The notes beneath the pieces are model-generated. The model saw only the letters and a program-made list of their open reading frames with translations, ran no database searches and was not told the DNA's origin. Both the position numbers and the translations under genes were made by a program. DNA of 64,000 nucleotides from Prostheceraeus crozeri (Eukaryota; Platyhelminthes; Polycladida; Euryleptidae): contig CAJQUW010003414.1 of the NCBI GenBank assembly GCA_907163375.1, positions 124,001-188,000 of the forward strand, read 5' to 3'. Shown one piece after another: positions 1 through 64,000 of the stretch (position 1 is its first letter; each line of letters starts with the position of its first letter).

Positions 1-333
1 ATGCCATATACTTACGTACATTAAAATCGAATTCAGTATTGAAAGTTTGACTCTTGAATGTCATTATCTCACTACTTACTAGACAGTAGTAACATTAGTG
101 TGATCTTTTATGACAAAAAGCCTTAAATCAACATTCTTTGGACATGATGTATGCTTTCTTTTAACATTGTGCTGGTATGGCTTTAGTATGTAAAGCATAC
201 CACATTTGAAATAACATACGAAAAGCATACAAATATATACGTACTGTATATACCAAGCGAATACAGAAATATACCAAAAATATTTTGGTTTGCATCCTTC
301 GTATGTGATTGGTATTGAGCGATTTACAGTGTA
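1..333 (-). repeat. Dispersed repeat R1, near-complete copy
   Basis: This segment is the reverse complement of 61722-62029, with partial relatives at about 38742-38920 and 42540-42679. Shared landmarks are the end TACACTGTAAATCGC, a run of degenerate GGTATATTT and GTATGC words, a CAATAAAGATCAC motif, and the other end at TATGGCAT. No terminal inverted repeat or transposase is visible. Its open frame on the minus strand is a low-complexity Tyr/Cys-rich translation of the repeat and is not regarded as a gene. The copy begins exactly at the window edge, so it may extend outside. Confidence 0.75.
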
Positions 334-1006
334 GGGTGTATTCACACTCCCGATGAAATGTTATTTAAGGTTTAATGTAGAATCAAATAGAATTAAATAG
401 AATAAGGTTTACATTGCCTTGCAAGTATTCTCACGTAAAATGATGCAGGAATCCCAATTAAATTAAATGCTTGTGAGCTACAGCATCAAAATGTTGTCAT
501 CTACGTTGGATCCAGTACATAGGCTCCTTACAGCATTTTCATTGCTTTAGAGAGAATTCCGGCTTGCATTTTCTTATACTAGCATAGTCTACCGTTAAAT
601 TGCCTCCAAGAAAACTACAGCCGATACATGTATATTACGTTATGAAGCTTTCCTTCAATTTAGCCAATACTAATATACTGACGAATTGAAAATATTTGAT
701 TTAATGATAATTGAATTGCACATTGATCATGACAAAGTAATTGATTTCATTCTATCATTCAAAAATATTGACAGATTTAATAAATAATATAGCTCCGTAG
801 TCATTAGTAAGTAAATGTTTAAGCAAATTTAGAATACGAAATTGGAATGAAATCAATCTTTAGATAAATGTCGGTTGTCGCAGACATTTTATAGTGCAAA
901 GACTGCGGAGATATGAAATCTAAATTCAGCATGCACAAATGCAACATAATACATGTAGAAGCAGAAATAAGACGTTTATTCATGAACACAATAGAAATCA
1001 TTCAAT
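334..1006. other. No recognisable gene
   Basis: AT-rich sequence. Short open frames overlap on both strands and show no domain, splice structure or repeat match inside the window. Confidence 0.5.
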
Positions 1007-2220
1007 TCATGTCATATACAAGAAAACCATTCTTGTTTGAAAATTTATGGGCTCTTTTAATAAAAAGACGTTTTGCGTATGCATCATCAGTGACGTGCGC
1101 GTTGATACGTGAACAAAAATATTTGTGATAAGCAATCTAAAATCAATCTGTAAAAATGTTATTATAGATAATACACGATTTCGGAAAAAATGAGTTTCTT
1201 CCTCGTTTCGTTTTGCAATAAAGGACTTCAAAGCGGTTTGATCGGCCTGAAAGAGGGGGGCATAGTCCATGGAGCATGCTATCGGGATCTTTCGAAATTG
1301 AATAAACAGTTTGGATGCTGCCCTTTCACGTCTATCGTCCAAGTTCGTGAATCTGCCACATCCACACTCGCTAGTGCCACATATTAGGCGGTGTGCTCGA
1401 CGCTAAAGTTTGTCCAGAGCAGCCTTATTTTGTTCGGACAACCCAATTATCAAGGGAGCACAGTATTCCATAATTTATCTGACGTTATCTAATTTATCTG
1501 TATACGTTGATCGTCTGATCACTGTGCAGTATCGGTTTCAGAAGGCGTATAGATAGAATCGTTGTGAGGCTATTCTATTGATGTGTTCCATATGTCCATT
1601 CCACTTCAGGTCTGAAGACAAGTGGACACCAAGAAGCTTTGCATCGTTTACACTGGCGACATTTTGGATCAATGGTGCAGGGAAATTTTGTGTTTTAGGC
1701 ATCCACAGGAGCTTACATTTCGACAAGTTCAGTCGTAGACCATTTGACGATGACCAGCTCAACATAGTTTGGTGCTCTTCCTGGAGGATGTCAACGCTTT
1801 GGCTGGTTATGGGCACAATGAAGGTACAATCGTCAATGTATTTGACGACCGTAGTTCCACTGTGCTTCGGTACTAGCGAGCTAATGACCAGATTGAACAA
1901 ATAGGGCCCAAATATCGATCCCTGTGGTATTCCGGATTTGATTGGGCCCTCAAGACTTCTAGCATCAAGTAGCTTCACCGATTGAGCACGTTTGCTCAGA
2001 TAGTCTGAGATCCATTGCACAAATTCGGTTGGGAACTTTTTCTTGTCAAGTGAGTCCACGATCGTTCCATGACTCAAGTGGTCAAATGCCTTTCTAAAGT
2101 CATAAGTAACCACTGCCACACCCTTTGTTTCACTTTCGTCAAGGGCAGATGTCACTCTGTCATGCAAACAAATATTCTTCTCTGAGTCTTTGTCCGATGC
2201 CTGACTGCAAGATGGCCCTT
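1007..2220 (-). pseudogene. CR1/Jockey-like LINE reverse transcriptase, 5'-truncated
   Basis: The fragment encodes the reverse transcriptase of a non-LTR retrotransposon, which copies element RNA at the target site. Read leftward it shows the palm motif DFRKAFDHLSHG, then SGIPQGSIFGPYLFNL, then the catalytic box YIDD (many relatives have YADD), then KCKLLWMPK and LLGVHLSSDLKW. Reading continues in broken frames into a conserved tail with MEYCAPLIIGLSEQN, RRAHRLICG and LDDRRERAASKLF near 1300-1420. Stops and frame changes lie around 1395-1540, so it is dead. No endonuclease or RT start is seen above about 2220, as expected of a 5'-truncated LINE. The superfamily is clear; the exact clade is not. 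Confidence 0.85.
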
Positions 2221-2605
2221 TCAGAATACATGTAAGCTTACAGCAAATACAATATGTACGAACAATCAATGCACGGTGTTGTCAATGCCAAAATGAAATA
2301 GCCAATAACCACAAGTATTTCTTGTTTGAAATATTCTGTGAATTGATTGGGGTTTTGTTGAAAAATCAGAACTTCATGCTCTTATCATGCAGTTCACCTA
2401 GGATTCAAATAAAAAAAAATATGACTCATTTGCATATGTACAGCATTAATAGAAAACCCAAGTTTTGTATCACTCACCCAAGGTCCAACTTTGCTTTGCC
2501 TGTTCTTGACATGATCGTGGGCAGCGTGCTTCGCTGATCTTGGAGATCCTCATGCCACGTTAGCATCTCGAGGCACGGGTTCGTTTGACAACTGACAAGA
2601 TGCGC
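2221..2605. other. No recognisable gene
   Basis: Spacer between the LINE remnant and the left direct repeat of the first PLE. I see no domain, RNA gene or repeat. Confidence 0.45.
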
Positions 2606-2728
2606 CGCGGTTTTTGCCTACTCAATTTTATTGTACCCAACTTTACTAAGGCAAATAAAGAGAAGGAAGGACCCGCTTGTTTTCAGCACAATGCAAAAAA
2701 ATTCGTTTATTAGGCAAAAAATACAAGT
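2606..2728 (+). repeat. Left direct repeat (pLTR) of first PLE
   Basis: About 120 bp nearly identical to 3709-3828. Both start GGTTTTT.CCTACTCAA and run through GGCAAATAAAGAGAA to TTCGTTTATTA.GCAAAAA. The pair brackets the PLE coding remnant in the same orientation. That is the pseudo-LTR layout typical of Penelope-like elements, formed by tandem insertion of a truncated copy. Confidence 0.8.
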
Positions 2729-2732
2729 AGTT

Positions 2733-3610
2733 CGTAATTGATAAAACAGTAGAAGTTTTCAATTCCGTTTCTGATAATATAAAATTCACTGTAGAGATAT
2801 CAAAAAGCAATTTTCTCAACTTTCTTGATATTAGCCTTGAAATCAAAAATAATCAATTGAACAACAAGTGGTTTGTCAAGAGCCATTACACGGGTTTATC
2901 CCTCATCAAAAACAGTTGGATACCGAATCATATTGAAACTAACTACCTCAAAAATAGCATAAACAACGTCACTAATCGGTGTTTAGGTATAACAGAACAA
3001 AACGAATCTCTAAAGATCCTTCACCACCGCATCAGACAAAATGGTTTCTCTCTCTCTGAAGGTAAGCAGAATAATAAAAGCAAACATAGGAACGCCAGTG
3101 AAAAGAACGTCGTATGTAACCTGATCTATGTCAGCGATCTCTGTAGTCGCAAATTGGAAAAACTGGCCAAACAATGTAACTTGCCTATTCAAATAGTTAA
3201 TAAATTAGGTCCTACTTTATCCCAAGTCACCAACACTAGAAAACAAAACAGAATACACGAAGATTGTGCCATCTGCACAAAACTACCTAGCAAGTAAGTA
3301 TTCTTGCTCCGACCGGTTTTTAGTCTATAAATTTACCTACTTATTGTGTGGTGATTTCTACATCGGTCAAACTATCCGCCCGTTCACTAATAGGTACCAG
3401 CGCGATATCACTAATAAGAACAAGACAAATGCTCTTTATGAGCACTTCTGGAAATTTCACGCGGACGAAAATGTTCCATCAATAAACGACCTGACCATAG
3501 ACATCTTGGACAAAAGTGGCAATGCCGTTGACTGCCGAATTGATGAAGCTCGCCAAATTGACAGATTGAGACCCGCTATGAACCGCAAGTACCCACTACC
3601 AAAATTATAA
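2733..3610 (+). pseudogene. Penelope-like element 3' part: RT thumb plus GIY-YIG endonuclease
   Basis: PLEs encode a reverse transcriptase fused to a GIY-YIG endonuclease. The frame opens after a stop at about 2730 with the end of the RT domain (NFLDISLEIKNNQLNNKW, the position of the usual PFLD box). A linker follows with NRCLGITEQNESLKILHHR and NGFSLSEGK, then a zinc-knuckle-like HEDCAICTKLPS. A +1 frame change near 3285 leads to LVYKFTYLLCGDFYIGQTIRP, the GIY-YIG core, and ends ARQIDRLRPAMNRKYPLPKL. RT palm and N-terminus are absent: the copy is 5'-truncated and frameshifted. The flanking direct repeats support the assignment. Confidence 0.85.
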
Positions 3611-3671
3611 AGGTATTAACAAATCTCGGTCTCGTTGCTATTGTAATCCGTTGTATTGATGACTGCACGGT

Positions 3672-3709
3672 CCCACCTTTTGATGTGTCTGTGACACGAA
3701 GCGAGGTGG
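3672..3709 (+). ncRNA. Degenerate hammerhead-like fold at PLE 3' end
   Basis: An outer stem CCACCT/AGGTGG encloses TTGATG, an inner hairpin GTGTC-TGT-GACAC and then GAAG. The order (stem I, UGAUG core, stem II, GAA, minimal stem III, stem I) copies a type I hammerhead. The base at the cleavage position reads G, which should not be cleavable, so at best this is a relic. It lies just before the right pLTR. Confidence 0.3.
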
Positions 3710-3828
3710 TTTTTACCTACTCAATTTTATTGTACATAACTTTACGAAGGCAAATAAAGAGAAAGAGTGACCCGTTTGTTTTTAGCACAATACCAAGAAA
3801 ATTCGTTTATTAAGCAAAAATACAAATC
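3709..3828 (+). repeat. Right direct repeat (pLTR) of first PLE
   Basis: Partner of 2606-2728; see that entry. The few mismatches between them suggest a moderately old insertion. Confidence 0.8.
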
Positions 3829-4393
3829 AGAACCACAATTTTTAACATGAACTGCTTTCAGATCATTTCCTGTAATGTGCATGTGTTATTGTTCTGTTTT
3901 TTATTGGCAGTGCATGCGAAAATTAGGTTAAATATGGACAAAATTGCTCAAAGTGTTTGTGTTTGCCGACCATAGTCCGCTTGCCAAATCTGAATGTGCT
4001 TACCTTCATTGACACAGTTGCATAACCACGATAGGGAATGACCTGAAGACATTCCATGCCAAAAATAATAACTCTGGGTTTAGTGCTCTTCACTTAAACA
4101 GCAGAAAACAATCTTCAACTTCAATTTTCCAAAAGCTCCAATCTGCGTCCCATTGGATTAGACAGACGCGCAGATTGGTATCAGGCTTAGGGTGTACATC
4201 ATTCTGTCAAAGTCTTATTTTCGGCCTCGTTCCCAACAGAAACTCGCTTTGGCTGCCGGACTATTGGTCGGTCAGCTAAAATCCCTCTCGTTGCCCGATA
4301 CATTTCTCATCCTTGAAGATTTCTGTGTCGATCTTTCTGTCACGACGCAAATTGCAAATGATCGCACAAAACTTCTTTATTGATTCATTTCAG
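3829..4393. other. No recognisable gene
   Basis: Unannotated sequence ending in a pyrimidine-containing stretch and CAG acceptor that start the next exon. An open frame at 4192-4383 has no recognisable domain. Confidence 0.4.
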
Positions 4394-4500
4394 CTGCTTT
4401 TGAAGCCTTATTTGGAGTTGAAAATTCGACTAAAATTTATCGATATGCAACAGGGTTCCTCAGAACTGAAGATGGATTCTGGGCTGCGATGGACAGCAAG
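4394..4500 (+). CDS. Candidate internal exon of a modular receptor, probable CTLD first part
   Basis: A 107-base open stretch begins after a CAG acceptor and stops at a donor AAG/GTAATG. It encodes about 35 residues, including YRYATGFLRTEDGFWAAMDSK-like sequence with an aromatic GFW. The exon starts in phase 1 and ends in phase 0. That is exactly what the next plus-strand exon at 14085 needs, since that exon opens in phase 0. The fragment is too short to identify alone. I infer from position that it is part of the domain finished by the 14085 exon. Any upstream exon with the signal peptide has not been found. It could also be a chance splice-flanked frame. Confidence 0.4.
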
Positions 4501-5018
4501 GTAATGTGCTAATCGTTCTGATTCAGGTATTATCTATCCGCGTTCATACAATATGCACCATGCATGTATTGGATATGTGATCTAGCCCCATGTTGTTTGT
4601 TATTTTTCTCCACGTTTGTATCTCAGTGAATGACAAACTTCTTCATGAAATAATGACAATTCACAATACTGTCAATCATAGTTAGTAGTGTTTATAGCTA
4701 ACCATCTGTTGTCCATGTTGGAGTGATGCATTTTTCTTTTTGTCCGTGAATCAGAGCAATGTGTAACAGTTTTCTTACAAGTGCGCGGGGATGTGTGTTT
4801 TTCTATTAATTGTGATTCGTTGGCTACTGTACTCCCGCGCATCTGTATGCAATATGCTTGTTACGTATGCATTTGTATTTAAGTAAAGTTCTCACGTCTG
4901 CGCAGTGTCACCGTCACCTTTCTCAGATTGTCTCAGACGAACTCTGCACAAGCGTGAATATATTACAACTGCTTGTTTTACTTCACTGTGAAATTGATGG
5001 CCATGTCATCAAAATCAA
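4501..5018. other. Intronic sequence without recognisable features
   Basis: Between the candidate exon donor and the left pLTR of the second PLE. Nothing recognisable. Confidence 0.4.
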
Positions 5019-5243
5019 CATTGACTTCGAGGTTTGAGAACACTTCTCTCCTACTTGTCATGAACTCATATCTTGCTCTGTTTATAAATGCTTCATCTCT
5101 GCTTTTATTTTGTAACCTTGAGAAAGCCGTAAGGCGAAATATTGGTCAATTTATTCATTAATACAATTTGTATCCGCTGAAATCAATTACTTTTGATTTA
5201 TACCTTATCTCCGGATACGTGGATCTCATCGGGTTTCTTGAAA
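5019..5243 (+). repeat. Left pLTR of the second PLE
   Basis: A 225-bp direct repeat, near-identical to 10918-11142. Both run from CATTGACTTCGAGGTTTGAG to the GGATACGTGGATCT region. The right copy starts inside the last codons of the PLE frame and the left copy ends where the PLE frame begins, the expected head-to-tail PLE arrangement. A hammerhead-like fold lies at 5113-5148. Confidence 0.85.
5113..5148 (+). ncRNA. Hammerhead-like motif in PLE pLTR (U3-A8 core variant)
   Basis: The order is TAACC (stem I), TTGAGAA (in place of CUGANGA), AGCC-GTAA-GGC (stem II), GAAA, a two-base loop, TT, then GGT (stem I). Both deviations from the consensus fall at C3 and G8, which pair with each other in the hammerhead core; here they read U3 and A8. 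The right pLTR repeats the motif at about 11012-11047 with a better stem I (GGTTA). Activity is not proven. Confidence 0.45.
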
Positions 5244-6736
5244 TGTCTGCGGAATTCCGTAAAGCAGAGAAATTGGCAAAATGTCAGAGCAACAGTTTTG
5301 GAGAATACCCTCAATACATATGAGGCGGAGATGTTAACGAAAAGACATAGCAAGCAATGGTTAAACCTCTGTATTAATTTAGAATACAAAAGGAGAGCCA
5401 AATTGCAAACTTACAATTTTCCTCTTTCGGAAAATGAAACACAGAATCTGCTTTATTTAAAAAATTCAATTTGTGCGACCAAAGAAAAGAAACTGATTGT
5501 TCTGCTTAAGAAAAAGGACACAAAGGTATCTAAAGACAATCATCAACCTTTAAATGGTTTTGTGGATTTAACTGATTCTGCCTTAAGAATGGAGTCGAGA
5601 AGTATACTCAATAAAGGACCTTCCTATATTACGTGTCCCAGATACAAAAGAACTCTCCAGGATGGTTATGGAAAGCTGTGCAGAGGTTTAAGTGGCCGCA
5701 ACTAGGAAGAAAAGACTTAATGTACCATCTGAATCCATTTCAGAGCTTAAAGCAGGTATGATTCACATACTCAAATCTCTCAATGTACCTTAATCTACTG
5801 CTACTTCTGATTTAGGAAGGGAAGTCAAAGAGAATGATGATATTCTTATATTACCTACAGATAAGACAAATCGTTTACTCACTATGGAAAAACACCATTA
5901 CAATCAAATATTGGAGAATAAAACGATAAACAGTGGTAATTTCAAATTGATCAAACCAATACAGCCTTCTACCGCACAAGCGAGATTCAATAGAGAATTG
6001 AGCTTGATTGCAAATGGATACAAATCTAAGTTTTCACATGTTTGCTATGGACTAATGGACCAAAGATGTTCTGAACCTCTTCCATGTTCTGCTTACGTCC
6101 TTCCTAAGGATCATAAAAATGGTGAACTAACGGGAAGACCCATTGTTGCTGCACTTGATGGACCTGGTAACAAATTATCTAAATTTTTATCTTCAAAATT
6201 AAACAACGTATTGCGATTTGTACCATGTCATATCAGAGATGGCGATTGTTTCGTTGAGTGGGTCAATTCTATTCCTTCAGAGTCTCACATTGGTGGATTT
6301 GCGTCACTTGATGTGACCAACCTATATGGTAACATTTCGCTACATGGAGATACAGATTTATTCACTGTATTGAGACAATTTCTTCACCTTTATGGTGGAT
6401 CTGATGATTTCTTGAAAAACGTGAATGTGGAGGATATTGTCGATCTGACGAAACTAGCTTTATTCTCAAATACAACTATTCATGATGATCAGAAATATAG
6501 CCAAATTAATGGATTGACTATGCGGAATTCTATGGCCCCACAGTTGGCAGTTATATATATATATATATATATGATTTTTATGGAAGAAAAAAAACTGAGA
6601 GCTTACGATGGTGCGGTTATTTGGAAACGATACATTGACGATTGTTTTATCATATGGCTACCCCGTATTTCTGTTGATGACATCCTTCCTTTTGTTAATG
6701 GTTTTCTGAGCATATCAGATTCACTATGGAGTTGTC
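5193..6736 (+). pseudogene. Penelope-like element, N-terminal region and RT domain (part 1)
   Basis: 5193-5705 encodes a Lys-rich N-terminal region (NLCINLEYKRRAKLQTYNFP, ILNKGPSYITCP). After a frame change around 5650-5880 comes DDILILPTDKTNRLLTMEKH, the PLE counterpart of the first RT box. It continues with GRPIVAALDGPGNKLSKF, FASLDVTNLYGNI (usual LYTNIP), NGLTMRNSMAPQLAVIY and the catalytic RYIDDCFIIW. A (TA)n expansion at about 6550-6572 adds Tyr/Ile codons just after the SMAPQLAV box, still in frame. The reading frame slips near 6710 and the gene is then cut by a TIR element at 6737. It reverse-transcribes PLE RNA in intact relatives; this copy is broken. Confidence 0.88.
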
Positions 6737-6738
6737 TA

Positions 6739-9700
6739 CCCAGTCAGCCCGTACACGTGTAATAGGCCTGCACGTGTATTTTTGATGTAAATGAAAATAA
6801 GCCACTTTTGCACGTGTAATGCACGTGTTATTATTTATGACTTGTTGCAAAGGTTAATTTTATAATTTCAATGTTATACTAATGCCAGGGTGCATGAATC
6901 TCAAGTCACAGTCATTTATATTCTACTGCAGCTATACACTAAGTGGTAACAACAAGACATCCATATAAACGATTGATACCATATGAAAACAACGTCAAAA
7001 TTGCACTATCACAACGATTTTGACTATTGATTCTCTAAATTCACAGAATACATATACAAATAAATGACCATGTGCTATTCATTTTTGGCGAAATTCCTTC
7101 TTGGAAGTAATTAAATTTATTCACTTTTTTCTCCGAACAAAGCTTCGTTGATGTGTGAATTAACGTTCTTTAAAAGCATGCAAAAATATTTGGTAGGCCA
7201 TAAGATAATCCAGAAAATTAAATTGTATTTGTATTTTGTTCAAATGCTAGAGTCCGAGTAACTTATCATTTCGGCATTAATCGCTGTGAAGATTTAGGCT
7301 GTAAAAATCCATTTAAAAATCCTCTGCAATGCTATAATCGAGTTTTCATGTCTTAAAATTGAAAGTAAGGTGCTTTGTATTCACATTCACTCATGTTTAT
7401 TCGCATTATCTGAGACATTGTCAATCATCTGAGCTGCACGATAGCTGTTTTCCAATGGATAGAAAATTTGATTCAAAAGCATGCATTGACTTCTATGGTT
7501 AGCATGTGTTATTGAATTTTGAATATGGTTCTCTTCGATTTCTTTGTCATCTTCCTAATTAGCTGCTGTCGATTTCTTTGATCATGCATGGAAGTCTATG
7601 ATCTATATTGGTTTAGAAACTTAGCTACACATGCAGTAACATAGCATAATGTTGTGAATTCAAATTTGAACAGCTCCGCTTCATTGCGATATGTCTGGCT
7701 CAATGGAAATTGATCTAGTGGAATTATTGAAGTCTGCAGGATGAAGTCAATTTGATGATCAATTGAAACATTTGGAAAATGGAACTTGATCACATTTTGT
7801 GACAAATTGCTATCATATTGCTTTGTCTGTGATGAAGTCCAGTGAGCTTTACATTTTGTTTCTTAGAATATGCATGCATGATGTACAGTATTTTTTCTCC
7901 AGACATATGCGCTTTAAAATATTAATTCTTTGATATTTTTTGCAGTAACAATCGAGTTTCACTTGCATGTATATCTTTCTGGAAAGCTGTTAATCGCATT
8001 CCATGTCATATGTCTCACGATTAACATGGCAAGGTCAGAACTTATAAATGAATGTGATCTTTTAGGATTGAATGCTTTTTGTAGTGTAGGCCCTACACGA
8101 GATTCATTATTTGATATTACAACTGATTTGAATAAGTTTACAATTCACAAAATGTATCAGAATATTTTCCTATTACAAGTTTGTATTTTATAAGTTTGCA
8201 AGTTATATTTTGTAGATAGGATGGTTTGTAAATTCAAAATCACCAGGGACGGAGCTAATACGTTGATTGATTTTCTGAAGCTTATTGTCAACGTCACATC
8301 AAGTGAAGAGATATTTTCACCAATGCAGTAAATGGCTACTTCTCGTTTCTGTTTTATAACTATTTGTTTAATCTATTATATTTCAAAAACACCAAGTTCA
8401 TGTTGTAAATCGCTGCTTTGCTTTCAAAATCGTTTGATATTCTTTTTGAGTTCTTTGCAGAACCCAATCCCACTGTTCAGTGTTCAAACAACTTATATAT
8501 ATATGCAACTGAATGCGATGAAGCCGGAGGTTTTCAGTTAGCCTCCGCTTCCCCTGCCTAGGAGATCATGCGTTTTTTAACATGTTCATATCAGCCGGAA
8601 ACTCAGTCGCTTCAGCTGATAGCTAGAAGGCAGACCTATCTCCACGAATTCGCAGAAGCTGTCATTGATTTTCCGGCTAGAATTTTAACAGAGACATTGG
8701 TTTCAGATGTTGCTGCTGAGAACGTTAAGTTATCTAAATAAATTTCATTTCGAACCTTTCCTGAAACAGATCAACAAAAACGATTTTCAAGACCATAGGA
8801 AGAAGACCTTTGACTAAGAATCAACCTGTCCATAAAATCAAAACATACCTTAATTGTCCTTAATTCGTTATCATTATTTAATTCCTGACTTTTGCTGCAG
8901 ATAATTCATTCACACGTAGCTGTCCTATCGTATCACTCTCTGATTTAGATGGGAGATGGTTTATAATAGACGTGTAAAAATTTATCTAATTATGAGATTT
9001 CTAAAATATGAATTGATCTAGAGATGGATTACAAAACATCAAATTAATGTAGAAATGATTCACACGATGTAACTTGGATAATTGCACTAATGAAACGCTA
9101 AGAGCAAAGGAAGTTTGGATCCATAATTAAGGAATTATATCTAGCACTGATGACGGATTATATCAGTTAAGTGACAAGCTTTTTCATTCTTATTGTGTAT
9201 TACAAATTATTGGTTTGATTGATTTCTTATTTTGTCATTCTACATTTCTGCAGTTTCGTTGTGTAAGTGATGCATCAGATTTCAAAAAGTGAGCATCTGA
9301 TGAATCCTATCGTTCCTTTAAATTGAATTAATGTAATTAGCTAATTAATAAACTATTGTATTGAATTAAACTAATTACCGATTACATGCAGAGCTTTTGT
9401 CACAATCTTTAATGATAAAAATCTCTCACGTAAATGATAGATATTTATAACTTTATTTTCAATTTATTTCCAGTATTGCTTGCCACCTGGATGAATTTTC
9501 ATAACATTTTTTCAACTCCTGATTGAAAATTTGGATTTATGAACTTTGGAATAAAGCTACTTATGAAGTTGTCAGACGTCATTGAAGTGGATGAGATGGT
9601 TTTGGCTAGATATGGAATATTTGTGAATTCCTGTGATTTACAGTTTCTAATGTGATAGTTTTTTACTCCAAAAAATGTGCTTCTACTTATTCGGTGTCTT

Positions 9701-10084
9701 ATAAACTTTCATGTTGTGGGCTATAGATTTCACATTTGACCGACCATTTAAAGCGATTTATGTGTGTTATGCATGCTCAGAGCAAATATAAGTTAAGAAG
9801 CGCTCGGAATAGCTAGGAGGTAATATGATGCAGATATGAATTCGGAACAAATTTCTAAGCAATCTAGCTAGAGGTTGGGTATGTTCGAAGCAATAAAAGA
9901 ATGAAACGCCAAAATAAACTAGCATTGAATTTTAAGGCGTGAAAGGAGTGTAATTTTGGTGTATTTGTACACGTGTAATACACGTGTATTATCTGAACAC
10001 AAAACACGCGTATTACACGTGTCCGATACACGTGTATTACACGGGTCCATTACACGTGTAATACAAGTGTGCTGGTTGACTGGG
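6739..10084. mobile_element. TIR element 'CACGTG', copy 1 (3.35 kb), inserted in a PLE
   Basis: Ends are inverted: left CCCAGTCAGCCCGTACACG, right GTGCTGGTTGACTGGG. The element is flanked by TA on both sides. Taking it out with one TA rejoins the PLE frame exactly (FTMELS then NNGLLPFLDTG), so both boundaries are certain. A second copy at 24943-27664 shares the interior almost base for base. Subterminal palindromic TACACGTGTA words recur at both ends; the right end here carries several more than copy 2. I find no transposase; longest frames (7596-7805 minus, 7930-8193 plus) show no motif, so it is probably non-autonomous. The superfamily is undetermined. Confidence 0.9.
9970..10070. repeat. 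Subterminal array of CACGTG palindromes
   Basis: About 100 bp at the right end of copy 1 holds several repeats of the palindrome TACACGTGTA with single-base variants (CACGCG, ACACGGGT). Copy 2 keeps just one in the same place. The repetitive peptide CNTRV seen on the minus strand is a by-product of this array. Such subterminal repeats commonly bind a transposase; that role here is inference. Confidence 0.75.
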
Positions 10085-10086
10085 TA

Positions 10087-10936
10087 ATAATGGTTTGTTA
10101 CCCTTTTTGGATACTGGAGTGTTTCGAGAAGATAACCGTTTCCAAACGAGGCTGTATATGAAAGATATACACAGTGGTACAACATACCCGTGGGATTCTG
10201 CTTCTCCTACGTCCGTCAAAAGAGCCATTATTCTCGGAGAATTACCGAGAGCTGATGCTCGATCTACAGCTGAAGAAGCAAGGATATATTCGGAACAACT
10301 TGTTTTGAATCGGCTTAGGAACAATGGCTACCCATGTCGGTATTTACGAAAAATACAACACCAATATCTTCAGAAAAGAAAAATAAAAATCACAAAGGGG
10401 AACATGAAAACAAAGATGGGAGAATTTTCGTTCGTTGTCCTTTTGTTGACGAAGCTACCAAAAGAAGAATGATTAACACAGTACAGCGATCTTCATTATC
10501 TGACTATATATTTTTGCATTTTGAATCTGGGAAATCTTTGCGTAAAATATTTCACCCACCCAAACAACGCATACTTTGCAAAGATGATTGTGATACGTGC
10601 GCTATCAGCGAAAAACGAAAATTATGCTATACCAAGAACTTAATTTGCAAAATTACGTGCAAATTATGCAATGCAATATACACGTATATAGGCGAGTCTT
10701 CTCACTGTGTCCGTTCGAGAGTGAAAGAACATTTGACTCAAGATAGCAGTGCGGTCTTCCAACACATTAAGACCAATCACGCAGGTTGCCCCTCACCCTG
10801 CATATCATGGTCCGTTCTACACCAGAATTTGAACAACACTCAGAAAAGGCGCTCGATGGAGGCTATGTACATTCGTCGTCACAGCGGGGCATTAATGAAT
10901 GGATGTCAAGGCTTGCACATTGACTTCGAGGTTTGA
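10087..10936 (+). pseudogene. Penelope-like element, RT thumb, linker and GIY-YIG endonuclease (part 2)
   Basis: Continues the PLE of 5193-6736 after the insertion: LLPFLDTGVFREDNRFQTRL (RT box plus thumb), YPWDSASPTSVKRAIILGE, then a frame change near 10350 into RIFVRCPFVDEATKRRM. A cysteine-rich stretch (CKDDCDTCAISEKRKLCY) precedes the GIY-YIG core ICKITCKLCNAIYTYIGESS with RSRVKEHL. The tail RRSMEAMYIRRHSGALMNGC is shared with the PLE fragment at 26644-27098. The frame ends at the start of the right pLTR. At least two frame breaks make the element inactive. Confidence 0.88.
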
Positions 10937-11142
10937 GAACACTTCTCTCCTACTTGTCATGAACTCATATCTTGCTCTGTATATAAATGCTTCATCTCTG
11001 CTTTTATTTTGTAACCTTGAGAAAGCCGTAAGGCGAAATATTGGTTAATTTATTCATTAATACAATTTGTATCCGCTGAAATCAACTACTTTTGATATAT
11101 ACCTTATTTCCGGATACGTGGATCTTATCGAGTTTTTTGAAA
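10918..11142 (+). repeat. Right pLTR of the second PLE
   Basis: Direct repeat partner of 5019-5243, with a handful of substitutions. It contains the hammerhead-like motif at about 11012-11047. Confidence 0.85.
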
Positions 11143-11497
11143 CTCAACAGCATGTACAAAAATCTACACACAGTGTTGTACATAATAGCAGAGAGGAAAC
11201 GTAGTGTGCAAAACAAAGAAATTCATTGCTAAGACGGATACGATGATCCTTTCCACACCAGGGAACGGCTGATTCGGTCACCATGTCGGTTTTTGTCTTG
11301 GACATCTAGCCATCAGTTTTATTTCCTTTGATTATCAAACGAAGCATCTTTGCCAAACTTCCTTCAGCGACATTCTAATACAATGAGAAGCTGAGCCTGA
11401 GTTAGCTTGCATCGAGACGGCATGACAATATCACTGAATCAATCCAGGCAATTCTCTCTGCGTCTCTGAAGGGCTTAAGCCACTCTGTACTAGAAAC
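11143..11497. other. Spacer before the satellite
   Basis: No gene, domain or repeat recognised. Confidence 0.45.
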
Positions 11498-12946
11498 GAG
11501 TTAACTCGTTATTAGTGAAGTTGGAGCACTCCAGCAGCCCGAGTTAACTCGCTTTTCGTGAAGTTGGATCACTCCAGCAGCCTGAGTTAACTCGTTATTC
11601 GTGAAGTTGGAGCACTCCAGCAGTCCGAGTTAACTCGTTTTTCGTGAAATTGGAGCACTCCAGCAGCCCGAGTTAACTCGTTATTCGTGAAGTTGGAACA
11701 CTCCAGCAGCCCGAGTTAACTTGCTATTCGTGAAGTTGGAACACTCCAGCAGCCCGAGTTAACTCGTTATTCGTGAAGTTGGAGCACTCCAGCAGCCCGA
11801 GTTAACTCGTTATTCGTGAAGTTGGAACACTCCAGCAGCCCGAGTTAACTTGCTATTCGTGAAGTTGGAACACCCCAGCAGCTCGAGTTAACTCGTTATT
11901 CGTGAAATTGGAACACTCCAGCAACCCGAGTTAACTCGTTTTTCGTGAAATTGGAACACTCCAGCAGCCCGAGTTAACTCGTTATTCGTGAAGTTGGAAC
12001 ACTCCAGCAGCCCGAGTTAACTCGTTATTCGTGAAGTTGGAACACTCCAGCAGCCCGAGTTAACTCGTTATTCGTGAAATTGGAGCACTCTAGCAGCCCG
12101 AGTTAACTCGTTATTCGTGAAGTTGGAACACTTCAGCAGCCCGAGTTAACTCGTTATTCGTGAAGTTGGAGCACTCCAGCAGCCCGAGTTAACTCGTTAT
12201 TCGTGAAGTTGGAGCACTCCAGCAGCCCGAGTTAACTCGTTATTCGTGAAGTTGGAACACTCCAGCAGCCCGAGTTAACTCGTTATTCATGAAATTGGAA
12301 CACTCCAGCAGCCCGAGTTAACTCGTTATTCGTGAAATTGGAACACTCCAGCAGCCCGAGTTAACTCGTTATTCGTGAAGTTGGAACACTCCAGCAGCCC
12401 GAGTTAACTCGTTATTCGTGAAATTGGAACACTCCAGCAGCCCGAGTTAACTCGTTATTCGTGAAATTGGAACACTCCAGCAGCCCGAGTTAACTCGTTA
12501 TTCGTGAAGTTGGATCACTCCAGCAGCCCGAGTTAACTCGTTATTCGTGAAATTGGAGCACTCCAGCAGCCCGAGTTAACTCGTTTTTCGTGAAATTGGA
12601 ACACTCCAGCAGCCCGAGTTAACTCGTTATTCGTGAAGTTGGAACACTCCAGCAGCCCGAGTTAACTCGTTATTCGTGAAATTGGAACACTCCAGCAGCC
12701 CGAGTTAACTCGTTATTCGTGAAGTTGGAACACTCCAGCAGCCCGAGTTAGCTCGTTATTCGTGAAGTTGGAACACTCCAGCAGCCCGAGTTAACTCGTT
12801 ATTCGTGAAATTGGAACACTCCAGCAGCCCGAGTTAACTCGTTATTCGTGAAGTTGGAACACTCCAGCAGCCCGAGTTAACTCGGGATTTGTGAAGTTGG
12901 AACACTCCAGCAGCCTGAGTTAACTCGGGATTCGTGAACATTGGAA
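11498..12946. repeat. 43-bp satellite, 34 tandem units
   Basis: The unit reads GAGTTAACTCG, TTATTCGTGAAGTTGGAAC, ACTCCAGCAGCCC. The 10-bp palindrome GAGTTAACTC (with a GTTAAC core) recurs every 43 bases from 11498 to 12917, exactly 33 periods, with no net length change. Units differ by point changes (AAGTT/AAATT, GGAGC/GGAAC, TTATT/TTTTT). The first unit extends the palindrome to 16 bp (AACGAGTTAACTCGTT). An isolated GAGTTAACTC lies 3' of the array near 13095. Confidence 0.97.
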
Positions 12947-14084
12947 GGGAAAAATTTATCTGTCAGTGATAGTTACCTGTCCTACTGAGCTCATTTGCCT
13001 CAGTTGCAATTGAGATAGTTGCCTGACTTGGTATCAGTTTCTTGCTGTACTCCATTGTCACTGTCACCAGTCAACTGCTGATAACGCTCTATACGAGTTA
13101 ACTCGGTCTCAGCCGTTAAGGGGCTAGAACACTCAACTTTGAAGCATCTAATTTTTTATAATGCTCAATGTTTTGAACTTTCATATCGGCTAGCGCTAGT
13201 TGGCAGAATATATGGTTAATGACTATTAGTTATGTGTCATTTTGTAATGCCTACTACTTGCAGCGTTACCGTATTCATAAGGTCGCAAATGAGTGCTAGA
13301 ATCTAGTTCTCTTTGAGTTCGAAAATATCAGTGCTCATTTCAGAACTCCTTGGGTTCGAAAGCACAGTGCTTACATGTAATTCGCATTCATTTTAGTACT
13401 CATTTAATGAGCTGTATAGGACTAGCACCTCCCTATATAGGAAAATGCCATGCGGCATATCTAACCCACTGTCACATACGTACATCCATCGAAGAATTGC
13501 TTTGGCAATTCAACAGAAATGCATGTGGATCAATAAGATATGCACAAAAATCACAGCGCAGTCATTGAAGTAGGTAGACGTTGACAGGACTAAAAGCACT
13601 GTCGGGGAGGATGGAAAACATTGTCAATTGCTCAAATAGTAGTCGGAGAGGATGCTTTTGATCCAAATTGATGTGTTAAGAGGATATCCCTCAAATGTAC
13701 AGGTTGGTTTGAAAGATCATCTATTGTTTCACTACACCCACTTCGATGTGCAGGAACTCAGCAAACCGCCATTTCCAGCTGTTAGCACTAGCTACATGAG
13801 AGAGAAAAGCAACCCGAGTGACGATTTTGGTGCAGGAACTAGCTATGAAGAAAATAAATATTTTTCAGCAAATCGACTGTACATATTTTTAGCAGCTTAC
13901 CGCTTCTTGGGGAGACGACACAAACGAAAGTGAGATTCACTATGAAATTTAAATTAAATCAAAACTAGTAAACCATAATAATCAAACGTTTTGCAAATAG
14001 ACCTTAATAGAACTTAATGAGAAAAAATTTGCAGAATCATGTTCTATGTGTCATCCAGTTAAGTGGAGCTTTCTTCTATTTTAG
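12947..14084. other. No recognisable gene
   Basis: Contains a stray copy of the satellite palindrome near 13095. Open frames at 13350-13568 and 13652-13933 lack domains. The end is a pyrimidine-rich TTTTAG acceptor for the next exon. Confidence 0.4.
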
Positions 14085-14313
14085 ATTTATGCACTGTCAG
14101 ACTTGGTCGATGGTCGCAATGTTGGATACTTTGGAAGGGAGGATCTCCTAAGTTTACGAGAAGAGAATTTTGTATTCTTTAATGAACTTGGAAATTGTGT
14201 TTTCCTACATTATGAACGTCCTCCGTGGGATAATAATTATAGCAATGGAATAGTTTTCAAAAATCTTGGGATGCTCGTCAGCTCATGTCATTTTAGAAAC
14301 TTTATTTGTCAAG
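14085..14313 (+). CDS. Candidate exon: C-type-lectin-like domain C-terminal half
   Basis: The exon opens after TTCTATTTTAG in phase 0 and closes at CAAG/GTAAGA in phase 1. It encodes about 76 residues ending GNCVFLHYERPPWDNNYS and CHFRNFICQ. The pattern Gly-Asn-Cys-Val-x-Leu, a second Cys some 30 residues on and the terminal F-I-C-Q is how a C-type-lectin-like domain normally ends, and the exon stops directly after it, as shuffled domain exons do. The usual W-x-x-x-C is replaced by LVSSC, so the fit is partial. Extracellular ligand binding would be expected. The next exon at 24445 has the matching phase. Confidence 0.55.
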
Positions 14314-16534
14314 GTAAGAATTTAGCTAATTTTCAAGTATTCGAAGGTCTACTTGTATGACCGCGTTTGAAGCATTGACATGTGATGCATCGCTTACTTG
14401 TACATTGGGATATGCTTTGTGTTGTATATACATGCATAGAGCAGTGGCGATTTCTCAATGTAATTAAGGTAAACAGTGTTTACTATCAAATTATCATGTT
14501 AAACCAACTTTTCCCGTTTCATTCTTAATGATACAGCAACTCGTCCTAAAAGTAGATTTTAGAAATTTAATTCTTATTATAGGTAATTATTAATATTTGT
14601 ACTACTATATTTGAGGCTTATTAGTAACACATCGCAAAGTCGCGAAATCTACATGGTAAAAGAAGATTCAACATTAGGAAGATAGGCACTTATCTAATGT
14701 GATTATGTATTGGCATGGAAACATCGCTTGTTGATAAGCGTCATCCAGTAATATCTCGAGTTGGCAGGGACATCAGGGTAAAATCTCCTCTCAAACATTA
14801 CCCACTGTTACTGGAATGCTATATCTGTCTTATCTCCTAACGATTTGTTTTGTTCTATCAATAAAGATAAGATGCATTTTTTGCCAAACACATTTCGTGC
14901 TGAATTGCAAATTCTGTGTAAACCGATGAGTTTGTTGGTCAGACAGAAAGTATAGCAGAGTCTTTGAATCTTTTCGTACGTGATTTTTGTGTTGTTTTTC
15001 CCACGACTGAAAATCTACTCAAACACTCACCACGCTTAGCGTGTCTAGTTGTCCTTCAAGATCCCTCTCTACTATCAAAAGAACTGAAAGATTTTCTAGG
15101 ACGAGTATGTACGATGAGAGATTGTGCAGTTTGTCCTTTCCATCGATTGAAAAGGAACTCATGGCCCGTATGATAAAAAGTGGCCCTGAAAAATGGCATT
15201 CAGATGTTACTGACATTTTTGCAATGTCAGAAAGAAGAATAGAATTAATGAAAAGATGAATGTTGAATTGGAATGCTTTGTAATCACTTTATTTAGAAGG
15301 TGCAAGTGTACCTGCGGCGATTATTGTCCGTCATTCCCAGGTAGTGATGAAAATTTTGGAAAAAATCGGAAAATTAAATCAAAAATTTTAAAGTTTTGAT
15401 TTTTTGTGGTAGGATATACTATGCTTCATATATACAGTATATTATACATATATTTTATATATAGTATACTGATCTACTATACTTTGACCGCTTCCACAGT
15501 GGAGGCAGCTACAGATCAATAGAATGGGTCTAAGACTGTTGATTTTGTTCATTATTTCGAATAAAACGATCTTGAAAAATGGAAGATTTAGAAATGTTGT
15601 GGTGTAATTTTTGCGTTTTCTACCAAAGGCATGGACACATCAATATGACTGCTCTAAAACTCTTGTTTTCATCATATCATTTCGATTAAACGATCGTAGC
15701 AATACGAGTCCCGTATGCGGATTTTTGAGCATTCCTTTTGCCACCAGTGGCTTGTAGTAATTTGTTGGCATTTTTAATATCATCACACAGACACCTTTTG
15801 GGATATCGTGAATCCTTTACAATAGGGATATAATTTCAAGCAATGTGAAAGATCTGGACACAAAATAATGCACTATGTTGTGGAGTTTGTCTATAGCTTG
15901 AAAGTTAAGCTTTATTACAGCCTTGATTATCGTGATGCAAATTCTCCATGTGCTGATGAATATGTGAAGCATAAGCACATAGTCCACCACAGCAATTTAC
16001 ATGAGCGAAAATATTGGAAGATATATAAAGACTGTAAACTCGTGAGATATTTGGAAACTAAAGATATCTGTGATGAGTAGAAGAATATCTATGATAGCTT
16101 CTAACTTCTGACGTATTATGTCTGATAACTTCGTTGAGGGCAAACTATACACATCTTCCATTTCTAGCTCAGATGGTTCAGATAGTTCCAAATCGATGTC
16201 AGATCTACTTAATTGAATTTCAGACATTTCCAGATGAATTAGAGATTCTCCAGTAGTTGAATCCAAAATCTTTTCAAAGTTGAGTTTCTGACAGATATCT
16301 GAAATTCAATTAGAGAATTCTGAAATCCATTTAATGTCCAAAATTCATTTAGGAAGATCTGAAATAGACATGGAAAAGGTGCAGCTGGTTCCAAAAGTTG
16401 ACATGCAAGGATGATAGAGAAGTTTTCGGTCTTTGAATTTTATATAGTCTTTTCAAACGACAAAGTCTCCAAAACAAAAGTAAAAACGTCAATCACCGAA
16501 AAATAAATTTCAAAATTTTCCATTTGCATCACTA
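14314..16534. other. Intronic sequence; one unassigned open frame
   Basis: Mostly featureless AT-rich DNA, with an AT-rich (TATA)n patch at about 15440-15475. An ATG-initiated frame at 15868-16080 (70 residues, containing HHSNLHERKYWKIYKDCKL) looks more protein-like than its surroundings but has no recognisable family or splice context. Confidence 0.35.
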
Positions 16535-16732
16535 TTCCCAGGTAAACACCTGAACCTATTAAACTTAGAATCAATAGGCAAACGGCAGGTCCAGCTGTTA
16601 TGCAATTGCTCGTTTTAAAATGCAAACGAGTATATACAGCATCCTTACACTTGGCGAAGAATTACATAATAGTTGAACCTGCCGTTTGCCTATTGATTTT
16701 AAGTTCAACAGGTCTAGGTATTTACCTGGGAA
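16535..16732. mobile_element. 198-bp hairpin MITE with TA target duplication
   Basis: Inverted arms of about 65 bp start TTCCCAGGTAAA and end TTTACCTGGGAA, flanked by TA on both sides. The arms share inner sequence CAATAGGCAAACGGCAGGT and are separated by about 75 bp. No coding capacity. TA duplication and size fit a Tc1/mariner-mobilised MITE. Confidence 0.85.
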
Positions 16733-16858
16733 TAAGAGTTGTATACACATGTATAGAGGTTGGTTGATCGGCATGCTGCATGGAGATGAGAAACCCACAG
16801 CCAATCAACTTGTGTGTTGCACAATCGAAAGATAATAGAAATCCAGGAGAAAATTACT

Positions 16859-17448
16859 AGGGGAAGTCGGGGTATGATGAGACATTTTTCCTTTTTGCCG
16901 TCTAACTCGTGAAAAATTAAATTAGACAATCAGTTTTTATACTTAGTATCTCCTTTTTATCAAGATCAATAAACAACAAATGAATTTTTTTGAAAAGACA
17001 TCACTCGTTCAAAATTTGAAATTATTGAACCACGTGAATTGTTTCATCATGCCCTTATAGTCGAGCATGACGAAACAGGCTTGGGCACTACTCGTTAAAA
17101 CGATGCTGTAAATAAATGATGGAATACGACTATAGTACAGGCGCAGTGTTAGTAAATAGAGCATATAAAGAGGTAAAAGAAATCACAGAAGTCATAATCT
17201 TTTCATCAACTTTAAGTTAGCCACCACAGTTCGTCACTCACCTCAATTGTAGCAGAATTCAGGTCAAAATGAAGTTTCCCTTATCTGCGTCGAGTATATT
17301 CGCGCACCGATGATGAGAAACAGCGAGGTTTCCCCTTTCAGTGATACGATTGGCCAGACAGGCTTAGTCAAAACGTCAGTGTATCCGATCACAGAGAATG
17401 CGCCTGTTTCATCTTATACAATGTTTCATCTTACCCCGCCTTCCCTTT
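16859..17448. mobile_element. Non-autonomous TIR element, about 590 bp
   Basis: The left end AGGGGAAGTCGGGGTATGAT is matched in inverted orientation by the right end (GTTTCATCTTACCCCGCC then TTCCC). Inside are further GATGAAACA/TGTTTCATC words at about 17040, 17080 and 17405. I see no transposase frame and no clear target duplication. G-rich GGGGTA-GATGA ends of this sort occur on several cut-and-paste families; the superfamily is unresolved. Confidence 0.6.
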
Positions 17449-18700
17449 TGCATGTTGTGTGGGGACTAAAAAACAGAAGTTGAAAGTATTCTCAGCCAAC
17501 AACATTCGGAATCAATCCCAGATCAAATTTCAGCGAAGAAATTGAAGACCAGCAGCATTTTAACATTGTCACTGATTAAATTAAGCGACAACAATGAACC
17601 AAATTTGACAATTCGCTATCTACTCCATTACTCTTGCTTCTTCCATTACTTCAAAATCCAATCTTCCGTTCTTTCTGATAGCATTACCATCAGCAAACAA
17701 CAGCTGCTGTTATCCATCGATTTCTATGCATCCAACGTTACTTGCCAGGCATGCTTATGTGCCGCATGTGTGTGACAACACAAATGCAATACAATCTTGA
17801 ATCGCAATTGAGGCGATTTATGCAAGGTTTTATTATTGCAGTTAGATCACTTCATTCAGCCTATCTATATTATCATCTTTTATCCTGTCTACTTCAGATA
17901 ATCAAAAAAGATACGAAATCGGGAAAGAGATATTTCTCGACCCAGGATTACCTTAATCTCGTAAAAGCCGCTGCAGACGGTTCTCTGAACCATCACATTT
18001 CTTCAACTGTCATAGCTGAATTGAGATTCAAGAAGTTGCCACACTCTGTCTCTCACCCATGGGACATTGGTCCGATCTTTGTACTTGACCCACCAGTAGG
18101 CATTAAACGACAATTAAGTCGCTCCTTACCCCATTACTCCAAAACCTGACCTGTGAACATAGAGCTGGATTAGTATCGGCTTGACTTCGTTGTTGACACT
18201 GGTGATGAGGACACATGGAACAGGCCTACTACAAGAGGTACCCGAGATAGTTTTAGGAATACGTTTGATGCATTAGCCACAATGGTTTGCAGTTCGCATT
18301 TTTAAGTGACTGATTTCTGTACTTCAGGCTGGAAATTTCAATGAAGTTTTGTGTGTCTTCTTATTTTTTTAATTTTGTTGATTATTGAGTTAGAATTTAA
18401 TCGAATGAGACTGACCGGGAGTAAGTGATCAGCGCCCACTCCTTCTGGTCGGCGCTATTAATTAGTTTCATAATTGCAGGGAGTGATTTCATATCAGTCC
18501 ATGCTTCATATTCTTATATTTGCAGATGTTTTCGACGGTTTTAATAACCTTACTCTCAAGAAACCTAAGGAAATTGAAGAAGGTAAGAAAAAGGAAAAGT
18601 TAGCTCCTCAGGTATCAATATTTCTAACAGAAAACCAATCACAGTAGAACACGTGCAAAGTTGGCCCTTATATTTCAAATTGCCATTCAATGTTTGTAGC
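17449..18700. other. Intronic sequence; unassigned open frame
   Basis: An open frame at 17898-18149 begins just after a CTACTTCAG acceptor-like site and encodes a hydrophilic stretch (FSTQDYLNLVKAAADGSLNH, HPWDIGPIFVLDPP) ending in a stop. I do not recognise it; it could be a terminal exon or a decayed transposon frame. Confidence 0.3.
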
Positions 18701-19047
18701 CTAATCAGGCACTGAATTAGACGACAGAGCAGGAGACACATCAAGCTCTTAACAATAATCATTCAAATCAATGCTGTACATTCTATAGATTTGGTGTAAA
18801 ATAAAGATGAAAGTCATTACTAACAACAAAAAAAGGAGCAAACAAGAAACAATGTCTCTGATATTGAATTATTGAACTGCCTCATGTATTTCTTCTTCTA
18901 TTTGCTACTTTTGAAGTTTTGTTGTTAATAATGACTTTTATCTTTATTTTACACCATATCTATAGAATGTACAGTATTGATTTGAATGATTATTGTTAAG
19001 AGCTTGATGTGTCTGATGTTCTGTCGTCTAATTCAGTACCTGATTAA
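18701..19047. repeat. Long inverted repeat (131-bp arms, 85-bp loop)
   Basis: Arms 18701-18831 and 18917-19047 are near-perfect reverse complements (for example TCTTAACAATAATCATTC against GAATGATTATTGTTAAGA). The right arm runs out into CCTGATTAAG and then ACGACGAAACGTCG, resembling the 3' end of PLEs, so this may be a pair of inverted PLE pLTR ends. No coding potential. Confidence 0.8.
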
Positions 19048-20615
19048 GAAACACGACGAAACGTCGCATTGAATGAAAGTCGTTTTCAGTACCCTAAGAA
19101 ATGTTATATTTCTACGGAAATGTCATAATTTATATTTCTCCCAGTTTGCATTTCTTTAAAGATGAACTCATTAACGATTAATTCTACTATAAAATACTTT
19201 ATATAAGAGATACCTGAAAATCGCTGCTGTAACATCTTGAGGCTAGAGAGTGAATCAAAAGGTGCATATCTCTTGGAAACGAATTACGTAATTCAAACAT
19301 GTCTTCATTATACGACATTGATTCTGAACAAGATCACTGAAAAATGTAGAAGTATCTCTATGAATATGAACGTGATGCTTCCATTGTATCGGGTATAAAC
19401 TTGCTGGATCTTGATCGAGCATTGTATCGGGCATAACAATCTTGATGATTTCATTGTGTCATCCATCAAGTCATAGAGTAGGGATATATGTAGGTAGTGT
19501 CAACTCAAAAAAAGTATCTGTATACAGTAAAAATTTTTATATGAAAATATTCAGTTTTTGCGGAGATTACGTTCCTGCATTCCAAAAAATCATTTGAGAA
19601 AATTAAAAAAAGACAAAATTTCGCCAATTTATATACTACCGAGATGACACTTCAGTATAAGTAGCATAAAACAAGTTGGATATCAAAAGGAATGTATATT
19701 ATCTAACAAGCATTCTAACTAAGCGCAAATTATGCTGATTATCAAGGGAATTTCATGAACCGTGTTGTAATGGTTCTTCATGAAATTCTTCATGAAAAAT
19801 GTCGCGATATTATTCGTGCTTTCTTGGCTAAAATTTCAAGTTTTCAATTCAATTTTCACCGGCATGATTTTGTGATTTACTAAACTCATGTTTCATTTCT
19901 TGAATCTGAATAGTGATATGGACCCATATGCATATTTCACAGTTGATTGAAATCATTGCCTTTGATTAAGTTATTTTCCTCTGTCAGTGGCAGGAATTGC
20001 CTGTGATATGATCACGATTAGAAAATGCTCTTGAGGTTCAGCATGAAAGTAATAGGAACCAATCGAGTTGCTAATTTGAGAAACACTGCCTCTCCAAGGC
20101 AGTCATGACACTGAGAATCTGTAAAATATCACCATTCCTTCTGCGTTACTATCATGATCATTCAATGTCGTGGTAATTTCTTCAAAACTGCAAACATTTG
20201 CATATCTCACATTTGGTAACAATTGCCAACTAACTGTATTCCCCTCGAGTTCATTTGATGAAATCGAAAGTGTATACAAATTGGTGATACAAATTTTAAT
20301 GAATGCTGAGTTTCCACTCTACCTAATATACTTACTCTATAATCTGGGTCATTGTTGCTAAATCTGAAGAAGAATAAAATTACTGAAACATGCAACAACT
20401 ACAAATTTCTGCCACAAGGCGATTCATTGCAATTAGATTTGCCAAAATACTTTCATATACAGATTTCATATGACAATAGCCGTGAATGTAACAAAGAAAG
20501 CAGAAGTGAATATATGCATGTATATTTCAAATTCAATGAAAATCATTACATATTTTTGTAGTAGTAGGTATCACTTTTGCAGCAAAAATTCAGAAGAAAA
20601 TGTTAAATGATTTTA
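19048..20615. other. No confident gene
   Basis: Contains frames at 20170-20361 (SKLQTFAYLTFGNNCQLTVF) and 20352-20561 (KYFHIQISYDNSRECNKESR) that read like extracellular protein, but in different phases and without convincing splice sites. They could be further exons or remnants. Confidence 0.3.
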
Positions 20616-22302
20616 CAGGGTGTTCATAAAGTCCGTTCCAGATTTCATTTCATTTGTGTCATTGAACAAATAATCGGATCACTAAAACTTTTTCTTGTGC
20701 TTGATGATGAAGGTCAAAAGTTTTGCTCAGGAAGGTATTTGATCAGTATTTAAATTTTTTCATCAACTGTGAAGCGTTAATAGCAAAGACGCGTGTGAGC
20801 GTGCTTGAAGCAAAAAATGAATGATGTCTAACAAGCCTTGTGGAAAAGTTATGTATTGAGAGAGAGATTGACTTGAAACAAATACGTTTTCAATCGGTGA
20901 TACCTATGAATTCAACTCACTGCTTAAATGTCATTTAGTTCGCGACGAATAGGACATCATTCATTTTTGGTTTTCCTATTGCCGACACCATGCTGACAAT
21001 TGAAGAGCGCGTTAAAATCGAGATAATGATGACACGATTAGAATCTGTAACTTTGGTTGAAAGGCAGTTTAAGAAAGAAGGAGCAATCAAAATCCGTTCC
21101 CACATGCATATGAGATCGATTTACACTAAAATAAAGGAAACGGACTCTATTTTGGACGCTCCTTTCTCCGGAAGACCGAGCATTGAAGAAGAGAAGGTAG
21201 AAGAAGTTGAAACTGTTTTCCCAGACAATCCTTCCACATCTCTGCGCCAAGCGTCTGTAATGACACAGATTCCGGTCAGCACTATTCGGAAACTCTTCGA
21301 GAGTAGTTGAATATGAAGCTCTACAAAATTGACTTCAACAAACAACTTCTCACCGACGACAGAGCGGCAAGGATTGTGATGCGCAACGAATTTCAAAATC
21401 ATATTGCCTTTGATGAGAACTTCCTATCACGACTGTGCTTTTCCGATGAGGCAACATTTCACCTGTCTGGGCATGTGAATCAGCATAATTGTGTTGTTTG
21501 ATGAATTCAGAATCCTCATGCTGTAGAAGAAGTTCCCATCAAATCTCCGAGAGTCACTGTTTGATGCTCGGTGTTTCGTAGCGAAATCATTGGCCAATAC
21601 TTTTTTGACTAGACGGCTTTTTCGAAACAATACAAAAAAATGCTTGAAGAATACTTCGACCCGGAGCTTCGAAGGCTTAGAACAGCTATCCTTCAACAAG
21701 ATGGTGCGCCACCTCATTGGTCTCTGGAAGTCGACGCTTTCTTAAATCAACACTTTCTTAAATCAACACTTTCCTGCAAGATGAATTGGTAAAGACGGTC
21801 CTTTGCATTGGTCAGCAAGAAGTCCGGACTTGTCATCTCTCGACTTTCATCTATGCATTAAAAATCGCGTTTACCGAAGGAGGCCTTTTTCTTCGACTAA
21901 ACTGCATGATTTTATCGAAGAAGTGATGGCTGTACCTGTTGACCGTCTTGCAGGTGTCTTTGCAACTTTTGAAAGACTTCTACAGCTTTGTCTGCGTGAG
22001 GGAGGAGGTCACTTGGAATATTATCTCTGACACAACTTTTCCTTGTCTCCCGATTAAAAGATTTGAAGTTGGAATGCATTGTTCTTTTTTCTAAATGAGG
22101 TATGGGTCAGGAATCGTGATAACTACGTGATTTTTATTTGCCGTCACATGCTGATTAGGAAAAGAGAATACTGATCAAAGACTTTCCTCAACAAAACTTT
22201 AGACCTTCATCATCAAGCACAAGAAAAAATATTTAGTGATCCGATTATTTGTTTAGTGACAAGAATGAAATGAAATCTAGAATGGACTTAATAAACACCC
22301 TG
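20616..22302 (+). mobile_element. Full-length mariner-superfamily transposon relic, 1.69 kb
   Basis: Terminal inverted repeats of about 140 bp, beginning CAGGGTGTTCATAAAGTCCG on the left and ending TGGACTTAATAAACACCCTG on the right, bracket a decayed transposase. The left flank is TA; the right flank has mutated. Unusually long TIRs include the shared inner words CTTGTGCTTGATGATGAAGG and TATTTGATCAGTATT. Confidence 0.9.
20990..22030 (+). pseudogene. Mariner-type transposase, frameshifted
   Basis: Cut-and-paste DDE/D transposase in intact relatives. Seen in order: N-terminal helix-turn-helix (ERVKIEIMMTRLESVTLVER, then GRPSIEEEKVEEVE and QIPVSTIRKL), linker with FNKQLLTDDRAARI, first catalytic region LCFSDEATFHLSGHVNQHN (Asp near 21447), second region QQDGAPPHWS near 21695, third region RSPDLSSLDFH near 21810-21850, and C-terminal HLEYYL. 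Stops and frame changes near 21305, 21500, 21610 and 21745 inactivate it. The last motif ends in Asp rather than Glu, as in D,D34D mariner-like groups. Confidence 0.88.
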
Positions 22303-22359
22303 CCACACGAAAGCATACCGGAAACTCACATTCATGATGACTTATCGTAATCAATGGAT

Positions 22360-22790
22360 TCAGCAACCCTTGATATGTGCAGTTATTAATGGTATGAACG
22401 TCGAGAAAGATCTAACAGTTCTTGATAAGGGTTGAATCAGTCGTCTTTTATCTCGGCAATGATCGGGTATAATATCATGTAGAATCTTCTCAGCACGCAT
22501 AGCTTTATTGAAACGTTTGTGGAAGACGTGATTCGAAGACACTCAAATTTGTCACAGGTCCAGGCTGAAGAAGTTGATGTCCGGCAAACCAGACGACAAG
22601 CTCTTTTTTGAACGCGATTTAGTTTCCCCTCAAGGTAAGCCGAAAGACAAACTAATGACTGCCTCGTACACTCAAGATCAGGTCTGACCAATCCAAAATT
22701 CTTAGGTCGTCATTTGTCAATAGCGGTCGCAAAACTTTCAAGGCAGACAATATTAGACCAAGTGTACATATTTTGGGTATGCTCTATCCG
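22360..22790 (-). pseudogene. LINE reverse transcriptase C-terminal fragment
   Basis: Reads leftward RPLLTNDDLRILD, then LVRPDLECTRQS, then LEGKLNRVQKRACRLVC. This is the standard order of the CR1/Jockey post-RT region (NDDLRILY, RPHLEYA, LE-VQRRA-R). The 3' end and all upstream domains are missing and frames are broken. It abuts the mariner relic. Different in detail from the LINE at 1007-2220. Confidence 0.65.
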
Positions 22791-23718
22791 ATCGCGGGAT
22801 CAGTTTTTCATTTCAAGTTGAACTTGTTACTGTAAAAAAGTTTTTTAATATTCAAACAATCATTTTCTAAAAATTTCGTAATTGTATCTAAAACAATCGA
22901 CAGTTTTTTCATGAAAATTGCAGTAGAACATATTTAAAACATGTCCTGTCTGATAATGTTGTCGATTTTGCATTTCCGTGGTTCTTGTAACTATGAATAC
23001 CGTATAATAATTCATGCAATCATTATTTTTGAATTTCATATTTATGAGTAGTATGTAGAGAACATACGTGGCAATAGTCACCATAACGAGGTAAAAAGTA
23101 TCTTAGTATCAATTAACATATTTACTGGACCACATATCCTCAACGCAAACTATGGAAGTTGCAAATCAACTTAAAACTCAAAAGTCTTATCAATAGAGGT
23201 GAAATCCAAAAATGTCAGAAAAATGTGGTCGTAAATTTTCACCATGTGGCTCCTTTGGATAAAATATTGGGTCTACAAAAACATCCACGACTCAGAGACA
23301 GCCAACACAAAGTTTGGAAAAGTCACTGTAGGAGTACTTCAAACAATTATTCGTTCCGGCGTGAGACAAAAAAAGCCGAGGGGGTCATAGTGCCTTCCCC
23401 CCCTTTAGACAAATAGCGTTTAGCCAGGGATATCTAGTCCCGGGATAGGAATGTTGTGTCAACTTTCCTTTTCTGCTGACGAGAGTAGGGTTACACTGTC
23501 AGATCGCCATTTACTCTGTGAAGGAAATGGTAAACAGTGTCACAGAGGTCGGCTTGCAATAGAGTTATGTATGCTTGTGTGAGCTGTGTGCATGAAGGTG
23601 GCTGCCTATTGTTTATTAAATGAGGCGGTTTTTGCAATATCGATTAATTGCAGGCTGCAATGCCGATGTGTCGCATTAGGATTTCCACGCTGTGTTGTGT
23701 TGATGTCTGCTGCTCGAT
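22791..23718. other. No recognisable gene
   Basis: Open frame 23159-23416 is basic and domain-free. A short inverted pair (TTTACTCTGTG / CACAGAG) near 23510-23550 is the sole structure noted. Confidence 0.35.
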
Positions 23719-24153
23719 ATGGGTTACAGCTGTTGTGTGGCAAATTGTAGAAGCAACTACTACAAGCCATTGAAAGGACAGACACCGGAAGAGAAGATCC
23801 CCGTGTTTAGATTTCCAGCCGATGAACACCAAAGGCAGTTATGGTTAAAAGCAATAAAACGTCAGGATACTGTCGACGGCAAACTTGTGGAATTCTTACC
23901 ATTGGATAGACGTAGAGCATGTGCTATACATTCTCGACCTGATGACTTCCTCACCGAATCTTCCGACAGCAGAAATCGCCTCGAATTCCGTGCTTCTAGG
24001 AGATTGAAAACAATTCGCTTAAAACCATCCACAGTTCCCTCTGTCTTCCCATCTGCGCCTTCTTACATGACTTCAAATGTTATTACTAATACTAAACGGA
24101 ATACTTCATTGGCGTCCTCGTCTTCGTGGACTGACAATGATAATGATAAGTAA
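23719..24153 (+). CDS. THAP zinc-finger protein
   Basis: THAP domains bind DNA through a C2CH zinc site. The frame starts MGYSCCVANCRSNYY, giving the first two zinc cysteines directly after the Met, as in THAP proteins. It continues VFRFPADEHQRQLWLKAIKR (the conserved Phe-Pro and Trp), then CAIHSRPDDF (Cys and His ligands) and LKPSTVPSVFP, matching the AVPTIF box that ends the domain. A low-complexity Ser/Asp tail leads to a stop. A second frame at 24152-24325 (YDAFLLMDRCFNFEELVEKI, then HLTPLSNRFYFCL) looks like its continuation after a frameshift. It could be a transposon-encoded or a host gene; the downstream shift favours a decayed transposon protein. Confidence 0.8.
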   Translation: MGYSCCVANCRSNYYKPLKGQTPEEKIPVFRFPADEHQRQLWLKAIKRQDTVDGKLVEFLPLDRRRACAIHSRPDDFLTESSDSRNRLEFRASRRLKTIRLKPSTVPSVFPSAPSYMTSNVITNTKRNTSLASSSSWTDNDNDK

Positions 24154-24444
24154 TGGAATCATATGATGCTTTCCTATTAATGGACAGATGTTTCAATTTC
24201 GAGGAACTTGTGGAAAAAATCAAACATTTGACTCCTCTATCTAATCGTTTCTATTTTTGCTTGTCGATCATCGCGAATGATGTACTTCCAGATGTTCCAG
24301 TCGTTACTAGTTATAATTTCTGCTAAATGACTTGACTGACTATTCACTTGCATTACAGCATTTAATGTTTGAAGTTCAACAAATTAACCTTATAGTCTTT
24401 GAGGTCACCCTGCTCATCTCAAATTTGCTGCTTTCTTCTGTCAG

Positions 24445-24639
24445 GTTGTCAAAGTGATGCAATGGGATATTCCTACAAAGGTGCGGTAAATACATCGGCA
24501 TCGGGAAAGAAGTGTCTACCTTGGAATAAAGTCAACAGTCTGCTTTTTGAAAACGTTTTTCGTGCTCACGGATTTCAGGGTCGCTATTATTCGATTTTTG
24601 CATTAATTTCATGGAATAGTAGTCAACCCGAGTCAAGCG
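24445..24639 (+). CDS. Candidate exon: kringle domain N-terminal half
   Basis: Bounded by acceptor TTCTTCTGTCAG and donor AGCG/GTAAGT; phase 1 at both ends. It encodes GCQSDAMGYSYKGAVNTSAS then GKKCLPWNKV, the unmistakable kringle opening (Cys1, G-x-x-Y-x-G, T-x-S-G, Cys2-x-x-Trp). The remaining 40 residues up to SSQPESS are longer than the usual kringle spacer. Kringles are extracellular disulfide modules for protein or lipid binding, and their genes normally split them over two exons near this point. The partner half is at 36225-36431 in the same phase. Confidence 0.75.
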
Positions 24640-24942
24640 GTAAGTACAAATTGGTTAAGCACATAGAAGGCGGATTGCTAGATATATATATATGTTTTCT
24701 TGAGCGGACATCAAATCTCCAACATATATTTCAGCGGAAGCAATATTAATTCAAAGTATTCATCTATTAGTGTGTCATTTTATGTTGTATGGTTTGCGAA
24801 TCTATTTGTGGACTTATCAATAGAAAAGCTTTCAATACTAATATTTTTCTTAGAGTGACCGCAGACGGCAACAATATGAAACAACATCTCTCACTGACGT
24901 TGTATGATCGCATCAATGAATTGCAGCTTAAATTATGCGCTG

Positions 24943-27664
24943 CCCAGTCAACCCGTACACGTGTAATACACGTGTATTTTTGATGTAAATGAAAATACAC
25001 CACTTTTACACGTGTAATGCACGTGTTATTATTTATGACTTGTTGCAAAGGTTAATTTTATAATTTCAATGTTATACTAATGCCAGGGTGCATGAATCTC
25101 AAGTCACAGTCATTTATATTCTACTGCAGCTATACACTAAGTGGTAACAACAAGACATCCATATAAACGATTGATACCATATGAAAACGACGTCAAAATT
25201 GCACTATCACAACGATTTTGACTATTGATTCTCTAAATTCACAGAATACACATGCAAATAAATGACAATGTGCTATTCATTTTAGGCGAAATTCCTTCTT
25301 GGAAGCAATTAAATTTATTCACTTTTTCATCAACTGATCCGAACAAAGCTTCGTTGATGTGTTAATTAACGTTCTTTAAAAGCATGCAAAAATATTTGGT
25401 AGGCCATGAGATAATCCAGAAATTTAAATTATATTTGTATTTTGTTCAAATGCTAGAGTCCGATTAATTCATCATTTCGGCATTAATCGCTGTGAAGATT
25501 TAGGCTGTAAAAATCCATTTAAAAATCCTCTGCAATGCTATAATCGAGTTTTCATGTCTCAAAATTGATAGTAGGGTGCTTTGTATTCACATTCACTCAT
25601 GTTTATTCGCATTATCTGAGACATTGTCAATCATCTGAGCTGCACGATAGCTGTTTTCCAATGGGTAGAAAATTTGATTCAAAAGCATACATTGACTTCT
25701 ATGGTTAGCATGTGCTATTGAATTTTGAATATGGTTCTCTTCGATTTCTTTGTCATCTTCCTAATTAGCTGCTGTCGATTTCTTTGATCATGCATGGAAG
25801 TCTATGATCTATATTGGTTTGGAAACTTAGCTACACATGCAGCAACATAGCATAATGTTGTGAATTCAAATTTGAACACCGCTTCATTGCGATATGTCTG
25901 GCTCATCAATGAACATTGATCAAGTGGAATTATTGAAGTCTGCAGGATGAAGTCAATTTGATGATCAATTGAAATATTTGGAAAATGGAACTTGATCACA
26001 TTTTGTGACGAATTGCTATCATATTGCTTTATCTGTGATGAAGTCCGGTGAGCTTTACATTTTGTTTCTTAGAATATGCATGCATGATGTAGAGTATTTT
26101 TTTCTCCAGACATATGCGCTTTAAAATATTAATTCTTTGATATTTTCTGAAGTAACAATCGAGTTTCACTTGCATGTATATCTTTCTGGAAAGCTGTTAA
26201 TCGCATTCCATGTCATATGTCTCACGATTAACATGGCAAGGTCAGAATGGCAATGGCAATGAATGTGATCTTTTAGGATTGAATGCTTTTTGTAGTGTAG
26301 GCCCTACACGAGATTAATTATTTGATATTACAACTGATTTGAATAAGTTTACAATTCACAAAATGTATCAGAATATTTTTCCTATTACAAGTTTATATTT
26401 TATAAGTTTGCAAGTTATATTTTGTAGATAGGATGGTTTGTAAATTCAAAATCACCAGGGACGGAGCTAATACGTTGACTGATTTTTTGAAGCTGATTAT
26501 CAACGTCACATCAAGTGAAGAAATATTTTCACCAATGCAGTAAATGGCTACTTCTCATTTCTGTTTTATAACTATTTGTTTAATCTATTATATTTCAAAA
26601 ACACCAAGTTCATGTTGTAAATCGCTGCTTTGCTTTCAAAATCGCTTATTCAGCTCGTTGCATCAAGTCAAGGATAAAAGAACATCTCTCACAGAATAAT
26701 AGTGCTGTTTTTCAACATCTACAGACTCATCCCAATTGTTCACAGCCTATTTCATGGACGATACTTCATCGTGGATTGAATACTACTCAAAAGAGACTCA
26801 CGTTAGAAGCTATGTACATTCGGCAACATGCAGGCTCCCTAATGAACGGATGTTAAGGTGTAAATATAGACACTCATGTAACGGGTTCATCCAAGTTAAT
26901 GTTTCTCTTCTAGCTGTACTCAAAGTTTGTTTAAATAGGCCCACCTTTTACCACTCTCTTCTGCTTTATTTATTGTAAGTAACCTTAACAAAGCCGCAAG
27001 GCGAAATATTGGTTATCGTAATAAATCAATTTAGTATCCGCAGAAGGTTATTTTTCATCACGCTTCCACTCCGGATACGAGGATCACCTGCATATTATTT
27101 GGAATAAATGACAAATATTTATAACTTTATTTTCAATTTATTTCCAGGATTGCTTGCCACCTGGATGAATTTTCATAACATTTCCTCAACCCCTGATTGG
27201 AAATTTGAATTTATGAACTTTGGAATAAAGCTACTTATGAAGTTGTCAGACGTCATTGAAGTGGATGAGATGGTTTTGGCTAGATATGGAATATTTGTGA
27301 ATTCCTGTGATTTACAGTTTCTAATGTGAAAGTCTTTTACTCCAAAAAATGTGCTTCTACTTATTCGGTGTCTTATAAACTTTCCTGTTGTGGGCTATAG
27401 ATTTCACATTTGACCGACCATTTAAAGCGATTTATGTGTGTTATGCATGCTCAGAGCAAATATAAGTTAAGAAGCGCTCGGAATAGCTAGGAGGTAATAT
27501 AATGCAGATATGAATTCGGAACAAATTTCTAAGCAATCTAGCTAGAGGTTGGGTATGTTCGAAGCAATAAAAGAATGAAACGCCAAAATAAACTAGCATT
27601 GAATTTTAAGGCGTGAAAGGAGTGTAATTTTGGTGTATTTGTACACGTGTACTGGTTGACTGGG
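24943..27664. mobile_element. TIR element 'CACGTG', copy 2 (2.72 kb)
   Basis: Second copy of the 6739-10084 element: left end CCCAGTCAACCCGTACACG, right end CACGTGTACTGGTTGACTGG, flanked by TG on each side. The first 1.7 kb and last 0.57 kb match copy 1 closely. Between about 26644 and 27098 it carries a Penelope fragment in place of a 1-kb segment of copy 1 (8433-9430). The right end has a single CACGTG word rather than the array. The open frame at 27108-27329 follows a TTTATTTCCAG acceptor-like site and is interrupted in copy 1. It lies in the intron after the kringle exon. Confidence 0.9.
26644..27098 (+). pseudogene. Penelope fragment (GIY-YIG tail and 3' end) nested in copy 2
   Basis: Encodes SRIKEHLSQNNSAVFQHLQT, ISWTILHRGLNTTQKRLTLE and AMYIRQHAGSLMNGC, a close paralogue of the C-terminus of the PLE at 10087-10936. 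A related 3' untranslated region with a hammerhead-like motif at about 26979-27015 follows (AACC, TTAACAA, AGCC-GCAA-GGC, GAAA, TATT, GGTT), then GGATACGAGGATC. 5'-truncated. Confidence 0.85.
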
Positions 27665-27796
27665 TGTAATGTTATTTGTGGACGATAAGCTATGAAAAGA
27701 ACAGAAAATTCTTTATAAACTGGCAAACAGTGTGTGTGGGTGTTTTATAGCATGGGTCTAAAGCCTCCAACAGAGATGTTGATACAACACGGACCA

Positions 27797-28560
27797 CTTA
27801 AATACTGTTGAAATTCAATCGATTCTCATGCCTTCCAGTTGTGTCACACATCAGAGTGTCATACATACAGAATTAGATTGTTTAAGCTTGTCACTTTGCT
27901 AGGAGTGCAAAAACTGATTCAAAACGATGTCACATGCAGGAACTTACTAAGTGGGTAAATAGAAACTTTTACTGCCTTACATAGATAGGAGAAATACTCG
28001 TCCGTCGCTTGCGGATTGCTGTGAATTCCTTCAAAATACTTCGATCGTCAAGATTCCTTCAGATTCGAAATATTCAGATCATTGCGCAAAGTTTTCGCGA
28101 TAATGTTGTGCCCTCCGATCATTATTAAAAAAAATAATCAGGCGCACGGAAAAACACTGACAAACTTCTCTGTAAATGTAGAACTTGACATCGTCTGTGT
28201 TTGAAATTTAAGCGGATGCAATAGTCGCGCAGTCCAAAAGATACTTTTATTGTTGTCATCTTTTTGATCTGGAAACACGACCTTTTATTTCCATGAACAA
28301 ACATCAAGGCATTACGTAATCATTCAATGCGATTCTATGCAGCAATAGAAACATTATAGTGACAGTCTAGAGATAATGAACGGCGTCACCTGCAGGTGTA
28401 TTGACAAAGGACAATTCCATTCACCAAATGAGAACAACAATAGTTAGCATCAAACAGTCTGCGTCTCTTTGCTGTGTGATCCCGTTGATAACAGTCACTG
28501 AAGCTTCGAACAATTTGACGGGTTTAATGTTGAACTGGCTGCTCGTTGTCCGATTGCTAT
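27797..28560 (-). repeat. R2 repeat, inverted copy
   Basis: Blocks at about 27865-28190 and 28440-28560 are the reverse complement of 35127-35700. The first 70 bp (GACCACTTAAAT, GAATTCAATCGATT) also match the ends of the foldback repeat at 43444-44453. The ORFs here and at 35127-35330 encode related peptides (SLCCVI-LITVTE, MLNWLL-VRLLWY), which I read as repeat translation and not protein conservation. Confidence 0.6.
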
Positions 28561-28599
28561 GGTATTCGCCATTTTGTCAGGCTGTCGTGCGGTCGCCGC

Positions 28600-29091
28600 G
28601 CGTGCACGGCTCCTGCTAGCGTCATGCTTCTGCTTGGTTTGCTTCGCCTGTACTTAAATTATCATTGTTTGCTTGCACAGTTTTTACCTTATATTTGATC
28701 CACCCTTGCATCACCTGACTGCATATATCTCCACTTGGCACTTGCTCAACGACTTTTCGGATCAATTGCGGGTTTATTCTCCTCGCTGGACAATACACGT
28801 TTTCTGCTATTCTACTATCGCTCGCCATTGTCACTGGCTTAGTCATCGTCTCAAACCCAGCAACATTTCCCTTGTACATTACACCTCGTCTGCATCCTAT
28901 TACCTGCGCGCTATATCCTGCCTTACCTTCTCCAACATCTTTCTGCAGTGCTGTGTGACGTGTTGCCCTGCATCATTCAACCCTATGACTTATTGTGACC
29001 TTCAGCCAGAGACGCGCTTTAATGTTTCTTTGTAAAAGCTCTTACCGATTCCTGATATGTAAGACTTTAATAAAGATATATTATTATTATT
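28600..29091 (+). mobile_element. Probable SINE or LINE 3' end with (ATT)n tail
   Basis: A GC-richer, pyrimidine-rich block unlike its surroundings. It ends TAAGACTTTAATAAAGATAT followed by ATT repeats (about 29065-29091), i.e. a polyadenylation-like signal and short tandem tail typical of non-LTR retroelement 3' ends. It interrupts the R2 copy. No family is recognised; the internal frames are probably non-coding. Confidence 0.45.
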
Positions 29092-29400
29092 ATGTCAGCA
29101 GATTGTGTGGATTGTTTTGACTCCAAAAGTGAACGCGTGAGCCAGCCAGTTGTTATATGCGATGACATTCAAAATTTTATTGATGAACTCGCTTACAGAA
29201 AACAAATTGATTCAAATGATTTTGTCAAGATCGGCATTGATAATGGAAAGGAATCTCTGAAAGAGAATTTGCAGCAAATAGAAGATTGTTCCTATACTCA
29301 TTTCCATGGAATCGAACACAAGCAAATGTGCTTATGGAATCAATACATATATATTTGTCAAGTTACATGTATATTTTGTAATGAAAGATATCAACATTAA
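29092..29400 (+). pseudogene. Fragment of an uncharacterised transposon-type protein
   Basis: The 102-residue frame contains DDIQNFIDELAYRKQIDSND followed by FVKIGIDNGKESLKENL. The phrase V-K-x-G-x-D-x-G in this spacing recalls an uncharacterised protein family repeated in cnidarian and arthropod genomes (D-G-G-x-G-F-x-K). The Gly run is eroded here. It ends in a stop after a Cys pair. Recognition is from memory of the pattern, so tentative. Confidence 0.3.
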
Positions 29401-29874
29401 CCCTCCGAGACCTGAGGGGGGAGCGGTCCAGTAGACACCTTTTACAAATTCCTTCTTTATCTGCATAAATCGATATGAAATCATAAGGAAAGTTGATTTT
29501 TAAGTAAAACAATGTTGTTTCCGCGCAGTAGGTTGATATAACTAATCCCTTGAGTGTCTTTCAGACTTCTCAGTAAACACATGCAAAAATGTGGTGCTTT
29601 TGTAATTCAACAACATCTACCAAAGTATCAGTAGTATAGGGTATGACATCCGGCGCATCGCTTCGCTCGCACCGGATGTTACACCTTGCGAGATTTCAAA
29701 AATTTGCGTAGTCTATAAATTTCAAAAATTTAGGTAGTCTCCAAATTTCAAAATTTAGGCAGTCCAAAAAATATCACGTGCTCGAAAATTTCACGTAGTC
29801 AAAATTTAAGTAGACTAAAAATTTAGGTAGTCTAAGAATTTCAGAATATTGTATTCAAAATATTTGTTAAAAAA
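29401..29874. repeat. AT-rich repeats and a 7-bp-stem hairpin
   Basis: CATCCGG and CCGGATG (29646-29681) enclose CGCATCGCTTCGCTCGCA, a strong hairpin. It is followed by five or six diverged copies of a word like AAATTTAGGTAGTCT up to 29850. This may be the end of the element that carries the next ORF. Confidence 0.5.
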
Positions 29875-30447
29875 ATGGATGAAACAAAAGTGGAAGAAAC
29901 CTCAAAAGTGGAAGGAACTTCGACGGCGACGAGAATGGAAGGAACTTCGGGAATATATCCTTCGTTATCTCAATTAAAAATAACTGAATTGAATAAAGAA
30001 AAACACAAATATAGAGTACGTTATATGAAAGATGAGGAATCTCAATTATTATTAAGATTAGAGCATTATAAAAAATAAAGAAAAAGATGGTCTAAAGTTA
30101 AGAATGTAACGCAAAGTATTGGAATATTTTTAACAATAAGTTTAGGTGCTTTAACAATTGTTATATCTTCAGGTGTTTTAGTATTTCCAGTAGCTGATAC
30201 TGTTTTAACAGGTATGGGTGTTTTTACAACTTCACTTGTTACAATGTTAGATAAATCTTTAACAACTAAGAAACGAAAATCATTAAAAACTAAACATTTA
30301 CACATTAAAGAAGTCCATGACAAATTACATTACTACTTTCAAAAAGTCTGTGATGATAATGTTATTACGTTGGATGAAATTGAAAAATTTGATCAAATAG
30401 CTAATGAAGCTAATAAAATATCTCTTCAATTACAGACACAAGAATAG
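29875..30447 (+). pseudogene. Two-span membrane protein of a mobile element, one in-frame stop
   Basis: One frame from ATG at 29875 to TAG at 30447, interrupted by a single TAA at 30076-30078. Residues 1-67 are acidic and polar with repeated KVE-TS words; then KEKHKYRVRYMKDEESQLLL. After the stop comes a basic RKRWSKVKNV, two hydrophobic spans (IFLTISLGALTIVISSGVLV and a second ending SLVTML), then Lys-rich DKSLTTKKRKSLKTKH and a helical tail VITLDEIEKFDQIANEANKI. Similar basic-TM-TM-helix proteins accompany invertebrate mobile elements, but I cannot name the family. The same frame continues into the Gypsy tail after a 6-base gap. Confidence 0.45.
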
Positions 30448-30453
30448 ATAAGA

Positions 30454-31053
30454 ATGCTGTTTAAAGGTAGAAACCTCAGAACTATAAATTTGGACACTGC
30501 TGAAGTTGTCCTGCTGAAGCCTCCTTGCGAAGTCTTCGTATTGAACAGAATTGGACGACTACTGAACGTCATGGATCGTGATGACGGAAGTGTTCACAGA
30601 AGACACTTAGACCAAGTCACGTTTACGCCGCCTAACATCACGAATGCTTTAAGTATCCCTCAGCACAACCGTAACATAGACCGTAATGTAAATTCTGAAC
30701 GCACTCTTCCTTCTCCAACCATTCAGTCAGACACGCCGTCTTCTTCTTCTCTTCCCTCTGACAAAGCATGCACACCAACCATCCACACACCTCCGGCTCC
30801 TTACTCGCCTCCTGCAGTACCTTCCAAAACCAATTCTCTGTCATCTACGACCACAAGTGGTTCTCCTGCGAATGGGTGTTCATCGGCTACTCCTGATCCG
30901 ATGGTTCCTTCGAATTCGGGCCATGGTACGTGTGTTCCTTCGAATTCAACCAATGGTACGTGTGTTCCTACGAACAATGGTACGACTAGTGCTCTTCCAA
31001 GACGAAGCCAACGGTTTCGCCGTAAACCAAGCAAGTACGATGACTTCTGCTGA
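30454..31053 (+). pseudogene. Gypsy (Ty3)-type pol C-terminus, 5'-truncated
   Basis: Only the region after the integrase core survives: VFVLNRIGRLLNVMDRDDGS and VHRRHLDQVTF, the short beta-rich segment found at Gypsy pol ends. A Pro/Ser/Thr-rich linker follows with a small internal repeat (VPSN-NGTCVP), then the typical basic finish RRSQRFRRKPSKYDDF. The polypurine tract and LTR immediately downstream confirm polarity. Protease, RT, RNase H and integrase core are absent. Confidence 0.75.
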
Positions 31054-31063
31054 CGGGGAGGAA

Positions 31064-31375
31064 TGTGACAGTGCGCCGCTACCTTATGCCGCGTTTTGGT
31101 GAACTGCTCTCGATTCTCCCTGATGGGAAATCGAAACTACAATTCAAATTCTCCCAAAAATATTATGTACGGGATTTTGCCTCCAATAAATTTCCCTTTG
31201 GAAATTGAGTATTTTCATATATTTTATTTTTGTAAATATGCACTTGTAAATTCCTTGTTTAACCGCATCATTGTGAGTGACTTTAACGGTCGTTCACAAT
31301 CTAGTATAAAACTAGCAGCACAGAGTAATTGGTTTTGGAATAAATCGCTTCCTGTTACCTGCGACTTCTACAACA
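31064..31375 (+). repeat. Candidate 3' LTR of the Gypsy element
   Basis: Starts TGTGACAG right after the polypurine stretch GGGGAGGAA (31055-31063) and plausibly ends CTACAACA (TGT...ACA). Inside are a TATAAA at about 31304 and AATAAA at about 31340, in LTR order. No 5' LTR lies in the window, so the right boundary is provisional. Confidence 0.6.
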
Positions 31376-31569
31376 GAATTACAATAATACATCAAATTAT
31401 ATTTATATGTTGCGACTTGTTCACAATGTAATAAGTCAGACGATTCGAGGGATTTATTTTCGGATTTTTCAAAGAAAAATATATTTTCTGATATTTCATT
31501 CTCAGATTTTAGCGTACACCTTAAATTCATAATTAGAGCGATCATGGCATGGGAGGATCCCTTTACGCA

Positions 31570-31985
31570 TAGATGTTAATTGTTAAGAATTACTTTCTAA
31601 TACCTACCAAAATAATGAGACTGAGACTACACATTGAGTTGGATTGCCATTGCTCTATCGTGTGCGGTAGGGGGTGTCATATGTTGTGTCACTTGCGTGG
31701 CAACATATTATAAGAAATGTATTCTACACTGTTTTTACACTTTGAAATCTAGCTAATTGTTATGTTAATTTATAGATCGGAATAACATACCGATTGGAAT
31801 GAGCCCCATTTCATGCATCGAATTATTCAACCATTATTCATAAGCAAGGTTTCATAATATTTGATGTTTTATCCTCTCTGAATGATAAGTGTCAACAGCC
31901 GGCAGGAAAGACGGAACATTAATCTCCAGCAAACAGCCTTGTATTGTTAAAGCCGAACGAGCGCGCATGTACAAATTGTTACACT
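31570..31985 (+). repeat. R2 repeat, direct partial copy
   Basis: Best-conserved part 31795-31985 (AATGAGCCCCATTTCAT, GATGTTTTATC-TCTCTGAATG, GTATTGTTAA) matches 34940-35105 in the same orientation, about 75 percent by eye. This places diverged direct copies on both sides of the tyrosine-recombinase element. Confidence 0.55.
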
Positions 31986-32289
31986 CTGGCCATGCATATG
32001 CATTAACTGTGGTAGTTTCAGTTACATCAACATGAAGTTCTAAATCACTTGCATTGCGTCCTCATGTAAGTGCAGTTGATGCAATTTCACTTGTTTCAAC
32101 TGCTGAATAAAGAAATACCATAGATATCACTTTCTTAGATAGCGTTCGAGCTCCTCACAGCTTGTGTAAGTTGTATGAAACACAGATAGCGTCAGACTGT
32201 CTGACAAGGTATTTCCACATTTTGCACACGCTGAAGTTTGTATGAAAGGCTCTGTCTCAACACAATTTTGTGACGCTATTCTAACTTCG

Positions 32290-32317
32290 AACGCTATGAC
32301 AGCGCTAAGATAGCGTT
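32290..32317 (+). other. Candidate recombinase site, left
   Basis: AACGCTATG, ACAGCGCTAA, GATAGCGTT: two 9-base arms that are nearly inverted copies around an AGCGCT core, the arm-spacer-arm form of tyrosine recombinase targets. It differs from the right site at three positions. A half copy, ACGCTAAGATAGCGTT, follows at 32452-32467. Confidence 0.5.
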
Positions 32318-32759
32318 TTCTAGCGCTATAGTAGAATAACACTGCCCGCCTGCATAGATTGATCTGTTGATTATCTGACCCAAGATTGCTATGGCTCGTA
32401 ATTGCACATTGTGAATGTAACCGTAATTTCAACTTGTTCTGTTATCGAGATACGCTAAGATAGCGTTTCTTTATAACATAGCGGATAATCTCCTTGTACA
32501 ACAGCGAACACAATAGATTCTGTTGCCAGTCAAGACTTTCACACCTAGTTGCGTTGGAATAAGGGAATAGACAGAATGAATGCCCATACAAATTCATAGC
32601 GTTGTATTGTTACTCTTTCATAAGTGTCTTCTTTTGATAAAGCAGTTGCTGATTGTATTTGATATGAAATCTATTCTTTAATGATTGACTTGTTAACAAT
32701 TCTCATCACTAATATAAAAATAGGATTTCTGAATTTTACCTTAAGCACATCTGATCACA

Positions 32760-33957
32760 ATGGCAGACCACAGCTTTGACGCTAGTCGATTTTCCATTGC
32801 GTCGTCTCAGGACATTGATCGCGTTGTTTCATGTTCACGGTCAAAGAACACCGTTAGAAATAGTTCCTGGTGCACAAAGTTATATGAAGATTGGGCCACT
32901 TGGAGAAACCAACAATCTTCCACAACACAAGAAAATGATTACTTGGTTCCCCAACTAACAGATTTGTGGACGGCTCCAAAGGCTGACATTTCAAGAGCCT
33001 TGAAACATTTTATATTCGAGATCCGACGGCAGGATGGAACCGAGTATCCTCCCAATACTATTTACAATATTGTTTGCGGATTGGCCCGATTTATCCGAGA
33101 AGAAAGACCCAACTGCAATATAATGGATAAGGAGGATTTCAATTTTGTGCAATTTGTCCGTGCTTTAGATGCCTGCATGAGAAATCTCACTTCTCGGGGC
33201 ATCGGATCCCATCACAGGAGAGCTGATCCGATATCAGAGGATAGTGAGGCGAAACTATGGGATACCAATGCATTTTCCTTACATGATGGAAATGGACTAT
33301 TGCGGGCCGTTTACTTCTACAACTGTAAAGTTTTCGGGCTCAGAGCGTGCGACGAGCATCGCCAGATGCAACTGGAGCAATTCACGTTTTCAGAAGACGA
33401 CCATGGGAAGTTTGTTGAGTACACGGGTCGCGGCAACAGTCTTTTCCGGTGGAATCCGCGATCGCAAGATACAAAACAAGTGTGTTCGACAATACGATAG
33501 CGATAACAATCGATCGGTATATAAGATATTGAAACTTTACGTCAGCCGGCTTCGAAGCATGGGTGTTTTTACGGGAGCATTTTACCGTCGACCACTACGA
33601 AACATTATCCCGGACCAGCCCAGATTCGCCACTTCTCCCGTTGGAGTCAATTCCATCAGAAAATTGTTGCCGGAGGCCGCATCCATAGCCGATATCAAAG
33701 GATACATCACGGCACATTCTGGCAAAGTAACATGTGCGACAAGGCTATTCCGAGAAAATGTAGACGAGCAGTTAATAGAATCAAGAACTGGGCATCGAAG
33801 CAATGCTGTTGAAGCATACAAAAGAAAAGGACCGGAGCAAGAAGTGATGCTTAGCAGCCTTCTAGACCCGCCTAAACCAAAGACTAAATTATGTAATTGC
33901 TTTCATACATCCATTGATCAAATTGATTTTGATTTCAGTATAAATGTGTCTTTCTAA
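32760..33957 (+). pseudogene. Tyrosine recombinase (Crypton / DUF3504 type), one frameshift
   Basis: ATG at 32760 opens a 246-codon frame. Its N-terminal half has a helical core-binding domain (WTAPKADISRALKHFIFEIR, YPPNTIYNIVCGLARFIRE). The catalytic domain starts LWDTNAFSLHDGNGLLRAVY then FYNCKVFGLRACDEHRQMQL, where the FGLR-EHR block is diagnostic. Near 33440 the frame shifts to FSGGIRDRKIQNKCVRQYDS. It continues FYRRPLRNIIPDQPRF and then ITAHSGKVTCATRLFRE, VDEQLIESRTGHRSNAV and EAYKR: the C-terminal H-x-x-K/R, GH and Tyr catalytic block. One indel inactivates an otherwise complete protein of about 390 residues. Related domains occur in ZMYM and QRICH1 host proteins. Confidence 0.85.
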
Positions 33958-34271
33958 ATTAATAAATTAGATCTGGAATTAATTGTTTTCTACAAATCTG
34001 AAATTGTGACAGTAGACTACATTGATATGAAAACAAAAAAAGCTGAATAAGTTTTAATACTGATGTTGGAACTCTTGTAACTTGACAAGTAGTAAACATG
34101 CAAAAACATTCCGCCAAAGGTGCATAAAATAAGATAGCTTTCATTTACAATTACAGACAACAACCAATTTCCTAGTGTTAAGTAGCGTTTCTCAGAACTT
34201 CAATAAATAGCGCATAGATTGGCGCTTCATGATAAAGAATAGCGCGTTCTGAAATACTTAGTTTGTCGGAT

Positions 34272-34299
34272 AACGCTATCATAGCGCTAAGATAGCGTT
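34272..34299 (+). other. Candidate recombinase site, right
   Basis: AACGCTATC, ATAGCGCTAA, GATAGCGTT: arms AACGCTATC and GATAGCGTT are perfect reverse complements around a 10-base spacer. Same orientation as the left site 1.98 kb away, as in attachment sites created by integration of a circle. Confidence 0.5.
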
Positions 34300-34689
34300 C
34301 CAAAACATCTGCAAACTGTTGACCAGCCAAAATTGCTAGTTATAGATATCTATGGTTGAAAAACGATTTCTATGCCATTCATTGAGGAACAATAAAGTAC
34401 AAATTCCCTAATAGTTCAAGCAATTACATAGAAATCGGCTAAGTGTGGTGATAAATCGCTTACATTACTCTGTCCAAAAAAACAGTGTAACAATTCGGTT
34501 GCAACACTCGTTTGTCGATGTCGGGCTTCGCCCTCGATCTTCACTCGTGATGCAACCTTCAATTATATTTCGAAGTTGAGCGTCTAATTGGCAGATTTCT
34601 ATACTCCACATTTTCGCTACTGTTCCAGCAAAATTATAGGGATTGTTTTAAAATTTCGTTGAGTTAATTCAGGTTCTGTATTACAGTAA

Positions 34690-35700
34690 TCATAATTGGG
34701 AGTTCAATGCACGTGAGGAGATGTCAAGTGGCAAAAATTCTTAAATTCATCCTTTCAACCGCAAATAGTTCACTGCTGATACTCGCGTTACATTTCACTC
34801 TATTGTGTAGGACGTTCAACACCGCAAGCTAAGGACGTCATCATATTCATTTACTGTGAAGAATGTATTCTTTTTTTCATAACTTGCAAAATTAGTTCAT
34901 TCTGATGTCATATTGAAGATCGGGAGATGATGTCGATTACAATGAGCCCCATTTCATATATTAAACTATTTGACAGTCGTTCATTAGCAAGACAGTTATC
35001 ATTTCGATGTTTTATCTTCTCTGAATGAAAAGAGTCAACAGGCGCGAATGAAGGAAATTGCTTTGATCTCCGACATTCACATTTGTATTGTTAACACTGA
35101 ACGCGCGCGCTTCAACATACACAGAATTAGACAGGTCGTCTCTTCTTCTGTTTGACTAGAAGGGGAGCATTGGAACATGTAACGTTAATGAAATGGCACA
35201 ATCTGCTGACATAATACCATAGCAATCGAACAATGAGCAGCCAGTTCAACATTAAACAAGCCAAAATGTGCAAAGTTTCAGTGACTGTTATCAACCAGAT
35301 CACACAGCAAAGAGACACAGTCGATGTCAAGTTCTACAGAGAAGTTTGTGAACGTTTTTCATGCGCCTGCTATCTTTTTTTAAAATGATCGGAGGGCCCA
35401 ACATTATCGAGAAAACTTTTGTACAATGATCTGAAATCTTCGAATCTGAAGGAGTCGTGGCGATCGGAGCATTTTGAAGGAATTCACAGCAATCCGCAAA
35501 CGACGCACGACTATTTTTCCTATCTCTGTAAGGTATTAAAAATTTCTTTTTGCCCACTTATTAAGTTCCTGCATGTGCCATCTGTTTGAATCAGTTTGCA
35601 CTTCTAGCAAAGTGACACGATTAAACAATCTGTTTCTGTGTCAACATATTTTCGCTCGGAATGTGCGTCGAATTGCCAGATTTCTATTACTCGATTGCCG
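34690..35700 (+). repeat. R2 repeat, longest copy
   Basis: The left part (34860-35126) is directly related to 31570-31985, and the right part (35127-35700) is inversely related to 27865-28560. No transposase; boundaries not defined. Confidence 0.55.
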
Positions 35701-36224
35701 AGCGTGAGAGCAGGTGGTAAATGCAGCTGCGCGCCGAATCGGCACGTCAATGAAACTTGATCTAGCATTAACTGGCGCCGGAGTTGACGCTAGGCTTTCT
35801 CTATTAATACGGAACTCAAGTTGCTACTGCCCCTAGTAGCAATTTGCCTAGCGCTACCCCTAGGAAATGCTATAGCAAATGCTAGCCCTATTAATACGTA
35901 AGTTGCTGCCTAGGTTAGTGTTTAGTGTTATCTCTATTGACACGGCCCATGGCCCCTTCGAGCTAGTTAGTGCCAATGACATGGGGGCACCCATGTATGG
36001 CAGTATGTCCCTAAGACGTCAGAGTCAGCTCATCGCTAGATAATGTGGAGGATAAGAAGAACCAGAAAAAAGGTGGGGTGATGCTTGTAGGATATTCTAA
36101 AAGAGCTTCAGCGCCTATTTGCTGCCGTGGTAAACAGTAACACATGAGTTCTTATTGTTCTTATTGTTGTCCTCTTTAATGCAGTAACTAATTATCGCTC
36201 TTCTCCTTCTCCTTTATGGTGCAG
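35701..36224. other. No gene; short internal repeats
   Basis: CTATTAATACG recurs at about 35802 and 35888 around CCTAGCGCTACCCCTAGG-like words, probably a small MITE fragment. The end is a pyrimidine-rich CTTCTCCTTCTCCTTTATGG and GCAG acceptor. Confidence 0.35.
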
Positions 36225-36431
36225 GTGTCAAGGGTCACATGGCTGATTTGAATCCACATTTCAATTTTCATGGAAATATGATTCCTCACAATACAGGAGA
36301 ATTCGGAAATCAGTGTCGCAATGACGGCAATTGGATTATCAAAGCTTCGGATCCCGTTTGTGTGGTGTTTGATGAAAAGAATGAAGACTTAACCCTCGAC
36401 ATCTGCATTGTTCCCTACTGCAGTAAGCAGC
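36225..36431 (+). CDS. Candidate exon: kringle domain C-terminal half
   Basis: Starts after ...TTTATGGTGCAG in phase 1 and ends at CAGC/GTAAGT in phase 1 (a second donor at TGCA/GTAAGC keeps the same phase). It encodes NPHFNFHGNMIPHNTGEFGN, QCRNDGNWIIKASDPVCVVF and DLTLDICIVPYCSK. This matches the second half of a kringle: N-x-CRN-x-D-G (Cys3), P-x-C (Cys4), Cys5 and the closing V-P-x-C (Cys6). Together with 24445-24639 all six kringle cysteines are present in order. The lysine-binding DXD motif is not evident. The aromatic W-C of classical kringles is V-C here. Confidence 0.75.
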
Positions 36432-37759
36432 GTAAGTATAATGTATTTTCCTATTTCATCGTTGAATACCGGGTATGGTCTTCGGGAGGCATTATCGGAG
36501 GATCAGTCCGTAGGTTGGTCATCAACAAATTGAATAACACGATGAAATCGACACGAAGTCAACCGTTAATTGCATCGATAGCGAAGTGGCTACCTTCTTG
36601 GGCAGCTGACATTGAAATCGTTGGTTTGAGTCCAATCAAATACAGTTTTCAGATATCTATTTGGTCGCTAAAAATCGAGTATGATGAATAACACTGAAGT
36701 TTTCGATACCAAAGCAATGATGGCTATTTTGAGTAACAATAGAATGGAATGAAATAAACGACAGATTTAATTGTCAAGGATGTGCGTCTGGTAGAATAGC
36801 AATATGACCTCTAGAATAGGAAGTCAAGTTTCATGCAATACACAATAGTGGCACATAAATCGCATGCATTTGAATCAGTCACATGAGTAAATCTAAGCTT
36901 CATGCCCCAACTAAGTTCCCTGGATGTGCCGCTACCTTGAGTCAATTTCCATTCTAGTCAACTTCAGGTAGATAGCTTACTATTGTGGACCCAGGATAAA
37001 CCTCTGCCTACCAACTGAGCTACGAGCCGCTTGCATGCGACTGTGTCAATTGGCAGGATCAAACCCTCACAATCAGACATCAGTTGTCATAGGTATTATA
37101 ATCAATGAATAAATAACTCGTCACAATTGTGACCGCAACATTGAGGTGGTTAGCGTGGATGGATTGTCCACCAAAGCATCTTAAACCTTGTAGTAAATGC
37201 AAACACGAAAGAGAGAACACCTGTGATGATCCGGGAATTGAAGAAATACAAATTTATGCAATTACTTTAATGGAAAATCCTAGAGGAAACTAGTTTATAA
37301 GTCTAGAACGCATAGATATAAGTACTATCAAAAACATTGTGATCCATGCATGGTACGTAATATATATGGATGGACAAGCTACCAACATGAAAATATCAGG
37401 AAAAATGAAACTTAAAACTGATGTTTTTTTATTTTTGCAATCCGAAGACGAAAATACAAGTCTAATACCAACGACGAGATGCTAGCCTTATATTATTAAT
37501 GAGGATGTACAAAACTGAAGAAAGTTGAATTTTCAGATTACTATGCATGGAGATGCGAGCTCCTAGGTATGCAAGCAGTGCAAGTAGTCAGGGAGAAACC
37601 ATGTGACTTCAAAAAGAAGGACATCGGCCATCAATCTCCAACTCGGACCACATGGTGTGGACAAATCGACCAAATCGAATGAACTATTAGGCAGTACTCT
37701 CCATACCTGAAGAAGCGTAGCTAAATTATAAAGTAATCCCATCATTACCAAAGGCAAGA
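36432..37759. other. Intronic; contains a tRNA-like segment
   Basis: Apart from the tRNA-like patch near 37000, no gene or element was recognised. Confidence 0.35.
36975..37080 (-). repeat. tRNA-like (SINE-type) segment
   Basis: On the minus strand GGCTCGTAGCTCAGTTGGTAG matches an RNA polymerase III A box (TAGCTCAGTTGG) with its tRNA context. GGGTTTGATCC, a B-box-like word, lies before rather than after it, and no cloverleaf closes. Likely a rearranged tRNA-derived SINE and not a functional tRNA gene. Confidence 0.4.
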
Positions 37760-38452
37760 TGGAATTTCATGGGACCTCTTTCTTTAGAATTGTTGATCAG
37801 ACTATATGTAATTTGACAACCTCGAAAGATCGAAGCATCCATGGATGTTGTGAAGCCTTCCGCAAATTGCTTGTTTGCTATGGAAATGTGAGTATCCCAC
37901 ACAGCTTCGAAAAGCACTGTGTCCCAGGCTGGCATACAATCTGTTCTCAACTTAACAGTAAAACACGCGACGACCAGATAGAAGAACGACAAGAAATTAC
38001 AAACAAGCAATTGAAGCACCTAGATAAAGTGCGAGAGGAAAAATGGATGCAAACGATAGAGATCATAGATATCAAGCTTTCGAATAGGACAACCTGGAAA
38101 GCCTTGAACAGATTCACCTGATCACAGTGAAAAACAGGCCTACCTGCCTCTCCAAACAACCAAATGAATTTCCTCTAGCCTCCCACTGAATGGAAGGTTG
38201 AATAATCTTGATGATAGGTTTACACAAGTCGATTCTGAACAAAAAAGCAGCACGGAACAAATCTAACACTGCCGACGACCAGTGCAAAGACATCACATCA
38301 GTTGGAGTGGAAAAATCATTGAATACTCTGAAGCTCAGGAAAACACCAGATTCTGACCGCAATCACCCAGAGCTCCATGCAAAGTCCATCGCAACTCTGT
38401 TCGATTGTTGGCGGTTTTTCTCTACATGTGTAAGCATGCAGCGAATACCTGT
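37759..38452 (+). pseudogene. LINE fragment: pre-RT linker and RT start
   Basis: 37905-38121 reads FEKHCVPGWHTICSQLN ... WMQTIEIIDIKLSNRTTWKA then LNRFT, the endonuclease-RT linker in which a D-x-x-x-S-x-x-x-W-x-x-L/I-N motif recurs. After frame breaks, 38290-38450 reads VEKSLNTLKLRKTPDSDRNH, PELHAKS and MQRIPV, matching the RT opening (K-x-x-K-A-x-G-x-D, P-E-L, I-P). Both ends are truncated. CR1/RTE-like, clade uncertain. Confidence 0.6.
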
Positions 38453-38741
38453 AACGCAAATTATTAATACGAAATATCTGAATGCTCAACCATTTTTAAT
38501 AAATTCAAGAAATGCTAAACACATCTCTTCTGCTCATTTATTGAAATTTATTGTCATAGCGGATAGACCTCAATATGTCCTCAAAATGTTTTCTTACAGC
38601 CCGAACTTGAGTTATTGTCTCATGTTTCGGTGGTCGGATGATGCATAATGACGATTCCGATGTGAGCGGATATCACATGTAGTCGTCTCTCACAAGCCTA
38701 CTCATGTCATCGGCATTCACTGTACATGTCTCTGGTACACA

Positions 38742-38920
38742 TACACTGAAAATCGCTTGCTACCAGTCACGTAAGAATGATGCACACCAAAATATTTTTT
38801 GGTATATTTTTGTGTCGATTTGTATGCTTTTCGCATGCTATTTCAACTGTGGTATGATTTACATACTAAAGCCATTCCAGTACAATGCTAAAGGAAAACA
38901 TGAATGATGTATGTATTTCT
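38742..38920 (+). repeat. R1 repeat, partial copy
   Basis: Matches 61722-61890, including GATGCACACCAAAATAT and the GTATGCTTTTCGCATG stretch; the 3' half is missing. Confidence 0.7.
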
Positions 38921-39047
38921 CTCATTGTTAGATTGGATTTCTCTTCATAAACCAACGACATCTAGTGATACGTCCAATCTGAAATGCAGCTATTGATCTT
39001 TCCTTCTATCTAAAGAGATATCTTTGAATCTATGAATCAAATAAGCG

Positions 39048-41446
39048 CAGAGCTGGAAAAATTCCACTGAAATTTTTTAATTCCAATTCCAGAGCAGAAA
39101 TTTCAATTCCAATTCCAATTCCAGTCCAACCAGTTCAATTCCAATTCCAATTCCAATTCCATAATGAGATTCAATTCCGATAATTGCATGGCGCGTATAT
39201 GTTAATGTATCTAAAGTTTCCTCACTTCAATCTAACCCATGTGCCGGTATCGTATCCTCGTTATTCCTGTGTGCCGTTCCCTGCGTCGTTCCTATGTGCG
39301 TTCTCATGTTCATAGTTCACATTTCTTGTGTACATGTACATGTATATATGTAGCCGGTCAACCTACGCCATTTTCGTTTCGTAAACGAGATATTCAACAT
39401 CTTGTGAAAAAGAGAAAAGAAAACTAACGGTCAGCAAAGAATCAAACGCTGAGAGAGAGCATAGAAATTAACAGTACCATAGAAAGTCCTAGAATGGAAA
39501 TTGCATGAAAATTATGGCACACGCCGGGGGAACTAAGTTGGGGCAAAACGCAAATTGGCTGATTTCCATGTTTCTTATTTGTATTTATATTGATCAAGCC
39601 AAATTGTGAGCTGGATTGCTGCCCCTTGTCCAAAGATCATACACAAAAGCAATAGTGAATTACAAAATACTGTGGCGACAGGATGACAAAGAAAGAAATC
39701 CTTTAAAACGCTCTGTACGTTCATCATTTTGAAATATCGCTCCTATAATCTATCAAGAGTATTATCAGTCACATATGCAACTTGCATTGTCGATTTACAG
39801 AACATACATTCCTCCAGCTTGAAATCAGAGGTCAAGAAATCTCAGAGTATTCATTTTACTTGAAAGGGCTCCCCTGTTCACTATATTCGAACAATTTTCA
39901 AAATCTTTACATGCTTTCGAATATCAGCTTCCAAAATATCATCACACTATATCACATGTGTCATTTAATGATTAATTGAAAAATTCCAGCGACTATTCAC
40001 TTATCTGAGAAATTATTGTCGGTGAAGAAGCTTTCAATGTGTTTATTCGACAAAAGCGCTAGGTTTCTTAACCGTATGAAGGAGAAATCATCCTATAATT
40101 AGATTTTTTCTATTGAATTCTTGAGATATTCTTACAACCAGTGCACCGCCCACTTTCAATTATGACTTTGTGGACCAATTTTTAATTCGAATTTTGAAAA
40201 ATAGTTGTTAATGACTGCTGCAAATCGACACAATATACCAGCCCAGGGAATAGTAGGCTATGCCACATGAAACAATGGCACCTGAGAGAGAGAAGGGGAG
40301 ATGCGAATAAATCTATTAATAAACTGACAGAAGAAAGAAATTCAATGTGCGAATAACGTGATTGTTGATGAAAGAAAAAACGATGATAAAAATGATATCA
40401 TGAAAACTGATTAATGGTCCATGTTAAAAAAGGAGATTAAAAATTCCGTGATAAGAACGAAATGTGGTCGGGTCGAAAGCTAACGAGCAGAGATTAAAGG
40501 AAACTCTTTCAATTTTCAAAAGAAAGTGGATTTATCGTCAAGTGTCCAACATTTGCATAAATTAGAGACGATGAGAAATTGAAACAACAACTACCAACAG
40601 CAACACATACGACATCTTCAGTAGCTGTTAGAAGAACTCCGGGCTCTCGCGGTATAACTTGACTACAGAAGTAACAACTACAACTGCCTACCAGCAAACA
40701 ACAACACAGTAGCGTATGCGGCAACACATCAGCGAGCGCGATTGAAGATTGACGGTATAAATGACACTGATATTCATGATATTTATGATATTATTTTGGT
40801 ATAAGTGAGTCCGATCGAATTGAAGTGAATTCAACATCAAGAAGTGAACTGCAAGTTTAAAGTTTTTCTTTTATCATTGAGTATCGTATTTGTATAACTA
40901 TAGTCTTGAAAATTAATATTGTCAATTGATGAGATTGGAAGTTGAATAGTATTTTATGCCATTTCCATTTTAATTGAATCATTAATTATTAGAATAATTT
41001 GTTGACACTGTCTATATTGTGATTTGAACTGACAGGCTGCCCTTTAATGCAGGGTTAATTTTCCTCTTTCCAAATCGATTGTTTTTCGTGTGTACAACAA
41101 TTAAGTTAATCTCCAATTTTTGTGCTTATCCAATCAATAACTAAATTCAACAATTTTTTTATTTTGATTAATTATCTTACCTGATAAATAACTAAATAAC
41201 AGATTGAACGAAGATGATTATCTTTTGCGTGCAGTTAACACAACGGCCGAATACTGTGATTTCAATTTTTGTACAAATAGATTTATCACAGGTCTATCGA
41301 AAAAGTGGAATTGAGGTTTATCAAGGTCAATTCCAATTCCAGTAGATTTAAATATCGTCAATTCCAATTCCAATTTCGACGAAAAATGGAATTACACATG
41401 TAATTCCGGGTCGGAATTAATTCCAATTCCGACTTTACCAACTCTG
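39048..41446. mobile_element. Non-autonomous hAT-like element, 2.40 kb
   Basis: An exact 8-bp target duplication AATAAGCG (39040-39047 and 41447-41454) flanks ends CAGAGCTGGAAAAATTCC and, inverted, CAGAGTTGGTAAAGTCGG. Eight-base duplications and CAGAG/CAGGG ends define hAT transposons. Both subterminal regions (39080-39180, 41310-41430) are filled with CAATTC/GAATTG hexamers, probable transposase binding sites. No transposase frame: the interior (39239-39427, 40509-40727) holds only short unassigned frames. Confidence 0.88.
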
Positions 41447-43443
41447 AATAAGCGGCAATGTGATGCTGTCGACAATTCCTCATCCAATTGTCATCTGAAT
41501 TCTCAATGATCGGTTTCAATTTAGTCTCATTTCAAGTTTAGCTATGTTGATGTCATGTGGTTGATGTTTGCGGTTGTGCTCAGACTGTGGTGGATTCCTT
41601 TCTGCCCGAGAAAAATATGAATGTTTTCTTTTGAAATTGTCACAAAATACATGTACATTGACTTTGGCAATTTTCAATGCTTTGTCAGGATTTACATGGC
41701 AATTTGTAAGGTTTGGATTGGAATAATTCACAATACATCACAAATTTAGACGTTGCTTTCTTGTAATTTTCATTATTTATTTTCATGACGATTCAACAGC
41801 CCTACATCCGATGACTGTAAAAGTTTTAAGTTTTTCATGCTATAAATTCGAGCAAATTTTTGAAGTACCTTTCTCTGTTATTTCTAAAATCTGGTTGTGA
41901 TTTGTCATGACAAACATGACAATTTACGAAGCACGCATTGCGATTTATTTGATGTCCTTTGACTGGTTATAGACCTACTTACATCACAAATGTGACAACC
42001 TCGAAAATGGTGTTTCCTATAGACGCATGCATGCATATTAGACAAATAGGCATTCCAAAATAAAAAGGTTGCAACGGGAAACTGTGTGATAAATTAATGA
42101 GTGGCTACTCAACAGCCTAGTGAGCTGTACCGTAACGCTCTGATATCTTGATTGTATATATGATTATGTACTATATAATATCATTCAAATAAATGATAAT
42201 ATAAGATTGACAAAATCAGAGGTGCTGGCAATAATAAAAAGCAAACTGTATATTTTTGACCATTCCAGAAAAAGTCCGAAAATCTTTTCAGCATGCAAAA
42301 GATATCGAGGAAATTCACACTGTTGCCCAATTTTCATCAAACAATTCTGGCGTGTTGGTATTGAAATTCTGCATCACGTTCAATATTATTTCGGGAGGAC
42401 TACTGCTCAAAACTGCCCACTTAACAAAGTGGCATGCATATCAAGATGGCCTATGAAACTTCAGCATTCTCTTGGTACAATGTCTACAAGAATTGAACTG
42501 CAACTTCCGAAATTTGCATTCAAAATTTCCTGATTCAAGGCATTTTGTCAATAAAGATCACTCAAAAGTTTATAGCACTTGCTACTGTTTTGCAAGCAGT
42601 TTGATAATGACATCTAAGAGTTAAACTTACGATACTTGGAATACTGAATTCGATTTTAGTGCACGCATGTCTAAGGCATTTCATAAATAATCATTAGGTA
42701 TTCAACCAACAACAATTACATCTTATGTAATTTTGAAATTAGGCATATTATCAATCCAAAATAAAAGCACATTATAATTCATGAAAACAAATATAGCTAT
42801 GTGTGAGATATATCAGTCAACATGGCTTCACAAACAATATCGTTGATTGAAATGATGTTTATCAACTGAATCATGAAGTGAGGGTAAATAATAGTCGTGT
42901 TAATGTTGTTAGGCAAGTAGCAAGGACGACATAAATCATTGCTCAATAGTTCTTATGTAGCTGATGTACTCTAAATACCACGCTATCCATAAGAATGCAC
43001 ATGCCTGGTGCTACAGAAAGAAGCTATTTGAAAGTAGCATGTAATACATATAATTTTTCTGGTGGGTGACTTAAAACTCTACATACGAAAGCTATACAAA
43101 TGAGGACCAATTTGCATCGGGCGGCTTAACTAAAGCATACCAACAACTCGTATTTCATCGTAAAGCAGCCTATCACAGACAGAGTAGTTCGTATCGCTAC
43201 ATCCCAATCACATACGGAAGTAAGCGAGCTTTCATTTGAAAAACATATCTGATATCTGTAAACATACGAGAATCTCATATCAAATGCTAGTTTCAAATTG
43301 TATGTAAATTTGGTATATGTTAGTGCGTAACTTTCGTATCCAGCAGTTTACAATGCATTTGTACACTTTTAGCACACGTGGAGTAATGCCGCTATTCGTG
43401 AGTAGTATGTAGTGGTTCCTGAAGATCTTTTATGCGTGTGATA
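41447..43443. other. No gene; contains an R1 fragment
   Basis: 42540-42679 matches the 3' part of R1 (GTCAATAAAGATCAC to TAAGGCAT). The open frame 42207-42533 lies directly before it and is not recognised. Otherwise featureless. Confidence 0.45.
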
Positions 43444-44453
43444 CAGAGCTGATCATAAAAAAAGGACCACCTAAATTTCGTTGGAATTCAATCGATTTTC
43501 ATGTCTTCCAATCCCGTCGCACATCAACGTGTCATACATCATTCGAGAGCTTGAATTCTCAGCTTTAAAATGAGCTATGATAGACTTGTATCCGTTATTG
43601 TATTTGCTGACCAGTGCTCAAAATGCTACATCTGAGTGTGATAATGAATCAGGCACGGAGAGAACGAGCATTTTCTGAGCTCTCATTGACATATTGTTCA
43701 TCAAAATCGGTGAGCTTATAAAAAATTGGTTACATCGTGAAGTTATCACAAAATCATGACGCTTTTGGTTGAAAATGTTGTGATCTCACTTTTTCATCAA
43801 AAATGTTCATGTTTGGTATCCTCTGAATCCTTGTGATGTGAAGAGTGCTAATATGCAAGTTTTGCTTATATAAGTTCAATAGTTATTTTTCAAACTTCTA
43901 AAATGTTTTTCTCATTTCCGCAAAAGTACACAAACAATCGGCTGCTGCTATGAGAGAACAAATTGTCACAAATTGTCTTGTTTTGAACCTTCGTTCACCT
44001 TACATGTTGTTTGTGTACTTCTGCTGAGACTTTTGAACTTATATGAACATAACTTGCATATTTGTATTGTTCATCACATCGCAAGGATTCCGAAGATGCC
44101 AAACATAGACACCTTTGACGAAAAAGTGAGAATATAACATTTTCAACCAAAAAGGTCATGACGGTTTTATGACCTGTATGTCAAAAGAGAGCTCAGAAAA
44201 TACTCGTTCTCCCCGTGCCTGATTCATTATCATGCTCACACGTTTTCTTATTGAAAAATTCAGCGATCTTCATATTACAAGCACTGGTCAGCAAATACAA
44301 TGACGGATACAAGTCTATCATAGCTCATTTTAAAGCTAAGAATGCAAGCTCTTGAATGATATGTGGCACGTTGAGATGCGACACGATTGGAAGGCATGAA
44401 AATCGATTGAATTCCAACGGAATTGAGGTGATCCGTTTTCATGATCAGCTCTG
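43444..44453. repeat. 1-kb palindrome (foldback repeat), about 480-bp arms
   Basis: The left arm from 43446 (ACAGAGCTGATCATAAA) to about 43955 is the reverse complement, with indels, of about 43985-44453 (TTTTCATGATCAGCTCTGT). Landmarks pair throughout: GGAATTCAATCGATT with AATCGATTGAATTCC, AAGTACACAAACAA with TTGTTTGTGTACTT. The turn is near 43965. No gene inside. Half of the right arm recurs at 49389-49560, and its outer 70 bp at 27797. Confidence 0.88.
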
Positions 44454-44562
44454 TGGTGGCGCCGAAACAACCGCCAATCTCATCGATCACATCATCAGAG
44501 AATCTTAGACGTCTTCACCAACAGTAATTTTTCAGGTAAGACAGCTGGGTTACTTATCGTCG
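44283..44562 (+). repeat. Direct duplication, left copy (about 277 bp)
   Basis: Nearly identical to 49389-49665, from CACTGGTCAGCAAAT through CGAAACAACCGCCA to TTTTTCAGGTAAGACAGCTG. The two copies directly flank the transposon at 44567-49384. Confidence 0.85.
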
Positions 44563-44566
44563 GCTA

Positions 44567-47500
44567 CATTCCAAACTCACGTATCTCAATTTTCGACAAT
44601 CGTGGAAAATTAAATAGATAAGTTTTCAATATAGAAAATTTCGACGTACAGTGAAACCTTTTATTTATATGACTTCTTATTTGACATACGCAATTATATG
44701 ACAGTTAGCTATACTTATATAGGCGTAATTTATCAATTTGATGTTTTGTATAGTCATTAAAAGGTTTTGTTATGATACATGAGTTTGGAGTAACTGATTT
44801 CCGCATTACAGTTAAAAATGCGTGGAATAATAAATCATAATTAAGTTAAACCAATAATGAAAAGGGAAACCCGCTGTATAATTCTGAAGTTCTTAGACGT
44901 TCTGATAATCAAAAAAGCTAAGATAGCAACAAACCCGACCATAAAAGGGGGCTGGTTATTGCATGCAGTAGGCCTAGCTTATAGGTACATAAAGGACATG
45001 ATGTAGCCTAAGTTTTGAGAAGTTATTGCAATTTTTAACTGCTGTAATTTTCCAACGTTTACGTGATTTTGTAAATGGAAGCGCAGGGTGTTTTCAACAA
45101 GATTGGCCAGAGGGATTTGCCTGGACCTATCAAATTGAATTAGCCTACACGACCTAAAAGAATAGCCATAGGCTAGGCCTGAGGATATCTTAGGTCCTAA
45201 GATTTTTAGCCGTTGGCTCTGAAACAAATTATAGGGCCAATAATTACTGCTCATCAAGACTCTTCATGTATAGATATACATGTAAATTGTGTATTATACC
45301 TTACAGTCATTACATGAGCAGGCTAAGATGCGGGCTTATACGAGCTACAAAGATTGTCTAAAATAATCAATATGATGGTACGCTGGAGACACGGCATTGT
45401 AGGCTTTATTATTGGCTATTTGAAGTAGATCTGTATCATTGGTATAAGCTGAACACATCTTACGCTAGTTTTACTTTTCAAATTAAGACTGCAATTTGAA
45501 CATTGATTTTAGTGAATACGTAATAACTACGTACTATACTTCTACTTCTAGCTAGTTCAAAAAATCATAAACGTAAAGTTTATAGCCTAACATAAACATA
45601 GGCCTAAAATCATAAACATGATGTCTTTTACAACTCCATCGTTATACAAGGCTTGTATAGCCTGTGTATTTTTATATTAAGATTATTTCAAAACGTTTTG
45701 GGGCCTAATGAGTACTTTATTGCAATGTTGAATAAACGATTATAATCATGCACTCGTTCGGTTAGTATCTAACGAACTGAATAGGTCGATGCCAAATTTG
45801 ATTGCAATCATCGTATTTGGCTATAATCATGTTCAAATATCATTAAAACATGTAGGCATAATCGATGCATCATTAAAGTACACCTATATTCCAAATATCA
45901 ATAATTGATTCAATCAAAAACATGAATTTAGAAGACAATGAGCAGTACAATATTTCAACAACGATAATTGCAGTAGTACATTTAATGTGTAATTGATTTG
46001 CAATAATTTGTACATTGTAATTGTATCAAAAATAAGGAATGAGGGTATCAAGAATGAGGAAGACTGCAGTAGAATTCGGCATGTCCGGGCGGAATAACTG
46101 AGGTCGTCCCACGACACAAAGACAACAAATCGTCATATTTAGCTTTGGACAGCTTGACAGGATCTTTTGATAGTGGCTTGGGCTCATTTAGATTTCTATT
46201 TCGTTTTGTGTTTATGTCCAAAATGTCCCATTCATCATAATGGTGGCTGAATTTCAAAAAATTTGATCATGGCCTTTTTCTAATTTAACCTTTTTTATTT
46301 TCGTCCAGTCTAAATGGTTCGAGCTCGTTCGAAGAGTCCTATTGCGTAGAAGACCAATATCGTTACGGTAACTTTTGAAATCGAGCAAAAAAACTCATTG
46401 TTTGCCAACGTGAAGGTCTTATATGGCTTTTTCCGACATGACATTTTGGTAATTGTAGTGAGTTCCTGAGGAACGAATTCCTGCCCGCTTTATTCCACCC
46501 TCTATCGTTGAATGCATGGCATCTCCTTCAGATTCCCCATGTCCTGCTACAAAATAAGTCAATGTGACGCATTCGATCGTTTTGGAGGATGCCAGGAAAT
46601 GGTGTATCATGGCGGGAGTATGCTATTTTTATTCTGCCCAGCGCATCCATCAGCATATAGAGCGATCTTCTTAGTATCCAAAGAAGATGTATCGATGTCT
46701 CTCAGGTAGTGAAATACACACGAAGATATTGCGTTTGCACCTCTGTGAGCTTCTGTTTCATTCCAACAAAATGAATATCCTTGACCTGAGCCCAAATCGA
46801 ATATCGTAAAACAATAGCAAGATAATCTCCTTTTATAGAATATGGACGAGTTGTTTGAAATATGCAAATAGACTACCTGCATCAGGTCAAATACAACTGC
46901 AGCCATCCCTCCATTTACCTTGGCGCATTCTTTGACGTCTTTTTTCTGCTCCCTTACGATGTTCTTCTCCGAAATATGTTCCTCCCACCTTGATTGCAAT
47001 GTGTTTCTGTTATCCCTTTCCATCTCTGTTTCTTCATTTGGAAAAGCCGGGTTTGCTGTTGCACATAAGTCACATAGATCTTTCTTTGGCTTGAAGAACT
47101 TAATATTCAAGCTATTAAATACATTTCTGTAGGTCGATAAAGATGCCACGGTAAGATCTTGGTTATTAGCCCATTCCTGGTACATTTCATACATTTTCAA
47201 TACAGTAAATGTTGGATTCAAATAGTGGCAAGTCGAATCTTTTCTGGTATAGTGGCTCTCTACTCTCGGGTATAAGTTGATGTCCTCCTTTACTGAATTC
47301 CTGATTCTTTTCTGAATGATTTCCTTTCGAGCACCGCCTCTAGCATCTTTGTTAACACATCCTTCGTTGTCAGTCTTCTTTATCACGGTTCTCACTTGTT
47401 GGTCACAAGTATGTCCTATCGTTGATAAGAACATCGACTTGCAAACAGATATTTTCAGATCAGTCATAGTTAGATGGTATCTTAGGGACAACCCCTTCTT

Positions 47501-49384
47501 CTTATTGATTTCATCCGGGCGATCTTTTGAATTAACGATTATGACATGTCTTGCAATGAAATTGCGCTGCTCTTGAAGATCCTATCCATAAAAACTGTTG
47601 AAAATACATGATCGCAACTCATCAGGAAATTGGTGGCAATAAAAACGTTTCTAATTCTCTGTGTGATTGCATCTTGGCAATAAATTGCGTTCCAATCGTT
47701 TTCTGCCTTGCCGATCTTGATATGATTTACCGCTATCTTTCAACTTCTTATTCATTATGCGCTTATTCACTTACCGGCTTGGAGTAGGTAAAGAATTTGA
47801 ATTCAATTGTTCGACAGGAACACCGTCAATTTCGAAGGATGTCTCTATGATATCGTTATTACGAGTTTCAGTAGCATTTATGACTTGCGGGTCTCTTATG
47901 CCATCAAGTAAATTGTCTGCGACATTGAGTGGATCGTTTGTGGGATCGAGTGGATTGTTTGTGGGATCGAGTGAATCGTTTGCGACATCGAGTGGATCGT
48001 TTGTGGCACTGAGTGGGTCGTTTGTGGCATCAAGTGGATCGTTTGTGCCATTGAGTAGATCATCGAGTACTATGTGGGCATTAGAATCAATTGTAAACTC
48101 ATGCAAATCAGAAATCGCCACTGAATAACCCGTCGGAGGAATGTCAATCGGAACATCCGCAAATAAATTTGAAGTTCCAACTGGCTTGTCGAGTGGAAAA
48201 ACCCGTATCAAGTCAAAAGAAACATCACATTGATTCACACCGATCAAAGAGGTTGGAGATTATTGGAGTGTATGAATGGTCACCGTTGTAGTGAAGCACG
48301 TCATTTTCTTGTCCGTCGTTTTCCACCATGATGGATTTGATGGAGGAGAGAACTTTCTCTGCAGACAATACTGAACATTTTCGACCTGGAAAAATAGATG
48401 AAATAATCAATTTTGGTCACTTCTTCTGATTCAGTTTAGAAAATCGACCAGGGGGAAGGGTAGGGCCGAGCCCAGTGATTCACTTAACTGCAGGTTTGAA
48501 GTAATTAATTGACCAGACAAATGAATACATTTTAATTTAGTATACTTTCTTTTCTTATAATGTTTAGGCCTTAATTTCAATTGTGTATTTCTAGAATATA
48601 TCATAGTGCTTTACAACTGATAGCTTATATCTAGTTCATTTAGGGATTGGCGATGTAGGGGATTAGGGCTTGATTAGGAATTCATAAGTTGTACTCACGT
48701 TTATTTTCTTCTATGTTCTCCAAAGCCGCAAGCACCATCGATATTCCTCTATTCATTTCGAAGATTTAGATCGGATAATATTAAATGTCTCAGCAGAATT
48801 CAGGATTTAATTGATGAAGGGACGGATGCGCTGGTTTCGTGATTGATAATTTCAAAAACACAATTATTATGTTGTTAATTTGTGACAATGTATTTTGAAG
48901 TTTCAATCAAATTTAGAAGTCTAATCAAATCAAATTGATACAAAAAGAGATTGTAAACAGAAACTGTTTACAATCTCCTTTGTATCAATCTGATAAACTG
49001 TTTGTCATTGAACAAACAACTCATTGAAAACAGATGCCATATATATTTGCATGGCAAACTCACGTATTTCAATTACGTTAGTTTGGAATGACAGGATAGG
49101 ATCTTCGACGCGCTAATCAATAAAATTCACGTATTCACGTAAACTCACGTATTCAAAATAAATATGATAGCTATTCAAGGCAAACTCATGCATCTCAGTA
49201 CGTCAGTTTGGAATATCATTTATTAAAGGAAAGCATCGTATGTGAGTTGGTCCCCCTTCTTTAAATTTACTATAAAAACCTATTTTGCTCTAATTTTGGT
49301 GTGATACTGTAAATCACGACTTAAGCTATTAAAAAACCAAAAATCTCAAAATCGCCAATTTTTGAGATACGTGAGTTTGGAATG
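44567..49384 (-). mobile_element. 4.8-kb TIR transposon carrying an uncharacterised transposase-like gene
   Basis: Ends CATTCCAAACTCACGTATCT and, inverted, AGATACGTGAGTTTGGAATG; both flanked by TA (inside GCTA/TAGC). The TIR motif recurs subterminally at 49066-49112 and 49180-49215 in head-to-head form. The gene at 46048-48756 is read toward the left end. The remaining interior (44600-46040, 48760-49340) shows no other coding region. Confidence 0.75.
46048..48756 (-). CDS. Spliced transposase-like protein, uncharacterised metazoan family
   Basis: Exon 1 is 48756-48699 (ATG, MNRGISMVLAALENIEENK, donor AAC/GTGAGT). Exon 2 starts at 48385 in matching phase 1 (KCSVLSAEKVLSSIKSIM). A linker follows with seven NDPL-type heptads (47918-48063) and a donor near 47771. 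The core at 47757-46607 holds IMNKKLKDSG, FIARHVIIVN, FFKPKKDLCDLCATANP, AAVVFDLMQVVYLHI and LYADGCAGQNKN, then FLASSKTIECVTLTYFVAGH and EGDAMHSTIEGGIKRAG (46610-46419). The tail KYDDLLSLCRG lies at 46257-46048. The spaced acidic motifs FDLMQ, ADGCAGQN and H-S-T-I-E suggest a DDE-type catalytic site. One in-frame stop near 47595 and an uncertain join at 48245 suggest decay. Family widespread in animals, function undescribed as far as I know. Confidence 0.7.
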
Positions 49385-49388
49385 TAGC

Positions 49389-49665
49389 ACTGGTCAGCAA
49401 ATGCAATGACGGATACAAGTCTATCATAGCTCATTTTAAAGCTGAGAATGCAAGCTCTTGAATGATATGTGGCACGTTGAGATGCGACACGATTGGAAGG
49501 CATGAAAATCGATTGAATTCCAACGGAATTGAGGTGATCCGTTTTCATGATCAGCTCTGTGGTGGCGACGAAACAACCGCCAGTCTCATCGATCACATCA
49601 TCAGAGAATCTTAGACATCTTCACCAACAGTAATTTTTCAGGTAAGACAGCTGGGCTACTTATGA
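49389..49665 (+). repeat. Direct duplication, right copy
   Basis: See 44283-44562. The copy also contains a foldback half-arm. After it, sequence diverges (CTTATGATGC against CTTATCGTCGG). Confidence 0.85.
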
Positions 49666-50093
49666 TGCTTTTACACTACAATCTGAAGCTGGGATCAACT
49701 CGAGAGTTTGTGCAGCGGATTGTGTGTACAACGGTGCAATAATGGATCCAACAACTGCAGTAAAATCAAAAATTTGAGCTCCTGCCTCCTACGTTTGCGT
49801 AGACATCTAAAGGAAGTCCCCGAACTTGTGTTGTGTATCAGCCTGACCTTCCTACACAGCAAGAAAGCAGCAATTATTTTCTATGAATAGCCGTACATCA
49901 TCTCATAAATTGATTGGAGACGCAAATAAATAGGCCTATGCGTAGCGCATAATTGGAATGAACCATTTATGAGGCACCAACGTGCAAATTTGAACAATTT
50001 CTCGCCTAATTATGTAAACATCCTCTTGCACATTCAACAATAGCAAGTATATCGACCATAAGTTCAGAAAATTGACAGTTATATTTCTTTCAG
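49666..50093. other. Pre-exon intron; a short Cys-containing frame
   Basis: 49657-49775 is open in one frame and reads YDAFTLQSEAGINSRVCAAD then CVYNGAIMDPTTAV, resembling extracellular protein, with possible donor GCA/GTAAAA. Its phase does not match the flanking receptor exons, so it is not included in the model. The end is ATATTTCTTTCAG. Confidence 0.3.
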
Positions 50094-51070
50094 GTGGACT
50101 ATTCATTGACAGGCGAATGGTTTCTATGAAGACACCAATTTCAATGTTTTCTTGTGCTGGAGACAATGATCATTATGCTATGATATTCAACGCGGGACCA
50201 AACAGAAATTTATATTACGATACAGAAAAAACTACTGGTTGTCATGGTGAAATGAAAGATTCTGTAATCCTCAATTTTGTGAATAATGGCATTGTTGTAA
50301 TAATTAACTTGTATTGTATAGTAGTCATTTCATATAGAAGATTATACAAGTCTCGAAATTTTGCGTCCACCTTGTACTTGAGTTTTGCATTTGTTGCTTA
50401 TGTTTGTGGATATAACTATCTTATATTTTATCGTTATTTCATCAAGCTTTCTCGAATATCTTGTATTCTTGGTTATCAAGTATTTTCTATCGGAGCTTAT
50501 GTGTACGTCGGTGCGCTGCTCACCTTAAGTATAAACTGTGTTGGAGCAGTCTTCAAGCCGCTCACCTATCGTTTTATAATCACTATGAAACGAGCTTTGT
50601 ATTCCAATATTGTTTACGTATTTTCTTTGGTAATTGTGCAATTGATCTATCCGTTAATTGCTTACGGAAATGTTATGGATGGAGTTTTACCTTACCACTG
50701 CGCCTTGCGAGATGTACTTGATGATCAGTACAATATCGCTATGGCGGCATTTGCCTTGATTCTACTTTTCCTAATAGGGATTGCAAATGTTATTACTACA
50801 ATTGGTGTTGTCAAAGTGATATTATTCAGTAATAGCCTTAGAGCAAAAGAAAAATCCATAATGAAGGGAACTATCAAATTGTGCATCAAGCAAGGATTGA
50901 TAGTCATCGCTAACATTCTCTGCAACATGCCGCTGGTGTTGGATTCCTTAAATATCATTTATTGGAGAACGGAAAATTGTATTTTATTGGCCATGAGTGT
51001 TGGATTTTGGAATGTGCTGCTCCTGTCTTTATGCGACAAAAGAATCTTTATGGCATTGTCCTGTCGTTGA
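50094..51070 (+). CDS. Rhodopsin-like 7TM receptor, terminal exon
   Basis: After acceptor ATATTTCTTTCAG the frame (phase 1) encodes 324 residues to TGA at 51068-51070. Residues 1-55 are an extracellular segment; TM1 about 56-79 (N63/N64 at the usual Gly-Asn position), TM2 89-112, TM3 124-152, TM4 168-190, TM5 212-244, TM6 260-288, TM7 294-312. Cys123 at the top of TM3 and Cys202 in loop 2 can form the conserved disulfide. SINCVGAVFKPLTY sits where class A receptors have DRY-x-x-V-x-x-P-L-x-Y. The NPxxY site is replaced by GFWNVLLLSLCD. The C-tail is very short. No intron and no frame break within the bundle. Probably a divergent chemosensory-like or orphan receptor; ligand unknown. Confidence 0.82.
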
Positions 51071-51317
51071 CTGATACATCTCGTAATTTGCTGCGTGTTG
51101 GCCTAAACTGTATGTATGTGAGTCATTCCACAGTTGCGGTCGTTTCACTCCGAGTAGCTAGCTACTTTTCAACAAAGATTGTCATATTAGAGACGCAATT
51201 CTTCTCGAAATCTAACTACACCTAAGATAGTGTCATGCACTGATAAATATCGCTCTACAATGGCTTACATACAATTTCATGCATTTTTCCATCTACAGTC
51301 CATTTCCTAAATCGTTG

Positions 51318-51446
51318 CACTACCCGAGAAACTCTTTTATCTCTTGCTTATTCTCATCAAACTGAGCCGTAAGCTGCTTAAGCTCATTTAATTGATTACT
51401 GAACTTATTCACTTGATCAGCCGAGACACTTGCTTGGCTCAGGAGA
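51318..51446 (-). CDS. Possible terminal exon encoding a coiled-coil tail
   Basis: On the minus strand, after TTCATTTAATTAG, the frame reads SQASVSADQVNKFSNQLNEL then KQLTAQFDENKQEIKEFLG and stops. The heptad pattern (V, F, L, L, L, F, I, F at a/d positions) suggests a coiled coil. No partner exon was identified on this strand, so the gene remains hypothetical. Confidence 0.35.
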
Positions 51447-51470
51447 CAGTGTGGTGTGCCTAATTAAATG

Positions 51471-53264
51471 AAGTAATTAGTGATTAGAAATATTATTCAT
51501 GATCATGTCATATCTGATCATGCCATTGATGTCATGTCATAACTTCCCCCGTTTCCTGTCATCATTGAGTGAGTTGCTAAAAGTCTTGTCGATTCACGTA
51601 TCGGACGCAGCAACTACAACGTGAAGAGATTGCTATTTTTTGTGAACAGGTGGCGAGTCTCAGTCTGACGCCAAGCCTTTGTGTGCCCGCAGATCAAGGA
51701 TTCAAAATCCTGACTTCCACCGAATGGTTGAGTATGGGAACAATACAAATGTGAAGTTTGCTAGTGAACGGATGAGCCAATAAAACTTGCATATTCTTGG
51801 AGCTAATGACACCAGCATTCTCTTAAACCCAAACTCGAAAGCGTTAATACAGCAAAAGTTATTAAGTTGCGTGCAGTTGACCGTTAAAAGCATTTCTAGC
51901 GCGAAAGTTAGCGGAAAATCAAGCAAACGTATTAAATTAGTAAAACTGTACCAAATGTTGTCGAAATTCGAAAAAAAATTATATCATCTGAAAGCTTAAC
52001 ACGAGCCTGATTGAATAGTGACAATCTTAATTTTCTATTTTGCATAGTTTAGTCTGTAGGCATCGGTGAATGAATTTACCAAAAAAACATACTTTTATGT
52101 CTGCTGACCACATCTGACGAGACACAACCTATTCACTCTGCCAAATCAAAGTACGAAACACATCCTTTCACATTGCATAAAGTTGACTGAAATTCAGCAT
52201 ATTCATCAATGAAAAAATCAGGTCAGACAATTTCAGCAGCATTTTTTCGGTAAAACCTATTTATACTGTATCTTTTTGTACATTCAACGAATCTTAAAAT
52301 CTTTACATTATGATGACGCTGAGTGATAGCTCACACTGTCTGTCAATTTTCATTAAAAGATGCTGTCGTCTACATGTTAAAATCCTGCATTAAACAAAAC
52401 GATCAATTTTTTTCAGAAGGCCTACTGACCACAACTGACCACTCAAGAAATTAAAATGTATGCCAAAATAATCTATGGATCAAAAGGTTACATATGGCAC
52501 ATCGTTTATTAAAATTCGAACCAGGACTTCAACATGAAAATTACATTTGAAAATAGGTTAACTGTTTTTTTGTCCAATTATTTATGAAACGGTCTTAATG
52601 GCACTAAATGTACCCGACAGCGGTCGTTTTAAAAACACGCTTTTCAATTACTTGTACACAAAGAAATTTTTCAGAGGAACTGCTACACATGAAGCTATGA
52701 AATCTTCACAGTATACTTTTTATTCACTTCACTTGTTATCTCCAGCAAAGAACAATTAAACAAATAGCAGAAGTCTCCGGAATTCATGGGCGGACAGAAT
52801 CGCGCTCTCTTTCATGACATTGATTCTAATTAAATGTCTTTAGTAAGTAGGACACACCATCATATTCTGCTGTATGATTAAGCTTCAGTTGTTTCAATTT
52901 TATCATAATTGCTTCTACAATGTTGATTTCATAATATGTGTTTCCTTTGTATCTGATACGAAATTGATTAGTTGTGTCCTGAGTTACAGTTATTTATGTG
53001 TTCTTTTGCTGCTGTGTTTGTTCTTTTATGTTCATCAATCCTCTGCGAATTGCTATGATTGCACTTTATTGCTTGCGCATGGAAAGTAAACAGAAATTCT
53101 ATTGAAATATTATTTAGGCAATAATCAGATGATTCTGTTATTATTGGTGCAATGTAATTCTCACTAAGTCAGTGATTAATATAACTGAATATAACTTGCG
53201 CTTTCTCATCTTCGGACATTATAATTCCTGCAGATAGATTGGGGGAACAGGGAGGAGGTCTCTT
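51471..53264. other. No confident gene
   Basis: The frame 51787-51999 (basic, KALIQQKLLSCVQLTVKSIS, ending KFEKKLYHLKA) and a hydrophobic one at 52874-53089 are the longest; neither has a recognisable domain. Confidence 0.35.
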
Positions 53265-53555
53265 ATGGAGAGGATAACTGGATATCGCTTTGACATCAAA
53301 CATAATGATGAAGGCAAAGTATTGTCATTTTATTGTTTAGAACAAGGTCATCAACAACATAACGTTAAAGTCTCTATATTGGATGAGATCAAAGGAAATG
53401 AAATTGAACGAAAAAGAAAAGAAATGAAATTCATAAGTCAGTTGATGACTCATCATCCTTTTGGTTTGAATATGCAGCATGTTTTACAGCGGTCACGTAC
53501 ATGTATATTTGACCCTGAATCTCCTATGTCTGCAACCAGTATGTCTGCTAATTGA
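53265..53555 (+). pseudogene. Penelope-like element C-terminus
   Basis: VSILDEIKGNEIERKRKEMK then FISQLMTHHPFGLNMQHVL. The R-x-x-E-x-x-(W/F)-I-x-x-L-x-T-x-x-P-x-G-L-N signature marks the end of the GIY-YIG region in many PLEs. All upstream domains are missing. The following 3' end contains a canonical hammerhead motif, which supports the PLE identity. Confidence 0.7.
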
Positions 53556-53685
53556 CATATACATGTAGAATAAGCATCATTCTATCCCTTCTGTTTCTAT
53601 GATTCTATGCCTACAATCCTGATATCTTGCAAATATTTTTGATGCATTTACCAATTTGTATTTTGCATCTTTTTGTATGTCTTTC

Positions 53686-53742
53686 TATTCCTGATGAAGG
53701 ATGTGAGTGGCTGCTCCACTCCTATCCGAAACCGGTAGAATA
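53686..53742 (+). ncRNA. Type I hammerhead ribozyme motif, canonical core
   Basis: Stem I TATTC (53686-53690) pairs with GAATA (53738-53742). The core CTGATGA is at 53691-53697. Stem II is GGAT plus GAGTGG pairing with CCACTC plus ATCC around a CTGCT loop, with a small internal bulge. GAAA follows at 53728-53731. Stem III is the loopless A-CC/GG-U (53731-53736), and A at 53737 is the cleavage-site base (H17). All invariant hammerhead bases are present. A stem III without a loop is typical of PLE hammerheads, reported to work as dimers. Self-cleavage is not demonstrated. Confidence 0.75.
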
Positions 53743-54149
53743 AACAATTTCCAACATCATCTACTTGATTTAGTCACGATGTTAATACTATATAGCCTAA
53801 TTCCTGTAGAAAGAGTGATAAAGTACGAGGGGGTAATTTCGCCATGCTTTCATTCAAATGATGTTTTCGAATGCTTGATTAATTTATCTATGGAATCGTT
53901 ATTACTTTTCCATCCATTCTATGCATGCTTTTGAAAATGTTACATAAATATACACTGAATACAATTCATTACTACTTCCAACTACTTAATAATTTAGATT
54001 TAAAGCGATTAGGGGATATTTCGCCATGTTTTCTAGCATCATGTAAAAACGAGATACTCGCAAATGCTCATAAACATATTTCATTGCTGAATCAATGGAC
54101 ATCTTTTCTTTTGTCATGTAGAATAGCAGCACATGTACTAAGCAGAACA

Positions 54150-54477
54150 TCAACAACATGCTCGATACTTGGTCTGTCCTTTATTTTCACAATTAAAACA
54201 CTGATCCACACCAAAGCAACTTTCACAACACCAGAATGAGCAAGCTGCACATCTTGACCAGTCCTCAACATTGTCACGGTCATATTCGGTCTCTCAAAGG
54301 CTGCAGAGATACATGGAGGAACTCACAAGCTTTTTCTTGCTATCCGTTTTTGCAGGTTTAAATCTCAGTTTTACTTTCATTTGTCTCTTCTTTTTGATTT
54401 CATCTCTGTTCTTCATCAAATCTCTTACGATGGTATTATATTCTTCTGATTCAAGGCTGTTACTGGTTCTTTTGGGC
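54150..54477 (-). pseudogene. Fragment with a C-terminal Cys cluster (possible transposase tail)
   Basis: Minus-strand reading from an acceptor-like CATTCAGTAG gives EEYNTIVRDLMKNRDEIKKK, KLRFKPAKTDSKKKLV, one stop at about 54293, then VEDWSRCAACSFWCCESCFG and CFNCENKG. The C-x-x-C...C-x-x-C layout recalls the zinc-binding tails of pogo-like DDE transposases or PHD-type fingers. Single-stop interruption; identity tentative. Confidence 0.35.
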
Positions 54478-55228
54478 TACTGAATGATGCCGATCGAATA
54501 GATGAATTAGGTGTCTAATGCGTGGCTTCATTGTATGCTGTTATCAATTCAGACAAGTATTTGATTACACCGACAAAAATTCGTAATCCAAAATTCTAAA
54601 AGCCGATGTAAAATAGCGCCAAAATTTCCTACTTTACTTATTTGTAGAATTGAATACTAATTATTAAGCTACTTTGAATATAGTCTTACCGTGAATCCTT
54701 GGGTCAGTAGGTGATGCACATTGCAAGAAAAGTGTCAATTTTAGAAGCAATTTGATTTGATTTGTCAGATATTACAAGATTCAAATTTAAGTCATAAACA
54801 TAGGAGAATGCATGGACGCCTAAATATTTTTGCATTTAGATATTATGCAAACATCTAGGCATTGACTTCTAAATTTCTCTGGACAGATAGGTGAGCAAAA
54901 TTTGAAGTGATTTTCTAGATGATCTCTGATCTAGGCGTCCATGGAGAATGTAACTCTATGACTGGAGAAATTTCTATGTGTCAAAAGCCGCTATTGTAGT
55001 TCTACCGAGAGAAGTCTATGTCTCAGATGTTAACAAACCATGATATTTGAAAATGAATACATCACTGGTAGTGAATATATCATGATTATAAATTACACAT
55101 TATTGGCAATCTATTTCTAGCATAATCAAATCGATTTGAGTTTTAAGAGAATTTGAGAGAAGAGAGAGAGAAAATTATATATTTGTAAGTAGAAATCAGA
55201 AATTACAAAATAATTTTACAAAAATAGT
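54478..55228. other. No gene; short inverted repeat
   Basis: CATGGACGCCTA (54811) and TAGGCGTCCATG (54932) form a hairpin-like pair about 130 bp across, with a third related word (ATCTAGGCATTGAC) between. Nothing else noted. Confidence 0.4.
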
Positions 55229-56756
55229 TCAAGTCAAAGACGTCAAGTTATTAGATAACAGAGATGAAAAAATCACAAAGCAGTTGTGTCTATGTTTCGT
55301 TCGGGAGAAAGAGACAGGGTAACGTTCATTCTTCCTATGTGGTACAATGTCAAAAAGAGGATGATCTGGACTTTGATAATTTTGAAGAAAGTCTTCAAAT
55401 AGTTTGGGTCTTCTTACTAAAAAGTTTTCAATATTGTTTTGACAAGGGCAAGATGGCATACAAATAATTTTCTTCGCACGCTTAACGATCTTTCTTACAG
55501 TGCTATAACAAAATGAATCAAATCTACCGAATAACTGTGTAACATACAATAATAATGATTCAATATTGGCAGTGTAAACTTGCCACAGTTCATCATGATT
55601 TAGACAGCTCTTCAAAATCTTCAATAAATACAGACGTCTTGAACAACGAAGTTCGATCTCCTTAAAATGTTCCGTCCATGTTAAATTATTATTCCAAGCA
55701 ACGCCTAATATTGTCATATCGTCAACAAGACTAAGAGGAAATGAGACATCAATACTACTACATTTCTTATGAAAAACAATGCCCTTAGTTTTTGATTCAT
55801 TGAGTACAAATGAATTAGAGAGTGTCCAATCTTTCACATGATAATATTCAAAGTTGATAGTAGAGATACATTGGGAAACACAACTTTTATATATTGGACA
55901 AATTTCATAAATATCGTCGGCATATTGTGCAATGTTAGTAATAGCGGAAAAAGGTTTCAAGTCATGACAGTACAATATAAAGACAAAAAGGCCCTAATAA
56001 TGACCCTTGAGGAGCTCCACTAGTAACATAGGAGAAGGAACTGTGACTATCTTGAAATTTCACAAACTGAAATTGACTTTCTAAGTATGAGCACATGATC
56101 TTAACAAAACCATTTGGAAAATGTAAATTCAAAAGTTTTTCGAGGTGCAACTTATGACAAAATGGTATCAAAAGCTTTTGATATATCATAGTTCAGCAAT
56201 AAACATGCTCAAACATCATCAATATCTAGAAGGGCAGTAATATAGTCGTGTACAGAAACGAGGCAGCAACTAGATTTTGGTCTGTAAGCAAATTGAAAAT
56301 GAGGAACATGACGGTAAAACATAATACGGATGTCATTAAGCAACGTGAGTTCAAGCAATTTTGCTGGGACACTCAACAACGTTATAGGTCTTAGTTGCTC
56401 AATAGTTGGATTAGAAATTTTCGGAACAGGTGAAACAGTACGCATTTTAAATATTCTAGGAACGTATCTTTGAAAGATGCTACAGTAGATGATATTTCAC
56501 AATGGTTCACTAAGAAATGGTGCAGCGAGTTTGTAGAGGATGCTTTGTATACCATCTGACCCAGTGGCTTTCGACGTTGATAACTTCTCAAGATATTGAA
56601 ATATAACAAATAGCTCAGAAAAGAGACACCAACTCTCATCATCAACAATAGAGGAAATATCAAAAACTTCTCTCTGCTTGAATACAGAAACAAACTGGTT
56701 ATTAATCGCATTTGCAACATCTTCTGAATTGAAACAATTGTGCCTGCTTGTAATTT
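55229..56756 (-). pseudogene. Jockey/CR1-like LINE RT, 3' part of a split copy
   Basis: Reading leftward: NSEDVANAINNQFVSVF, LSTSKATGSDGIQSILYKLA (RT start), VSPVPKI with EQLRPITLLSV, HFQFAYRPKSS, TSGAPQGSLLGPF, the catalytic QYADDIYE, DMTILGVAWNNNLTWTEHF and a long C-terminal region ending at about 55229. Frame shifts separate the blocks. It is interrupted at about 56757 by a composite insertion; the preceding LINE segment resumes at 61440. A standard LINE product that nicks DNA and primes reverse transcription; here inactive. Confidence 0.85.
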
Positions 56757-57135
56757 TATAAATAAAAAGCGCACAGAATGCTTTCGAAGTCATCACTAAG
56801 TTTACTGAAATTAGGAAGAAAAATGTAAACCTGACGTGTTTCGACTGGTCTTGTCAAAGGTAACCCAGCATGTGAAATTACATTGAAAGATAGACATTTT
56901 ATAAGAAGGAGAAAGTTGATATTCAGGTCAACACGCGATAGCAGCGGCAGACTGTGAGTCACCCGATTACCATTGCAAGCGAAGATAAATCACATGGTCC
57001 ATTTGCTTGCACAGGTTGGGATTATCACGTCTAATAAACAATGCCTCGAGGATACGTAAAATGCGGTCATTGTAAGTGTGCAAGGCGGGCTATGATACAG
57101 GCCATCTCATCATGCAACTGGAGTCGACGACTGGA
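56757..57135 (-). repeat. Inverted PLE 3' end, left arm of composite insertion
   Basis: Reverse complement of 61103-61438 plus 60268-60325, with the PLE body between them deleted. Landmarks: TGACTCACAGTCTGCCGCTG, TCACATGCTGGGTTACC, GTGCGCTTTTTATTTATAAA at the outer end. It contains the hammerhead-like motif at about 56827-56863 (minus): ACCT, TTGACAA, GAC-CA-GTC, GAAAC, AC, GTC, AGGT. Confidence 0.8.
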
Positions 57136-57575
57136 GGCGATCATGTTAATTCTAGCTTAAAACTCCCAAACACTATTTGACGCACAAAAATCAAGTAAAA
57201 TTGTGGATATATTGGACTATATTCGACAGCATGTTATCAAGAAAATTTGAGGACTTTTTGCTTTGGTTCTTTTTCACTTCTTTGGAGGCGATTTAAACTA
57301 ACAATAGTTCCTCAACAAAATGTTTGCAAAAGTGATACAATGACATGTTTTCCTACGCAAATCATAAAAATCAGACATATTCAACAAAAGATCTCGCAAT
57401 GACGACCGGCAGACATGATCTGACATTTGAATAAACATAATATATCAAAAAAAGGCAAATTGAACCGCTCGGTTACCTGGTTTAGTGAAACCTACACGGT
57501 CTAATTACAATGTAAAGTCGCCATATTCAGCGAAATATAAGAAAGTGTCATTATCACTTTTCACAATATATCCTG

Positions 57576-59729
57576 CTACGTATAGGCTACAAGAGCCATT
57601 TTCGTATCTACAGACAGTTGATTTTCAAAATCTGGCAAAGAGTCAAACAAGGTACAGTTCTCTTCCGTCATATTTAAAACACATTTAGCACACGTATGTC
57701 CTGAATCTTCAACATCAACAGTTCCAGTCAGTCTCAACAAAAGTTTTGTCTTCTGAATTGCTACCTTTTTTAAGACCTGCTGTAGTGTAATGAAGTAAGT
57801 ACCACCTGAACCTTGTCTCAATTTTCCGAAAACTTTTTCCAGGTGATCTGTCGTGAAATTTGCCAACATGACGAATTCATGTCTTAATCCTAACAGATAA
57901 ATGGATAGATCAACAAGTCCACGACAAGTATGGAAGAAGTTTGCGGCTGTGTCACGAGTCAATTATTTATAACATGTAGATGATGTCTCTGGAAACATAC
58001 TTGAGATTATGGTGCTCAAATCAAGCAACCTTTGAAGACTTTCATCGTTGAAGTTTCGTATAACAGCTCTATCTGGACTACGCCTCATTTATATCAAGAA
58101 ATGGACGTTGACAATGCTCCAAAACTGAACTAATTTCTCAATGAATGAAACAGTTCCTTCAGCATTAGTGATATCAGGATGCGCTTTCAAAGCAGCACAC
58201 GTTTCTTCACAAAACACCTGTAAACAAGTCGACACTCGCTGCCTTTCAATTGGCTTTGGACTTACAGCAACTTCAGATAATCTTGACATTTTAATGAGTT
58301 GTTTTGACTCGATTCGGTGGAGCCGCTTTATGTCTGACCATCTAGCTGTCTTTTTACTCGAATCTCCGCATTCAATATATTGCAACTGTTGGGTGACCTC
58401 TGTAATCCAATTATTGCGGACACATTTAAGTAGGTGGACATCATAATCAAAAAGCAAGAACATTCCATCCCTAGTTCTCCAAGGAGTTTCGTCATTGGTT
58501 TCAAACAATTTGTAGAATGATTGGTTCACTCGATTTCCATCACATACAACAGCAACGATAGAAGCGCCAATCTCACCGATACACATGTATTCCAGAATTA
58601 ATTTTACTTGTTCGTAAAGAAAGTCAGCCGTGAGATTCCTAACAGGTAGCATTTTGCAAAGAAACTTGGGTCCACCGAAAAGAGGAACAATCATAAAGCT
58701 CAAAATCGTATTTTACAAAACCTCGGGATTGTTGACTGCTTTTCCAAAAACGTAACATCCATGAAACTACAGGATCGATTTTACGTAGGATCGATCGTCT
58801 AACAAGAGCACACAATTCTTTTGGCGATCATCGGAAATATTCGCGAGGACTGTTTTCATAAAAGAGAAATCATCCAGGCTATTCACTTTTGAGGTAAGTC
58901 GTGTTAGTGTGCTTCTGCTTGGTAGCTCAAAATCTTGCCTTAGACGTTCATAGAGACTACGTGAAATGGAGAAATATTCGAATGCTCGTACAATCGAAGA
59001 TACAGAATACTTTTGTCTCCGACAAAAGTTACACCCATCGAATCAACCAAATGATGAACAACACCCTGCTTATGCGAAATTACTAACGAGCTTAAGAAAT
59101 GGATAGCATCTTCCATCAACGACCATCTGTTCAGTTTTGTTATACGATTTTGCGATAATGAAGCGATCGATGCTCTTATACCACAATGAAAACTTTCGAA
59201 TGTAAAGTCATCATTTATCTTTATGAGAAAGATCGGTATTCCTGTTTCATTTACGTAGCGAACAGAAAGAATGGAGAATTGATTATCATTAAGGAAAACG
59301 GTACATTCAGAATCGCTAATATTCAAATCTAGATCTCGTAAACGTAAAATTTCACTCAGATCACTGATTACATCTTTTGCATTGAATCTATGCAGTTCAT
59401 CTGATAGAGTATTCCTCACTTCTGCACTCACTTTCGTAGTTTTTCTTTTCGCTGGTGGCGGAGTGGGTATAAGACTAGGCTCAACACACACAAATATGGA
59501 TGGTGGACCGATAGGTCCATCTCTTCCATGAACTTTGATCGTAGGATAATTAGCCGGTCAGTGTCTTTCACATACAACTGTGTTAGAGCTTTCCGGCAGA
59601 TCACTTCTCGGAATGGCGGCAATCCATCGAGCACGTTCCTCAGGATCTTTCGGTAGACGGAAAAGTACTCTCCTTGTTGGAATCATCATAATTTCCATTA
59701 CACTGGGAAACACAACATTTGCGGCCCAT
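57576..59729 (-). pseudogene. P-element-type transposase with N-terminal THAP domain
   Basis: ATG near 59729 starts MGRKCCVSQCNGNYDDSNKE. After a frameshift it continues LFRLPKDPEERARWIAAIPR, VVCERHWPANYPTIKV and GPPSIFVCVEPSLIPTPPP: a complete C2CH THAP domain with its PPSIF box. The body follows: DVISDLSEILRLRDLDL, LSSLVISHKQGVVHHLVD, then PSRSTLTRLTSKVNSLDDFS, VAVVCDGNRVNQSFYKLF and DVHLLKCVRNNW, and finally TTDHLEKVFGKLRQGSGGTY with KVAIQKTKLLLRL. These are landmark segments of the P-element/THAP9 transposase. It binds transposon ends and cuts DNA in intact relatives. Several frame breaks; no clear TIRs found. Confidence 0.88.
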
Positions 59730-59751
59730 TAACAGACGTGAATTGAATATG

Positions 59752-60056
59752 GACTGCACTACATGCAGATAGATCACAGATGCCGGGCGCCCTGTAGAGT
59801 AGACAGACTGAAGCTCGATCCGATGGCGTGTATAGTAGAGAAGATAGACTGCACTAAATCACAGATGCCGGGCGCCCTGTAAAGTAGACAGACTGAAGCT
59901 CGATCCGATGCCGTGTATAGTAGAGAAGATAGACTGCACTAAATCACAGATGCCGGGCGCCCTGTAAAGTAGACAGACTGAAGCTCGATCCGATGCCGTG
60001 TATAGTAGAGAAGATAGACTGCACTAAATCACAGATGCCGGGCGCCCTGTAGAGAA
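59752..60056. repeat. 85-bp GC-rich tandem repeat, about four units
   Basis: Units start at about 59752 (with a 10-bp expansion), 59846, 59931 and 60016, and carry GATGCCGGGCGCCCTGTA (palindrome GGGCGCCC) and GAAGCTCGATCCGATG. The last unit is partial. The array begins 23 bp upstream of the P-type transposase start codon, at the position of a promoter or 5' UTR. Base composition contrasts with the AT-rich surroundings. Confidence 0.92.
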
Positions 60057-60389
60057 GAGATTATACTTAAGACACAGAAGATGTCCGATCACGGTGTCGA
60101 ATAGAGAACACGAACCGCAGTACTGTGCTATTCAAGTTGCGTTGCATTAGGGAACAACGCAGACGTCCGAATATTGAGCTGTCATTAGTCAATGCACCAT
60201 GCCTTAGGTCATTGTTAACCGGGATCAGCAGCGATCAACAACAGTGCATGAAAGTGACGGCGCTAATTCCCGCCTCCAGTTATCTACTCCAGCTGCACGT
60301 TGAGATGGCCTGTATTATAGCCCGCCTTGTAAGCGTGGCATACAATCTCAAACTTGCTGATAGGGTCATTTACTTGACATTTTCAATAG

Positions 60390-61228
60390 TTTTCATCCTC
60401 ATATAAATTTTACTTATGAATGTGAAGAGCAGGGCAGACTGTCGTTTCTTGATGCTTCTATACAACGCATGCCTGACGGGAAACTGTGTAACACAATGTA
60501 CCGTAAACCAACTTTTTCAGGTGTTTACATGAGCTTTCACAGTTTCGTGCCCATTGCCTACAAAGGAGGCCTTGTCCGTTCTCTATTTATTCGTGCGCTT
60601 CGTATTTGTTCTGATGAAATGTTAGACCAAGAATTCAATGCCATTCGTGCTATTTTGAAGGCTAATGCTTTCCTGAGCACTTGATCGATCAATATAAAGT
60701 TACTGAGATCAATAATGTGTCTGCTGCCACCGTTGAAAGACAGGCTGTTTATGTCAACTTGCCTTTTTATTGTGACAAATCTAGTCTTTTCATTCGCAAA
60801 TCGATCAATAAACTGCTGACCAAGTTTGCTCCTGGCGCAAAACCCAACACTATTTTTAAGACCAACTGTATTCATGTTGCTTCTCCTAAAGATCGTCTGC
60901 CAGTGGCCGTTGTGGTTGTGGTTTTCGTTGTGGTTGTGGATCAACCTATATTGGACGGACATCGCGACCCCTGACAGTTCGAGCGCGGGAGCAAATAGCG
61001 CCAGGTGGTTCTTAAATGGTCATTTAGGAATTTCTCGCTTTGCATTTACTGAACATGTGCTCAGTTGCTGTAGTGTTCCGAATGACCCTATCAGCAAGTT
61101 TGAGATTGCATGCCACGCTTACAATGACCGCATTTTACGTATCCTCGAGGCATTGTTTATTAGCCGTGATAATCCCAACCTGTGCAAGCAAAAGGACCAT
61201 GTGATTTATCTTCGCTTGCCATGGTAAT
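60390..61228 (+). pseudogene. Penelope-like element: RT thumb, linker and GIY-YIG
   Basis: DGKLCNTMYRKPTFSGVYMS, FVPIAYKGGLVRSLFIRALR and ICSDEMLDQEFNAIRAIL are the RT-thumb segment of PLEs. Next come VYVNLPFYCDKSSLFIRKSI and ASPKDRLP. Then, after a frame change within a GTGGTT-rich stretch, CGCGSTYIGRTSRPLTVRAR supplies the GIY-YIG core and its catalytic Arg, followed by AFTEHVLSCCS and HAYNDRILRILEALFISRDN. RT palm absent; at least three frame changes. Confidence 0.85.
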
Positions 61229-61330
61229 CGGGTGACTCACAGTCTGCCGCTGCTATCGCGTGTTGACCTGAATATCAACTTTCTCCTTCTTATAAAATGT
61301 CTATCTTTCAATGTAATTTCACATGCTGGG

Positions 61331-61366
61331 TTACCTTTGACAAGACCAGTCAAAACACGTCAGGTT
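61331..61366 (+). ncRNA. Hammerhead-like motif of the second PLE lineage (U3-A8 variant)
   Basis: ACCT / TTGACAA / GAC-CA-GTC / AAAAC-AC-GTC / AGGT. It has stem I of four pairs, a two-base-pair stem III with AC loop and a GTC cleavage triplet. The inverted copy at 56827-56863 keeps the GAAA. C3 and G8 read U and A in both. The plus copy has also lost G12. Confidence 0.45.
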
Positions 61367-61439
61367 TACATTTTTCTTCCTAATTTCAGTAAACTTTATT
61401 ATGACTTTGAAAGCATCGTGTGCGCTTTTTATTTATAAA

Positions 61440-61721
61440 ATCTTCTGAATTATCAAAATGTCTAACAATCGATGAAAGAGGGTCTTTAATGTTTTTCCCG
61501 TTTATGTCACTAACCATATTCCAAATATTTCGTTTAGACGATTTGCATCTATTTGCCCAATTCTTTTTACATTTTTCAATCAGAACTTTACACTTCTCAC
61601 GCAAAACATTGTAGGCTTGAAAGTTCCCTGATCTGGAAGCAGACCATCTACGATTTATCAAATCTTTTAATTGCGGAGTCATCCAAGGTTTGTCAGAATT
61701 CGATAATGTAACTAAAGTACA
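61440..61721 (-). pseudogene. LINE pre-RT segment, 5' part of the split copy
   Basis: Reads leftward LVTLSNSDKPWMTPQLKDLI, NRRWSASRSGNFQAYN, CKKNWANRCKSSKRNIWNMV and SDINGK: the linker between endonuclease and RT (K-P-W-x-T-x-x-L-K-x-L-I). It continues NSEDFINKK up to the insertion. Its orientation and content show it belongs to the LINE at 55229-56756. The endonuclease is lost where R1 begins. Confidence 0.8.
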
Positions 61722-62029
61722 CTGTAAATCGCTCAATACCAATCAGATGCGAAGGATGCACACCAACATATTTCTTGGTATATTTCTGTATTCTCTTGGT
61801 ATATATTTGTATGCTTTTCGTATGTTATTTCAAATGTGGTATGCTTTACATACCAGCACAATGTTAAAAGAAAGCATATCAATCATGTCCAAAGTATTTT
61901 GATTTAAGGTTTTTTGTCAATAAAGATCACACATATGTTACTACTGTTTCGTTAGTAGTGAGATAATGACATTCAAGCGTCATACTTTCAATAATGAATT
62001 CGATTTTAATACACGTAGTTCTATGGCAT
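61722..62029 (+). repeat. R1 repeat, complete copy
   Basis: About 308 bp from TACACTGTAAATCGC to CTATGGCAT. Reference copy for the family described at 1-333. It interrupts the LINE at its right edge. Confidence 0.75.
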
Positions 62030-62447
62030 TTGACACGCGATCCATAGAACACCTACGTAAGACTTTTTTTATGAATTTGAGATTGAGTGATTTTTATGAA
62101 AAATGGTCAAAATTTTCAAATTTATTTTTGTTGTATTAATTGAATATATGAATCATCATTGATCTTCTGTCCAAATTTCGTGCTAATCTGACAACTATAA
62201 GTACGATATATATCCGTCTGGAAAATAGCAGTTTTTCATAACCTTATAAAAATCTTCATGGAAGTACCCATGAAGTCGGTCGGCGCGTATACACTTATCT
62301 AAACGGAAAATTAAGATTTTTGATACTATAATGGCATCTCTTGAATATAACTATCCTTGCGTTTTAATAAATTAAATAATTCACGTTTTAATGATATTGG
62401 CACCAATTCAAATTTGAGTTGAATAAAATCGATTTCAAAATTTCAGC
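62030..62447. other. No recognisable gene
   Basis: AT-rich spacer between R1 and the next transposase-like gene; no terminal repeat recognised. Confidence 0.35.
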
Positions 62448-64000
62448 ATGAATAGTAGAGAAGACGATATATTCTTTGGTTATGAGTTTTGTGGATCGGA
62501 CAACGATGATGAGAGTCAAGTTGAACAAGGAAATTATGGGTTTTCGGAAGAACCTGAAGGTATATATAGAATAGAATATGACACGACTTACTGTACAGAA
62601 CTAATGATATTAAGAAGAGCAACATGAAGAAAGCAACATTTTTGATGATAGAATACATACTTGGTTTCTTTTATTCCAGATTATGATGGATTGTTCGACA
62701 CTCCTATTTACGAAGATATGGAACAGCAACCAACAACATCAAGCCAACTTCAAGGTAATTGTAGACTTAAAGATTTTGCATGATAGTATTAATTAAGCCT
62801 ATAAAAATACACAAAATTTTGAATTTTTTGAATATCTCTATGAAAGGGCCTTTTTTAAGCAATAAAAATACTGAAAATCTTATGTTAACGAATGAATGGA
62901 GATAATTGAATCGAAAAAGATAATATTTTTAGCTCCTAGACACTGTTTATTGTTTTACATTTTGGAAATTCGTAAGATAGGTGTTCTTTGGAACATCATC
63001 ATTATTGATATATTAAACTTATACTAAATATTTCTTATCTTATTTTTCATCTTTTCTTTATCTTTCAGGTTCCCCAGTAGTCCTCAGTCGTCGAGACCTA
63101 AGCGTGAGCTCCTCCTGAAGCCGAAATAGATTCTAATCACCAATTGATTGAAAGGAAAATGTCCACCGGATGCAAGTGCAACGTTGACCACTACCATGGA
63201 CTATCACCTGATGACATTTATGCTTCTCGTTTGGCTCAGCGTTCTCTTTGTTTTGAGGAACGATCTTTAAGTATTCCAACTACTAAGACTACACCAACGA
63301 AGAGAGTAGTCTTACGCTTTTCAAAAACAGAACGTCTGCAGAGAAGTTTGGGCTTTTTGCAACTACTGCGACATTGATCTTCTAAGGAAATTACAACAAC
63401 ATTATGATGAACGTGGAATAGAGAAGCGACTCCATCGTCTTTCAGGGAGAGTACCAAAGTGCAAACAGACCATAAACGCTGATGATGGTGTGGCAATCGT
63501 CAACTTTATTGATTATATGGGACGACGATATGCGGAATCCCACATCCAGGATCAGAGTAGGTATTTCTGGAGAGCAACATAACTGCTAAGAAAATGTCCT
63601 GGTTATTCCAATCGCATTACACAAAGCAAGTGTCACAATTCACTTTTCGAAGGATTTGGGTACGCTACAGGCCATTGGTTCAACGTATGACTCCAAGAGT
63701 AGACGTGTACCCTGAATGCAAGCTTTTTCGAGATGAGATCAGAATTGCAAACTCAGTCTCCAGAGCAAATCAAGATGAGGACATTCCATCAGACGAAGAA
63801 AATATCTCGACGGTTATGCTGCAGTTCAAAGCTCACATAGCGTTAGGGGATTTGTCTCGCCAATGTTACTTAAGATGGCAAACTGAAGATATTGGTGATA
63901 CCTGCACCTTCTTGACTGTTGACTTCGCCCAGAACGTTCAACTACTTTCATATGCACGACAAGCGGGACCACTTTACTTCCTAGATCCATACCGAGTCGA
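62448..64000 (+). pseudogene. Transposase-like multi-exon gene of an uncharacterised metazoan family, cut by window end
   Basis: Exon 1 is 62448-62559 (MNSREDDIFFGYEFCGSDND, acidic; donor GAAG/GTATAT). Exon 2 is 62680-62754 (DYDGLFDTPIYEDMEQQPTT; donor CAAG/GTAATT). Exon 3 starts at 63069; all joins are phase 1. Soon after, the frame shifts at about 63116 to ERKMSTGCKCNVDHYHGLSP, ASRLAQRSLCFEERSLSI. Then come LRKLQQHYDERGIEKRLHRL with SGRVPKC, VAIVNFIDYMGRRYAE, and near the edge FLTVDFAQNVQLLSYARQAG and PLYFLDPYRV. This order (Cys-rich start, R-x-H/SG-x-x-R-x-P, F-I-x-x-Y, D-x-A-Q-x-V...Q-x-G-P-x-Y-F) matches a family repeated in animal genomes, related in style to the gene at 46048-48756. 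Several frame breaks suggest decay. Confidence 0.6.

Follow-up and report, generated by a model that had tools for sequence, protein, structure and literature searches.

A locus of the polyclad flatworm Prostheceraeus crozeri very probably holds one spliced gene that joins a lectin-like stretch, a kringle and a seven-pass receptor, and that belongs to a large gene family. The analysis covered a stretch of 64,000 nucleotides (the window), corresponding to positions 124001-188000 of a 208-kb contig. Many copies share the same exon order and have open frames; the splice sites are kept in the copies examined, the seven-transmembrane (7TM) exon is under purifying selection and the 7TM domain is in class A register, all of this as read from DNA and predicted protein. 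The encoded product would be a cell-surface receptor with an N-terminal lectin-like region, followed by one kringle bearing a variable insert. A divergent class A-like 7TM domain, predicted to be coded by a single last exon, would come after the kringle.

Gene Model and Splice Sites

All five exons (Table 1) are preceded by AG; the first four are followed by GT, and the last ends at a stop. Joined together, they form one open frame of 570 residues that terminates at 51070. Both the GT-AG borders and the phase-compatible chaining proposed in an earlier note on this DNA are thus borne out. The model contains neither a start codon nor a signal peptide; splice-site and pattern scans of the 124 kb upstream recognised neither of these, nor an N-terminal half of the lectin.

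Table 1. Positions of the exons and related features within the window.
Feature	Position	Strand	Phase	Description
Exon 1	4394..4500	+	1-0	Lectin-like region, ending ...RTEDGFWAAMDSK; related exons at family loci
Exon 2	14085..14313	+	0-1	Lectin-like tail (NCV...C-x4-FICQ)
Exon 3	24445..24639	+	1-1	First half of kringle and most of the insert
In-frame kringle insert	24534..24639	+		Fast-changing in one paralogue pair (window and C1604)
Exon 4	36225..36431	+	1-1	Second half of kringle, cysteines 3-6
First 14 codons of exon 4	36227-36268	+		Most variable part of exon 4
Splice acceptor of 7TM exon	50074..50093	+		AG|GTGG, kept in 54%-identical paralogues L037 and L039
Exon 5	50094..51070	+	1 to stop	Whole 7TM domain, 324 residues

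Scored with generic splice-site frequencies, the sites of exons 3 and 4 rank among the top 0.1-4% of the window. When set strictly, the scan accepts nothing on the plus strand except exon 3, exon 4 (which has three donors) and one transposon ORF; the minus strand yields no candidate, and the mean over 20 shuffles is 0.1. With looser settings the plus strand has 15 and 30 candidates, where shuffled sequence averages 0.65 and 1.3. Exon 2 is missing from the lists made at a threshold of 0.9 because its acceptor scores slightly too low; it is present in a separate candidate listing. For exon 4, the donor at 36472 outscores that at 36431 (3.9 vs 1.6); the former would break the phase, and the latter gives phase 1.

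What follows exon 4 bears on an alternative that is improbable, namely that two neighbouring genes are present, one for a secreted protein with lectin and kringle parts and the other for a 7TM receptor coded by a single exon, which have stayed linked through duplication. Exon 5 does contain five in-frame ATGs ahead of TM1; those at 50180 and 50252 have G at -3, but those at 50117, 50126 and 50144 have no purine there. Exon 4 closes with a phase-1 donor. Downstream of it, 14 phase-1 terminal-exon candidates reach at least 60 residues, with one lying within exon 5; the 7TM exon exceeds the others in both length and acceptor score, and those ahead of it encode 61-112 residues and have weaker acceptors.

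Copies with the Same Exon Order

The exon order was sought in the window's own 2.05-Gb genome, where all match counts are lower bounds. At least 109 places are related to the 7TM exon, at least 152 to the kringle exons (150 of these were listed and used in the kringle analyses) and at least 92 to the lectin-like exons. The 7TM places include pieces of single genes (two on C11767 and two on C6708). Nine of them are 90-100% identical over the whole exon, the window's own included, eight are 43-54% identical, and the other 92 mostly fall between 22% and 34%.

At 44 of the 109 7TM places, matches to exon 2, kringle half 1, kringle half 2 and the 7TM exon lie in this order on the same strand, as labelled by us from query coordinates; two strand-flipped controls gave 0 ordered sets. 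Exon 1 is also in order at 16 of the 44, which by eye amount to 41 distinct exon sets (two 7TM places on C7894, for instance, share one set). The proposal of a single chimeric receptor with C-type lectin-like (CTLD), kringle and 7TM parts, and the expectation that its exon order would recur elsewhere, are both supported by this result. A compact copy on C4010 lends further backing, with similarity to all five exons in about 9 kb; the borders of its exons 1 and 2 are in part provisional.

Looser groupings give a similar picture. In the 60 kb upstream, 69 of the 109 7TM places have a kringle match on their own strand (4 when the 7TM strands are flipped), and 50 have both kringle halves in order (flipped: 2). 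Among the matches listed, 61 of 81 kringle half-2 matches have a half-1 match upstream, and none has one only downstream; an exon-2 match precedes 57 of the 69 half-1 matches. The remaining 40 7TM places, which have no upstream kringle match, may reflect missed exons, contig ends or receptors that do not carry the module.

Linked neighbours would also co-duplicate, and kringles do occur in other mosaics of the same genome (by eye, kringle-LDLa-SRCR-trypsin on C9887 and lectin-kringle-LDLa on C1281); both points favour two separate genes. Against this stands the exon order, which persists at the 44 places even when 7TM identity falls to 24-34% and therefore indicates a gene family rather than one duplication. 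The two 54%-identical paralogues L037 and L039 also keep the 7TM acceptor; their protein similarity to the window begins at the exon edge, upstream of all five ATGs, and the DNA before the edge differs. The 7TM exon is therefore spliced to something upstream.

That the locus is merely a duplicated stretch, or belongs to a family of pseudogenes in decay, and makes no functional product is most unlikely. The nine copies at 90-100% identity, the stops within the match at 11 of the 109 7TM places and the setting of the gene in transposon-rich DNA are in line with such a reading, but the other 98 7TM places are free of stops within the match, and exons and splice sites are conserved where intron alignment is patchy. 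The nine closest 7TM copies keep the frame. In 28 pairs formed from eight equal-length copies (not counting L031, with its one extra codon, or the diverged L037-L039), dN/dS of the 7TM exon is below 1 in 27, at 0.21-0.68; the exception is the near-identical pair L032/L033, at 1.43. By the measure of these ratios, the 7TM exon shows purifying selection.

The Kringle and Its Insert

On its own, exon 3 matches the Pfam Kringle profile over the profile's first half (E 1.6e-4), and exon 4 gives no match to it. When the two are joined and 44 spacer residues omitted, the profile is matched from 4 to 79 of 79 with 34.7 bits (cut-off 34.3); with the spacer included, the score is 24.7 bits and only the first half is covered. 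The full six-cysteine kringle claimed in the earlier note therefore holds as regards its six cysteines and full-length profile match, with the qualification that 44 extra residues must be taken out for that match. The kringle is genuine and contains a 44-residue spacer. Its best sequence matches in the PDB are the kringles of HGF (E 6.1e-7), a growth factor, and ROR1 (E 8.3e-5), a receptor kinase; neither of these kringles is known to be joined to a 7TM domain.

In the C1604 paralogue, the spacer is open, and the acceptor and donor of exon 3 and the splice sites of exon 4 are kept. An insert is also present in the kringle of the distant C4010 copy. Between the window and C1604, the insert differs by 9.0 nonsynonymous and 1.0 synonymous changes, and the kringle core by 5.0 per 199.8 nonsynonymous sites. 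Taking the insert together with the first 14 codons of exon 4, 24.2 of 116.5 nonsynonymous sites differ, significantly more than in the core (Fisher p 1.3e-7, with the border between core and variable part chosen after viewing the alignment). Within the variable part of this one pair, the excess over synonymous differences (2.8 of 30.5 sites) is not significant (p 0.20).

The Lectin-Like Exons

The layout of exons 1 and 2, with FW, NCV and C-x4-FICQ, resembles what we take to be the end of a CTLD. The C4010 counterpart of exon 2 shares 43% identity with it and has NCV and C-x4-FLCQ; exon 1 has a short similarity there, YTTAFIRTRDGFWSDVD (E 2.3e-5, within the 9.5 kb searched). As to the lectin-like tail proposed earlier, this layout stands and profile or sequence support is lacking: queried as a partial domain, exons 1 and 2 have no lectin match in the PDB (E up to 10) or in Pfam (E up to 10 or 1), and a hand-written CTLD-tail pattern does not match exon 2. 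A C-type lectin-like domain is plausible and somewhat favoured. The competing view that exons 1 and 2 are a module of their own with another fold, in a receptor with a kringle otherwise as described, is only a little less probable and is compatible with the main gene model; it draws on the missing PDB and Pfam matches, on the failure of the tail pattern and on a tandem repeat of the contig that also looked CTLD-like by eye, and it has to face the fact that the FW, NCV and C-x4-FICQ layout is largely kept in C4010.

This tandem repeat (L023) lies at about 202.5-205 kb of the contig, and its open frames mimic the N-half of a lectin. The apparent N-half at about 202-205 kb was accordingly rejected as a repeat whose other copies have stops.

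The 7TM Domain

Nine 19-residue hydrophobic windows of the last exon pass 1.0; grouping 115-153 and 214-251 as one helix each leaves seven segments. C123 as the TM3 cysteine, NCV at +24 to +26 in the DRY position and P at +32 in ICL2 agree with class A spacing. The DRY motif itself is absent, with NCV in the window and DCL in C4010, and neither the window 7TM nor the C4010 copy matches Pfam 7tm_1.

A profile of the 7TM domain, made of eight rows of which six are at least 90% identical, matches nine PDB sequences at E up to 1. These belong to two receptors, both class A: seven to M3 (best 3.3e-4) and two to OR52c (best 0.32). The Foldseek list from a structure model too poor to rely on is headed by class A receptors, but at E 0.2 or worse. 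The C4010 7TM weakly resembles the nematode Srsx chemoreceptors (PF10320; E 0.0027, 17.6 bits, below the curated cut-off of 24.1). Srsx chemoreceptors form large families; we know of none with a kringle ectodomain. No relatives were found in the protein database, nor in scans of viral and prokaryote contigs. The class A-type bundle of the earlier note is thus upheld by its seven segments, spacing and profile similarity to M3 and OR52c, but not by DRY or 7tm_1; judged on these features, the domain is class A-like but degenerate.

Other Modules and Surroundings

No GPS/GAIN match to Pfam was found in the joined exons or in the three plus-strand frames of the last intron, nor in those of 1-4394 and introns 1-3 (excluding 24251-24444 and 34601-36224), which agrees with the absence of a GAIN domain noted before. 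The same scans did detect QRICH1, DUF3504, phage-integrase and THAP matches, read as transposon-borne. LRR and LDLa were likewise not found in the joined exons or the scanned plus-strand stretches (24251-24444 and 34601-36224 again excluded), a search that does not include the 5' end of the gene. Kinship of the receptor with LGRs was considered and provisionally set aside.

An upstream exon with similarity to PAN_1 (contig 63501-63707, L016:9501-9707; E 4.3e-4, slightly under the cut-off) was considered as an additional ectodomain module. The genome has at least 30 places with similar exons, including eight on C9840. The module was dropped because its contigs, except C2837, are absent by eye among those with 7TM or kringle matches, and the PAN-like exon is taken as a separate family.

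Several other elements were observed in the window. Intron 1 contains a 43-bp satellite at 11497-12946 (about 34 copies, 94% matches) and shares a 1.7-kb repeat with intron 3 (6736-8432 and 24940-26644, 95.7% identity). An ORF with a THAP domain lies at 23704-24153 on the plus strand, Crypton-like transposon ORFs with the QRICH1, DUF3504 and phage-integrase matches at 32745-33957, and a TNP-like (P-element-like) transposase piece at 58089-58712 on the minus strand.

Elsewhere in the genome, the C1281 mosaic (L024, G000:C1281:70001-80000, 621-5106) comprises a CTLD-like exon (by eye), a split kringle and LDLa repeats; the ORF listing of about 15 kb past the LDLa exons (the next 10 kb being L026) shows a retroelement and no 7TM. 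On C9887 (L025 and L027; G000:C9887:444001-464000), kringle, LDLa, SRCR and trypsin-like exons stand in a row, by eye, with resemblance to a neurotrypsin-type protease. C13565 carries four kringle matches, all on one strand and no more than 60 kb apart (L001, L003, L004 and C13565:71715-71957).

Relation to Known Receptors

Kringle and lectin modules as GPCR ectodomains have a parallel in amphioxus, whose Adhesion GPCRs carry Kringle, Somatomedin B and Lectin C-type domains (PMC2246102). These receptors belong to the Adhesion family, many with a GPS, whereas the window receptor has a class A-like 7TM and no GPS/GAIN was found in the stretches scanned. In a study of Biomphalaria (PMC12297450), GRL101-like receptors bear C-type lectin, LDLa and LRR domains, and those with a C-type lectin domain at SudRes2 of Biomphalaria sudanica are clustered paralogues. 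In a table in PMC12716839, the extra domains given for Rhodopsin receptors are limited to LRR and LDLa, and Kringle appears under Adhesion; the word 'kringle' does not occur in the main text of PMC2396169, which deals with Ciona GPCRs. A kringle on a class A receptor was not found among the literature matches listed, in a search outside which most subscription papers and bioRxiv fall. The claim that no described receptor class has this order holds, as far as this search reaches, for the kringle on class A, and is tempered by kringle and C-type lectin domains on Adhesion GPCRs and C-type lectin domains on snail LGR-type receptors.

Possible Function and Significance

The ectodomain may capture a protein or glycan ligand via the kringle and lectin-like surface, above all through the variable insert, and the 7TM bundle would then pass the signal to G proteins without GAIN cleavage. 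The number of copies, the recent duplicates and the deep divergence seen in genomic comparison suggest recognition of changing outside cues. There is about an even chance that the role is chemosensation; immune or cell recognition is less likely. Tentatively, and with some doubt, the family could be a set of dozens of class A-like receptors particular to this lineage, in which a kringle with a hypervariable in-frame insert forms the ligand-reading surface: a system for chemosensation or self/non-self recognition that relies on a coagulation-type domain and does without GAIN cleavage.

If the one-gene reading is true, a kringle, and perhaps a lectin, was spliced to a class A-like 7TM domain, and shuffling of phase-1 modules would have built a new receptor type that was then expanded. 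The variable insert would offer a direct handle on what these receptors read.
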